This document shows, piece by piece, positions 1-64,000 of a DNA stretch of 64,000 bases. The position numbers and the translations under genes are program-made. Below the pieces are notes generated by a model that was not told the DNA's origin, did not search any database, and worked only from the letters and a program-made list of their open reading frames with translations. Origin of the DNA: Rhodamnia argentea (Eukaryota; Streptophyta; Magnoliopsida; Myrtales; Myrtaceae); assembly GCF_020921035.1 (NCBI RefSeq), contig NC_063156.1, forward strand, positions 10,490,501 through 10,554,500. Direction: 5' to 3'. Every line of letters starts with the position of its first letter. The first letter of the stretch is position 1.

Positions 1-66
1 TAAAAAATAATTAGATAAATAGCTTCGATTAGAGCCTTTTTTTTTTACATCTATTATGCTTCCAAT

Positions 67-805
67 GCCTAGTACCCCGAAAGAACTTCTGAATTTAACT
101 CTTATCCTAATTTTACCTTTTTTTTTCTTATAAGAAACGTCCAACTTTATGTGCAATCTCAATTCTACCCTAATTTTTTTTTGTCTCATAAAAACCTTCA
201 ACTTTATGTTAGTATCAATTCTACCCTAGTTTTTATTTTGTCGCCTAAAAAAACTTAGTTTTAAGCCTAGTTTCAATTTTACTCTTAAATTTTTGTCTCA
301 TAAAAGACCACCAACTTCTACTTGAATCCTAAATTTGCCTTCATTACCCTCTATCAAAATCGCCCTTAATGATTTTGTGCTCGATCGTCGATCTCTCGTG
401 CTTGGAATGTTCTGTCTCTCGCAGTCGAAGAGCTCACACTAAGGACTCTTGAATAGCTCGCGCTTGGGAGTTTTCCATTTCTCGGTTGTCAATGAGAAAT
501 TTTGGATGGAGGGTTAATGGGGGCAGATTTGTGATTCAAAATAAAAAGTTATGAGTCTATAAAGATTTTAGGGTAAAATTGGGATTAGACAATAAAATTC
601 GGACATGACCTAAAGTTTGGAGTTTTTCATAGGACAAAAAATAGTTTAGAGTAAATTGGGACATGACCTATAGTTGAGAGTTTCTTATAGGACAAAATGA
701 TATTTGGATAGAATTGGAGCTGGACCTCAAGTTGGAGGTTTTTTATGAGACAAAAAGTAGAATTAAGACAAGTGCAAAAGTTGGAGTTTTTTAGGATATT
801 GGGCC
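67..805. repeat. AT-rich foldback (inverted-repeat) element
   Basis: The left part repeats the theme of short AT-rich blocks meaning roughly 'caattctaccctaa' and 'tctcataaaa', and the right part carries their reverse complements such as 'ggacatgacctaaagtttgg', ending in 'ggatattgggcc'. The same right edge ends the element at 12387-13202, and the left part recurs at about 52130-52265 upstream of K13. It therefore looks like a non-coding foldback or MITE-like element. I see no transposase. A clear target-site duplication was not found here, so the edges are approximate. Confidence 0.5.
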
Positions 806-812
806 GAGGTTT

Positions 813-1116
813 TTTTTTTTTTTAAAAAAGGGCTAGTCGGGGATCTTCGTTGAAAATAATACAGAAAGATCATTCATGCTAAATTTCAAAATGTAAAGGA
901 AAGCAAGCTTCCTCTGGTATTGTTGATTCTTATTTTGGTTGTCACTTTCTCTCCATTTGAAATCATCTCTTTCTCACACGGTGATCGCTTTTGGCGTGTG
1001 AATAAAAGGCTGAGGTGTCGGATGAGTTTCATGGAGCTATCTTCGCACTCCAAAGTCTTCCCTTGAGCGGCTTCGGGAATGAATTAGTGCTGAAGAGGAA
1101 TTGGGATTTGTTAAAG
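813..1116 (+). promoter_or_regulatory. 5' flank and leader of K1
   Basis: This stretch leads into the K1 start codon. Its last 90 bases ('ctccaaagtcttcc', 'gagcggcttcggg', 'ttaaagatggtg') match the leader of K10 at about 38525-38610 and not the leader shared by K4, K9, K14 and K15. The array thus has at least two leader types. No convincing TATA box was picked out. Confidence 0.4.
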
Positions 1117-2307
1117 ATGGTGTTCAATCTCAGATCCTTCAGTTTCACCGAGTCCATCGAAGATGATCCCCCATCACCTCCTAAAAGCTTCTCTCTAAAA
1201 GAGCTCCGAGTTGTGACACACGACTTTAGCAGAGACAACGTCTTGGCCGCAGGTGGATTTGGAAAGGTTTCCCAGGGGCGCTTGGCTGATGGTTCTCTTA
1301 TGGCGGTAAAAAGAGCTCGCACAGTCGATCAATGTAGCAAAGAGCAGTTCGAAACAGAAGTTCAAGTGGGTCGCTCAGTTTCAACGCACCCAAATGTGCT
1401 AAGGTTGAGGGGCTTTTGCAGGACCAAGAAAGAGCTTTTACTAGTGTATCCCTTGATGATCAACAACAGCCTACCTTACAATCTTCTAGAGAGACCGGAT
1501 CGGTGTGCCCGACCTCTCGATTGGACCAGTCGCAAGCGAATAGCCTTGGAGGCAGCAAGGGGGCTCGCTCACCTTCACACTCAAGGTGACATCAAGATCA
1601 TGCATCCCTACATCTGCGCGGCAAGTGTACTGCCGAATGTGCAATTCGAGGCCATGATAGGGAGTTTCTGCACTGCCGTGATCATGCATGAGAGGAATGC
1701 TGGGAAAGGGACTATCGAGTGGCGCACGCGCACGCCAAGACGTGGCACAGGAATCTCATTCTCCTCCCCATTAGAAGAAAATTCAGCTGATTCTGGCTTC
1801 GATTCTCAAATCTATCATCGCTACAAAAATGTTTATGTGGACACCATCGCCTGCGGCATAGTTGGGTTTACTGCCTCCAAGTACTCCTACACATGAAAGT
1901 GCACGCTGAAAAATGATGTCTTCGCATATGGGAAAATGCTTCTCAAGGTCATCTCGGGACAACCGATTTTTTATTTTTTCCCCTGAGGTACCCGATGGCG
2001 AAGCTTCTGGTTAGAGGATCGGGTTAGAAAGCACATGAATGAAGGCCAGCTGGGAAGGGTGATCGATCCCAATTTGCTGGGGAACTTTGTGGAAGAAAAA
2101 GCAGAGCGACTAGCCCGATTGGCATTGTTGTGTACACACAAGGATCCATCTGTTCGACCAGAGATGTCGGAAGTGGGTCAAATGCTTGAAAGCCAATTTC
2201 TTCAATGTGATACTAGTTCAAGGAGTAGTTGGAGTCAAAGTGAGTATGACTCAACTCCATAGTACTCTTTCCCTCCTTCTCCTTCTCCTCAGGGGATTGC
2301 TCCATGA
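1117..2307 (+). pseudogene. K1, SERK-like cytoplasmic kinase pseudogene
   Basis: A 397-codon frame runs from ATG 1117 to TGA 2305-2307 without a frameshift but with three premature stops: TGA at 1894-1896 (a GGA glycine codon in the other copies), TGA at 1984-1986 and TAG at 2260-2262 (TAC tyrosine elsewhere). The start is set by homology at the MVFNL motif, although the frame stays open upstream to 1015. The N-lobe is well preserved (AAGGFGKV glycine loop, MAVK lysine), but the catalytic loop reads MHPYICAAS instead of HRD and the DFG position reads SFC, so it was already a pseudokinase before the stops. The activation-segment insertion and the tail beginning SSRSSWSQSE are present. It could still be transcribed. 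Confidence 0.85.
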
Positions 2308-3260
2308 CTGGCATGTCAATGCTACATCTTCACCGTTGCCTTTTACCTTCAATAACGAGTTCAGCTTATGTGTCTCTTCTTGAACTCTACATGTTCCTCT
2401 TCACTTTCATTTGGTGATAAGTACACCATGAGTACCATAACTTGTGTACAGCGTTCACTTGAGTGCCATAACTTTTAAAACGTCACTTAGGTGCCACAAC
2501 TTTAAAAAATCGTTCACTTAAGTGCCATGTCGAAATAAAATCGTTCACTTGAGTGCTACACCAACTTTTCTGGCGAGTCACATCAACTTTTCCGGCGTCC
2601 ACGTTAGCATGGCACTCAAGTGAATGATTTTTGAAAGTTATGGCACTTAAGTGAACGTTTTAAAAATTATAGCACTCAAGTGAACGCCGTACAAAAATTA
2701 TGGCATTTCTAGTGTACTTTTCTCTTTTCATTTGTATGATCTTTCTATAATACTTTCCTCCAATGCAATGACTGCTATCTTATTGTAGGCTCTAGTTGGC
2801 ACTTTTAAAATCGGTATACACTTTCCACAATTTACACCTACACGGGCCATTCTGCGGAATCTCCATTTCGTCTTAATTTAGTAGATTATCTCCTAATGGC
2901 AAGAGGCAATGACCAGAGTGCCGACATTATTAGCCTTAACCTCATTCAAAAAATCAAGAGATGCATAGTACGATTCTTTGCATCTACACCTCTCTCGAGC
3001 TTTCACTAGCTATCACCGAGTTGGGAAATGAGGATCTCAATGCTAAATGTCGTGTTTTGCAAACGGATCGTGCACTCGTGAGTGGTTTTAATGACGCATT
3101 TAATTGTGTGGTTGTGCATTGCAACCGATTTTAAAAGATGAGGGACATTGTCAGTTCGAGATTTTTGTGGGATGATAATTACTTTGTGGTAAATGTATAA
3201 TGGGTACCAAGTTAGAATTTTTTATGGCATGAATCCCCAAATTTAATCGATTCGACACGG
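2308..3260 (+). repeat. Duplicated 3' flank of the kinase unit (K1)
   Basis: This DNA recurs, diverged, behind several kinase copies (about 17020-18087, 30401-31147, 36330-37700, 52373-52954 and 55101-55350). Shared landmarks are 'gtcaatgctacatc' just after the stop, 'attgtgtggttgtgcatt' and 'cattgcaaccgattttaaaagat'. It marks the unit of tandem duplication. No gene is supported in it. A MITE sits at 2414-2725. Confidence 0.6.
2414..2725. mobile_element. Mutator-like MITE with 9-bp target duplication
   Basis: A 312-bp non-coding element with long terminal inverted repeats: the left end 'aagtacaccatgagtacc' pairs with the reverse complement of the right end, and the arms share 'gttcacttgagtgc'. 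It is flanked by the direct repeat TTTCATTTG at 2405-2413 and 2726-2734, and the flanking K1 3' DNA reads through cleanly if the element and one repeat are removed. A 9-bp duplication is typical of Mutator-type insertion. The superfamily is inferred from that length only. Confidence 0.75.
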
Positions 3261-3965
3261 TGTTGAAGTTTGTTTGGATGAATCTTCACATTAGATAGAT
3301 GTGCTATATCTTGAGCAAGCAAGAAAAAAACATGCATAACTCATTCAATGATGGAATAAAAAATTCAACGTTTTAGCTGCAACTGGAAAAGATGTTGAGT
3401 GGATTAGAAATTTGTTGTTAGACATCAAGTAATGGCCTAATTCTATGCCTCCTATTTCTATTCATTGTGACGGTCAGGCTACATTGGTGAGAGCTTATAG
3501 TAGCAGTTATAACGGAAAGTCTAGACATATTAGCTTGAGGCATGAGTACATGAGATAATTGATTCAAGATGATACCATAACAATTGTCTACGTGAGGTCA
3601 AGCAAGAATTTGACCGATCCCTTTACAAAGCCTCTACCAAGAGAGATGGTAAATGTGGTCTCAAAAGAAATGAGGCTGAAACCCTTTGGTTAAAATCACT
3701 AGTAATGGTAATTCGACCTAATACTAGCATATTACTAGTTATAAGATTTAATGGGTAAAAACAAGTTACTGAAAATGATTTTTTGATACTAACATTAGCC
3801 CGAACATGGGAAGTCGGTATCGTCTTTACGTTTTAGAGGTTGAATTATATTCTTAATGAAGTATAATAAAGAAATGTAATGTGTTTATTAGTAATAAAAA
3901 CAGACGGTAGATATTTCACCTATATGAGCTAGGAAGTAGTGCCGTTTCTTTTGAAAGTTAGGGTT
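3261..3965 (+). mobile_element. Ty1/Copia fossil (end of pol, RNase H)
   Basis: A fossil of a Ty1/Copia retrotransposon. It begins with an LTR-like start (tgttgaagtttgtttg) directly after CACGG at 3256-3260 and then carries decayed sequence of the C-terminal RNase H part of pol, related to 18178-18519. The element is broken with several breaks, most of the interior is missing, and the right part is cut off by the repeat starting near 3966. The related fossil at 18088-19900 sits at the same relative place in another unit, so the insertion is older than the duplication of these units. Confidence 0.7.
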
Positions 3966-5168
3966 CTCGTAACGCACCGAAATTTCGACGTATGTAAAAT
4001 AACTGGATTCGATAAATTTTAATAATAAATTTCAGCCTGGTAAATAATATTGGATTTTCCGAGGATTAAGGGACAATGAATTGGATTATCCCAAGACGTT
4101 GGTCAGAGAAAGTTAAGCCCGGGTTGTCGAGCCGTCACGTCATAGTACCGAAACCCTTCGTGCCCAAGCCTAGCCTTAACTGAACCCTAGATGTGAATGT
4201 ACCAAAATGCCCTCGATCGATTGTGCAAAATGACTAACTTGCCCTCATTTATCAAGCTACCAAATTGCCCTCGGATATTATACAAGTAAAATAAAAATAT
4301 TTATGAGGAAGAGACTTATGGGCCCACTCCATCAAATCACTCTCTCTCTCTCTCTCTCTCTCTCTACCTCTTTTGCTCGGCTGGCCACCACATCACCGGT
4401 ACCACCACCTCCTCTCACCGCTGGCTGCCCTCACCGTCACTTCCACCACCCGCCTTCGTTGCCGCGCCACGCTGTCTCTATCCCCCCCTCCCCCCAATGC
4501 CTCGTCGAGCTCGGCCCAGCCCCGCACGTCCGAGACCCCGCTTTTGTGTAAGTCGAGCCCCATTGCCCGCTAGACCCATCGAGACCGCGGGCTACTGTTG
4601 CTGTTGCCACCTGTTGAGCTCGCTCGGTCGTCGCCCGCCGTGTGCCCGAGCTCCATCGAACCCCGTGACCCTCAATCGACTCGCGAGACTCGCTCGCCCT
4701 CTATTGCCGTGAGCCACTAGCCCTATGCGCCGTTGCCACGGGAGCCCCGGCCAAGCCGAGAGCCCCAACCGTGCCGACCCACCACCAGCCATCAACCGCC
4801 CTTGTTGAGAGCCACCCGAGGACCTCCGTGTGTAGTACTCGAGTTGCCGCAAGACCGTGACCCACGCACCCCCGTACGCCTGTGAGCTTTGTTTGCTGCC
4901 ATGCCCGAGTCGTCACCATCGTTGTTGCCATCGAGTGGCCACCGACATTGTCATCGACCGTCGTTAGTTTGTGAGTTAACCCATAATCTGATTAGGATGT
5001 TAATTACGTTTATGAGATAGATTAATTAGTGTTAATCGTGGATTATTTAGTTAACCGTGATTGGGTTAGGTTAGTGACTATGGTTAGGTTAGTTGACTGC
5101 GGTTAATTTAGTTAACTCTGATTAGTTAAGGTTAACCTGGGTTACTTTATTTTAATCGTTATCGGAAT
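3966..5168. repeat. Unclassified repeat, interrupted by a solo LTR
   Basis: The sequence starts abruptly at 'cgtaacgcaccgaaatttcg' and has a (CT)n microsatellite at about 4340-4374, a GC-rich C/G-skewed block at about 4380-4960, and a 'gttaattagtt'-type repetitive stretch at 4970-5160. The last theme continues after the solo LTR at 6994-7150, so the solo LTR was inserted into this older repeat. The edges look like those of an LTR element, but I see no coding part and cannot classify it. The open frames in the GC-rich block look like composition artefacts. Confidence 0.4.
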
Positions 5169-6993
5169 TGTAATATATGGGCCCTTAAGTCCGGCCCATT
5201 ATTTTATCAAATAAAACCAAAACCCTTATTCCTAAAGCCCGAGCCCAGCCACAACTCTTTCTTACGCAATAAGTGGTGCGAGCGTGGGTAAAAGAAAAAG
5301 AACAAGTGTGAAATCCAGCGGAGAAAACGAAGTTCACTCGTGGAGAAGGGGAAAGAGAGGAGAGAGAAATTTTACGCGTACACGATCCGACGTCCCGACA
5401 AGCCGAATCAACTTCGAATTGCAACGTCGAGTAAGTCTTCAAGCCTATCATTCGTCTAATTGGAAAAGTTTTCGGTATTCGGGTTTGAATTCGAAGTTTT
5501 GTTAAATTCGAATAACTTTGAATCACGAAGTCAGATTTTTTAGTTGGAGTTATGGGATTTCGCAGAATTGGTGGATTATAGTGTTGTAGAGAAGTCACAG
5601 TTTTGCCGGAGCAAAATTTAAGAGCTTCGGCGCGAGCTACGTGTTGTGGACAATTGGAAGACTAGCTTTGGGTGACCGATTTGCTAGTGCAAGGAGTTAT
5701 TTTGTTAGCGATTAGAATTAGTTTAGCCGATTCGCAGTTAATGTAGTGTTGCACTCGTTTGACGTTATTTCTCGCTTATCCGATAGGAATACAAGTGCGT
5801 TGGCTCGAGTAACAATCCTAAGTTGGTTTTTTGCTTTCTCGGGTGAGTGGTGCTATTTCTTCTTTGAAATTGTGAAATCATTTCTTGAAAATGAAAAGGA
5901 TTAGACATATTACTGCAAAATGTGTTTTGTTGAAAGGTAAAACCGATGTTTATAGCATATTTGATACATAAAATTCTAGATCGAGCATTTACTACTTTTT
6001 GGTTCTTATTAATTGGTTTGAGAAACGTTTTATGTAAGACGTTTCAAAATGTTACGGGCTTATGAGATGAGTTCCGAAATGGTGTTTGATGAACGGAGTT
6101 GAGAAATGTTGTACATTTCAAGTTTGTGAAGCCTTTTTGTGAAAGAATTACAAAAAAGCTCTTCGACATTTTAGTATGTTTATGAAAAGTTACATGTATT
6201 GAATTGTGAAATGGCTTATGAAATGCTTTGTGTTTAAAGAAGTGGATTGTAAAAGGTGATATAATTCTATTGGTAAATCGATTTGTGATATCGATTATAG
6301 TTTTGGATTGTGTATTTTGGAGGATGCTGATTGGGTGCTCAATATCACTGTGAACCCAGAGGATAGGTTTGTAGGTATGCGCATAATAGTTTAGGATATC
6401 CTTATGGACTGGGCTATCAGCATTATAGGTGGAAACCTTGCCAATGGGAGAATCTTGGTCGCCGTGTCATGGGGCATTATGCGTGATCATGGTTAGATAT
6501 TTGAGCACGAATTTGATCAATGGAATGGACCATTGGCATGTGATTGGAGTTTAGTTGATGGAATGGACCATCGACGTGTGTTATGATGGAGATTAATCAA
6601 TGGACTCGACCATTGATATTTGAATTGTGACAATGGTTTATATGAGTATTTATGAGCTATATGAACTTTCTTGAAATTAAACAACCTATACTTGATTTGA
6701 TATATATGTTATATCTTGGTTTTGGATCATGAATTTCTGGTATGCTTTTGTAAATATGCATAGTGGGTGCTCGATCTACTTAAAAGAGATATGCACTACT
6801 CTCTGAGCTGTGGTTGCCCACCCCTCTTTCCTTCCAATCTTTTTCAGGTTTTTCAGCTAGCGACGAATAGAGTGAGAGCGTTCTATACGAGAACCTTTGG
6901 AATTGATACCTTTGGGGCGGTCTATGGTTACGCCCTTCGAGTGGAAGGACGGCCGTGCCATCCCTCTTTTTTGCTAGGAATTGGGATGTGACA
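5169..6993 (+). mobile_element. Solo LTR (probably Ty3/Gypsy)
   Basis: A 1.8-kb solo LTR that begins TGTAATATATGG and ends GGGATGTGACA, framed by the 5-bp direct repeat GGAAT at 5164-5168 and 6994-6998. It shares its start, its end and internal landmarks ('gagctgtggttgc', 'ggacggccgtg') with the solo LTR at 26777-28644. No internal region remains, as expected from recombination between the two LTRs. Assignment to Ty3/Gypsy is inference from length and general form. The intact end repeats suggest moderate age, but the two LTRs are well diverged from each other. Confidence 0.8.
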
Positions 6994-7987
6994 GGAATAA
7001 TAAATTGAGATCGGATTAGCTAATTATTGTTGAGCTAATTAACTGAGGTGGACCTAATTAATTACAGTCGGGTCAACTAATTAAGACGAGTTAATTAATT
7101 ACAGTTATGCTAATTAACCTTGGTCAAAATAATTAATTATTATTGGGTGATTGTCCGGTGATTTCTATATGCCGTGATTTTGTGTGTGTGTGTGGATATG
7201 ACGATTAATCACCCTTATTGGAAGGCAAAGTTCGATGGATAATGTATATTCATGTGACCGTGTGTGAATCGCCCATTGTATTTTAAGCATGAAAAACGGC
7301 ATTGAGCCGAGTTTTGGAAAACAATTTCTATCGCTTCAAATAATAAGTCAATATTAAATGTTTTCATTAATGACAACAGTTTATGTCTAATCATTTTGTG
7401 GACGATGAAAATATTTTTCTTATTCATTTTCGTAAGAGATAAAAAAGATCTTTTTAGAAAAATATTTTTCAAATCGTTCATTTCACGAGAAACGAACTAG
7501 CTGCAGTAGACTGTTGTTTCCTATGAGATTCCTATCTTTATAGAAAGTCCGACCAACGACGAAAGGGACTACTTCTTGGGTTTTTCCTGATAATGACTGC
7601 AACATGGTTATTCTGTTAGTTCATAATGGTTACTTGGAATTGAAAGATCGACCGGCTTTACACTAGAGTATTTGAATTGATTTACAAAGTTGCGCGGCAA
7701 TCTATTACTGGAATATATGCATACACTCAATACAAAGTCTCACTGCTGAGATGCGCATGCGAGTAGTTTCAGTCAAAGTAATTTCCACGTTGGAGAATTT
7801 GTGTGGTGGACAGTAGTTGATATATCTTTAGGTGCGTTTATTTCACTAAAAACTTCGTGACGACGAAAGTAATTTCCATAAAAATCATTCTCAAGGCAAA
7901 ATAATTAGTGTTCATTTTTGGTGGTTCAGGAAAAATGATTTCCATCTTGCTAGAGAACTTTTCCTAATTCCTTCGAATAAACCTATG
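6994..7987. other. Intergenic, AT-rich, repeat debris
   Basis: The first 200 bases continue the repeat that the solo LTR interrupts ('ttaattaattacag' themes). Positions about 7300-7495 and 7831-7986 resemble MITE arms seen at 21988-22236 (gtttcacg or tttattcac ends with 'aatatttttc'). A short (gt)n run lies near 7179. No gene is supported. Confidence 0.4.
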
Positions 7988-8790
7988 AGAAATGGAAGTT
8001 TCAAGCGGGTTTCTGTGCATCCAAACGAGCTTTTGCAGAACAGAGGACGAGCTTTTACTGGTCTATCCTCCTTGCCTAGCTTATGATCTTAGAGAGAGAC
8101 CGATCGGCCGAGCGGCCGAGCCCACGGGGGCAGCAAAAGGGATTGCGGTCCTGCATGATCCAGGTTAGGCTAAGATCGTGCATTGGGACATTTGTGTAAC
8201 AATCTGGAGGCTGTGATTGGAAATTTTGGATTGGCAATGATCATGCATGAGAGGAACATGGAGGATGGGGACTATTGAATGGCACACCCCGAAGCGCCTC
8301 ATGGGATTCTTGTCCTCTGGCCGAGGAGAAGATTCTTTAGATGCTGACTGTTGTTCTCAAACCTATCAAGATGTTTATGTCAGCAAACTCAACACCATTG
8401 CCTGTGGCAGAACGGGTTTATTGCGCTGGTGCACCTCCACACAGGAAATTGCAGACTGTATGATGTTCTCGGCTACCGGAACATGCTTCCAGTGCTCATC
8501 TCTGGACAGCAAACCTTCAACCTTGATCAGCTACAGGGTTAGCAGATGGATGAAGGAGAATGAATTGGAGAGAGTGATCCATCCACCAATTTGCTCTTGG
8601 AACAATGCAAAAGGAGCAGAGGAACTAGTCCGAATGGATTGTTGTGTTCGGCTTGCAGTCCATCTGTCCGTGCCGAGATGTCTGGGGTGGTTAAAATGCT
8701 AGAAAAATCTAGTCCATGGGCGGGATCCTAATAGCAGTCGATTCGAGTCCTTCACTGGAGATCACTCCATGAGTGGCACTGCACGCTAAC
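7988..8790 (+). pseudogene. K2, decayed SERK-like kinase fragment
   Basis: Homology to the kinase family starts in the N-lobe just before the 'gtgcatccaaacgagc' region and runs to the tail, in several frames. Recognisable pieces are the 'ctggtctatcc' hinge region, a DFG-region segment that reads as EAVIGNFGLAMIMHER, and the activation-segment insertion. The glycine loop, start codon and much of the C-lobe are lost or scrambled. The NFG at the DFG site is an intermediate between the DFG of K7 and the NFW of K10 and K15. This is the oldest-looking large copy in the array. Confidence 0.75.
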
Positions 8791-9357
8791 GCTATACATC
8801 TGCAAACTGCATCACCACCGTCTTTAACGCTCAATAAGGAGGTCAGATTCTAGCCTTCTACGTTTCCCATACCCTGAATTTCACTATCTTCCTTTCCACT
8901 TATCTTTCGTGATATTTTTCTGCAATACCTTTCTCCGCCGATCTTTTGCGATTACTTAGCGCATGCTTTGTGGAATGGAAAGGAGGAAAATGCAACCCAA
9001 CAAAATTGGTGGACCCAAAAGAAAAGGACTCCCTCGGCCTCAGAAGATTGGTCCAATAAGCCGATGCTCATCTCCTTTGGCCGCTCTTTTTAGCTTTTCT
9101 CATTTTCCCTTTTTCTGATCAAGACTTAGAACCAAGACGACCCCACCATCCCTTATTATTGCTGGAGTCAAGTCAACACAGCAAGTCGTCTGCCAGAAAC
9201 AAAGAGAAGTGGAGCCAGTTTCCTGGCAATTTCAGGCATCAACTCTCTTCCTTTTTCTATAGGTGGGAAGAATACAATTAGAAAAGGAGACTATCTGCGA
9301 GGCATAAGTCACAGAAACACCTTCAGCAAACTAAGCAGAAATACGGAGAGACGAATA
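8791..9357. other. Intergenic region between K2 and the DUF247 gene
   Basis: The first 100 bases are a diverged kinase 3' flank. The remainder must hold the promoter and 5' leader of the DUF247 gene, but no motif stands out clearly enough to call. No other gene is seen. Confidence 0.35.
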
Positions 9358-10749
9358 ATGCCCAGAAAGTCTGAAGCTCGCCGCAGCCAAACCGCCAGGA
9401 GCGGTAGTTCTTCTCATCATGTGGTCGATGTCGAAATGGCCGATGGAAGTAGCGCGAGATCAGCCGACGGCATAGGTTTCTGCATCTTTAGAGTGCCTCA
9501 AAGCTTGTCCGATATCAATCAGGTGGCGTACCAGCCTAACACGGTCCCGATCGGCCCCTACCACCACAGAAAGCCACAGTTTCAGAAGATTCAAGAGCAC
9601 AAGCGGCGATTCTCCATCGATCTGCTCAATCGAACAAACCAAAGGAGGGATAAGCTAAAGCACTTCATCGAGGCTTTGAAACCAAGGGAGGAGAAGGTGA
9701 GAAAGTGTTATTCCGAGGCCTTAGCTTTCGACGGCGATGAGCTCATCGAGATGATGGTCCTTGATGGTTGCTTCATCATTGAGCTATTCTGCAAGTACCA
9801 CCGAAAATTGCCGGGCCACACCGATCCGGGGCAGGACCCCTTATTGACCGAGCCCTGGGTGTTGCCTTACATCATGCGGGATCTCGCTAAACTCGAGAAC
9901 CAGATTCCTTGGTTCATTCTTAAAGATCTGTTCGATCTGACGCTGGGGTGCTGGAATGAGAGCCATCCTTCTCTGTCCGATCTCGCCTTGAGTTTCTTCA
10001 ACCGCACGGTTCAAAGACCCAAGGATGTCTTGAAGAAGTACCCAGATTGGGATGGAGAACATCTGCTTAATTTCCTCCGTTTTACTAACAACCCAGATTC
10101 TTCAGAGACAAAACAGAGACCCAATAAATTCCTTCGCCTAATCCAGCCCGCGAGCAAGCTCCACCAGGCAGGCATTAAGTTCAAGCCAACCCATCGTGAA
10201 AGCTTCATGGACATAAAGTTCAACAACGGTGTCCTGGAAATTCCAGTATTAAAGTTCGATGACTTCATGAGTTCTCTGTTCCTCAATTTCATTGCGTTTG
10301 AGCAGTGCCACAGGGGCTCCTCCAAGCATGTCACGACTTATGCCACTTTCATGGCTTGCCTCCTTAACACACCGGCAGATGCCGGGTTACTGTGCGACCG
10401 CAAGATCATTGAGAGATATTTTGGGACGGATGAGAGGATTGCCCATTTCTTCAGCAACATCGGGAAAGACGTCGTGTTTGATATCCACAATAACTACTTA
10501 TGCCAGGTGTTTGAGGATGTGAACAAGTATAACGAGAAGGACTGGCGAGTGCATTGGGCCAGCTTCAAGAACACTTACTTCAGCACACGTTGGTCCCTCA
10601 TATCAGCTGTAGCAGCATTCATGCTTCTTGCTCTCGCGACAATTCAGTCTTTCTTTGCTGTGTATGCTTTTTACCGGCCTCCCAATTCCAGTCAGATGAC
10701 GTTTAATGTATGTAAATCATCTTCTGCTCATAGTTGTTGGTCACTATAA
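9358..10749 (+). CDS. DUF247 (UPF0481) membrane-anchored protein
   Basis: A single open frame of 463 codons. After a basic, Ser-rich leader (residues 1-40) comes the DUF247 domain, from the CIFRVPQSL segment near residue 41 through SIGPYHH-type VPIGPYHH near 62, the MMVLDGCFIIELF block near 131 and LENQIPWFIL near 180, to about residue 405. A hydrophobic helix at about 413-437 should be a C-terminal membrane anchor, the usual family arrangement. The molecular function of DUF247 proteins is unknown; members act as self-incompatibility determinants in grasses. A possible 3' intron from GTATGT at 10708 to the AG at 10842-10843 would replace the last codons by a short exon with its stop at 10859-10861, giving 455 residues. 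This is the only non-kinase host gene here and shows no visible damage. Confidence 0.88.
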   Translation: MPRKSEARRSQTARSGSSSHHVVDVEMADGSSARSADGIGFCIFRVPQSLSDINQVAYQPNTVPIGPYHHRKPQFQKIQEHKRRFSIDLLNRTNQRRDKLKHFIEALKPREEKVRKCYSEALAFDGDELIEMMVLDGCFIIELFCKYHRKLPGHTDPGQDPLLTEPWVLPYIMRDLAKLENQIPWFILKDLFDLTLGCWNESHPSLSDLALSFFNRTVQRPKDVLKKYPDWDGEHLLNFLRFTNNPDSSETKQRPNKFLRLIQPASKLHQAGIKFKPTHRESFMDIKFNNGVLEIPVLKFDDFMSSLFLNFIAFEQCHRGSSKHVTTYATFMACLLNTPADAGLLCDRKIIERYFGTDERIAHFFSNIGKDVVFDIHNNYLCQVFEDVNKYNEKDWRVHWASFKNTYFSTRWSLISAVAAFMLLALATIQSFFAVYAFYRPPNSSQMTFNVCKSSSAHSCWSL

Positions 10750-10861
10750 CATATTTCCGACCTCTTTCCTGATTTCTATCATTTGTAATGTTAACCCTGC
10801 ATATTCATTTTGAACGAGTTTTGGCATTCTGCTTGTAATTCAGTTTAGGAGACTAGAATGA

Positions 10862-11191
10862 GTTGCAGCTCAATGACTTGCTTTTACATCACCAAGCAAA
10901 GTAAGCATTTAGTTTCTGGAATGGATAGCAGAATTTGAGTAATTACTACAATGTCTTCGTATAAACATGTGAAAACTCTGCATTAGCTTTCTATAATCCT
11001 GCGTCTATCAAACAATAAGTATATCTGTGCGACTGTTAAGTCATCAAGATATAAGATTTGAACTTATTGGAACAAAAGCACTTCGTTTCTTGAGGCAGAA
11101 GGAAATCTAGACTTAAACTGGTGACGGAGGAGAAAGAGGAGTTCACCGAAACATTTTGGAGGTGAACTGAGAAGAGGAGTTCCCCTCGAAG
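10862..11191. other. Intergenic region, DUF247 3' side
   Basis: Probable 3' untranslated and intergenic DNA. No repeat or gene could be recognised until the leader-like sequence just before K3. Confidence 0.3.
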
Positions 11192-11358
11192 ATGGTGTTC
11201 AATATCTGTCCGACCCGAGATGTCAGAAGGTGGTTATGATGATCGAAAGCCAAATGCTTGGGCAGGATCCTAGCAGCGGGAGCGATTGGAGTGGAGGCGA
11301 GTGTGATTCAACTCCTTACTATCCCTTCCCTCCTCCTCTCTCGATGGATATATGCTAA
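11192..11358 (+). pseudogene. K3, internally deleted kinase remnant
   Basis: The family start (atggtgttcaat) is joined directly to the 3' part of the kinase gene beginning at the segment that encodes SVRPEMS in other copies, so about 1 kb of gene is missing. The junction has only a few shared bases (atct). The tail region is readable, ending near a TAA at 11356-11358, but in a different frame from the ATG. This is a deletion derivative, not a small gene. Confidence 0.8.
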
Positions 11359-12386
11359 AATCTTGATCACCATTTTTGCCTTACCACAAGCTCAGCTCTT
11401 GGGTTTTCCTTCCCCTATTCATCATTTTCGTACTAGTAATTGTACGAAAGGAAGTCTCGGCTCAAAGTTGCTCGAGAGCACTCGAATAGCGGCGTCGAGT
11501 TCCTAAGCCCTTTGTCCCATAAATCTCGATGCATATGAGCTCAATGCAACCCATACTACTACAACTGGAAGTGGAGTAGATTGTGAACAGATTTCTTCGG
11601 TTGTGCAGAGCCGTCTACAGGGGAAAGTATTGTTTACATCAATTAAGAGTCATACCATCATCTAATCAGGATGCTCTTCTTCTGTTATCTCTTTGGGTGA
11701 TGAGGCTTGGGGGCTGTCCGACTGGTGTCCTTCATCTTAGGTTTCAAATGCCGCTATTACTTTTTTTTTGACAGAAGTATTCTTTTGGTACCTTGCTACG
11801 GTAACATTTACAGCTTTGACTATTTTATACTCTATATAAAGAATGATGAATGGAGTCCGCATGGATCCCTGCACAGCTGCTCTTAACGTATTGCAATTGT
11901 CATGATTGATTTTGTCAAATCTTGTGACTTGATAAAATAATAATATTCTTGTACATCCTTTAGAAAATATTTAGTGAAGGGAGATGGACTCATACCAAGT
12001 CCATTTGTCTCTTCCAATAACGGTTCAACACTAATTCCAGGAAGATCTAATAGAAATAAGGAAAATGCTTCCTTGAAAGTACTGTCATGGACTGTATAAT
12101 CTTAATCGTAGAATCACACATCATTATTGCGTGTTTTGCATAAAACACTCATTGATTGAGAGATCGTATGGTCAGAAATGAATGACAATCTTGTCAAACT
12201 GTCGGGCTAACAGCTTCCTAAAAATAAATCTCCATTTTTATTAATTTGTCGTATCACCCGACTATTTGTTTCATGTTTTTGTAGTATATGATCAATCCAC
12301 ACATAACCAACGTGTTCCAAATACGAGTAATCAGAAGTATGAAGTATGGATCTTCAAGGATACGCAAAAGTTGATAGCTTTTCCAT
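11359..12386. repeat. Duplicated intergenic block behind K3
   Basis: Positions about 11610-11990 match about 15305-15735 closely (landmarks 'cataccatcatctaatcag', 'ggcgatgaggctt'-type and 'tcaaatcttgtgactt'). About 12000-12380 matches the distal 5' flank of other copies ('ctccaggaagatctaat', 'cgtgttccaaatacgag'). No gene is supported; the short open frames differ between the copies. Confidence 0.5.
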
Positions 12387-13202
12387 TGGCCTAATTCCCA
12401 AAAAAACTCCAACTTTAGCATTTGTGACAATTATATTCAAAAACTTTTTTATCACATAAAAAACTCCAAGCTTTTACTTTATCCCAATTCTTCCGGTCTA
12501 ATATTTAAAAAAATCTTCATCTTTAGCATTTGTCCCAATTATATCCAAAACTTTTTTTTATCTCATAAAAAACTATCAACTTTTATTTTTATCTTAATTC
12601 TATCACCGTCGCCCATCCGTTGAAAATCAATATTAGTTAATCCTACGTGGCTCGAATTTTCTAGCCGAACTTACCAATGAATCTTCAAAATGTAGAAATA
12701 GTAGGCTTTAGGGACAACAACGTTTTAGATAGTTCGTTCGAATATCTCTATGTGTAGCCGTTCTTTGGGCTATTGAAGGCCAAAGAAAATACGAAACACG
12801 CCGCCTTGAGTGATTATGTATCTCCCGACAATATGCAAGGAAAGTAAACAACGGAAGAGAAGTTCGGGGTTTTTTCATGTCAGCTTTGTTGAGATATAAT
12901 TCATTAATGACGTGAAATACCACGTAAGATTAATTAATGGTGATTATAGACGGAATGTTGGCGGTAGTAAAAGTCGAAGGTTTTTTATGAGATAGAAAAA
13001 AGTTTTGGATATAATATGAGACATATGTTAAAGTTGAGGATTTTTTTGGTACTAGACAGGAAGCATTGGGACATAAGTAAAAGTTTGGGATAGAATTGAG
13101 ATAAAAGTAAAAATTGAAGGTTTTTTATGAGGTAAAAAAATATATATATTGAATATAATTATCACAAATATTAAAATTGGAGTTTTTTTTGGATATTGGG
13201 CC
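12387..13202. mobile_element. Foldback/MITE element upstream of K4
   Basis: An 816-bp AT-rich element whose left arm (ggcctaattcccaaaaaaac and onward) is the inverse of its right arm ending 'ggatattgggcc'. It is flanked by 9-bp repeats with one mismatch: CTTTTCCAT at 12378-12386 and CTTTTTCAT at 13203-13211. The empty site is seen at about 29920-29940, where the flanking sequence is continuous. It pushes the distal 5' flank of K4 about 0.8 kb further from the gene. Confidence 0.7.
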
Positions 13203-13577
13203 CTTTTTCATGTAATGTACAGCCCACGTAGTAAAGAACAAGGACTAAGTGCTCCACACATTTGGAATCCAATAATAGTCGGAGAATTTAGGAAGCTTCG
13301 AGGCAATGAAACCTCTCTCGCTCTCTCTTTCCACCAGGCTGCTCGCAGACCAACGACTTTTCCTACCCTTTCATTCATTCGCACCGACCAGAAGCAGTCG
13401 TCGGAGAGACCCGCACAATCCCAACTGTGTTATAGAAAAAACTGTGTGAACAAGCAAGTCTCTTCGGATATGCAGAAAGATGCTCCCAAACCAATCAGTA
13501 CCAATGGAGAGAAAACCATCAAAGCTTATACCATCCCTTTGTACTTGAGAAGAATCTAACTTTTCCCTGCTTAAAAG
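13203..13577 (+). promoter_or_regulatory. 5' leader of K4
   Basis: This leader matches the leaders at about 29990-30290, 34990-35192, 58150-58377 and 61670-61937 (landmarks 'aggaagct', 'ctctcgctctc', 'accgaccagaagcag', 'gatatgcaga'). It is the second leader type of the array. A spliced leader intron is possible in some copies but the GT is not conserved in this one. Confidence 0.4.
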
Positions 13578-14683
13578 ATGGTGTTCAATCTCCGAACCTT
13601 CAGTTTTACCGAGTCCGATGAAGACGATCCAACACCTCCTAAAAGCTTCTCTCTAAAGGAGCTCCGAGTTGCGACGCACGACTTTAGCCATCGCAACGTC
13701 GTGGGCGGAGGTGATTTCGGCATGGTTTATCGGGGACACTTAGCCGACGGTTCTCAAGTGGTAGTAAAGAGAGCATTCATTATCGACCAAGAAAGGGAAG
13801 AGAACTTTGGGAGGGAGATGCAAGTGGCGAGATCGGTGTCGACACACCCAAACGTGGTTAGCCTGAGGGGCTTTTGCAGGACAAAGAGAGAGCTTTTGCT
13901 GGTCTATCCCTTGATGATCCACAACAGCCTCGCTTCTAATCTTGGGGCACAATCGGAACGGCCGACCGGACCTCTCGATTGGACAACTCGCACACGCATA
14001 GCCTTGGGAGCAGCCACAGGTTTAGCGCACCTGCACGATCAAGGTAATTTCAGGATCATGCACCGCCACATTTGCCCACATAGTATATTGCTGAACTCGC
14101 AATTTGAGGCGGTGATAACAGGTTTCTGCTCTTCCGTGATCATGCACAAGAGAAATGTACAGGGGCGGACTATAAAGTCCCAGGTAGAAGATTCAGTTGT
14201 TTCCGGCTCCAGTTCTCAAACATATCATTGCTATGACGATGTTTATGTTGACAACCACATCCACGGTGTGAATGGGTTCATTGCCCCAGAGTACAGAAAC
14301 ACAGGAAAGTGCACACTGAAGAACGACGTTTCGCCTACGGGAGAACGCTTCTTGGGCTCGTCTCTGGACAGGCGACTGGGAACCTTTTTCCGCCGGTGTT
14401 CGGCAAACATATTATTAAGAACGAGTTGAAAATGTTGATCGATCCCCAATTGCAGGGAAACTACGTGGAAAAGGAAGCAGAGGGACTAGTCCGGTTGGCA
14501 TTGTTGTGCGCACATGAGAATCCATCTGTTCGACCAGAGATGTCTGAAGTGGTTCGAATGCTCGAAAGCCAGTTTCTTCAGCGGGACACTAGTTCAAGGA
14601 GTAGTTGGAGTCAAAGCGAGTGTGACTCAACTCCGTACTACTCTTTCCCTCCTTCTCCTTCTCCTATGGGGATTGCTCCCTGA
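13578..14683 (+). pseudogene. K4, SERK-like pseudokinase with one frameshift
   Basis: The frame from ATG 13578 is open for 250 codons and then shifts by one missing base at about 14329, where other copies read 'gatgtcttcgca' and this one 'gacgtttcgcc'. The +1-shifted frame continues with normal family sequence to TGA at 14681-14683. The glycine loop reads VGGGDFGMV and the VVVK lysine is present; the catalytic loop reads MHRHICPHS (Asp lost) and the DFG site GFC. The insertion (about residues 190-225) and the SSRSSWSQSE tail are kept. With only one lesion it may be a very young pseudogene or an assembly error. Confidence 0.85.
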
Positions 14684-15882
14684 TTGGCTTGTTAATAGTA
14701 CATCATCTCCGTTGCCTTTTACCTTCAATAATAAGTTTAGCTTCTGTGTTTTCTCTTCCTAAACTCTATATGTTCATCTTCACTTAAATTCATATGATCT
14801 TTCTGTAATACTTTCCTCCGATCTTTTGAGACATATAGCACGTTCTTTATATAATGACTGCTAGCTTCTACATTTGTCATCGAATTGAGTTAATTGGGAA
14901 CTAACGTTTTAAGTTTATTAAAAATGTTTCTTTTGATCTAACGAAAGTTAAAGGCCACCAGAAAAGTCGTCCTTAGAAGGCATTGATAAGATCGGTCGCA
15001 CATGCGTCTTCATGCACATCAATCCTCGTATATGCAAGAAAATGCAAGCTGTTGGCACTTTGATTCTCTGCCTGCTTCTTTCAAGTTTGTTTCTGTGCTT
15101 TCACAGGAGGATATTGTTGAAATAGCTTGCTTTGACTTTCTTCTCTTCGAGTTAAACTCATATGAACCTTTCAAGAAGTTTCTAAGTGATATGAGTCATC
15201 ATTGCACATCAACATCTTCTAGGCTCAAGTTGGGGCTTTGACAATCTGGTATACAATTCACATCTACCTGGACCATTTCAGCTACTTCTGGGCAATGTTT
15301 CAACCCGCGGGGAGAAGTATTGTTTGCATCAATTAGAGTCATACCATCATCTAATCAGTACGTTCTTACTCTGTTATCTCTTTGGGCGATGAGGCTTCGG
15401 GGGATATCAGATTGGTGTCCTTCATCTTGGCTTTCAAATACCACTAATACTTGGATAGATTGACAAACTTCCCTCGGATAAGGCGATGATATGGATATTT
15501 TAAATACCCCTTTACAAAATTATTGTTTTGATACGTTACTATGGTAATATTTTTGGCGCTGAATATTGTATACTCTATTTAAAAAACAATGAATGGAATC
15601 CGCGTGGATCCCTACACAGCTGTTCTTTTGGTGTATTGCGATTGTCATAAATGATTTTTGTCAAATCTTGTGACTTAAAACAGATAACATTGTCCTTGTA
15701 CATCCTTTAAAAAAATACTTTGTGAAGGAACTTAGAAAGTTCGTGTTCCTAGTTTATACATGTACTAGCTCTTGGCGAATTTACGGTGTTCCCAAACCAA
15801 TCACTTCCGATCGAGAGAACCCATCAATCTTATACCAATCCATTTGTACTTTAGAAAGGATCTAATTTTCCCCCGCTTAAAG
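14684..15882. repeat. Duplicated flank between K4 and K5
   Basis: Contains the 3' unit landmarks behind K4, a recurring 80-codon open segment at 15002-15241 (see that entry), the block matching 11610-11990, and the immediate leader of K5, which has the 'ccaatcacttcc' and 'ttataccaatcc' landmarks also seen before K4, K6 and K8. Confidence 0.5.
15002..15241 (+). other. Recurring open segment behind kinase copies
   Basis: This 79-codon open segment has diverged relatives in the same position behind K5 (17218-17667), K6 (23989-24297) and K9 (36729-36938). Shared protein patches are CWHFDSLPASFKFVS, then EEDMVG, then KKFLSDMSHHCTST. Related DNA also lies before K7 (about 24830-24930) and at about 33640-33740. 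I do not recognise it. It may be a remnant of an old gene caught in the duplicated unit, or just non-coding DNA that happens to be open. Confidence 0.3.
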
Positions 15883-17019
15883 ATGGTGTTCAATCTCCGA
15901 ACCTTCAGTTTTGCTGAGTCCATCGAAGATGATCCAACACCTCCTAAAAGCTTCTCTCTAAAGGAGCTCCGAGTCGCGACAGACAACTTTAGCAGCAACA
16001 ACATCGTGGGGGACGAGTGGGGCAGCAAGGTTTACAGTGGGCGCTTAGCCAATGGTTCGATAGTGGCAGTAAAGAGAGCAAGCTTTGTCAATCAGTGGAG
16101 CCAGAAGGAAGTCGAAGCAGAAGTGCAAGTGGGAAGCACGGTTTCGATACACCCAAACGTGCTACACCTGAGGGGCTTTTGCCGGACCAAGAAAGAGCTC
16201 TTAATGGTGTATCCATTGATGATCAACAACAGCCTATCTTACCATCTTACCGAGAGACCGGATACGTTTGCCTGACCTCTCGATTGGACAACTCACAAGC
16301 GGATAGCCTTGGGAGTAGCGAGGGGGCTTGCACACCTTCACAATCAAGGTAACATCAAGGTCATGCATCGCCACATCTGCGCGTCAAATAGACTGTTGAA
16401 TGTTCATTTTGAGGCCGTGATAGGAGGGCTTTCGGTTGCCATAATCATGCATGAGAGAAATGTAGAGGAAGGGACTATTGAGTGGTCCACGTGGTCAGCT
16501 GATTCGGGCTCCCATTCTCGATCATATCATCGCTATGAAGATGTTTACGTCAACGCCCCCTTCTGTGGCAAACTTGGGTTTATTGCCCCGGAGTACCACA
16601 TTACAGATAAATGCACACTGAAGAATGATGTCTATGCATACGGGAAAATGCTTCTCGAGCTCATCTTGGGACAACCAATTTACGATTTCAGGGAGCTACT
16701 CAGTCGTGAAGCTTTCCGGCTGGAGGATGGGCTTAGAATACTTATGAATGAAGGTCAGCTAGGAAGGGTGATCGATTCCAATTTGCAGGGGAATTACGTG
16801 GAAGGAGCAGCAGAGCGGCTGGTACAATTTGCATTGTTGTGCACATATGAGGATCCATCTTTGCGACCAGAGATGTCTGAAGAGGTTTGAATGCTCGAAA
16901 GCCAGTTCCTTCGTAGGGATCCTAGTTCAAGGAGTAGTTGGAGTCAAAGTGAGCGTTACTCAACTCCGTGCCATTCTTTCCCTCCTTCTCCTTCTCCTCC
17001 TTTTGGGATTGCTCCATGA
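15883..17019 (+). pseudogene. K5, SERK-like pseudokinase with two stops
   Basis: A 379-codon frame (ATG 15883 to TGA 17017-17019) with no frameshift and two internal TGA stops, at 16273-16275 and 16888-16890. Both replace CGA arginine codons of the family, the change expected from decay of methylated CpG. The glycine loop is lost (VGDEWGSKV), VAVK is kept, the catalytic loop is MHRHICASN and the DFG site GLS. The tail beginning SSRSSWSQSE is intact. It is closely related to K6, which shares the first stop at the same codon. A partial product from the first 130 codons would contain only part of the N-lobe. Confidence 0.87.
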
Positions 17020-18087
17020 CTGCCATGTCAATGCTGAATCATCAACATTGCCTTTTACCTTCAGCAACAAGTTTGGCTTCTATGTTTATCTCTTCCTAAA
17101 CTCTACATGTTCCTCTTCATTTTCATTTGTATGAACGTTTAAGTTTATCAAAGAAGTTCTATTGTTCTAACCAAAGTTAATGCCGATGACCTCCATAAAA
17201 GTCGTCCTTAGAAGAGATTGATAAGATCGGTCGCACATGCGTCTTCGTGCACATCCAATCCGTGTATATGCAAGAAAAATCCCAGTTGTTGGCACTTTGA
17301 TTCTCTGCCTGCGCCTTTCAAATTTGTTTCTCTGCTTTCCGAGGAGGATATGGTTGGCTTTGGCTTTCTGCTCTGCGAGGTAAACTCATATGGAGCTTGC
17401 AAGAAGTTTCTTAGTGATATGAGTCATCATTGCACATCAACTCCTTGTCGGCTCAAGTTGGGACTTTTAAAATCGGGTATACAATTCACACCTACCTGGA
17501 CCATTTCAGCTACTTATGGGGATCGTTTCAACCCGAAGAATCTGCTCTTCATCTCATTTTACTTGATTATCTCTGGCAATGAGATTATTAGCCTTAACCT
17601 CATTCAAACAATCAAGAGGTGCATAGTTTGGTTCTTCACATCTATACCTCTCTCAAGCTTTCAATAACTATTAGCGAGTTGGGAATCGAGGAGACAGGTT
17701 GAATGTCGTGTTGTTCAAACAGATTGTGCGCTCGTGAGTGGTTTTAATGACCTGCTTAATTGTGTGGTTGTGCATTTCCTTCGTGTCTTAAAGAGAAGGG
17801 GGGGGGGGAGGGCTCAGGCAAGATAATGAGCTTCCTATTGGATTGAAATTTTTTTCAATGAATTTAAAGATTATTCAATCTCAAATTTGTTTCAACCTTA
17901 TCGATGTTCTAGCAATTCTTTGGCCAAAATAATCCCATTGGTTCATTACAACCGATTTTAAAAGATAAGGGACATTATTAGTTTGAGATTTTTGCGAGAT
18001 GATAATTACTTTGTGGTAAATATATAGTGGGTACCAAGTTAGAATTTTGTATGGTATGAATCCCCAAATTTAATAAATTCAGCACGG
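17020..18087. repeat. Duplicated 3' flank of K5
   Basis: Carries the unit landmarks seen behind K1 and K9, including the recurring open segment (17218-17667, here with an extended frame) and 'gattttaaaagataaggg'. A G9 homopolymer lies near 17802. Ends at the CACGG target repeat of the Copia remnant. Confidence 0.5.
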
Positions 18088-19900
18088 TGTTAAAGTTTGT
18101 TTGGATGGATCTTCACATTAGGTGGATGTGATGTATCTTAAGCAAGTAAGAAACAAACGTGCATAACTCACTCAACGATGGAATCGGAATTGATTGCTTT
18201 AGCTGCAACTAGAAAAGAGGCTGAGTGGATTAGAAATTTGTTGTTGGATATCAAATTGTGGCCTAGTACTATACCTCCTATTTCTGTTCATTGTGACAGT
18301 CAAGCTACTTTGGCAAGAGCTTATAGTAGCACTTATAATGAAAAGTCTAGACATATTAGCCTAAGGCATGAGTACGTGAGACAATTGATTCAAGATGGAA
18401 CCATACCAATCATTTACGTGAGGTCAAGCAAGAATTTGGCCAATCCCTTTCAAAAGGCTCTACCAAGAGAGATCGTAAAGGTGACTTCAAAAGAAATAGG
18501 GCAGAAAACCTTTGCTTAAAATCACCAGTAATGGTAACTCGACCTAATATTAGCATATCATTAGTTATAAGGTTTAATGGGCAAAAACAAGCTACTGAAA
18601 GTGATTCTTTGATATTGACATTAGCCCAACCATAAGAAGTCAGTATTTTCTATTATGTTTTAAAGGCTGAATTATATTCTTAATGAAATATATTACAGAA
18701 ATGTAATGTGCTTACCAGTAACTAAAAAGACATGGTAGATATTTCACCTATATGAGCTTAGAAACGGTGCCGCTTCTTACGAAAGTTAGAGCTGCTTTCT
18801 ATAGAGCTCATGAAACATGTACAAGCACAAGGCCATAATAGTGCTGAGTAAATATGAACTTCTCGTTGAAACAAGAGATTCGTATATGTGTAGTATGTCC
18901 AATTCTATTATATAAAGTAGCAAATTTAAAGCCAGCAACAATTTGTCACTTTTATAGAATTTTGAGATACTTACACTAAATGAAGGTTTAACTAAAAAAT
19001 GACCTTCCTATATGTATATTAATCTTAGAGAGATTTTGGCTGTATCTTTTGAGAAATCTTATTTTTGTGATTTTGTTTTACAAATAAAGTGGGGGATTGT
19101 TGAAGTTTGTTTGCAAACAAACAAAATGTGCCTTTTTCTAATCTCACATAGGATGGAAGGAAGGTTGCAACTCTCTTTATTAGTTAGAAGGTTACTATAG
19201 TCTTCCAAAATAAAGAAATGGGCAAGTGAACTAGACCCCACTATACCCACGTGCGGGTGTACGATCATTAGGCATACTTAGCATCATTCATATGCGGATA
19301 ATTATTGGCCCTAATCAACAATCATTTTATTTTTTATTTTTTGAACTTATAATAAAAATAACATATTGATTCCTAATGAAACGATGTGATTGTTCACATA
19401 GGAGTTGCAATTATTTTTATTAAATTTATCTTGAATTTTAATTAATTTTTTATGTCCAATAGTTACAATTGTTTAGACGAGACAATTTTCAGACAATGAA
19501 GAGTTTTGTCCGAAATTAATTGTTCTTCGAACACATAGAGATGTGTCAGAAATTAACTGTTCTTTGGACACAAAGAGTTGTGTTCGAATGATAGTTTTTG
19601 AGATATGAAAAGCTTTCTTCCTTTAACTATTATGTAGTGAGAGATTTTGTTCATTTTTTGAACTTAAATTATATTTTCGTTTTCTCAAAATATACACATC
19701 CATTGTTTTCAATTATTTTCTTTGAGAGATCCGGGAGAATTATCAGAATTGCTATCTACTATTCTCATTGAAACTTTGTTGTATTATAATTACCGAAAAC
19801 CATTAGCAATATCATGAAGCAAATAAATCCTTAAAGAGAGTGTTATCATGCTTGAAAATCCGATTCCATTTCATTTCGTTCCCGACGTTATTTTCCAACA
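18088..19900 (+). mobile_element. Ty1/Copia fossil, internally deleted
   Basis: A Copia remnant of about 1.8 kb. It opens with a few LTR-start bases (tgttaaagtttgtttg), then the C-terminal RNase H part of pol at about 18130-18519 (landmarks SQATLAR-type and KSRHISLRHEYV), a polypurine tract just before 19098, and a 3' LTR at 19098-19900 starting TGTTGAAG and ending CCAACA. Near-matching 5-bp repeats flank it: CACGG at 18083-18087 and CACGA at 19901-19905. Gag, integrase and most of RT are missing; it is broken with several breaks. The shared insertion site with 3261 dates it before the unit duplication. Confidence 0.75.
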
Positions 19901-20104
19901 CACGAGATGCATCTAACATAGGTTCAGGTGCACTAATGCACATTCACCATATAAAGCCCCGCGATGATTCATTTGGACATGTGTAGAATGTTTAACAAAT
20001 TTGTAGGTCGTATAATAGAAAACCATTGGATTATTGTTCTCAATTCCTTGGTTCATAAAAGGAAAACAAAAAATTAAAAGTTCGAAAAAAATAAGAAAAT
20101 AATA
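19901..20104. other. Continuation of the kinase-unit flank
   Basis: After the Copia remnant the flank resumes with landmarks 'cactaatgcacattcacc' and 'aaatttgtaggtcgta', also present at about 31110-31570 and 55330-55410. No gene. Confidence 0.45.
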
Positions 20105-20563
20105 AGGTTAATACCACAGAAAATCATAAACTGGTACACCTATACCAAATTTACCCCAAACTATTTTTTGACCACAAAAAATCCCAAACTGGTACACTTG
20201 TGATAAATTTACCCCAAACCGATACACCTGTGATAAATTTATCTTTCGTTAGTTTTCATTAAATTTAACCGTCAAATTACTGAGTTAAATGACATGTGGC
20301 TGCTCATGGGTATACTAGTTTAAGGTTTTTATTCTTTGTTTGTCACAGGTGTTTCAATTTGATATTTTTCGTGGTATTAACCCAATTTAACAAAGGGTAA
20401 ATTTGTCACTAGTGTACTAATTTGGGTTTTTCATGGTAAAAAAAATTAGTTTATGGTAAATTTGTCACAAGTGTATCAGTTTAGGATTTTTTATGGTAAA
20501 AAAATAATTTATGATAAATTTGTCATAGGTGTACTAGTTTAGGGTTTTTCGTAGTATTAACCC
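20105..20563. mobile_element. Mutator-like MITE
   Basis: A 459-bp foldback element. The left end 'aggttaataccac' and the right end 'gtagtattaaccc' are inverted repeats, and the arms are built from repeated motifs such as 'ctggtacacctgtgataaa' and its reverse. The 9-bp direct repeat AAAATAATA lies at 20096-20104 and 20564-20572. It is non-coding. Confidence 0.75.
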
Positions 20564-22526
20564 AAAATAATATTAATGCATTATTTAGTGTTAATGCATT
20601 TGTGTCTTGTTTACGAGGATCATCTAATAAAAAAAATGGAACACAGAGAAGCAGAACAGTGATTTGAAATTAATACTAGTATTTCTACTCATCAGAAAAT
20701 TTTCCATTGAAATTACAATATTATCAATCGACACGTAATGCATGTGTTCCAAGTACAAGTAATTAGAATTTAGAAGTGTTGTGGAACAACGCCAAGAGAT
20801 GCACAGATTCAAGCACAAAATAGTGGAGGATGAAAGCAAAATCAAAATGTACGATGCACAATATACACGGAAAAATGAAAATGAGGAAAAACTATGGGGA
20901 GGTAGTGGGTTTCACTATCTTTTTTTTTTTTTTTTTTTGTCAAAGGTTTCACTATCTTCAATAATGAGTATAAGCTATAATAAAAAATTTAACAAGAAGA
21001 AGTGAAGAACAAAGAAAAAAGGGCAGAATGTGGAGGCGAACATTACAATGTACTATGCAACATAGCCCTTTTATAGCCCCCTTCTAAAAGACCGTAAAAT
21101 AAAAATGCATGATCTAAAATACTCTTATCACTAATTTGAAAGTAAAAAATCTCAACAAATCTCCACCATAAAAGTGTCAACTTTTAACTCATTGAATTAA
21201 TGGTGAATGAACAATTTACAAAAAGTCAATCAAGTTCTAAAACTTATAAAAAGTGCAATTGAGTCCTAAAACTTACAAAAAGTGCAATCAAATACTAAAA
21301 CTTGTCAAATTAGTGTAATTGAGTCTTTCTGTTAAATTTTTTTTTTTGGTCGGAGTCCTTCCGTTAATACTGTCTATTTAGAATAACGCGAAATACTAAC
21401 ATGACTTTTTTTAATATTTTATCTATCATATGTGGCATTGAAGGACAAATTCGATTTTTCATACAAACTTTATTTAAATTACATTTAAAAATAAGCTAAA
21501 AATAATAATAATAATAATAAAAAGAGAGAGAGAAAGGGTGAAGTACAGGAGGAGGCGATGAGGGCTGTTGTCACCCACCTTTGCTAGCGAGGGTAGGGTA
21601 TAGCCAGCGGGGGTTGTCGGACCCTGGCCAATGATCGGCAAGCCCCGTCGTCCACCCCCCACCCTTGCCAATAAAGGTGGGGCAGCTACGGCGAGGGTTG
21701 TGCAAGACCTCGCCATCTGTTCTCCACTCTCTCTCTTTCTCTCTTTAAATTTTTAGCTTATTTTTAAATTTAATTTAAATATATTTTGTATTACTTTTAA
21801 AAAATAATTTTTAACTTATTTTTACATTTAATTTATTTTTTTTTTAAGTTTTTGGGTTGTTTTTAAGTTTAGAAGTCCACGTAGAAGTCGATAAGGACAA
21901 AATTTTTAAACAAATATGCCACGTCATATTAAAAACTTAAATACAAATGCTGCTTAATCAATTTGGCCGAAATTTCTCTGATTTGGCATTTAAGGCTTCG
22001 TTTGTTTTACGGAAAATGAGCAATTTCGAAAATATTTTTCAAAATGTAATTGCTTATGTAGCTTAAAAAAATGAATAAATAAATTTTTTTATCACCTATG
22101 AAAGTAGTTAGGTATAGATTGTTATCGATGATGAAAACATTTTTCGTTCACTAATTTTTCTAAACGATATAAGTAATCACTTTTCGGAAAATATTTTTCA
22201 AATTACTTATTTTCCGTGAAATAAACGGAGCCTAAGTGAACTTTTTTTTCTGATTTGTCACATGAATGACCCGGCGAAAAGTTTTGACACAGAAGTGAGC
22301 ACCGTACCCAATATTTGACTTCTAGTGTCCTTTTACCGCTCATGTTGTAAAGAAAAAGAGAGCTTTGGTGAGATGGCCCCACACTTGACTGGAGTTATGA
22401 AAACTGTGGGTACGAGCAAGTCTCTCTGGATGCGCAGAAGGTATTCCCAAACCAATCACTACCAATCGAGAAACCCCATCAAGCTTATACGATCCATTTG
22501 TACTTGACAAGAATCTCCGCTTAAAG
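20564..22526. other. Repeat-rich region upstream of K6
   Basis: About 20580-20800 is a diverged copy of the distal 5' flank ('gtgttccaagtacaag'). About 21200-21320 is a short-period repeat ('aaaacttataaaaagtgcaatt' theme) of a common plant foldback type. A GC-rich block at 21540-21720, its (aat)n run near 21504 and its open frame look non-genic. A MITE lies at 21988-22236. The K6 leader fills the last 200 bases, including 'agatggccccacacttg', a string also found in the K15 leader. Confidence 0.4.
21988..22236. mobile_element. MITE with gtttgttttacgg-type ends
   Basis: The left end 'aaggcttcgtttgtttta' is the inverse of the right end 'gtgaaataaacggagcct', and the inner arms 'aatatttttcaaa' also pair. 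Related ends occur near 7831, 40079, 60797 and 63414. No convincing target duplication was found, so the superfamily is left open; hAT-like MITEs often look like this. Confidence 0.55.
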
Positions 22527-23614
22527 ATTTTGTTCAATCTCCGAACTTTCAGTTTTACCGAGTCCGTCAAAGGTGATCCAACACCTCATAAAATATTCTC
22601 TCTAAGGGAGCTCCGAGTCGTGACAGACAACTTTAGCAGCAACAACATCATGGGGAACAATTATAACCGCAATGTTTACAGGGGGCGCTTGGCCGATGGT
22701 TCACAAGTTGCAGTAAAGAACTGTGTCGATCGGTGGAGGGAAAAGAAGTTCGAAGCAGAAGTTCAAGGGGAAGCACAATTTCAACGCTCCAAAATGTGCT
22801 ATGCCTGATGGGCTTTTGCAGGACTAAGAAAGACCTCTTACTGATGTATCCCTTGATGATCAACAATAGCCTATCTTCCAATCTTACAAAGAGACCGGAT
22901 CGATTTGACTGACCTCTCGACTGGACAACTCGAAAGCATATAGCTTTGGGAGTAGCGAGGGGGCTTGCACACCTTCACAATCAAGGTAACATCAAGATCA
23001 TGCATCGCAACATCTGTGCGTCAAATATACTGCTGAATGTTCATTTTGAGGCTGTGATAGGAGGATCATTGCTTGCCATGATCATGCATGAGAGAAATGT
23101 AGAGGAAGGGACTATTGAAAGGCCCATGTTGTCAGCTGATTCTGGCTACAAAGATGTTTATGTCAAGACCCCCATCCGTGGCACTGCTAACTTTATTGCC
23201 CCCGAGCTCTTCTCCACAGGAAAGTGCACACTGAAGAATGATGTGTCTGCATATGGGAAGATGCTTCTTCAGCTCATCTTGGGACGGCCGCTTCATGTTG
23301 AAGTTGGCGAAATCTCGTTGGAGGATTGGATTGATAAACATATGAATGAAGACCAGTTGGGAAGGGAAATCGATTCCACTTTGCAGGGGAACCACATGGA
23401 AGAAGAAGCAGAGCAACTAGTCCAATTGGCATTATCATGCGCACAATGGGATGCATCTGCTCGACCAAAGATGTCTTAAGTGGTTCGAATGCTCGAAAGC
23501 CAGTTTCTTGAGCGAATCCCTAGTTCAAGGAGTAGTTGGAGTCAAAGCGACTGGGACTCAACTCCGTACTACTCTTTCCCTCCTTCTCTTTCTCCTCTGG
23601 GGATTGCTCCATGA
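22527..23614 (+). pseudogene. K6, SERK-like pseudokinase, broken
   Basis: The start codon is lost (ATT at 22527 where others have ATG), one base is missing near 22771, and stops lie at 22910-22912 (CGA to TGA) and 23477-23479 (GAA to TAA). The homologous sequence ends at TGA 23612-23614. The glycine loop is gone (MGNNYNRNV), the catalytic loop is MHRNICASN and the DFG site GSL. The activation-segment insertion is shorter than in its relatives. The 22910 stop is at the same codon as the first stop of K5. The SSRSSWSQS tail is readable. Confidence 0.85.
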
Positions 23615-25241
23615 CTAGCATGTCAACGCTACATCATGTTTACCTTCAATAACAAGGTTTAGCTTCTCTGTTTCTCTTCCTAAACTCTATATGTTCCTCT
23701 CCACTATCATTTGTATGATCTTTTTGTAATAATTTCCTCCCTTTTATTTAGACATGTAGTATGTCCTTCGTGCAATGACCGCTATCTTCTACATTTGCAT
23801 CCAATTGAAAACTAGAAACTCAGACAAAAATTCGAAGTGTCATCTCTTAATTTATCGAATCAATGGTGAATGAATGTCTTAGTAAGAAAGTTCTATTGAT
23901 CTAATGACAATTAAAGGCCGCCATAAAATTCGTCCTTAGAAGACAATGACAAGTTCGGCTGCACATGCGTCTTCGCGCACATAAATAATTGTATGTGCAA
24001 GAAAATACAAGTTTTTGGCACTTTGATTCCCTGCCTGAATCTTTCAAATTAGTCTCTCTGGTTTCAGAGGGGGATATGGTTGGACTAGTTGACTTTGACT
24101 TTCTTCTCTGCGAGGTAAACTCATATGAAACTTGCAAGAAGTTTCTAAGTGGTGTGAGTCATCATTGCACATCAACTTCTTGTACGCTCAAGTTGGGACT
24201 TTCAAAATTGGGTATACAGTTCACACCAACCTGGAGCATTTCAGCTGCTTTTGGACAATGTTTCAACCCGCGGAATCTCCTTTTTGTCATAACTTAGTTG
24301 ATTATCTCCGATTCGCGCAGATGCCAAGATCAATGACATTATTAGCCTTAACCTCATTCGAACAATCAAGAGGTGCATAGTTTGATTCTTCACATCTACA
24401 ACTCTCTCAAGCTCTCTCTAAATGTCGGCGAGTCGGGGAATGAGGAGACTTGTGCCGTATGTTGTGTTGTGCGAATGAATCGTGCACTCGCAAGAGGTTT
24501 TAATGACCCGCTTAAATGTCCACTGAAAAAGTTTCCATTGAAATTGCAATATGTCGAATCCATTAATATCATGCACGTGATCCAACTACAAGTAATTAGA
24601 AGAATGGATCTTCGCGGATACGCAAAAGTTGAAGAGCTGTCTCTTGTAAGGAGCCAATGCAGTGGAGAAGAAAAACTGGTGCTCTTCATATCTGGATTTT
24701 TTTTTTTTGGTAAGGAAACATATCTGGATTTTTCAATGCATAAGAACCCAAGAATGCTGCGAGAAACATTACCCCATTTTTAGGATGTCAGGCATAAACT
24801 AAGGCAGCATCATCTCTTCAACGGCCTGCATTTTCAGATTTGTGTCTCAGCTTTTAGAGGAGGATATGGTTGGACTAGTTGGTTTTGACTTTCTTTGCTA
24901 CGAGGAAACTCACATGAAGATTCCAAGAAGTTTCTCCGTGATGGCATGGCCAAAAGTGTGGACTAGTCAAATTAAGAAATACAAAGGAAGCACTTTCCTC
25001 GCATTCCTGAGCCAGATCCATTTCTTGGGAGCAATGGCTCAAGCCGGAGACTCTCCTCTCTTTCAGAGCCAATTCCATGTCTGAATCAAAGGGTAACTCC
25101 TTGAATTTGACATGTAGTCTTCCTGTCCTCGAGGAATTAATCATTTCAAAATAGAATATTTCCATCTCTGTAGTGACGCAGAACGCAAACCCGAAAAAGA
25201 TCTGATTCCTGGTGGGGAGGAATTAACAGGATTTCCTAGAG
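23615..25241. repeat. Duplicated flank between K6 and K7
   Basis: Contains the recurring open segment at 23989-24297, a copy of the distal 5' flank with a CACGTG hexamer near 24570 ('catgcacgtgatccaac'), a tiny retroposon scar at 24687-24733, and DNA similar to 33640-33870 ahead of K7. The leader of K7 itself (about 25150-25241) differs from both leader types of the other copies. Confidence 0.45.
24702..24718 (-). mobile_element. Extremely 5'-truncated retroposon tail
   Basis: Seventeen bases (a T run then 'ggtaaggaaa') are flanked by the exact 15-bp direct repeat CATATCTGGATTTTT at 24687-24701 and 24719-24733. Read on the - strand the insert ends '...ttacc' plus poly(A), like the end of the SINE at 37011-37151. 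It looks like a target-primed insertion that stopped almost at once. Confidence 0.6.
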
Positions 25242-26387
25242 ATGGTGTTCAATTTCCGCATCCTCAGTTTCTCCGGTGCTACTCGAGAAGTTGGAAGGAC
25301 GGTTGATAATACCGGTAATCAACTCCGAAGGTTCTCTCTCATAGAGCTTCAAGTGGCGACAAGAAACTTCGACCACGAAAACTGGTTGGGTGAAGGATCG
25401 TTTGGAGTGGTCTACAGAGGACGCTTAGCCGATGGTTCTCTCGTCGCCGTAAAACGACTGAGAGAGCTTTCCGAAGATTCGGAAAGACAGTTTCAGACAG
25501 AAGTGGAAGTGGCAAGCATTGTTCACCACCCCAACTTGTTGTGCCTGATAGGGTATTGCAATGTGGAGAAAGAGCGGTTGTTGGTCTACCCCTTCATGGT
25601 CAACCGCAGTCTCGACTTCCTCTTGAGACAGAAAGCCTTCCAACCACTCGATTGGCCAATCCGGATGCGGATAGCATCAGGAGTCGCGAGGGGGATGGCT
25701 CACATGCACGATCAATGCCATCCGAGCATCATACACCGCGATGTCAGTTGTTCAAACATATTGCTGAATGCGGACTTCAAGCCAGTAGTGGGAGACTTTG
25801 GCTTGGCCAGGATCATGCATGAGAGGGACATTGTGGTGGGGAATGCCGGAGGCTCCATCGGCTGCGGCTCGGTTTCTGCAGCTGAAGTGGGTAAACATCC
25901 GCCTTTGTTGCCCATATCACCTCAGTTGTACCAAGATACTTATGTCTACACCGCCGTGCGTGGACATATAGGATACGGCGCCCCCGAGTACATAAGCACT
26001 GGCAAATGCACTCGGAAGGTTGACGTCTATTTATATGGAAACATGCTTCTGGAGCTCATCTCAGGACGGCCATTTTTTCACTTCAGTGGGCTACGGAACG
26101 ACTGGATTAGCAGATGTATGAACGAGAACATGTTGAAAAGGGTGGTTGATCCAACTTTGCAGGGGAACTATCTCCCCGAAGAAGCAGAACGACTCGTCCG
26201 ATTGGCACTGTTATGTGCGGATGACGATCCATCTGTCCGACCCAAGATGTCTGAAGTGATTTTGTTACTTGAAAACCGATTGCACGGGCCGGATCATAGC
26301 AGTAGGAGTAGTTGGAGCCAAAGCGAGTGTGATTCGACTCCTTACTACTCTTTTCCTCCATCTCCTTCTTTGGAAATGGCTATATGA
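25242..26387 (+). CDS. K7, SERK-like cytoplasmic protein kinase
   Basis: A 381-residue intact frame, the copy closest to SERK/BAK1 kinase domains (FSLIELQVATRNF, RLLVYPFM, GNYLPEEAERLV). Nearly all catalytic elements are present: glycine loop GEGSFGVV at 50-57, Lys71 in VAVK, alpha-C Glu87, HRD at 165-167 with Asn172, DFG at 185-187 and APE at 247-249. One exception is Ser169 where Ser/Thr kinases have Lys (HRDVS). There is no signal peptide, LRR or membrane helix, so the protein should be cytosolic. A 36-residue insertion (about 193-229) lengthens the activation segment, and the tail from 353 reads SSRSSWSQSE followed by a YYSFPPSPS end. SERK genes have introns in this region, this gene none. 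It is the likeliest active enzyme of the array; activity itself is inferred. Confidence 0.9.
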   Translation: MVFNFRILSFSGATREVGRTVDNTGNQLRRFSLIELQVATRNFDHENWLGEGSFGVVYRGRLADGSLVAVKRLRELSEDSERQFQTEVEVASIVHHPNLLCLIGYCNVEKERLLVYPFMVNRSLDFLLRQKAFQPLDWPIRMRIASGVARGMAHMHDQCHPSIIHRDVSCSNILLNADFKPVVGDFGLARIMHERDIVVGNAGGSIGCGSVSAAEVGKHPPLLPISPQLYQDTYVYTAVRGHIGYGAPEYISTGKCTRKVDVYLYGNMLLELISGRPFFHFSGLRNDWISRCMNENMLKRVVDPTLQGNYLPEEAERLVRLALLCADDDPSVRPKMSEVILLLENRLHGPDHSSRSSWSQSECDSTPYYSFPPSPSLEMAI

Positions 26388-26776
26388 CGGGCGTGGATGA
26401 TACCGCATCTTGATCAACGTCTGATTTCTTACCTCCTACATGGAGTCCATCTTCGACCTTTTGCTGTTCACCGAAGTTCCCATGTGTTCATTTCCAATTT
26501 CATCTGTAAGAACCTTTTTTTTTTTTTAATATATCTGCGTTGAGCAAATACTGGATACTCTTGGAGTAAATTTCTGGGTCCATCTATTTCAGAAAAAAAG
26601 GCAACATTATAGCTCACATGCAGTTGAGTTTCGAAGAAACTATCCATCACTTGCTTGTTCTTGAATCACTTAATGTGGTCAACTCCATCTTTCTCCTCGG
26701 GTCTTCCCTTTTGTCATTCGTCCTTAATATTTGCAGAAGACCTCTGTTGTAGCCCTTAAATGTATGAGAAGTCTTG
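26388..26776. other. 3' flank of K7
   Basis: Landmarks 'gcaaatactggatactcttgg' and 'gcagaagacctctgttgt' match the flanks of K10 and K15 (about 39905-40570 and 63240-63900). It ends at the TCTTG target repeat of the solo LTR. No gene. Confidence 0.45.
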
Positions 26777-28644
26777 TGTAATATTTGAGTTTTTTGACTA
26801 GGTCAAAACAAGTGGTAGGACCCACTGGTAAAATAAAAAAAATAAAAAAAATAAGAGAGCAGATGGTTTCTCCAAAAAGAGGCATCGGGAGTCTTCCATC
26901 TATAAAGAGAAGAAAGAAAGAAAACAGAAAGGGGAAAAGGGAGAGAAAGAAGAGAAGAAAAAAAAGGAGAAAGGAGAAAAGGGAAAAAGAGAAATAGAAA
27001 CCAGTCACGTGCGCGCGCCACCCTCCACGAGCACTTCGCTGAAGTCATTTCCCTACGTGTCGCAGCACGTGGTAAGCGCTCGCCCTCTCTTCCCTCTCTA
27101 TTGAAGTGATTTTTGGATTTAGGGCAAAATTCGGATTTTGGGGGAAACTGAGTTGCTGTGTCCTATCTCGTGGGCGATTGGCCACATTTTTGCTTGGGAA
27201 TGAAACTTTAGGATGTTATGGACCCGTAGGATTCGACGGATCTTAATTTGACACTACGGTTTACCCGGAACAAGATTTTCAATTCTGGTGCGCTACAGTA
27301 CGCGCGAACAGTAAACTTCGAGGCCTGATTTTATTAGTTTCCAGTTATCGGCTGAGGTTGGCTATGTTGAGACTTTTGTAATACGTTGAACAAGCTTCGC
27401 GTGGACAGTAAGATGGCTTGAAACGGAGTTCGGTGGAGGAAGTTATGGCCTTAACGGTTTTGGCGCGCAAGCTGCCTTAGCTGACAGCATTGATTTTTCT
27501 GTTAGGGATAAGTTTCTGTTGGCCCGTAGTAGTTGTTTTGTCACTAAATAAGTGTAGTTTAGCTAAGTCATACGTTAGGATGACTTGTTACTCGATTTGA
27601 TCCGTTTTTCTATATATTGAATAGGATTCGGATGAGTCGGTTCGAGTGACTTCGATAGGTTGGATTGCGACTTTTTAAGGTGAGACGTACTTTATCTTCT
27701 AAGAATTTATAAAACTCATGCTTTAAAGATGATCACGTGTGCGGTGGTTTGATTTTCTCGACAAGGTGAAGTAATGTGATGTTTCGAGCATTATTTTTGC
27801 ATAAACCGGATCGAGCTATTACTACCCATTTTATTATTTGATATGGTTGTTGACGATTGTTTTACTGAAATGCTGTTTGAGAAACATATTTCTGAGCAAG
27901 GCTATGTATTTGGTTTGTTAAGCTGGATTGTTGTGATTTTCTGGATGTTGGTATTGTGATTAATGCTCATATCCCTATGATTAGAACCCACCGAGGTGGG
28001 GGTAGTATGCATCTTGTCAGGACGTCATTGAGCCGAACCACCGGCTAAAATGAGTGGTAGACCTAACCAAGAGGGGTAAACTTGGTCGCCTTGCCACGGC
28101 GTTAAACGTGGCCATAGTTGATGATGAGTATGAGATTATTCGATGGATGGACCATCGAAAGTTAGTTTAATGAGATTAATCAATGGTTTAAGCCATTGAT
28201 AGTTGTTATTACTACGAGTTGCTTTTGTTTTATTTTAACGATTGCATAGTGATTTCTCGATCCGCTTAGAAGATATTGTATTTCTCACTGAGCTGTGGTT
28301 GCTCACTCCGTTATCTCTTTTGTCTTTCGGGTTTATCGGCGAGTCGCAAATAGGGTCGAGCGTACGTTAGCTACAAGACTACTTTGTGGATAGTGGGGAT
28401 ATATTTTTGGGATAAGTTGTATATAGTTGGTGAGTTCGAGCTAGATGGAAAGCTATATGTGTTTGTCTTTCCGTTTTGGGAGATGAGCTCTGAATTTTTG
28501 TGAACTTGTGACCTGTTTATCATTATATATGTGGAGGTATATAATTTGGATATCAGGTTTTTGTTCTTACTTTGAGGCTGCGTCCTTTGAGTAAAGGAGG
28601 ACGGCCGTGTCATGCCCTTTTTCTTGGAGAATCGGGGTGTGACA
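26777..28644 (+). mobile_element. Solo LTR (probably Ty3/Gypsy)
   Basis: A 1.87-kb solo LTR beginning TGTAATATTTGAG and ending GGGGTGTGACA, flanked by the 5-bp repeat TCTTG at 26772-26776 and 28645-28649. It shares ends and internal blocks with the LTR at 5169-6993. A purine-rich stretch lies at about 26880-27000. The host flank it interrupts is continuous in the K10 unit (about 40570-40680). No coding part remains. Confidence 0.82.
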
Positions 28645-30293
28645 TCTTGTCTCACCATGCAATTTGTAGTGAATTAACGCGGAATCTAGTAGATTTTGCC
28701 GAAAGACAAGAAATTAAGTAAGAGAGGCTGTTGTTAATGAGTATGTGGCTCGTTTAATCAGCTAAGTAGATTTGCAAAGAACATTGTTGTGGAAGAAAAA
28801 GACAAGGTTGATCACTCTGAGCAAGGGCTCAAACCCGAGATTTGCTCAAGCCCTTCTTCTCACTCGGTGACTACCTGCACGTAAGTGTTCTGGAGAGAGC
28901 AATCAAAGTTGACCAGAGCAGACAACATTAGAAATCAGTGGATGAAATAATCTAACTCTTTCACATAACGGCAACCCTCTGACGCAATAGAGTCATAACT
29001 TCGGATGCATGTGACTTCTAAGTTTCTATATCCAATTTAGGGGCTGTTAAGCTATGAAAGTTTTTGGACCAAAAAAAAAAAAAAGCTATGAAAGTTTGGA
29101 CCAAAAAAAAAAAAAAAGCTATGAAAGTGAAAAGCATAGTATAGGGTGTTATGGAGCCGTGTGCTTTTACAGAAGTCGATTCAGAGATACGATTTGGTCG
29201 AGATAGATGTTCAAAGTTTCGCATGTATTGCTTTCAAGTTCTGACTTTCTGTTTTTTGAGACGCTTTCCGACCGTCTTCGGTCATCTTTGAGCCAGTGAA
29301 GTTTAAGATCTGTTAGTACTTTTTTGTTTTTCCCCTATCTCAGTGATCTTCTAGTACTTCCAAAGTGTTTTTTCTTTTTACCGTAAACCCAGTTGATTCG
29401 AGTTCGGTAGTAAGAGATATGACGAGGGACATTTTGTCGTGCGAGTGGCCGCTCGTCGGGGTAGTTGTTATTTGTTGCGAATGGCCATTCTTGATGTCTT
29501 TTGCCGACCCGTAGTGCACGATTTGACTTCGAAATAGCTTCACCTTGTCGAGTTTACAAGGAAGATGAACTCATATCGAGTACTTTTGTCTCTTCCAATA
29601 TTGGGTCAACACTAACTCCAGGAAGATCTAATAGAAGTATATCATGATTTATTTATTTATTTGCAGTATCGATTGACTACATGTTTTATGTCTGTATCAT
29701 ATGATAGTTTGTTAATGCATTTGTCTCTTGTTTACGAGGCTTGTCCATTAAAAAGAAATTGAGAAACAAATAATGATCTAAAATTAATACGAGAAATTCC
29801 CACTGATACAGAAAATTTTTCCATTGCAATTGCAGTATGATCAATCAACACATAACGCACGTGTTCCAAGTACGAGTAACTAGAAGTACGGATCTTAAGG
29901 ATACCAAAAAGTGGATAACTTTTCCATGTAATGTGCAACAGATGTAGTAAAGAAATAGGACTAGTACTCTTCAATTTTGGATTCTTCAATGTGTGGGAAT
30001 CCAATAATTACCAGGAGAATCATGCCAAAGTTAGGAAGCTTTGAGGCAATGAAACCTTTCTCGCTCTCATCTTTCCACGAAGCTGCTCACAGCAAGGCAA
30101 TGAATCCAACGACTTTTCCTACCATTTCATTCATCCACGTCAACCAAAAGCAGTCGTCGGTGAGACCCGCACAATCCCAACTGTGTTGTAGAAAAAAACT
30201 GTGTGAACAAAGCAAGTCTCTTCGGATATCCAGAAGGTGCTCCCAAACCAATCACCACCAATCGAGAGAAACCATCAAGCTTATACCAATGAA
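28645..30293. other. Region between solo LTR and K8
   Basis: The first part continues the K7 flank ('gtgaattaacgcggaatct'). A short tandem repeat lies at 29051-29128. About 29580-29640 and 29700-29900 repeat the distal 5' flank of the kinase genes, including a CACGTG G-box at 29858-29863, and about 29990-30290 is the leader of a kinase gene whose body is missing (K8). The open frames here are not convincing. Confidence 0.45.
29051..29128. repeat. Tandem repeat of gctatgaaag plus poly(A)
   Basis: Two copies of 'gctatgaaagttt..ggacc' followed by 14 to 15 A, then a third partial 'gctatgaaagt'. The pattern fits two successive, severely truncated retroposon insertions (ggacc plus poly(A)) at one site, each duplicating the target 'gctatgaaagt'; slippage of one insertion is the alternative. 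Confidence 0.6.
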
Positions 30294-30400
30294 GATGATG
30301 AAATTCTCAGTCTGCAGGGAAATTACGTGGAAGAAGAAGCAGAACAACTAGTCCGATTGGCATTGTCATGCGCACAATGGGAAGCATCTGCTCGACTCGA
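30294..30400 (+). pseudogene. K8, short kinase remnant
   Basis: About 100 bases survive of the C-lobe, readable as LQGNYVEEEAEQLVRLALS and a few further residues. The 5' leader (about 29990-30290) and the 3' flank (from 'gactggcatgtcaatgc') are both present, so two internal deletions removed nearly all of the gene. Confidence 0.75.
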
Positions 30401-31157
30401 ACTACTCCTTGACTGGCATGTCAATGCTACATCATCACCATTGCCTTTTACCTTCAATAACAAGTTTAGCTTGTGTGTTTCTCTTCCTAAACTCTATATG
30501 TTCCTCTTCACTTTCATTTGTATCGTCTTTATGTAATTCACACCTACCTGGGCCATTCCGCATTTCGTCTTAATTTAGTAGATTAGCTCCTATTCGTGGG
30601 GAGGCAATAACAAGAGCGATGACAATATTAGCCTTAACCTCATTCGAACAATCAAGAAGTTCATAGCACGATTCTTCGCATCTACACCTCTCTCGAGCTT
30701 TCACTAACTGTCATCGAGTTGGGGAATGAGGAGACTCAGTGCTAAATGTCGTATTGTGCAAACGAATCCTGCACTCGTGAGTGGTTGTAATGACTCGCTT
30801 AATTGTGTGGTTGTGCATTTCCTTCATGTCTAAAAGAAAAACTGCCCAGGCTGGGTATTGAGTTTCCTGTCAGATTGATTGGTTTTTCAATGAAATTTAA
30901 AGATTAACCTATCTCAAATTTGTTTTGATGGTGGGGATTATCCCTTTGGCTCATTGCAATTAGTTTTAAAAGATCAGGGACATTAACATTTTGATATTTT
31001 TTGTGAGAGGATAAGGTATATGTATCGTGGATGCTCATTTTTAATGGTATTACCCCTAAAATTAATCAATTCAATACTATTGTCATGCAGGATCCGTCCT
31101 AACTAATGCACTTTCACCCAAAGGCCCCATGATGATTCGTATGGACATAAAGTTAAG
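30401..31157. repeat. Duplicated 3' flank of K8
   Basis: Matches the flanks behind K1, K5 and K13 and the DNA at 55101-55350 on the far side of the second LINE. No gene. Confidence 0.5.
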
Positions 31158-31520
31158 AGCTAAAGTACATTATAAGTGTCAAAACTTGTGTATAACACTT
31201 ACTTTAGTGCCAAATTTTTCAAAATGATCACTTAAGTGCCAACTTTTTTTTTTAAAACGATCACTTCAGAGCCGACTCCGATTTGAGCTAACGTGGCTCG
31301 CTGGAAATTCGACGTGGCCTATTTTTTTTATTAATATTTGAGCTGACGCTGAAGTGAGTATTTTTCAAAAAATATAGCAATTAAATGATCGTTTTTAGAA
31401 AAAGTTAGCCCTAAAGTGATCGCTTTTAAAAAAAATTGGCACTTCAATGATCGTTTTGAAAGTTTTGTATCAAAAGTGAGCGCCCCACATAAATTTTGGC
31501 ACTTATAGTGTACTTAAGCC
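31158..31520. mobile_element. Mutator-like MITE
   Basis: A 363-bp foldback element: left end 'gctaaagtacattataagtg' and right end 'cacttatagtgtacttaag' are inverted. The direct repeat TAAAGTTAAG lies at 31148-31157 and 31521-31530. The arms contain 'gatcacttaagtgcca' themes, similar in style to the MITE at 2414-2725. Non-coding. Confidence 0.75.
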
Positions 31521-31530
31521 TAAAGTTAAG

Positions 31531-33975
31531 CGTAGAATGTTCACAAATTTGTAGGTCATAGAATAGAAAGCCATTGAATCGTATTCCTCAATTCGTTGAT
31601 TCATAAACAAGTAGGAGGTTTTCTTTTCTAGATGGAGAAAGAAATTGGCGGTCTTTTTTCCCTATAGAGACGTATAGTTCTTTCGTTAGTCAACAACGTA
31701 AATTACGGGATGAGTTGATTTTTTTATTCTCTCTTGATAAGTTAGTACGCGGTAGGCTTTGCAATATCTTCACAGGACAAACCATTTTCTATGGAGGTAA
31801 GTTTCAAAGAAACTGTGCATTATCTGCTTCTTGATTCAATCACTACGAGTGGAATTCTTCTTGGTTATGGACTCCTTCAAATCCATGTTTCTGCTCGGGT
31901 CTTCCCTGTTGTTATTTGTCCTTAATATTAGTAGAAGACCTCTGTCGTGGCCCCTCTTATGTATGAAATTTTGTATCTGGACCCTATCAAGTCAACTATA
32001 TGTGTATTCGACCAAAAAAGTCCGCATTAGTGCCGGTAGTGCCACATCAATGCCGATCAGTCAAATAGACCGAACCGGTATAATGCAAAAGGTTAATAAC
32101 TGAATTGACAAAAAAAAAAGTTTATGGCTGAATTGATACAATTACAATAGGTTTAACACTTTTTTATTATCTCTTGAAAAACGTTATGCAAATTATTCAT
32201 TTTTTTTTTTGGTGAAATAAGCAGAGCTCAAAAATCACAAAATTGTTGGGAAACATGAATTCGACTTAGTTATCTATTTAGTTGTATATTGAAGATACTA
32301 TATGTATCTTTCAAATAACTCACGACTCATGATTTTTTTTTTTTTTTGGCGAGACTTATTGGCTCCTTTTTCAAGGGCCAGACTCATTGAATCCTTAACT
32401 TGGTAAATTATGAACATTTTATACTCTATATAAATAAGAGCCCGGCTAAGGAAACTACATGGGCATTCTTAGAGATTACGGTAGATTCTGGACCACAAGT
32501 TTTCTTCGGCAAGCAACCTGAAACTGGCAAGTTCATAAACGTGCGGAGTTGACTATTGAGAAGTTTATCTAGCAAATATTCTATCAAAGAAAGGGGGAAG
32601 GAATTACGGGTGGGCTTGGTTTCAGGTACAACATAGAATCTCACAAAATTGGCCAGAATGATTATATTAGAATTTCGTGCAAAGAAATAAGGTTAAATTG
32701 ACAAAACTGAGATTTTTTTTTTTCAGTCGGGACAAAATTGGGAAGTTTAAGATTGAATTAATAGCCGTATTATAGGACTGATTGGATAAACTTCCCCAAC
32801 TTACGGTCTTCTCATAACTGCAAAGATATGTTTCTTGGTAATTTTCGCGACTTCATGGGGATAAAGATGCCATGAGACAATCAATGACATTGTTAATACG
32901 CACTTAAGTTTCCTGATAATCCAGTTAGCAATCCCTATATTTCCTCTAACCTCCGTTTTTGTTGCTTGTGGCCGGTTATGAGCGGCATTTGACCATGTGC
33001 GCATCAAATCTTGCTATCTCTTTCTATACATATTCGCATAAATTATTCTAACGCCCTGGATTTTGATAAACATTGGAGTGCATTCTGAGTGACGTTTTGA
33101 TCGCAAATGTGGCTATTATTACAAGATATTAGATACATAGGGATAATGTAATCATGGTTCATATACTCTTATCCGCAATTATCCCGCTACTTCTTTTTTC
33201 TTTATTATCAAAATGGTTCATGTACTTTTCAAAAATGTCCCCCCATTAGCCCTCCCCTTAATTTAGTCACTGTAATATCAAGTTGGATACCACAGGACGT
33301 GTCGTGGTGAAAACTGTTGAACAGTATATGGATCATTCTGGAAAAAAGAACTAAAGTAAAAGGCAAAACTTCAAATTTTGGAAAAAAAAAATGCAGAGAC
33401 CGCTGATGTCATAATCCAAGATAAATATCAACATGTTTCTTCTATTCAACCGTGGATAACGGAGTAGCATTTAGATGTTAATGCACGCTAAGGTTGTAGA
33501 CATTTTGGGGTGGACAGTGTTTTGCCCTCTAATCTTCAGGATGTAAGGCATAAACTAAGGTAGCATCATCTAATAATGCTTCGCTTATTAATCGAGGAAA
33601 TTCCAAGCTGCTGTCAATCACATCTCTGCCTGCATTTTCAAATCCGTGTCTCAGCTTTTCAGAGGAGGATTAGGATATGGTTGGACTAGTTGGTTTTTTG
33701 ACTTTCTTTGCTGCGAGGAAACTCATACGAAGCTTTCACGAAATTTCAAGAAATACTAGGGAAGCACCTGCCTCCTCGCATTCCTGAGCCGTAGACTCTC
33801 TACTTGCCGAGCCAATTCCATGTCTGAATCAAATTGCTATTCTTTGAATTTGATATGTAGTCTTCTTGTCCTCCAGGAATTTTAATCATTTAAACAAAAA
33901 CGAAAGAAAGAAGAGAAAGGGGAATTCGCACGTAGATGCTTTGGACATCTCGCAAATCGGATCTTGTGTTCATGT
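31531..33975. repeat. Segmental duplicate A1 (pair with 55390-57880)
   Basis: About 2.4 kb is very similar to 55390-57880, and its right 0.6 kb again to 59970-60640. On the - strand a 68-codon frame at 32801-33007 is almost unchanged at 56704-56910, and another at 32426-32644 is matched at 56307-56549. I do not recognise either product. Nothing else coding is seen. Confidence 0.65.
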
Positions 33976-34016
<41 letters not shown>

Positions 34017-34740
34017 TATGTACAAGATCATTAGGCTATCCGACAAAGGGTAATTTAGTCCAATCTCGGATCGGTTTAGTCGGAATGAGGCTCGGACACG
34101 AGAATTTCTAATTCTAAGGCATGACGACCGACGATCGAAACCTAAACTAATTCAATCGTCGATTCAGGTAAATCCAATTTCCGTCGCTTGATTCCTTGGA
34201 ATCCAATCTTGAGCAACAAATTGGAACTCACAGTCATTTCATAAATCGAATTCTACTATTTACAGGCACCGAATTCTAGGTCGTAACACAACGCCTCATG
34301 AGCCACGGCTCGGCTCGCGTGTGGCCGGGCGCCACCCGCCGCCATGATCGACGATCGGTTGATGAAGAAATTTTTACAAGAAAGAAGATTAAAAAAAAAG
34401 AGGGAAAAAATAAAATAAAAATTATTAAAAATTATTAAAAATTAAAATAAATTAAAAATACGAATTATTTGATATTCTTTTTTAGGAAAATTAATTTCTT
34501 GCCAAACGGCGAAAATCATTTTTCAGAGCATTTTCAGATTTTCATCAACGATGGAAAAGATGATCATTTTCCTGGAAAATAACTTTTTAGAAAATATTTT
34601 TAAAAAATGCTGCATATTTTCGCAAAATCCCAAGCACTTTTGTTTCTTCCAATATTTGGTCAACGCTGACTCCAGAAAGATCTAACAAAAATAAATCTCG
34701 ATTTTTATTTACTTTACTATCAACTGACTCCCTTTTTTTT
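33976..34740. other. Microsatellite and AT-rich insert upstream of K9
   Basis: A (TA)n tract covers about 33980-34012. Then follow unclassified DNA and an AT-rich block (34300-34720) that matches 61165-61600. The K14 unit lacks this whole 0.76-kb segment, so it was inserted here or lost there. Confidence 0.5.
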
Positions 34741-35192
34741 TATGTTCATACTATATCATAGTAAATATTTCTACTTCATTGTTAATGCGGTTGTTTCTTG
34801 TTTTCAAGGATCATCTATTAAAAATTGCAATATGATCCATCGACATATATAGCGCACGTGTTCCAAATTCGGGGCAAAATTAGAAGAATGCATCATTGAG
34901 GACACGCAAAAGTTAATAGCTTTTTCATGCGAATGTACAGCCAATGTAGGTTAAAAAAAAAGAAAAAGAAAAAGAATAGTACTCTTCCCAATGATGGTGG
35001 AGAATTATGCAGAATTTAGGAAGCTTCCAGGCAAATGAAATTGAAACCTTTCTCGCTCTCAATTTCCACGAAGCTGCAATCCGACGACTTTCCCTACCCT
35101 TTCGTTCGTTCATTCACACCGACCAAAAGCTGTCGGGGGTGAGACGCAAAATCCCAACTTGGGATATGCAGAGGGTGCTCCCTGCTTAAAAG
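34741..35192 (+). promoter_or_regulatory. 5' flank and leader of K9, with G-box
   Basis: Closely matches 57895-58377 before K14. It includes a CACGTG G-box at 34855-34860, 333 bases before the ATG, and a CCAAT pentamer at 34941-34945. The G-box context (gcacgtgttccaa) recurs before several copies. That these act as promoter elements is inference. Confidence 0.5.
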
Positions 35193-36329
35193 ATGGTGTT
35201 CAATCTCCGAACCTCCAGTTTTACCGAGTCCGATGAAGACGATCCAACTCCTCCTAAAACCTTCTCTCTAAAGGAGCTCCGAGTCGCGACACACGACTTT
35301 AGCAGCAACAACATCGTGGGGCAGTATTGGGACGCTGTGGTTTACAGGGGACGCTTGGCCAATGGTTCGCTAGTGGCAGTAAAGAGAGCGCACTGTGTCG
35401 ATCCCCAGAAAAAAGAGGAGTTCGAAGCAGCAATGAAAGTGGGAAGCACAATTTCGAGGCACCCAAACGTGCTATGCCTGAGGGGCTTTTGCAGGACCAA
35501 GAAAGAGCTCTTGCTGGTCTATCCCTTGATGGTCAACAATAGCCTATCTTACCATCTTAGAGAGAGACCGGATCGGTTTGCCCGACCTCTCGATTGGACT
35601 ACTCGCAAGCGGATAGCCTTGGGAGCAGCGAGGGGGCTTGCACACCTTCACAATCAAGGTAACATCAAGGTCCTGCATCGCGACATCCGTTCATACAATA
35701 TACTGCTGAACGAGCATTTTGAGGCCGTGATAGGAGGATTTGCGCTTGCCATGATCATGCACGAGGGAAATGTAGAGACTGTTGAGTGGCGCACGGGTTC
35801 AGCCGATTCTGGCTCCGATTCTCCATCCTATCAACCCTATGAAGATGTTTATGTGGAGAGCACCGTCCGTGGCGTACTTGGGTTTATTGCCCCCGAGTAC
35901 TTCTGGACAGGAAAGTGCACACTGAAGAATGATGTATTTGCATACGGGAAAATGCTTCTCGAGCTCATCTCGGGAAAGTCAGTTCAGAAACCTTTTTCGT
36001 CGGCGGATGGTGAAAATCTCACTTTTATGGAATGGATTGGTGGTTTTCTGAACGAGAACGAGTTGGGAAGGGTTATCGATCCCAATTTGCAGGGAAATTG
36101 CGTGGAAGAAGAAGCAGCGCAACTGATCCGATTGGCATTGTCGTGCGCACATGAGGATCCATCTGTTCGACTGGAAATGCCTGGAGTGGTTGGAATGCTC
36201 AAAAGCCAGTTTCTTCAGCAGGACCCTAGTTCAAGGAGTAGTTGGAGTCAAAGTGAGTATGACTCAACTCCGTACTACTCTTTCCCTCCTTCTCCTTCTC
36301 CTCCTTCTCCTCAGGGGATTGCTCGATGA
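35193..36329 (+). CDS. K9, SERK-like pseudokinase (open frame)
   Basis: An intact 378-residue frame. Kinase fold features are clear (FSLKELRVATHDF at 24-36, Lys64 in VAVK, LLLVYPLM hinge region, APEY at 233-236, GNCVEEEA helix), but catalysis should fail. The glycine loop is reduced to VGQYWDAV (42-49), the alpha-C Glu is Ala80, and DFG reads GFA (182-184); HRD (162-164) and Asn169 survive. The activation segment carries a Ser/Asp-rich insertion (about 190-215, GSADSGSDSPS) and the tail from about 346 reads SSRSSWSQSE with a Pro-rich end. No signal peptide or membrane segment. The middle third (residues about 80-220) is almost identical to K14 while both ends differ. Likely role: scaffold or decoy rather than enzyme (inference). 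Confidence 0.85.
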   Translation: MVFNLRTSSFTESDEDDPTPPKTFSLKELRVATHDFSSNNIVGQYWDAVVYRGRLANGSLVAVKRAHCVDPQKKEEFEAAMKVGSTISRHPNVLCLRGFCRTKKELLLVYPLMVNNSLSYHLRERPDRFARPLDWTTRKRIALGAARGLAHLHNQGNIKVLHRDIRSYNILLNEHFEAVIGGFALAMIMHEGNVETVEWRTGSADSGSDSPSYQPYEDVYVESTVRGVLGFIAPEYFWTGKCTLKNDVFAYGKMLLELISGKSVQKPFSSADGENLTFMEWIGGFLNENELGRVIDPNLQGNCVEEEAAQLIRLALSCAHEDPSVRLEMPGVVGMLKSQFLQQDPSSRSSWSQSEYDSTPYYSFPPSPSPPSPQGIAR

Positions 36330-37010
36330 CTGGCATGTCAATACTACATCATCACCATTGCCTTTTACCTTCAATAACGAATCCGGCTTCTATGTTTTAT
36401 CTTCCTAAACTCTGTATGTACAATGTTTCCACCAGTTTCATTCGAATGATCTTCCTGTAATACCGTTCTCTGATATTTGGACACATATACCACGTCCTTT
36501 ATGCAGTAACTGCTATCTTCTACATTTGTCATGGAATTGAAAACTAGAAACCGAGATACGGATTCAAAGTGTCACCTTTTAATCTTCAGAATTAATCGTG
36601 AACGAATCTTCGAGCTTGTTATGGAAGTTATATTGTTTCAAACCAAAAAATAAAGGCCACCATAGAAGTCCTCATCAGAAGAAACTGATAAGATCAGTCG
36701 CACATGCCTCTTTCTTGCACATCTATCCTTGTATATGCAAGAACATCCAAGTTGTTGGTACTTTAGTCCTCTGCCCGCGTCTTTCAAATTTGTTTCTCTG
36801 GTTTCGGAGGAGGATATGGTTGGAATAGTTCGTCTTGACTTTCTTCCCTGCGAGGTAAATTCATCTGAAGCTTTCAAGAAGTTTCTCTGTGGTGGGAGTC
36901 ATCAATACGAAACAGCATTGCACATCAACTTCTTGTAGGCTTGAGTCGGGTGTGCAATTTCCGCGATCCGCACCTACCCGGTCCATTTTAGCTACTTACG
37001 GGCAATGTTT
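36330..37010. repeat. Duplicated 3' flank of K9
   Basis: The first 320 bases match the K14 flank (59506-59822) closely. The recurring open segment lies at 36729-36938. Ends with the left 17-bp target repeat of the SINE. Confidence 0.5.
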
Positions 37011-37151
37011 TTTTTTTTTTTTTTTTTTTTTTGGTAATCCAGGATCCGCCAGTCGTAATTGGGTCAACTCACCACCACCCGCAGGGTGGCGAAGACCCTT
37101 TCCGACGGCGACTATACCTGGAAGGAGGCTAGCCCCGCAGCCCACCAGCAT
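37011..37151 (-). mobile_element. SINE-like retroposon with 17-bp target duplication
   Basis: A 141-bp insert, poly(T) of 22 bases on the + strand followed by 119 bases of GC-richer sequence, i.e. a poly(A)-tailed element on the - strand. It is flanked by the perfect 17-bp repeat ACTTACGGGCAATGTTT at 36994-37010 and 37152-37168. Size, tail and target repeat fit a SINE. A tRNA-type A/B box promoter could not be identified with confidence. The perfect target repeat indicates a recent insertion. Confidence 0.82.
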
Positions 37152-38610
37152 ACTTACGGGCAATGTTTCAATCCGAGGAATCTCCTTTTCTTCTAAATCC
37201 ACTGGATTTATCTCCGATTCGCAGGGAGGCATACCCAATTTTAGAGGTGCATAGTTCGATTCCACACATCTATACCTCTCTCGAACTCTCTCGAAATGTT
37301 AGCGAGGTGGGGAATGAGGAGACTCGTGCTGAATGTCGAAACGAATTGTGCACTTGTAAGAGGTATTAATGACCCATTTAATTGTGCGATTATGCGTTTC
37401 CTTTATGTTTTAAGAAGAGGAGAAAAACCGCCGAGGCTAGCATTGTGCTTCCTGTTAGATTGATTTATTTTTCTTGGTTTTTTAATGAATTAAATATTAA
37501 TCGACCTCGAATTTGTTTTGAACTGATTCATGTTTTGGCGATTTGTTGGCGGAAATCATCCCTTTGGCTCATTGCAACCAGTTTTGAAAAATTAGGGGCA
37601 TCACCGGTTTGAGATTCTTGTGAGACTATAATTAGTTTGGGATATATGTATGTACCAATTTGAGATTTTTTTTATGGTATTAATCCGTAAAATTAATCAA
37701 TTTAGTACTTTTTCCATGCGAGTTCCATCTAACAATAGGTTCAACTTCACTAATGCACATGCAACTGATAAAGGTCCAAGTGAGAGTATGATGATTCCTT
37801 ATCCCATTTAACCTAATAGGCAACAAATTTATCCTTAGTTTAACTAGTAATCTCAGTAGGCGTGTGAATATCACCAATGACTTAATGTTAGAGTCTGTTG
37901 TCCTTTCAAGTAAATTGACATTTGTTGAGCCCATAGAACATAAGTGAAATCATTCAAAATGGTCGGAGTAGGCATTGAGACTCGTTGGATGAATGCGTGG
38001 TTTAATATTTAATTACTCTAATGCTCCCCCATCATGCTTAGTCTGGTATTTTTTACTTGTATTGAGCGTGGACATATTTCATTGGAGAGGCAAATAGGAG
38101 CGTAAACAAATTTGAACTCATGACATGCTGCTCTAATACCATGTGAGATTTGGTGGACCATCGCCAACTGTTCTAACAACTTAAGTTTTTAGAACTGTTG
38201 ACAATGGTCTTACAAAACCTTACGTGGTATCAGCAATGTTACTCTAACATGACCTACATCCATGGGGTAAGAAGCAATGAATTCCATTGCAGATTGTGTA
38301 ATTACACCCAATATCTAACATAAATAATCTCTCAATCTCTGTTGACACCGAAAATCGCCCTAGGCCTTAGCAGGCAGGAGGGCCGCGAAGCATTGTTGGC
38401 TTGTAGGCTCAGAACGCCTGGAATGCTTTGTCGTCCAGCTACGGGTTGTTGCCAATAGTTGGGTAAAAGACAGAGCATTAATCTCTTTGATGAAAGTTTA
38501 ATGATCGCGCAATAGTCTCTCTTTGTACTCCAAAGTCTTCCTCCGAGCGGCTTTGGGAATCGATCGGTACCTTCCAATTAGTGTTGCAGAGGACTTGAGA
38601 TTTCTTAAAG
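37152..38610. repeat. Flank between K9 and K10
   Basis: About 37420-37980 is matched at about 50080-50620 behind K11. About 38020-38330 is unmatched DNA in which I see nothing. The K10 leader occupies about 38520-38610 and is of the K1 type. Confidence 0.45.
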
Positions 38611-39756
38611 ATGGTGTTCGACCTCCGATCCTTCAGTTTCGAAGATGATGCCCCTCCTCCTAAAAGCTTCTCCCTAAAGGAGCTCCAAGTCGCCACACAC
38701 AACTTTAGCCGAGACAACTTCTTTAGCGAACGTGTATACGGCACGCTTTACCGGGGGCGCTTAGCCGATGGTTCTCCGGTGGCAGTAAAAAGAGCACGCA
38801 CCGTCTTCGAATGCAGCGAGGAACAGTCCGAAACAGAAGTTCAAGTGGGACGCTCAATTTCAGCGCACCAGAACGTGCTACGCCTGAGGGGCTTTTGCCA
38901 GACCAAGAAAGAGCTGTTACTGGTCTACCCCTTGATGATCAACAAGAATCTAAGATATCATCTTCGACTTAGACCGGATCGGTCCACCCAACCTCTCGGT
39001 TGCACAACTCTTATGCGCATTTCCTTGGGAGCGGCTAGAGGTCTCGCACACCTACATAATCAAGGCAATGTCAAGATCATGCACTGCGACATTTGCATGT
39101 CAAGTATATTCCTGAATGAATGATTTGAGGCCGCGATAGGGAATTTTTGGCGTGCCCTTATAATGCACGATGGAAATGCAACGGAAGGGACTATTCAATG
39201 GCCCGTGAGAGTCTCCTCCTCATCCCAAGGAGAAGATTCAGCTGATTCCGATTCCGATTCTCCAACCTATCGTCTCTATGAAGACGTTTATGTGGACACC
39301 ACCTATGCTGACGGCAGAGTCGAGTTTATTGCCCCGGAGTACCTACACACAGGAAAGTGCACACTGAGGAATGATGTTCACGCCTTTGGGAAAGTGCTTC
39401 TTGAGCTCATCTCTGGACAGCCACCTGCAAAACATGAAGCGCTGCCTTATGGCGAAAATCTCAGTTTGGCGGAATGGATTGGTGGATTTATGAGCAAGAA
39501 CGAGTTGGGAAGATTGATTGATCCCAATTTGCGGGGGGACTATGAGGAAGAAGAAGCAGAGCAGCTACTCCAACTGGCATTATTGTGCGCAGATGGCGAT
39601 CCATCTATCCGACTGGAGATGTCTGAAGTGGTTCGAATGCTCGAAAGCCAATTGCTTGGGCAGGATCCTAGCAGTAGGAGCAGTTGGAGCCAAAGCGAGT
39701 GTGATTCGACTCCTTACTACTCCATCCCTCCTTCTCCGTCGGAAATGGCTTTATGA
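38611..39756 (+). pseudogene. K10, SERK-like pseudokinase with one stop
   Basis: A 382-codon frame without frameshift, interrupted by a single TGA at codon 171 (39121-39123) where its near-twin K15 has CGA. Glycine loop FFSERVYG, VAVK lysine kept, catalytic loop MHCDICMSS, DFG site NFW: a pseudokinase apart from the stop. The insertion is long and acidic (SSSSQGEDSADSDSD) and the tail is intact. Gene and 0.9 kb of 3' flank are nearly identical to K15 from about its codon 35 on. The single CpG-type change suggests recent loss; another allele could be open. Confidence 0.87.
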
Positions 39757-41377
39757 CCACCGGCACTCACGATACTACATCTCGATCAGCGTCTGTTCTT
39801 TTACCTTCAGCACGGAGTTCAACTTGTGTCTTCTGCTGTTTTACCTAAGTTCCAATATGTTCATTTCCAGTTTCGCTTATAAGATCCTTCTGTAATATGT
39901 CTTCGTCGAGCAAATACTAGATACTGTTGGAGTTAATATTAGGACGTACACAAAGTTTGAATGGTGCATATCACAGCTACAGTACCCAATGGTTTTCCAA
40001 ATATCTTTTGCTTTCTTGTGGGGATTGCTATGTCCTAACTTATCACGGAAGGGATAGGTAGAAACTGGCAAGAGACTAAGGCTCCGTTTGTTTCGAAAAA
40101 AATGAATAATTTAAAAAATATTTTTCTAAAAATGATTGTCTGTATTGCTTACAAAAAAAATGAACGATAAAAAAAAATGAATGAACAAAAAATATTTTCA
40201 ACATTCATGAAAATATTTGGACATAAATTGTTGCCGATAATGAAAATAGTTCTTATTGACTTAATTATTTCAGACAATATAAGCAATCATTATCATTCAT
40301 TTTCAACGAAAAAAAGGAGGTCCGCCAAAAGAAAAGAAATATCGAAGAAGTCACTTTTTGTCAATTGGCTAATGGTGATTGAATCTTGAACTTTGACAAT
40401 CGTCTATGGTTGTTAGTTTGCAAAGAAACTGTCGATCATCTACTTCTTCTTCAATAACTCGACGTTGGACTCTTCTAGTTGATGGGACTCGTTCCAATCC
40501 ATCTTTTTCCCCGGTCTTCCCTTTGATTATTTGTCCTTAATGCCGGCAGAAGACCTCTGTTGTCGCCCTTCATGAATGGAACTTTTGCGTCTAGACCCTA
40601 TCCAGTCAACTAGACTTGTCGGATTATTAAGCCGCGGGTTTGTCTCGTGATTCAATTTGCTGTGAATTAACACGGAATCTAAGTTGGTAATAAGTTGTGA
40701 CAATGGACAAGAGATTAGCGAATTTTTCCTGCAATATCAGTTTGGAATTTTTAATGGCATGAACACTTTTCTTTTGACATTTTTTGGCCAACTAATGGCT
40801 TTCTCTTTCAATTGATACCACACTAAAGAAAATTTTAGACTCTCTACTTTTTTTTTTGTCTATAAGATGTCTCTTCTCACTTTGCAATAATAAAATTAAT
40901 TGAATAAGGAAATAATTCGGATACCGGATATACGTAGTTCGATTGATGTGACATACCCCACGAAGAGAGCAACACAGATTCTCCTATAGATCGAGCGATA
41001 CGATAGAGATTACAAACACACTATAGTCACTCAAGACACAATTGTGTTTCCTAACCCTCGATTTTATCGAGTAACTCGCACAATGTTAAGTACTCATAAT
41101 TTTTAGCGAAAACAATCTCTCAATCTAATAAAGAAATTCTCGATTCTTATTCAACAGAATTACTGAAATTCTTTCTATTGAAATTGTAATGTGGTGGGAA
41201 CCAACTGTTTATGATTTGTTATAAAAGTGAATCAGAAAGAGGGTCGTGGCCTTCTTTTTTGGGGAAGATTTGTAGCTTTTCGTCCATAAGAAATGTCGTT
41301 TCAAAACACTTGCAATTCTTCAGGAGGTATTTCACCAATGTCGCCAGCCACAAGCTAGAAGCCATGGCCCACACACC
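39757..41377. repeat. 3' flank of K10 and further intergenic DNA
   Basis: 39757-40690 is nearly identical to 63096-64000, including a MITE-like piece starting 'ggctccgtttgtttcg' near 40080. From about 40700 to 41377 the sequence is unmatched within the window and holds nothing I can identify. Confidence 0.5.
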
Positions 41378-42066
41378 TATTAGGAAATAAAATATGAAAC
41401 AGGAAGAAATGGAATTGGATTTTGATGCGCGATAACATTCTCTTTAAGGAATTATTTGCCTCACAACATTGCTAATGATTACTGACAAAAATCCTTTATG
41501 ATACGACAAAGTCTCGGAATGAGAATATCATTTAGCAATTCTAATATTTCTCATAAAAAAATTCTCAAAAGAAGACAATTAGAAAGAAGACTGTATTTCT
41601 CTTGAAAGAAAACAAAAATGGAAGTTATGATACTACTAAGAAAACGTTGAATATATATTAGCGAAACTTATGTTTAAGAAGTTACGTCCGAACATACATA
41701 ACCTTACAAATGTTGAGATTTTATGTCCAAACAGACACAACCTTCCAAAGTATATAAGAGCGCCTAATAACCATAAGGTCGAAAACAAAGATCCGAAATT
41801 AAATAATAAAAAAAATATTTGTGACTCTTTTTTCATTAATTCGCTAGAAGATAACGGTTATTTTATTGTTTTAATTTTTTAACTTAATAAAAATAATAAT
41901 TATTATTGATTAGTGTCAATTCTAATCTACAAGTGGGTATAATAGGATCTAACCCACTCAGCCCATATCTTCATTTGTGACAATAAGAAATAAGATTTTA
42001 CTAGCATAATAGTTTTTGGGTAAAGAAATGCACCATTTGATTTGTTTTACAAACAAACAACCGACA
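41378..42066 (-). mobile_element. Solo LTR, Ty1/Copia type
   Basis: On the - strand this reads like the Copia LTR at 19098-19900: a start near 'gtttgtttgtaaaacaaa', a 3' part with 'ccttaaagagaatgttatc' and 'aatccaattccattt'. It is clearly diverged from that LTR and its ends are decayed, so the borders are approximate and no target repeat is certain. No internal part is present. It sits just upstream of K11. Confidence 0.6.
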
Positions 42067-42522
42067 ATGTTTCTTGCACGATTTTCCGACATCCACGTAC
42101 GCAAGCCCCAACTTCAGTCGAACACCAAGTTGATCTGTCAAAGTTCAACGTTGACTTTCCCTCTTACATGGTCCGATTTAGAGGCCAAATCTTATGCACC
42201 TGGTTCTTCTTTTCCCTCTCACGTGGCCCGGCTTTCGCACATTCTTTTCGGGTCGGATTTCGAACTTTCAAACTCGAGAGATATTTTAGTCATTGTCGTT
42301 GATTTACTCCAGCATTCCTTGTCTTGTCTAACCAAGTTAAGACCCTTTTCTCTATCAATTTGGCCCACAAAACAAACAATTGTCGAACAATTTACTCCAG
42401 CATTCCTTGTCTTTCTATGGTGGTTCGGAAAAAGGAACTCCGGAATCAACCAGCACCAACCAAAAGACATTACCAGGCTCACACCACTCGTATGCGTTGA
42501 AGAAGAATTGAAGTTCTCTAAC
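42067..42522 (+). promoter_or_regulatory. 5' flank of K11
   Basis: Leads into the K11 ATG at 42523 and is not of either common leader type. The reading frame upstream of the ATG happens to be open back into the Copia LTR, which I take as chance. No motif stands out. Confidence 0.3.
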
Positions 42523-42967
42523 ATGGTGTTCAATCTACGAACCTTCAGTTTCTCCGAGTCCAGTGAAGAGGATCGAGTGCATCCTAGAAGCTTCTCCCTA
42601 AAAGAGCTCCGAGCTGCAACGCAGAACTTTAGCCGCCACGACTTCTTCGCGGAAGGTGGATTCGGTGCGGTTTACTGGGGACGCTTAGCGGACGGTTCTG
42701 TCATGGCAGTGAAAAGAGCAACCGCCCATGATCAAGAGAGCGAAGAGGCTTTTGAAAGAGAAGTGCAAGCCGCAAGCTCGGTTCGGGCACACTCAAACAT
42801 GCTACGTCTGAGCGGCTTTTGCAGGACCAAGAAGGAGCTTATCCTGGTCTATCCCTAGATGATCCATTACAGCCTTGCCCATTGTGGTAGAGAGAGACCG
42901 GATTGGTCGCCCCGACCTCTCGATTGGATGACTCGCAAGCGTTTAGCCTTGGGAGCAGCAAGAGGTC
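42523..42967 (+). pseudogene. K11, 5' part, split by a LINE
   Basis: The N-lobe of a kinase copy with a good glycine loop (AEGGFGAV) and MAVK lysine. A TAG at 42856-42858 replaces a TTG leucine codon, after which family sequence continues to GAARGL at 42967, where the poly(A) end of a LINE on the - strand begins. The rest of the gene resumes at about 48594. Confidence 0.85.
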
Positions 42968-43015
42968 TTTTTTTTTTTTTTTTTGTCGGAATGGAAATAA
43001 CTTCATAGCGAAAAC

Positions 43016-46000
43016 TCAAGAGTCATTACATGAAAAGCCCAATGAGGGGGCATCAAAACAAAGCAAATTCCATAAACTTTGAGGAGGTCTAGATAACCAA
43101 GATACAGGCACATTATTAGAACGGTGGGTTTTGGCTAACGAGTCGGCTACTTCGTTGGCTCTTCTATCACAATGCGCCACCGATACATTATTCATCCGGG
43201 CCAATAAGTGTTGGGCTTCACCTATCCGACTTTCAGCTTCCCAGCCTTAACTCCCCTACTCGCATTGACCGCACTCACCAAAGTATAGCGGTCAGACTCC
43301 ACTAATATCTGCATTTTCTTCTCTCTCCTCGACTTCAGAAAATTCAGACCGTGTACTAAGGCTTGTGCTTCTGCAACAATTGGCGAGAAAGGAGGGGTTA
43401 TCTCTACGAATCCATCAAGCGCAGTACCTTTCGAGTCCCGAAGAACACCGGCGATAGCTCCGTTCATTTGTGTCGTTGCCGATGGAGGCATCAATGTTTA
43501 AGCTTTAGAGCTGAGGTTGTCGGAGGTATCCATTTGGGACGGAAGCTTGATCTCCCTTCGGCAATATTAAGATCTTTTTATTCCATCTGGTATAACTTTT
43601 CAAGATTAATTCTGCATCATGGATAAGGTTTGTTGCGTTTGGTCTACTTCCTCCGAAAACCGAATCATTCCTCTTTTTCCGGATGCACCAAAGAGTTGTT
43701 GCAATCAATTCAAAGGAGATACTGAGATCCTGTCTCTCTAAAACATCCCGTAACCACTCATCCATCCGCATACCGCTTGGTCTCCGGTTATGCCCAAAAG
43801 TGAGGGGGTCTTGCCAGATTTGCTCTGTCCATGAGCATTGTAGAAATATATGCTCTGTAGTTTCCACATCTAAGTTACACACCGAGCACGGGAGCCGAGT
43901 GATTATGCCTCGCTTAGAGAGGTTTTCCTTTGTGGGAATGGCATTCTGACAAACATTCCACGGGAAAAACTGAATTTTTGGGGGGATATGTGCCTTCCAA
44001 ATTCTGTTCCATAATCTGCGAGATGGTTGAAAAGATGTTGAAGCTTCATCAAAGGAAGGTCGGGGGTACTTTATCTCTGATAACATTGTAGCCATTCTTT
44101 ATTGTATAATCTCCCGATTGTTTCCCTGTCCATATAAGCTTGTCCTTTCCAAGAGGCAGGTTTAGCGGTATAGACGAGATCTCTTTAACTAGTTCTTCAT
44201 CAAATACACGTCTAAGTGTTGATTCATCCCACATAGCATTCTGTTTTAAAATGAGATCTGCTACAAAAGAAGGGTCATTTACATTTGCTGGACCACCTAT
44301 AATACCCCTCTTTAGCCAAGGGTCCTCTCTTATGTTAACCGTTTCGCCATTGCCTATTGACCAACTCACTGACCCCGAAATGGCTTCTCTTCCATAAAGA
44401 ATACTTTGCCAGCCCCAGGATGGTCTTGAACCTTTCTTCGCATGAAAAAAGGATTTGTCCGGGTAATACAATCCTTTTAGCAATCTGCTCCACATGTGAA
44501 CTCGATTTTGAGCTATTCTCCAAGCTTGCTTACCTAGCATAGCTTTGTTGAAATCCATAAGATCTTTAAAGCCTAGCCCCCCTTTGTCCTTTCTGGTTTT
44601 CAGGATATCCCATCTTTTCCAGTGCTGTCCGGTTTTGGACTCACTATTACTCCACCAAAAAGACGCGATTTTCCTCTCCATTGATTTGCAGATTGAAGTG
44701 GGTATCTTGAATATCGACATTGCATACTGTGGAATTGCCTGTACCACTGATTTTATTAGAATCTCTTTCCCCGCCTTGGATATGAGGGTTTCTTTCCAAC
44801 CTTCAAGCTTCATATTCACTCTCGCGTTAATCCAAGAGAACATCTGTTTTTTTTATTCTCCCCAATCAGATGGGATTCCTAGGTATTTCCCTGTTTTTTC
44901 CATCACCGGAACTCTCAATGCAGATGCCGGACTCTCTTGTAACCGATATGGGCAGTTTGGACCCATGAACAACCCCGACTTATTATGATTAATATCTTGA
45001 CCCGAAGCATAACAATACTGATTCAAGATTGAAGCCAAATTTTGAACTTCCACCAGTTTACCATCCAAGAAAAAAATAGAATCACCTGCGAAAAGTAAGT
45101 GCGACAAAGTTGGACAATGGCTTTTTAACTTTATGCCTCTGATGATTCCGTCGCTCACCGCCTTCCTCATCAGCATTGAAAGAGTGTTTGACATAAGAAT
45201 AAAAAGGTATGGTGAGATGGGGTCTCCCTGTCGAATACCTCTTGATGGTTTAAAATACGGTAAAGGCTCGCCATTGAGTTTAACACTGAAGGTTGCTGAT
45301 GTAACACATGACGTTACTCTGTCCACCCAAAAAGAACAGAAACCCATCTTCAATAGACAAGCTTCCAGAAAATCCCATTCCACCCTATCATAAGCCTTTT
45401 TCATGTCAACTTTAAGGATGGCTCAAAATCTTTTCTTGCTTTTCCTGATTCTCATTTGATGTAGGACTTCCTGAACCACCAGGATGTTATCTTGAATTTG
45501 TCTTCCCCCCACGAAAGCACTTTGTTCTTCGGCAATCAGATCAGGCAACCACGGCTTGAGCCTATTAGCAAGGATCTTAGAGAAGATTTTGTACGCAAAA
45601 TTTCACAAACTAATTGGCCTGAATTGGTCGAGTCTTTTTGGGTTTTTGACTTTAGGTATGAGTGTAATGTGAGTTTTGTTCAAATCAGGGTTCAATGCTC
45701 CAGTCTCAAAGAAGCCTTTTATTTCCTTGAAGATTCCCATTTTAATATTCTCCCAATTCTGTTGATAAAACAATCCATTAAGACCATCAGGACCTGGGGC
45801 TTTCAAGGATCCCATTTCAAAAACAGCCTTTTGTATCTCTGTCATGGTAATGGAAGTTGACAACTCTGCATTCATCTCATTGGAGACTATACTGGGGCAT
45901 TGCTCTAACACTGGAAAGAAATTTCTCGGTCCTCCAGAGCAGTATAGTTCTTTGAAAAAATCAGTGGTCATCTCCTTCAGTTGCAAGGGATCTCTGACCC

Positions 46001-47147
46001 ATATTTCCTGTCCAACTGGTTTTAACATGGAGATTCTGTTGCGCTGTCTTCTTTGGATGGTGGTTGCATGAAAGAATTTGGTATTTTTGTCTCCCCATTT
46101 CAGCCAATTGATTCTCGATCTAACACCCCAATACATTTCTTCCCTCCTCCACAGATTCTCAATTTGGTTTAGGATCTCCTCCCTCTTACTGCTATTCTGA
46201 TTCGGGTTTGGTTCATTTGTCAGGGATTCGAGTTCAAATTTCAACTCTTGGAGACACTTTCGGCTGTTTGGAAAGCTTTTTTTACTCCATTTCTCCAGGG
46301 CTTCCGATACTTTTTTCGGCTTATGAACCAAGTCAGCATCTGATTGTTCTACTTTCTCCCATGTTTCCTTGATGACACCTCCGCATTCCTCACTTTCCAT
46401 CCAGAAGGCTTCAAATCTGAAATTTTTTCTTCTTCTAATTCTTTCAGCTGTTAAAGAGAGAACAATAGGACTGTGATCTGAGCCTATAGCAGGCAAGGCA
46501 AAAACCTCCGCCAGAGGGAAAGATAATCTCCATTCTAGGTTACAAACAGCCCTGTCCAGTCTCTTCTTGACTAGATACTCTTCTTCTCTATTATTAGACC
46601 AAGTAAATGCACATCCCTTGCTATCCAGATCCATCATTCCACAACTATCTAGCAATTCTTTGAAAGTTTGCATTCTATAATTATCAGAATCTCTCATTCC
46701 TACCTTTTCCCAATGGTAAAGCGTTTCATTAAAATCCCCCAACCAGACCCAAGGAAGGTTATTTAGAAACCTGAGTTGTCTGATCTTCTCCCAAGTAATG
46801 AGTCTTGCTCGATATGTTGCTGGCGCATAGACAAAAGTCACCCTAAAGGGAATTTTCTGAATTGGGTCAACATACTGAATATCAATATAATTATCAGTAG
46901 CTTCGAAAATTGAAACTTCAGCATCTTCTTTCCATAATAGAGCTAAACCACCACCAACTCCTGTAGGATTAACCACAAACTGTTTCTGCAACATAAGTCT
47001 CTTCCTCACTCGTTGAACCACCCTTTCTTGATTCTTTGTTTCACATAAAAACACTAAGTTGGGCCTTTCTTGAGCCATAATGGCTTTGAGGGCTTGAACT
47101 GTCAATGGTGTGCCCAACCCTTGACAGTTCCAGGAAAGGACGGTCAT
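43016..47147 (-). pseudogene. LINE ORF2 (endonuclease, RT, RNase H), broken
   Basis: Starts MTVLSWNCQGLG. The endonuclease has GDFN at 137-140 and SDH at 223-225. The RT begins near KAPGPDG (about residue 457) and continues past a TGA near 45603 and further in-frame stops near 45425 and 44850, through GIRQGDPISPYLF to LLFAGDSIFF, where the catalytic FADD has become FAGD. Next come the thumb region, a zf-RVT domain (43505-44095) and an RNase H domain (43222-43494, then 43016-43204), separated by three frameshifts. It cannot make an active protein. Confidence 0.88.
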
Positions 47148-48383
47148 TTGTAACCTGGTGGCTTATTCGGGCAAGCCACCAAAGCCCGTAATGTTGGTTC
47201 CTCAGCAGAGGTTACAGGGGTTTCCAGAAAGTTTGCTTCATCTAACAACATAGCCTTCTCATCCCAGTTCACATTTTTTCTTCCTCTTTTAGGCTCTCTA
47301 AGCTTTGTTCTTGTCTGGCTTTCTTTCAGAGTCACTCGACTAACTTGGGTTGAAGGGAGTTCTATCATAAGGGTTCTTTCTCCAGCTGTATCACCCATCA
47401 CTTTGGACATATCCGCATTTGAGGTTAAAGGTTCAAGCTCACTCATCTTTCTTTTGCCTTTCTCTTCTTTAGAGAGTTTGCCTTTTCCTTTCTCCCCAGC
47501 CTTTTTCTGCGATGGATCAGGCAATTTAGAATTCTCTGGGGATTCTGGGATAGACTCCTCCTCCATCCTTCCAGTTATATCTATATCATAGAAGGATTTC
47601 CAAAAGGGGCTGTGGGTATTCATCTCCGTTCGCAACCATGATCCGTAATACATATTGGTATTATCAGCAAAAACTTCCTCGACATATGTAATATCTGAGC
47701 AGTTTTGGGCAAAGTGCCCCATCTTTCCACATGAATAACAATAAGAAGGCAGTCTCTCATAACGGAAGTCTAACCATAGTTCCTTTCCCATGAAGCTGTA
47801 GTAAGCCGGATTCCAGTGGGGATGTCAAATTTAGATTGACCTTAGCCTTACTGACTGTGACACCAACGAATCCTTTCGATTCGATTTTGATAGCCTCAAC
47901 TCTACCAATTCTTCCAGCAATATTACGAATAACTTCCTCTTTTCTAGCTTCCACAGGGAGCCCCAGAATGTGCATCCAGAAAGCACAAGCATCAAAAGGG
48001 AGGCATTGAGGTATGGTGCTAGGGACCCATGGTTTCAGAATCAGCAAATGTCTTGAAAAAGACCAAGGTCCTGTTTCCAGAACCCTATTTTTCTCTTGTA
48101 CAGTTTCGAATACAAAAGAAAATAGACCGACTTCTAGATGAGAACACAATACCTTTTCTGTTTTCCATGCTTTTTTCATGGTGAATTGAAACGCTTGGAA
48201 GTTAATCTCTGGGCTGCAATACAGACGGCCAAATAATGTACGTGCTCCTTCCTCCAAGCTTTCTTTTGTAACAAATTCATCCATTATTGCTTTCTTTGTT
48301 CTAGGCCACAAATGACCTAGTCGACTACACAGGGAAGCCATGCGAGCCTCTTGGTCACTATCTTGCTCCATTTTCTTTAACAT
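47144..48383 (-). pseudogene. LINE ORF1 (DUF4283 and CCHC zinc knuckle)
   Basis: The first 208 codons (48383 down to 47757) carry a DUF4283 domain (WSFSRHLLILKPW, FWMHILGLP). After a frameshift near 47770-47790 the frame continues with a CCHC zinc knuckle, CYSCGKMGHFAQNC, and a basic, Ser/Glu-rich linker. This is the RNA-binding ORF1 of plant L1 elements. Its TGA (47146-47144) overlaps the ATG of ORF2 (47147-47145) as ATGA. Confidence 0.87.
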
Positions 48384-48593
48384 CGGGTAAGGATGCGCAG
48401 ATGTGTAAGGGAATTTTCAGTGGGGTAAGGAACAAACTGCTTCTGTGTACAGCTTCATTCCTAGATCCAGGTTGAAGAGTTAGGGTCGGGGATTTGCTAT
48501 GAAATGAAAAGAGATGCCAAAGATGATTTCTGGGTTAATGAGGTTCAGGATTTATAGTTTTGGGGGTGGATTGATAACGTACTTTGATTGCAC

Positions 48594-49150
48594 CGGCTGC
48601 ACAATCAAAGTAATGTTAGGATCATGCCACGCCGCTTTTGCCTGTCAAGTATGTTGCTAGCTGTCCTAGTTAAAAAGGCTGAGACAGGAGGTTTCTACAG
48701 TGCGGACATCGTGGACGAGAGTAAATCAGAGAAGGGAATATCGAGTGGAGCATGCTCAAGGACGATGTTTTCGCCTTTGGCAAAACTCTTCTCCACCTTA
48801 TCTGCGTACAGAAGAGCACGGAGTTTGGTCTGCTAGCAGATGAAAATCTCAGTTTGGAAAAATGGATTAGCCAGATGATGAACGAGAACAAGTTGGAAAG
48901 TGTGATTGATCCTAGCTTGTGGGGGAACTATGTGGAAGAAGAAGCAAAGCAACTAGTCCAATTGGCATTGTTGTGTGTGGATACTAATCCATCAGTCCAA
49001 CCCGATCTGTCTCGAGTAATCAGAATGCTCGGAAACCAATTGCTCAGGCAGGAGCAGGATCTCAGCAGTCGGCACAGTTGGAGTAGAAACAGTGATTCCA
49101 CCAATTACTACTCTTTCCCTCCTTCTCCTTCATCCAGAATTGCTCTCTGA
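48594..49150 (+). pseudogene. K11, 3' part
   Basis: Resumes at the codons for LHNQSNVRIM and runs, after the loss of the activation-segment region near 48750, into a C-lobe frame (DDVFAFGKTLLHLI onward) with a variant tail (SSRHSWSRNSDSTN, YYSFPPSPSS) and a stop at 49148-49150. The catalytic loop reads MPRRFCLSS. Together with 42523-42967 it forms one interrupted gene that had already lost key residues. Confidence 0.83.
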
Positions 49151-51052
49151 CAGGCACAGCGATACTACATCTGGATCAACCTTCTTTCATATTCAGCATC
49201 ATCTTCCGCTTCCACTGACTCCGCTAATCTTGTGTTATGTGTTTCATGTAAGGATTGCAAGCTTCTGAGCGAAATCGATAGTAAGAATTCAAAAGACATT
49301 AAAAAAAGGCGACGATTTAGCCTATCTGAGTATCTGTGAATGAATGTCAAACTACGTGTAGTTATCACCAAATATCAGTAAGTCAATTTTCAAATTCTTC
49401 AAAGCGCAGGGCCCTCAACTAGCATATCGATATGTTAAGTATACTTTTACACTATGTAAAATGTTTTTCAGGGATGTAAGTGAAACTTAACTACCATGGG
49501 GGATAAATTGACTTGATCCTTGTGCTCTGTACTCCTGGACGACTAATTCATCCGTGCTTTTTCCCTTTTTTGGCAACGCAAGTTTTCTTCCGAGACGACT
49601 TTTGCAAAGCCGTCGTGATCGACAATGAGGGAGGACAACTCAACTGCTGAGAATTAGACTTGTTAGCGTTTTTTATGTTGAGGACAATGTAGACACTTAG
49701 CGCCTAGAGGCGGAGGCGAATTCGCGAGACTTGGCTTTCAAGTAGTTTTAAGTTTGTGACCAGACATGGTTGTATTTGTGGATGAGAAATTGAAGGAGGA
49801 GATCATGCGGGGAGGGAGGGAAGCAAATTATGCAATGGTGCTAGTAAACATGTCATCTTCACCTCACTTGCCAGTTGATGGTTTTCCTGTGGCAGGGAAT
49901 TCAGGTTTGTCCATGATTTTCATATTCGAACGCTTGGATCTTTCACCTTACGAGACTTTTAAATTAGCATTGGCAGAGGACCTTTGCAGTGGCCATTTAT
50001 AGATGAAATTTTTGTCTCTGGACCTTATGCGGTCAACTCAATCTATAGTGGGAGTATGCAATGAAGCAGAGAAAAACCTCCCAGGCGGGCATTGTGCTTC
50101 CTGTTAGATTGATTTTTTTTCTTGGTTTTTTAATGAATTAAAGATTAATCGACCTCGTATATGTTTCGACTTGATTAATGTTTTGGCGATTCGTTGGTGG
50201 AAATCATCCCTTTGGCTCATTGCAACCACTTTTAAAAAATTAGGGTCATTACCGGTTTGAGATTCTTGTGAGACTATAATTAGTTCAGGGTCTATATATC
50301 ATGAATACCAATTTGAGATTATTTTATGGTATTAATCCATAAAATTAATCAATTTAGTACTCTTTCCATGCGAGTTCCATCTAACAAGAGGTTCAACTTC
50401 ACTAATGCACATGCAACTGATAAAAGCCCAAGTGAGAATATGATGACTCCTTATCCTATTTAACCTAATGGGCAACAAATTTATCCTTAGTTTTACTAGT
50501 AATCTTAGTATGCGCAGTCCTTTTGAGTAAATTGATATTTCTTGAGCTCATAGAACATAAATGGAACCATTCAAAATGATCGGAGTGGGCATTGAGATTT
50601 TTAATTTATCCATTATAAGCACTTTACCAGTATAAAAACAGAAAAAAAAAAATGAAGAAACCAGTACGTTGTAAGCATATGTGTAGAAAATAAGGCCGAA
50701 AATGGATTCAGCACGTCGAGATAACTTTGGAACCGATCACAAAGCGCCAAAAACCAGTTGAAGAGTGCACGAACAGGCTAGAAATGGGAAAAAAAATCAG
50801 TCTAGCCGGTTTGATTTGAACTGGTCATTGGTCGATCAGTGCAAGTCAATGGTTAGTCAACGATCAATGGTCTTCGGTCAACAGTCAGGGGCGATGTGGC
50901 GGATGACGTGGCGACTTGCTAGTGCGGCAACACATGTGGTGAAGGATGTTGTTTTGTGGACATGTCGGATGACGTCACTGATGACGTGCGTAACACCTGC
51001 AGTAGAGGTCACACATCAGCACACGGATGTCACTCTCAATATGCTGGCGTGT
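49151..51052. other. Intergenic region between K11 and K12
   Basis: About 49900-50050 resembles the 'gcagaagacctctg' module behind K7, K10 and K15. About 50080-50620 matches 37420-37980. About 50770-51020 is GC-richer and carries a cluster of TGACGT hexamers and GTCAA/GGTCAA motifs. No supported gene; the frame at 49766-50002 has no recognisable relatives. Confidence 0.4.
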
Positions 51053-51357
51053 GACGACAATCTCGGTTTGGAAGGATGGATTGGTGGATTTATGAAAGAA
51101 GAACAAGTTGGGAAGAGCGATCGATCCCAATTTGCAAGGAAACTAAGTGGAAGAAGAAGTAGAGCGATTAGTCTGATTAGCATTGTTTCGCACAGATGGC
51201 GATCCATCTGTTCGACCGGAGACATCTGAAAATGTTAGAATGCTCGAAAACAAACTCCTTTGGGCAGGATCATAGCAGAAGGAGCAGTTGGAGTCCAAGC
51301 GAGCACGATTCAACTCCTTACAACACTTTCCCTCCTCCTTCTCTTCATGGGAAATGA
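51053..51357 (+). pseudogene. K12, 3' kinase fragment
   Basis: Begins with the GLEGWIGGFM segment of the C-lobe and continues, out of frame in places, through a decayed 'gatggcgatccatctgttcgacc' block to the tail and a TGA at 51355-51357. The first two thirds of the gene are missing. It resembles the K10/K15 subgroup. Confidence 0.75.
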
Positions 51358-52272
51358 GGAAAATTGCATAGGAAGTCTTAAAATTTTCAATTATTTCAAT
51401 CAATTCCTAAGTCTTCTTTAAAATGTACAATCAAGTCATTTCGATTAAAAAAAAAAATTAAAATTGCCTAAGTGTCACCTAAAAAGATACTTATGCTAGA
51501 TCGTCAACTTGCATTTTTCAATTTATGACTTCATTGTATTTTTCGATAAAGATTTATAAACCTATTAAAAATTTTAAAACCCGATTGCACTTTTTGATGA
51601 AGGTTAGGGCTCAATAACATCCGGTAGATAAGGTTTAAGACTTGAACGGCGACTTTCCCTTGGACATACTTTAAAACCTTCTTTTTTTAGGGTTCTCCTT
51701 TCCTTACATTTATATGTTTGTTCCACTTTTGTTTCAATGATCTTTCTTTTATGGCACACTCGTCTCTGTAATAGTGTGAGACGGCTCACTTCTAGATTGT
51801 TCTAGAATAGTGAAATGGTGGGGTTGAGGTTCTCGACTCTATTTCAAAGAATTGGCCAATAATGACCACTTTTCTTCAAAAGCTATAAATTGAAAGAGTT
51901 ATTCAAAGTGCTGCCTCTTAATCTATCATGCTAATTGAACGAGTCATCCGCCTCTCCATTTATGCGTTTCCACGCTTTATTCTTAGATCAATCTGACCCT
52001 TTGTGTGAGGTGGCAAGAACCCCGTCTTCGCGTGAGGGTGAATAGGTCAACCACCGTGATCCATCTACTTTTGATGCAACAAAATGATATGTTCTATTGC
52101 CGCAAAAAAAAAAAAAAAAAAATATTGATAAAAAAAATAATTAGATGAATAGCTTCGGTTAGAGCCTCTTTTTTTTTACATCTATTATGCCCCCAAATTG
52201 TTAGACCTATTACCCAAGAAAAAAATTCCAAATTTAACTCTTGTTCCAATTTTACATTTTTTTTCTTCAATG
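51358..52272. other. Intergenic region between K12 and K13
   Basis: AT-rich. A foldback-type 'caattcctaagt' repeat stretch occupies about 51380-51620. A 21-bp A run lies near 52106. About 52125-52265 matches positions 1-130 of the window (left arm of the foldback element). No gene. Confidence 0.4.
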
Positions 52273-52372
52273 GGATCCTTGTTCAAGGAGTAGTTGGAGT
52301 CAAAGTGAGTATGACTCAACTCCGTACTACTCTTTCCCTCCTTCTCCTTCTCCTCTGGGGATTGCTCCATAA
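52273..52372 (+). pseudogene. K13, solo tail fragment
   Basis: Only the last 33 codons of a kinase copy are left, the SSRSSWSQSE region through the Pro-rich end, with TAA at 52370-52372. Upstream it is fused directly to a piece of foldback element, downstream the normal unit flank follows. Confidence 0.78.
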
Positions 52373-52954
52373 CTGACCTGTCGATACTACATCATCACCA
52401 TTGCCTTTTACCTTCAATAACAAAATCAGTTTCTATGTTCATCTCTTCCTAAACTCTATATGCTCCTCTTCACTTTCATTTGTATGTTCTGTAATACTTT
52501 CCTACAATGTAATTACTGCTATCTTCTTGCAGGCTCTAGTTGGCACTTCTAAAATTGGGTACACACTTTGCACAATTCACACCTACCCGGGCCATTCTGT
52601 GGAATCTCCATTTCGTCTTAATTTAGTAGATTATCTCCTATTCTCGCGGGGAGGCAATGACAAGAGCGATGACATTATTAACCTTAACCTCCTTCAAACA
52701 ATCAAGAGGTGCATAGTACGATTCTTCATATCTACACCTCTCTCGAGCTTTCACTAACTGTCACCGAGTTGGAGAATGAGGAGACTCAGTGCTAAATGTT
52801 GTGTTGTGCAAACGGATCGTGCAGTTGTGAGAGGTTTTAATGACGCGCTTAATTGTGTGATTGTGCATTTTCTTCACTATCTCAAAGAAAAACTACTCGG
52901 GTAAGGTATTGAGCTTCCAATCAGATTGATGTGTTTTTCAATGACTTTAAAGAT
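52373..52954. repeat. Duplicated 3' flank of K13
   Basis: Matches the flank behind K1 and K8, including a shortened form in which 'gcaggctctagttggcacttc' is joined early. It is interrupted by the second LINE and resumes at 55101. Confidence 0.5.
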
Positions 52955-55100
52955 TCTCGGATGGAAGAATTATTGAATGCCAAAATCTGATAATGTTACT
53001 AAATCAATATTGCTACGCCTCGTGGCAGGCCATAAATCTGAACAAATCAGGAGTTTCCTTTAGTGCAGATTGCCCACCAGATTTGAGGAGGAACATGGCT
53101 TTGGTATTGAGGGTTTCAGTAATGGAAAAAACTAGCAAGTATATGGGTATCCCCTCTGATTGGGGAACTTCAAAAAAGGACTTGCTTTCCTAGCTGCTGG
53201 CAAGAGTCAACTCGAAACTGGAGGGTTGGAAGGAAAATTTGATATCAAGGGCCAGAAAGGAAATCCTAATTAAATCAGTAGTCCAAGCTCTCCCTCAATT
53301 TGCTATGTCTATTTTCAAGATTCCCATATCCATTTGTAAAGCCATTGAGAGGAGGATTGCTAACTTTTGGTGGAAAGGCTGCGAGACAAAGAGGGGGCTT
53401 CACTGGAAAAAATGGGAGGTATTAAAGGGAGAAAAGATGAAGGAGGAATGGGCTTTAAAGACTTAGTATCTTTTAATAAAGCTATGTTGGGCAAACAGGT
53501 GTGGCGACTAGGTAAACAAGAGAACCCTCTATGGGGAAATTTACTGAAAGGTCTTTATTTTCCTAATAGGAACTTTTGGCAGGCAGAGAAGGGTTCTCGC
53601 CCCTCTTGGGGGTGGCAGAGTATTTGGAGTGGGAGAGATGCAATTGTTCACAATGTCAGGTGGTCTGTAGGTTCCGGAAAGGAAATTAATATCCAGGAAG
53701 ACAAATAGCTGAAGCAGGGTATTATTGGAGGACCAGCTAATCGTAACGACCCTTTAATGGTGGCTGATTTGATAAGGAAAGAGGACTCCTGTTGGGACAA
53801 GGAGACTCTAAGGGAACTCTTTGATGACCAATTAGTTGAGGAAATCTTGGCAATTCCACTAAGCTCTAGAAAAATAGAAGATCGACTAATCTGGACTGCT
53901 AAAAAGTCAAGACTCTTCTCAATGAAAAGCGCCTATATTACAATCCGCAGCAAAGTCAAGGAACCAAGCTTGATTCAGGCCTCAACATCCTACAAACCCT
54001 CTTGGAAATTTTGGCATCAGATTTGGCATCTTCGAGTCCCACCAACGGTTAGAATTTTTCCATGGAGAGTGTGCCAAAACGCTATCCCCACCCGTGAAAA
54101 CCTTTTCAAAGGGAAAATAATTGAAGATGCCTACTGCCCTTCTGTGGAAACAAAGTTGAAACAGTTGAACACCTCTTCCTTCACTGCCCCTTGGATTAAA
54201 GCTGTTTGGAGTCACCCTACAATTAACCTACAACTGTCAGCCAGTGAAACAACTAGAATAGATAGATGGCTTGAAGAGCCTCTCAAGAGGATAGGAGATT
54301 CCCTTCAAATCGAGAAAATTGGAGCAATCCTCTAGACGATCTGGAAAGCCCGAAACGATTGTATATTTAGGAGTAAACATCCCAACCCGAAAGATCTGAT
54401 TGAGATGGCAGGGGCTTTGGTTCGCAACTATGAGAGATGGAATAAAGTAGAAGGGAAAAAAGAGCATAATCGAACTCACCAACAGGCTGTATGGAACCCA
54501 CCGAAGGATCGTCCCCTGAAGATCAATATTGATGCCTCCTTTGAGGTTGGGAGCAGAGTAGCAACGATTGCGGGAGTCCTTCGAGATAAACATGGAACGC
54601 TACTTGAAGGATTTATGAAAAAAAATCCATGCTTTATCATCTCTTCAAGCGGAAGCGAGTGCTCTGGTAGAAGCCTTGGGGTTCTTTAGATCTAGAAGAG
54701 AGGAGAAACTGTACTCATGCTCAGACTGCAAGATGGTGATTGATGCCGGACTTTGAACAGGATGCTGTTCGTTGGGAGATTGAAGCCGTACTTGAACATG
54801 ATGCTGTACCTTAGGAGACTGAAGCGGTCATACTGGAGGCCCGGGGCCATATCCAGAGCTATTCAAAGAGTTATTCAGACCTTACTGTGGCCCATTGCGG
54901 GAGATCTGCAAATCAGGTTGCTAACTGGATTTCTAAGGCTTTCCGTTTAAACTACCTTCCTGTTTCTTGGTTATGTAAACCATCCCAAACTTTATGGGAC
55001 CTCCTGTGTTGTGATGCCCCTGCGTTGGGCTTGCCTTATGTTGTCTCTAGTTGAGAAATAAAAGGGTGTGAGTTTTCTAAACAAAAAAAAAAAAAAAAAA
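52955..55100 (+). mobile_element. 5'-truncated L1-type LINE
   Basis: About 2.15 kb, from inside the RT thumb (LNQYCYASWQAINLNKSG) through SIFKIPISICKAIERRI, the zf-RVT region (about 53990-54230) and RNase H (about 54520-54940) to an AATAAA near 55059 and an A tail ending 55100. The flanking duplicated DNA joins perfectly without it, and AAAGAT at 52949-52954 recurs at 55098-55103 as a short target repeat partly hidden in the tail. Several frameshifts and stops. It belongs to the same broad family as the LINE in K11, on the opposite strand. Confidence 0.87.
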
Positions 55101-57894
55101 GATAAACCCATCTCGAATTTGTTTCAATGGCGGGAATCGTCGCTTTGGCTCATTGCAATCATTTTTAAAAGATTAGGGCCATTACCATTTTGATATTTTT
55201 TGTGAGACGATAAATAGCTTGCGGTATATATATGGTGAGTGCTAATTTTTAATGGTATTAACCCCTAAAATTAATCAATTCAATACTCTTTTCATGCGGG
55301 ATCCGAGTGTAAGGTTCGGTGCCCTAACGCACATTCACCCAATAAAGCCCCACGATGATTCGTCTGGACATGGAGTAGACTAGAATGTTCACAAATTTGT
55401 AGGTCGTAGAATAGAAAACCATTGAATTGTACTCCTCAATTCGTTGGTTCATAAACGACTAGGAGGTTTTCTTTTCTGGACGGAGAAAGAAAGAAAGAAA
55501 GAAAGGAATTGGCAGTCCTTTTTTTCCTCTGTAGAGACATATTTTTCTTTCGTGACTCAACAACGTAAATTACGGGATGAGTTGATTTTTGTAATCTCTC
55601 TTGATAAGTTAGTACGCGGTGGAATTTGCAATAACTTCACAGGACGAACCATTTTCTATGGAGGTAAGTTTCAAAGAAACTGTGCATTATCTGCTTCTTG
55701 ACTCAATCCCAACATGTGGAATGCTTCTTGGCCATGGACTCCTTCAAATCCATATTTTTCCTCGGTCTTCCTCGTTGTTATTTGTCCTTAATATTAGCAG
55801 AAGACCCCTTTTGTGGCCCCTTATGTTTGAAATTTTGTGTCCGGACCCTATCAAGTCAACTTTATGGGTGTTCGAACCCCCCAAAAAAAAGTATTTATGC
55901 GTAGGACGACTATTAGGTCAAAAAATTAAATTCTACATACAAAGCATCTTGTACCAAAAAAGTATGCATCAGCGCAAGTAGTACCACATCAGCGTCGGGA
56001 ACTAAAAATAGGTTTATGGCTGAATTGACACAATTACAATATATGTATATGACTTTTTTATTACCTCTCGGACGACGTTATGCAAATTATTCATTTTTCG
56101 TGAAATAAATGGGGGCTAAAAATCGCAAAATTGCTAGGAAACATGAATTCGATTTGGTTATCTATTCAGCTGTATATTAAAGATATTATATGTATCTTTC
56201 ATATAACAAAGGACTCATGATCTTTTGTTTTTTTTTTTTTGGCGAGACTTATTGGTTCCTTTTTCAAAGGCCAGACTCGTTGAAACTTTAGTAACTTATG
56301 AAAATTTCATGCTCTATATGATAAGAGCCCAGCTAAGGAAACTATGCGGGCATTCTTAAAGATGACGGTAGATTCTGGACCAGAAGATCTATTCGGCAAG
56401 CCACCTGCCACTGGCAAGTTCATAAAGCTGCGGAGTTGACCATTGAGAAGTAGGTCTAGCAAATTTTCTAATAAAGAAAGGGGGAAGGAATTAGTGATGG
56501 GTATGGTTTCAAGTGGAACAGAGAGCAGCAGAAAATTGGCCACAATCATTATATTAGAATTCTGTGCAAAGTTATAAAATTAAATTGACAAAATTCGAAA
56601 GTTTTTTTTTTTTTCGGTCGGAACAAAATTGAAAAATTTGAGATTGAATTAACAGCCGTATAATAAATTTAGAATTATGACTGATTGGATAAACTTCCTC
56701 AACTCACGGTCTTCTCATAATTGCAAAGATATGCTTCCTGATAATTTTCGCGACTTCATGGGGATAAAGATGCCATGAGACAATCAATGACATTGTTAAT
56801 ATGCGCTTAAGTTTCCTAATAATCCAGTTAGCAATCCCTATATTTCCTCTAACCTCCGTTTTTGTTGCTTGTGGCCGGTTATGAGCGGCATTTGTCCATG
56901 TGCGCATCAAATCTTGCTATCTCTTTCTATACATGTATTCGCATAAATTATTCTAACGCCCTGGATTTTGATGAACATTGGAGTGGCATTCTAAATGACA
57001 TTTTGATCGCAAATGTGGTTATTATTACTAGATATTAGATACATAGGGATAATGTAATCATGGTCCATATACTCTTATCCACAATTATCCCGCTACTTCT
57101 TTTTTTTTTATTATCAAAATGGTTCATGTACTTTTCAAAAATGTCCCCCCATTAGCCCTCCCCTTAATTTAGTCACTGTGATATCAAGTTGGACACCACA
57201 GGACGTGTCGTGGTGAAAACTGTTGAACAGTACGTCGATCATTATTCTGGAAAAAGAACTAAAGTAAAAGGCAAAACTTCAAATTTTGGAAAAAAAAAAT
57301 GCAGAGACCGCTGATGTCATAATCCAAGATAAATATCAACATGTTTCTTCTATTCAACCGGGGATAACTGACTAGCATTTAGATGTTAATGCACGCTAAG
57401 GTTGTAGACATTTTGCGGGTGGACAGTGTTTTGCCCTCTAATCTTCAGGATGCAAGGCATCAACTAAGGTTGCATCATCTAATAATGCTTCGCTTATTAA
57501 TCGAGGAAATTCCAAGCCGCTGCCAATCCCATCTCTGCCTGCATTTTCAAATCCGCGTCTCAGCTTTTCAGAGGAGGATTAGGATATGGTTGGACTAGTT
57601 GGTTTTTGACTTTCTTTGCTGCGAGGAAACTCATACGAAGCTTTCACGAAATTTCAAGAAATACTAGGGGTGCACCTTCCTCCTCGCATTCCTGAGACCG
57701 GAGACTCTCTACTTGCCGAGCCAATTCCATGTCTGAATCAAATTGCTATTCTTTGAATTTGATATGTAGTCTTCTTGTCCTCCAGGAATTTTAATCATTT
57801 AAACAAAAACAAAAAGAAAGAAGAGAAAGGGGAATTCGCACGTAGATGCTATGGACGTCCTCGCAAATCGGATCTTCTGCGTTCCAATATTTGT
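55101..57894. repeat. Segmental duplicate A2 (pair with 31531-33975)
   Basis: The first 290 bases finish the unit flank that the LINE interrupts. From about 55390 to 57880 the sequence follows 31540-33960 closely, without the MITE-related differences further left. The - strand 68-codon frame at 56704-56910 is the counterpart of 32801-33007. No recognised gene. Confidence 0.65.
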
Positions 57895-58377
57895 GTCTTC
57901 ATACTATATCATAGTAAAGATTTCTACTTCATTGTTAATGCAGTTGTTTCTTGTTTTCAAGGATCATCTATTAAAAATTGCAATACGATCGATCGACATA
58001 TATAACGCACGTGTTCCAAATTCGGGGCAAAATTAGAAGAATGGATCTTCGAGGACACGCAAAAGTCAATAGCTTTTTCATGCGAATGTACAGCCAATGT
58101 AGGTTAAAAAAAAAGAAAAAGAAAAAGACTAGTACTCTTCCCAATGAATGACGGTGGAGAATTATGCAGAATTTAGGAAGCTTCCAGGCAAATGAAATTG
58201 AAACCTCTCTCGCTCTCAATTTCCACGAAGCTGCAATCCAACGACTTTCCCTACCCTTTCGTTCGTTCATTCACACCGACCAAAAGCTGTCGGGGGTGAG
58301 ACGCAAAATCCCAACTTTGAGTTATAAAAAAAAGCAAAGTCTCTTGGGATATGCAGAGGGTGCTCCCTGCTTGAAAG
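57895..58377 (+). promoter_or_regulatory. 5' flank and leader of K14, with G-box
   Basis: Closely matches the K9 flank. CACGTG lies at 58008-58013, 365 bases before the ATG, and CCAAT at 58094-58098. The leader before the ATG (from about 58238) is nearly identical to that of K15. Confidence 0.5.
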
Positions 58378-59505
58378 ATGGTGTTCAATCTCCGAACCTT
58401 CAGTTTTGCCGAGTCCGTTGAAGACGATCCAACTCCTCCTAAAACCTTCTCTCTAAAGGAGCTCCGAGTCGCGACACACAACTTTCGCAAAGACAACATC
58501 GTGGGGGAAGGTGTATTCAACATAGTTTACCGGGGGCGCTTGGCCGATGGTTCGCTAGTGGCTGTAAAGAGAGCGCGCTTTGTCGATCAACTGAGCAACG
58601 AGCTGTTCGAAGAAGCAATGAAAGTGGGAAGCACAATTTCGAGGCACCCAAACGTGCTATGCCTGAGGGGCTTTTGCAGGACCAAGAAAGAGCTCTTGCT
58701 GGTCTATCCCTTGATGGTCAACAATAGCCTATCTTACCATCTTAGAGAGAGACCGGATCGGTTTGCCCGACCTCTCGATTGGACTACTCGCAAGCGGATA
58801 GCCTTGGGAGTAGCGAGGGGGCTTGCGCACCTTCACAATCAAGGTTACATCACGATCCTGCATCGCGACATCTGTTCATACAATATACTGCTGAACGAGC
58901 ATTTTGAGGCCGTGATAGGAGGATTTGCGCTTGCCATGATCATGCACGAGGGAAATGTAGAGGAAGGGGCTATTGAGTGGCGCACGGGTTCAGCTGATTC
59001 TGGCTCCGATTCTCCATCCTATCAACCCTATGAAGATGTTTATGTCGACACCGACCTCTGTGGCACACATGGGTTTATTGCCCCCGAGTACTTGTGCACA
59101 GGACAGTGCACACTGAAGAATGATGTCCATGCATACGGGAAAATGCTTCTCGAGCTCATCTCGGGACAGTCAATTTTGGAACTTAATAAGTTGGCGCATT
59201 TTCAAAATCTCAATCCGGCCGAATGGATTGGTAATTTTCTGAACAAGAACGAGTTGGGAAGGGTACTCGATCCCTATCTGCTGGGGAACTACGTGGAAGA
59301 AGAAACAGAGGGACTAGTCCGGTTGGCATTGTTGTGCGCACATGAGGATCCATCTGTTCGACCAAAGATGTCTGCGGTGGTTCGAATGCTCGAAAGCCAG
59401 TCTCTTCAGCGGGACCCCAGTTCAAGGAGTAGTTGGAGTCAAAGCGAGTATGACTCAACTCCGTACTACTCTTTCCCTCCTTCTCCTCAGGGGATTGCTC
59501 CATGA
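58378..59505 (+). CDS. K14, SERK-like pseudokinase (open frame)
   Basis: An intact 375-residue frame. The glycine loop is partly kept (GEGVFN at 43-48, third Gly replaced by Asn), with Lys64 in VAVK, HRD at 162-164 and Asn169; DFG reads GFA (182-184), so metal binding and normal catalysis are unlikely. The catalytic-loop Lys is Cys (HRDIC). The activation-segment insertion (about 190-217) contains GSADSGSDSPS, APEY follows at 235-238, and the tail from about 348 reads SSRSSWSQSE with a YYSFPPSP end. No signal peptide or membrane span. K14 and K9 are paralogs with a nearly identical centre. Enzyme-dead signalling partner is the most likely role (inference). Confidence 0.86.
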   Translation: MVFNLRTFSFAESVEDDPTPPKTFSLKELRVATHNFRKDNIVGEGVFNIVYRGRLADGSLVAVKRARFVDQLSNELFEEAMKVGSTISRHPNVLCLRGFCRTKKELLLVYPLMVNNSLSYHLRERPDRFARPLDWTTRKRIALGVARGLAHLHNQGYITILHRDICSYNILLNEHFEAVIGGFALAMIMHEGNVEEGAIEWRTGSADSGSDSPSYQPYEDVYVDTDLCGTHGFIAPEYLCTGQCTLKNDVHAYGKMLLELISGQSILELNKLAHFQNLNPAEWIGNFLNKNELGRVLDPYLLGNYVEEETEGLVRLALLCAHEDPSVRPKMSAVVRMLESQSLQRDPSSRSSWSQSEYDSTPYYSFPPSPQGIAP

Positions 59506-61937
59506 CTGGCATGTCGATACTACATCATCACCATTGCCTTTTACCTTCAATAACGAATCCGGCTTCTATGTTTTTATCTTCCTAAACTCTGTATGTACAA
59601 TGTTTCCACCAGTTTCATTCGAATGATCTTCCTGTAATACCGTTCTCTGATATTTGGGCACATATACCACGTCCTTCATGTAGTGACTGCTATCTTCTAC
59701 ATTTGTCATGGAATTGAAAACTAGAAACCGAGATACGGATTCAAAGTGTCTCCTTTTAATCTTTAGAATTAATCGTGAATGAATCTTCGTGTTTGTTATG
59801 GAAGTTATATTGTTTCAAACCAATCCGCAATTGGGTCGAAAAATTAAATTCTACATACAAAGCATCTTGGACCAAAAAAGTCGGCATCAGTGCAAGTAGT
59901 ACGGCATCAGCGCCAGGAACTAAAAATAGGTTTATGGCTAAATTGACATAATTACAATATATATATAACTATGGATCATTTTGGAAAAAAGAACTAAAGT
60001 AAAAGGCAAAACTTCAAATATTGGAAAAAAAAATGCGGAGACCGCTGATGTCATAATCCAAGATAAATAAATATCAACATGTTTCATCTATTCAACCATG
60101 GATAACTGAGTAGCATTCAGATGTTAATGCATGCTAAGGTTGTAGACATTTTGGGGTGGACAGTGTTTTCCCCTGTAATCTTCAGGATGCAAGGCATCAA
60201 TTAAGGTAGCATCATCTAAATATGCTTCGCTTATTAATCGAGGAAATTCCAAGCCGCTGTCAATCCCATCTCTGCCTGCATTTTCAAATCCGTGTCTCAG
60301 CTTTTCCGAGGAGGATTAGGATATGGTTGGACTAGTTGGTTTTTTGACTTTCTTTGCTACGAGGAAACTCATACGAAGCTTTCACGAAATTTCAAGAAAT
60401 ACTAGGGACGCACCTTCCTCCTCGCATTCCTGAGACCGGAGACTCTCTACTTGCCGAGCCAATTCCATGTCTGAATCAAATTGCTATTCTTTGAATTTGA
60501 TATGTAGTCTTCTTGTCCTCCAGGAATTTTAATCATTTAAACAAAAACGAAAGAAAGAAGAGAAAGGGGAATTCGCATGTAGATGCTTTGGACATCCTCG
60601 CAAATCGAATCTTCTGTGTTCATATATATATGTAAGATGTTCAAGATCATTATTATCTTTTAAGTCACGAGTGACAATCGCAATATGCCAAGAAGAGTTA
60701 TGCAGGGAGTTCGCATGGAAGATGAAGTCATATCAAGTCGCAATATGCCAAGAAGAGTTATGCAAGGGAGTTTGCAAGGAATATGTACTCATATCAAGGC
60801 CGCGTTTGTTTTACGGAAAAGGTTTTTCTGGAAAATATTTTCCTTAAAATTTCTTATGTTTGGGGGGAGAAAAATGCATGGTCAAAGAAAATATTATCCG
60901 GTCAATGAAAAAAAAACTCTTCCTAAAATTGTGGAAAATGATTTCCACTTTTGAAAGGAAGGGAATCATTTTCCAATCTCTCTGTGAAGATCCTGCCCTC
61001 TCCTCCTTTCTGAGCTGCTTCTTTTCCCCCATTTTTTCACGCAAACCAGCAGAGCTGCTGCTCTGTCGAACCAAAAAACAGAGCTGCTGTTGCCTATTGC
61101 CGCCATCCCCTCCTTCATCTACCTCCTCGGCTTCTTCGGTGAGTCGGGGAGAGCTCAAGGCCTCATGAGCCGCGGCTCAGCTCTCGTGTGGCCGGGCTCC
61201 ACCTGCTGCCATGAGCGGCGATTAGCTGATGAAGAAATTTTTATAAGAAAGAAGATAAAAAAAAAAAAGAGGGAAAAATAAAAAAAAATTATTAAAAAGT
61301 AAAATAATTAAAAATACGAATTATTTGATATTCTTTTTTAGGAAAATTAATTTCTTGCCAAACGGCGAAAATCGTTTTTCAGAGCATTTTCAGATTTTCG
61401 TCAAACGATGGAAAACATGGTCATTTTTCTGGAAAATGACTTTTTGGGAAATATTTTTAAAAAATGCTGCATTTTTTTGCAAAATCCCAAGCACTTTTGT
61501 GTCTTCCAATATTTGGTCAACGCTGACTCCAGAAAGATCTAACAGAAATAAATCTCGATTTTTATTTACTTTAGTATCAACTGACTCCCTTTTTTTTTTT
61601 TTTGTTCATACTATATGATAGTAAAGATTTCTACTTCATTGTTAATGCAGTTGTTTCTTGTTTTCAGAATTTAGGAAGCTTCCAGGCAAATGAAATTGAA
61701 ACCTCTCTCGCTCTCAATTTCCACGGAGCTGCTCCTAGGATTGCTTTTTGGGAGTGAGATGGCCCCCACACTTGGACTTCGACATCAGCCCTGCAATCCA
61801 ACGACTTTCCCTACCCTTTCGTTCGTTCATTCACATCGACCAAAAGCAGTCGGGGGTGAGACGCAAAATCCCAACTTTGAGTTACAAAAAAAAGCAAAGT
61901 CTCTTGGGATATGCAGAGGGTGCTCCCTGCTTGAAAG
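59506..61937. repeat. Duplicated region between K14 and K15
   Basis: 59506-59822 matches the K9 3' flank. 59840-59968 and 59970-60640 match parts of segment A2 (55918-56048 and 57238-57880), so about 1.2 kb is missing between them. Near 60684-60780 the string 'cgcaatatgccaagaagag' occurs twice, a short direct repeat. About 60797-61160 is a MITE-like block with 'cgtttgttttacgg'. 61165-61630 matches 34300-34790. From about 61665 the leader of K15 begins. Confidence 0.5.
61665..61937 (+). promoter_or_regulatory. Leader of K15, lacking the G-box segment
   Basis: The distal flank reads 'gtttcttgttttca' and jumps straight to 'gaatttaggaagcttcc', so about 200 bases present before K14 and K9, with the G-box and CCAAT, are absent here. 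A short extra piece near 61740-61790 carries 'gagatggcccccacacttgg', a string also found before K6. From 61800 on it is nearly identical to the K14 leader. Confidence 0.55.
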
Positions 61938-63095
61938 ATGGTGTTCAATCTCCGAACCTTCAGTTTTGCTGAGTCCGTTGAAGATGATCCAACTCCTCCT
62001 AAAACCTTCTCTCTAAAGGAGCTCCGAGTCGCCACGCACAACTTTAGCCGAGACAACTTCTTTAGTGAACGTGTATTCGGCACGCTTTACTGGGGGCGCT
62101 TAGCCGATGGCTCTCTAGTGGCAGTAAAAAGAGCACGCACCATCTTCGAATGCAGTGAGGAGCAGTTCGAAACAGAAGTTCAAGTGGGGCGCTCAGTTTC
62201 AGCGCACCAGAACGTGCTGCGCCTCAGGGGCTTTTGCCGGACCAAGAAAGAGCTTTTGCTGGTCTATCCCTTGATGATCAACAAGAACCTACGATATCAT
62301 CTTCGACTTAGACCGGATCGGTCCACCCAACCTCTCGGTTGGACAACTCGCATGTGCATCGCCTTGGGAGCAGCTAGAGGTCTCGCATACCTACATAATC
62401 AAGGCAATGTCAAGATCATGCACCGCGACATTTGCACGTCAAGTATATTCCTGAATGAACGATTTGAGGCCACGATAGGGAATTTTTGGCGTGCCCTTAT
62501 CATGCACGACGGAAATGCAAAGGAAGGGACTATTCAATGGCCCGCAAGAGTCTCATCCTCATCCCAAGGAGAAGATTCAGCTGATTCCGATTCCGATTGT
62601 CCAACCTATCGTCTCTATGAAGACGTTTATGTGGACACCACCTATGCCAACGGCAGAGTCGGGTTCATTGCCCCGGAGTACCTACACACAGGAAAGTGCA
62701 CACTGAGGAATGATGTTCACGCCTTTGGGAAAGTGCTTCTTGAGCTCATCTCTGGACAGCCATCTGCAAAACTTGAAGCGCTGGCTTATGACGAAAATCT
62801 CAGTTTGGAGGAATGGATTGGTGGATTTATGAACAAGAACGAGTTGGAAAGATTGATCGATCCCAATTTGCAGGGGAACTATGTGGAAGAAGAAGCAGAG
62901 CAGCTACTCCGACTGGCATTATTGTGTGCAGATGGCGATCCATCTGTCCGACTGGAGATGTCTGAAGTGGTTCAAATGCTCGAAAGCCAATTGCTTGGGC
63001 AGGATCCTAGCAGTAGGAGCAGTTGGAGCCAAAGCGAGTGTGATTCGACTCCTTACTACTCCATCCCTCCTTCTCCGTCGGAAATGGCTTTATGA
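61938..63095 (+). CDS. K15, chimeric SERK-like pseudokinase (open frame)
   Basis: An intact 385-residue frame. Codons 1 to about 33 match K14 (MVFNLRTFSFAESVEDD), and from about codon 35 on it follows K10 (NFSRDNFFSERVFG). Lys64 and alpha-C Glu80 are present and HRD (162-164) is intact, but the glycine loop is SERVFG, the catalytic-loop Asn is Ser169 and DFG reads NFW (182-184). The activation-segment insertion is the most acidic of the open copies (SSSSQGEDSADSDSD at 206-220). The tail from about 358 reads SSRSSWSQSE and ends PSEMAL. Cytosolic by absence of signal or membrane segments. Probably a catalytically dead signalling protein (inference). Confidence 0.86.
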   Translation: MVFNLRTFSFAESVEDDPTPPKTFSLKELRVATHNFSRDNFFSERVFGTLYWGRLADGSLVAVKRARTIFECSEEQFETEVQVGRSVSAHQNVLRLRGFCRTKKELLLVYPLMINKNLRYHLRLRPDRSTQPLGWTTRMCIALGAARGLAYLHNQGNVKIMHRDICTSSIFLNERFEATIGNFWRALIMHDGNAKEGTIQWPARVSSSSQGEDSADSDSDCPTYRLYEDVYVDTTYANGRVGFIAPEYLHTGKCTLRNDVHAFGKVLLELISGQPSAKLEALAYDENLSLEEWIGGFMNKNELERLIDPNLQGNYVEEEAEQLLRLALLCADGDPSVRLEMSEVVQMLESQLLGQDPSSRSSWSQSECDSTPYYSIPPSPSEMAL

Positions 63096-64000
63096 CCGCC
63101 GGCATTCACGATGCTACATCTTGGTCAGCGTCTGTTCTTTTAACTTCAACACGGAGTTCAACTTGTGCCTTCTGCTGTTTTACCTAAGTTCCTATGTGTT
63201 CATTTCCAGTTTCGCTTATAAGATCCTTCTGTAATGTCTTCGTCGAGCAAATACTAGATACTGTTGGAGTTAATATTAGGACGTACACAAAGTTTGAACG
63301 GTGCATATCACAGCTACAGTACCCAATGGTTTTCCAAATATCTTTTGCTTTCTTGTGGGGATTGCTATGTCCTAACTTATCACGGAAGGGATAGGTAGAA
63401 ACTGACAAGAGACTAAAGGTCCGTTTGTTTCGAAAAAAATGAATAATTTAAAAAATATTTTTCTAAAAATGATTGTCTGTATTGCTTACAAAAAAAAAAT
63501 GAACGAAAAAAAAAATGAATGAAAAAAAAATATTTTCAACATTCATGAAAATATTTAGACATAAATTGTTGCCGATAATGAAAATAGTTCTTATTGACTT
63601 AATTATTTCAGACAATATAAGCAATCATTATCATTCATTTTCAACGAAAAAAAGGAGGTCCGCCAAAAGAAAAGAAATATCGAAGAAGTCACTTTTTGTC
63701 AATTGGCTAATGGCGATTGAATCTTGAACTTTGACAATCGTCTATGGTTGTTAGTTTGCAAAGAAACTGTCGATCATCTACTTCTTCTTCAATAACTCGA
63801 CGTTGAACTCTTCTAGTTGATGGGACTCGTTCAAATCCATCTTTTTCCCCGGTCTTCCCTTTGATTATTTATCCTTAATGCCGGCAGAAGACCTCTGTTG
63901 TCGCCCTTCATGAATGGAACTTTTGCGTCTAGACCCTATCCAGTCAACTAGACTTGTCGGATTATTAAGCCGCGGGTTTGTCTCGTGACTCAATTTGCTG
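63096..64000. repeat. 3' flank of K15
   Basis: Nearly identical to 39757-40690 behind K10, including the MITE-like piece near 63414 and the 'gcagaagacctctgttgtcg' module. Several short open frames are shared by both copies only because the DNA is. No gene. Confidence 0.6.

What the first reader, a model, noticed from the sequence alone, without database searches (positions are those of the whole stretch)
1117..63095. Tandem array in which each SERK-like kinase copy has lost DFG in its own way
Reading the DFG position across copies gives DFG (K7), NFG (K2), SFC (K1), GFC (K4), GLS (K5), GSL (K6), GFA (K9, K14) and NFW (K10, K15). The VAVK lysine is kept in every copy that covers it, whereas the HRD region varies (MHPYI, MHRHI, MHRNI, MHCDI, HRD). 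Three of the four open copies are DFG-less. Open frames of full length without catalytic residues suggest selection for a non-catalytic role rather than simple decay.
Basis: partly seen in the sequence, partly recalled or inferred. Interest (0 to 1): 0.75.

Follow-up and report, generated by a model that had tools for sequence, protein, structure and literature searches.

The report
Tandem array of non-catalytic SERK-like kinases
A plant chromosome carries a row of copied kinase genes that lost key catalytic residues early, yet several stayed intact while the face that would hold ATP and substrate changed fastest, which fits bait or partner proteins better than dead enzymes.

Summary
Observation confirmed: 16 intronless BAK1/SERK-like kinase stretches (about 15 copies), all on the + strand, nine near full length. 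Every DFG and HRD reading in the finding is right, the VAVK lysine is kept in 10 of 10 copies that cover it, and K7, K9, K14 and K15 are open.

Interpretation partly supported. 'Each lost DFG in its own way' is not: one or two early losses of the Asp suffice, and the HRDxK lysine is gone from 11 of 11 copies covering it, K7 included. A selected non-catalytic role is supported: internal branches have omega 0.49 (p 2.5e-6 against 1), about two thirds of codons sit near 0.25, and scaffold and C-tail are conserved. But no open copy's own branch is significantly below 1. Gly-loop, DFG, P+1 loop and alphaF-alphaG segment change fastest. Positive selection there is strong under standard and recombination-aware models but not once synonymous rates vary among sites (p 0.12). 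Copies recombine; K15 is a chimera.

Best reading: a birth-and-death array of soluble SERK-derived pseudokinases, possibly decoys, comparable to ZRK and Pto families but from another kinase family. Species, expression and orthologs are unknown.

The parts
1117..2304 (+). K1, near full length, SFC, HPY; in-frame stops
   Evidence: two stops counted plus one in an unaligned insert
8031..8735 (+). K2, decayed partial copy, NFG, HWD
   Evidence: six frameshifts, one stop
11205..11334 (+). K3, C-terminal fragment
13578..14680 (+). K4, near full length, GFC, HRH; one frameshift
15883..16992 (+). K5, near full length, GLS, HRH; two stops
22527..23611 (+). K6, near full length, GSL, HRN; frameshift, two stops, start codon ATT
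25242..26387 (+). K7, open frame (381 aa), DFG and HRD kept but HRDVS in place of HRDVK; of the two copies searched against the PDB the closer to BAK1
30288..30404 (+). K8, C-lobe fragment
35193..36329 (+). K9, open frame (378 aa), Gly-loop GQYWDA, HRDIR, GFA
38611..39756 (+). K10, full length with one stop (39121), NFW, HCD
42523..42975 (+). K11, N-lobe only, one stop
48600..49132 (+). K12, fragment from the catalytic loop to the C-tail with an internal deletion and a frameshift; PRR for HRD, GFY for DFG
51002..51336 (+). K13a, C-terminal fragment with stops and frameshifts
52265..52369 (+). K13b, C-tail fragment
58378..59505 (+). K14, open frame (375 aa), GFA
58504..58521 (+). K14 Gly-loop GEGVFN, hypervariable segment
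58858..58884 (+). K14 catalytic loop LHRDICSYN
58921..58932 (+). K14 GFAL at the DFG position
58954..59028 (+). K14, most of the Ser-rich/acidic insert in the activation segment, absent from BAK1
59050..59073 (+). K14 P+1 loop TDLCGTHG, hypervariable segment
59170..59208 (+). K14 alphaF-alphaG segment, hypervariable
59419..59502 (+). K14 C-tail; its first 22 residues are among the most conserved stretches of the array
   Evidence: (0.5% of circular shifts as low)
61938..63095 (+). K15, open frame (385 aa), NFW; K14-type 5' end joined to K10-type body

Best explanation
A birth-and-death tandem array of soluble, intronless pseudokinases derived from the kinase domain of a SERK/BAK1-like receptor. 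Shown by sequence: catalysis-related residues (HRDxK Lys, DFG Gly, and DFG Asp once or twice) were lost early; much of the fold, both tails included, stayed under purifying selection on the internal branches; copies duplicate with their flanks and recombine; the ATP- and substrate-facing segments changed fastest. Inferred: the proteins act by binding, with scaffold and C-tail as the constant part and the former catalytic face as the variable part. The most likely single use is as decoy or bait for foreign proteins that grip the kinase face of SERK-type receptors, perhaps guarded by an NLR elsewhere. The figure below is for the statement as a whole, decoy as favoured but not only use.
For: Internal-branch omega 0.49, LRT 22.1, p 2.5e-6. 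M0 omega 0.66, below 1 with 2dlnL 29.8; about two thirds of codons at omega about 0.25 in segment-tree models. Neutral simulation: P(open) at most 0.002 at 0.055 subs/site. Of 71 positions identical in BAK1, PBL2, SYMRK and FERONIA, 13 of 14 catalytic-motif ones changed in 2 or more of 8 copies against 17 of 57 others (p 2e-5; grouping made after seeing the table). Gly-loop, HRD loop, DFG and P+1 set (27 columns): mean amino-acid difference 0.64 against 0.35 overall, and only 1 of 375 circular shifts, the unshifted one, is as high (motif sets fixed in the script, but after searches had pointed to them). Position 1+2 to position 3 ratio 1.13 on a 41-codon face set, 0.69 in the rest of the domain, 0.27 in the C-tail. 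M1a-M2a 2dlnL 56.7, and 40.6 with six segment trees plus multi-hit rates. K9/K14 coding DNA 10.4% diverged against 3.7% and 3.2% in adjoining flanks, without a frameshift. Precedents: ZED1 carries Trp at the DFG Gly and Asn in HRD (PMC6634424, passages); AvrPto and AvrPtoB bind the Pto P+1 loop and target the FLS2-BAK1 complex (PMC3561153, passages).
Against: With site-varying synonymous rates plus multi-hit rates, omega above 1 is not significant (2dlnL 4.1 and 4.2, p 0.13 and 0.12), so relaxed constraint on the face is not excluded; the 95% interval of the face ratio, 0.91-1.43, includes 1. Own branches of open copies: K15 0.33 (p 0.08), K9 1.38 (p 0.28), K14 2.17 (p 0.06). At 0.02 subs/site a neutral frame stays open with probability 0.065-0.078. 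Recombination (59 of 126 K9/K14 differing sites have both states elsewhere, chance of a match 0.24) can imitate selection, and several tree nodes have support of 48-58. In K10/K15 the face stands out little (7 of 82 at positions 1+2 against 26 of 510 in the rest). The catalytic loop by itself is not unusual (rank 0.23). Far 5' DNA of K9/K14 is 10.2% diverged, so the low flank values may be the outlier. No NLR seen among the ORFs read by eye. No expression, ortholog, population or binding data.
Confidence: 0.5

Rival explanations
1. Young pseudogenes: a kinase array that duplicates and dies, the open frames being the newest copies and the variable motifs unconstrained drift.
For: 5 of 9 near-full copies carry lesions, few each; K9/K14 dN/dS 1.1; K6 branch omega 1.15, and none of the K9, K14, K15 branches significantly below 1; at 0.02 subs/site 6.5-7.8% of neutral frames stay open; K9 lacks 28 bp upstream that include a TATA-like stretch in K14.
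Against: Internal branches omega 0.49; K1 branch 0.45, p 0.0001, K5 0.59, p 0.03, K10 0.52, p 0.046, all in copies now disabled; C-tail and much of the scaffold conserved; neutral survival very unlikely at 0.055 or more subs/site; none of 2 indels between K9 and K14 coding DNA is out of frame, against 19 of 23 in the far 5' DNA.
Confidence: 0.2
2. Regulators of the plant's own SERK/BAK1 signalling: soluble pseudokinases that compete with SERK kinase domains for receptor partners, without any pathogen.
For: Nearest solved relative is BAK1; alphaE, hinge and beta2-beta3 conserved; the pseudokinase BIR2 is a negative regulator of BAK1-mediated defence (PMC7158045, passage).
Against: An endogenous partner would be expected to keep its docking face constant; here Gly-loop and P+1 loop change fastest. 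No membrane segment or Gly after the start Met seen by eye (no predictor was run).
Confidence: 0.2
3. Only K7 matters: an active cytoplasmic SERK-like kinase, the others being its decaying side branch.
For: K7 keeps Gly-loop, Lys, Glu, HRD and DFG and scores higher than K14 against BAK1.
Against: K7 lacks the HRDxK lysine and carries a 36-residue activation-segment insert; it is far from the rest (dS 1.19 or more), which evolved under constraint as a separate group.
Confidence: 0.1

Closest known systems
SERK/BAK1 receptor kinases (LRR-RLK subgroup II)
   Same: Kinase domain, best match BAK1 3tl8/3uim
   Different: No ectodomain or membrane segment in the frames, no introns in the kinase region, catalytic residues lost, activation-segment insert, different C-tail (the last as I recall the BAK1 tail)
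ZRK / RLCK XII-2 pseudokinase cluster with ZAR1 (ZED1, RKS1/ZRK1)
   Same: Genomic cluster of kinases most of which appear to be pseudokinases; ZED1 also has Trp for the DFG Gly and Asn in HRD (PMC6634424, PMC9539561, passages)
   Different: Nearest solved relative here is BAK1; no NLR partner known; here the catalytic face itself is hypervariable
Pto-like kinases with Prf
   Same: Kinase gene family in which MEME, but not FEL, IFEL or SLAC, found selected sites, two in the activation domain (PMC4990186, passages); P+1 loop is the main effector contact (PMC3561153, passages)
   Different: Pto is an active kinase and needs activity for effector-dependent signalling (PMC3561153); the copies here are not expected to be active
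DRIK1 and BIR2 plant pseudokinases
   Same: Non-catalytic; DRIK1 has an altered P-loop and DLE for DFG (PMC7158045, passages)
   Different: As I recall they are conserved orthologs, not tandem arrays

Membership tests
SERK family | Kinase domain closest to SERKs | tested here: met
   Among solved structures BAK1 is the top match of K7 and K14 (310 and 267 bits against 195 and 163 for the next protein); not tested against all plant kinases
SERK family | 11 exons with conserved boundaries, signal peptide, zipper, five LRRs, SPP, transmembrane segment (PMC3061892, passage) | tested here: not met
   Single-exon frames; an in-frame stop lies one codon before the start Met in K4, K9, K14 and K15; no ectodomain in the frames
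Pseudokinase | Loss of at least one of the beta3 Lys, HRD Asp, DFG Asp | tested here: met
   DFG Asp absent in 8 of 9 near-full copies (all but K7)
Pseudokinase | No catalytic activity of the protein | not testable with these tools
   Needs an assay; beta3 Lys and HRD Asp are kept in K9, K14 and K15
ZRK / RLCK XII-2 | Sequence kinship with ZED1 or RKS1 | tested here: inconclusive
   PBL2 of entry 6j5t (the ZAR1 complex, recalled) was found but no RKS1 chain among the 60 rows shown; no direct comparison made
ZRK / RLCK XII-2 | Partnership with the NLR ZAR1 | not testable with these tools
   No genome or interaction data
Pto-like kinases | Closest kinship with Pto | tested here: not met
   2qkw/3hgk, listed as 'Protein kinase' and Pto as I recall, score 137/136 bits for K14 against 267 for BAK1, and 166 against 310 for K7

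The most novel reading that the evidence does not exclude
A variable-face / constant-tail repertoire: a SERK kinase domain turned into a family of soluble baits whose former catalytic cleft and P+1 loop are diversified by recombination and selection, while scaffold and C-tail (the output part) stay fixed, so that effectors aimed at the central co-receptor BAK1 meet many decoys.
Probability: 0.3. Interest if true: 0.75.

Novelty: new variant of a known kind. Interest (0 to 1): 0.5.

Why it matters
Kinase and pseudokinase families such as Pto and ZRK are known plant immune sensors. A tandem decoy-like family made from SERK, the shared co-receptor of growth and immunity, with its catalytic face as the fastest-evolving part, would make it testable whether loss of catalysis in pseudokinases is a step toward a recognition surface, and would point to the kinase surfaces on which pathogens press.

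Tried and rejected
Tried: a search of the window's own genome returned an error because no genome is held for it, so orthologs and population data were out of reach. AlphaFold2 of K14 on 12 window sequences gave mean pLDDT 54.8, too poor for surface mapping, so no fold search was run and 'face' rests on motif names, not coordinates. A dual-rate codon model removed the significance of omega above 1 on one tree and on segment trees; reported as evidence against. Branch tests of single copies: K14 omega 2.17, p 0.06; K9 1.38, p 0.28; K15 0.33, p 0.08, so no open copy's branch departs significantly from 1. With four copies (K9, K14, K10, K15) M1a-M2a 2dlnL is 14.9; with open copies only 29.6, but 6.1 (gap-free columns) once multi-hit rates are allowed.

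Rejected: many independent DFG losses; alignment artefact (signal stays in columns more than 6 from a gap, 2dlnL 20.6); recombination alone (stays with segment trees); chance similarity. Considered but untested: that the activation-segment insert is a retained intron of a partly spliced retrocopy; AtNIK1 also has a single exon for exons 9-11 (PMC3061892, passage), so intronlessness does not prove retroposition. Rows dropped: codon work used 8 copies (K7 added where said); K2, K3, K8, K11, K12 and K13 were left out as partial. In one search the row labelled 'K' is the Arg after the VAVK lysine; the lysine itself is. The DFG Asp is not among the 71 invariants because the SYMRK chain carries Asn there. 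The 41-codon face set was chosen after and includes alphaF-alphaG and post-APEY columns seen to vary there.

Print check: ten searches listed no paper whose title or abstract start describes a SERK-derived pseudokinase array; four of these lists were cut, and the library holds open-licence papers only.
Full report
What is there. Tblastn with four window frames and BAK1, followed by frame-aware alignment, gives 16 kinase stretches on the + strand between 1117 and 63095. Nine are near full length (K1, K4, K5, K6, K7, K9, K10, K14, K15), K2 is a long decayed partial, K11 is an N-lobe, and K3, K8, K12, K13a and K13b are 3' pieces. K7, K9, K14 and K15 are open; K10 has one stop, K4 one frameshift, K5 two stops, K1 two stops plus one in an unaligned insert, K6 one frameshift, two stops and an ATT start. 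The nine near-full copies align without an intron; SERK genes have 11 exons, although AtNIK1 has one exon for exons 9-11 (PMC3061892, passages). The nearest solved proteins are BAK1 chains for both copies searched, K7 and K14. The motif readings in the finding are correct.

Order of loss. On the tree of eight copies (K7 as outgroup) the reconstructed ancestor has the three Gly-loop Gly, alphaC Glu and HRD Asp (0.93 to 0.998), a Cys in place of the HRDxK Lys (0.997), and hardly a Gly at the DFG Gly (0.008); the DFG Asp is undecided (D 0.53, G 0.37). Codons at the Asp are GAC in K7, AAT in K10 and K15, AGT in K1, GGT/GGG/GGA in the others; leaving third positions aside, D-N, N-S, S-G and D-G are single-base steps. 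One or two losses are enough. The HRD Asp went later, in K1, K4, K5 and K6. K7 lacks the HRDxK Lys too, so an active K7 is not a given. These reconstructions use one tree, with several nodes at support 48-58, although the copies recombine.

Selection on the frames. M0 omega for the eight copies is 0.66, below 1 with 2dlnL 29.8, and internal branches are at 0.49 (2dlnL 22.1, p 2.5e-6). Of terminal branches K1 (0.45), K5 (0.59) and K10 (0.52) are below 1 at p under 0.05, all now disabled copies; K15 (0.33, p 0.08), K4 (0.69, p 0.08), K6, K9 and K14 are not. Neutral simulation with the indel rate of the far 5' flank gives P(open) for K9, K14 and K15 of 0.065-0.078 at 0.02 substitutions/site, 0.010-0.015 at 0.035, 0.0005-0.002 at 0.055 and 0 of 4000 at 0.1. 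So the frames were kept by selection for most of their history since the family spread, but recent neutrality of the open copies is not excluded. K10/K15 has dN/dS 0.37, K9/K14 1.1, at about equal dS (0.12, 0.11).

Where change is concentrated. The Gly-loop, catalytic loop, DFG+1 and P+1 loop (27 columns, taken by motif name but after searches had pointed there) have mean amino-acid difference 0.64 against 0.35 over 375 columns; only the unshifted position of 375 circular shifts is as high. Single sets, with the share of shifts as high: alphaF-alphaG 0.79 (0.008), Gly-loop 0.80 (0.027), P+1 0.67 (0.059), DFG+1 0.71 (0.072), catalytic loop 0.46 (0.23); low ones: beta2 0.10, C-tail 0.11, VAVK 0.12, alphaE 0.15. 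Across 275 columns shared with four other plant kinases, array variability still rises with ordinary variability (Spearman 0.27), so conservation is not inverted overall; the exceptions are the catalytic motifs: 13 of 14 such invariants changed in two or more of eight copies against 17 of 57 other invariants, a grouping made after seeing the table.

Positive selection or release. Site models favour a class with omega about 3 (M1a-M2a 2dlnL 56.7; M8a-M8 55.7). It holds in gap-free columns (42.6), far from gaps (20.6), in open copies (29.6), on a star tree (66.2), and with multi-hit rates and separate trees for 6 or 10 segments (40.6, 37.0). With multi-hit rates on one tree it is 28.7, and 6.1 (p 0.048) in open copies; with synonymous-rate classes added it is no longer significant (4.1, p 0.13; 4.2, p 0.12). 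Positions 1+2 against 3 give 1.13 (0.91-1.43) on a 41-codon face set, 0.69 (0.59-0.80) in the rest of the domain and 0.27 (0.07-0.57) in the C-tail. The safe statement is that the face evolves at about or above the neutral ratio while the rest is constrained.

Recombination. Duplications carry flanks. K15 has K14-type DNA upstream and at its N-terminus and K10-type DNA after it. K9 and K14 share a 197-bp identical run while the six codons after their first Gly-loop Gly differ at 14 of 18 bases, and 59 of 126 differing sites have both states in other copies (chance of a match 0.24). K9/K14 coding DNA differs by 10.4%, its flanks by 3.7% and 3.2%, but DNA further 5' by 10.2%, so either the coding patches are fast or the flanks were recently made alike. 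K10/K15 differ by 6.0% in coding DNA and 2.3% in the 3' flank.

Mechanism. Constant scaffold and tail, variable cleft and P+1 loop, no membrane anchor seen by eye and no expected catalysis suggest a binding protein. In Pto the P+1 loop is the main contact of AvrPto and AvrPtoB, which also target the FLS2-BAK1 complex (PMC3561153, passages; [quoted passage not shown] ZED1, a pseudokinase in a genomic cluster, has Trp for the DFG Gly as K10 and K15 do, and works with an NLR (PMC6634424, PMC9539561, passages). By analogy I favour a decoy, as inference. No NLR was seen among the ORFs read by eye; only ten proteins were scanned against Pfam.

Verdict. Observation confirmed, interpretation partly supported, a new variant of a known kind (tandem pseudokinase cluster) from an unexpected parent family. 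The species, expression and orthologs are the missing evidence.

Noticed in passing
9130-10749 +: Long frame with a full DUF247 domain (E 5e-116), a plant gene family, lying inside the kinase array.
   Followed up: partly
43505-48416 -: LINE-type element in several frames: DUF4283, zinc knuckle and endonuclease by Pfam, RT-like and RNase H-like parts by eye only (one such frame had no Pfam match); a second piece with zf-RVT at 53709-54335 +.
   Followed up: partly
18142-18516 +: Frame resembling a copia-type RNase H end (judged by eye).
   Followed up: no
35141-35195 against 58311-58380: K9 lacks 28 bp just upstream of the start that in K14 include a TATA-like stretch.
   Followed up: partly
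25821-25928 (K7); 58954-59028 (K14): An insert of about 19 to 44 residues (my count) sits at one place in the activation segment of the nine near-full copies and not in BAK1; might be a retained intron of a retrocopy (untested).
   Followed up: no
31533-33968 vs 55381-57879; 33327-33973 vs 59970-60623: Upstream DNA of K9, K14 and K15 is shared, so the duplication units are larger than the genes.
   Followed up: partly
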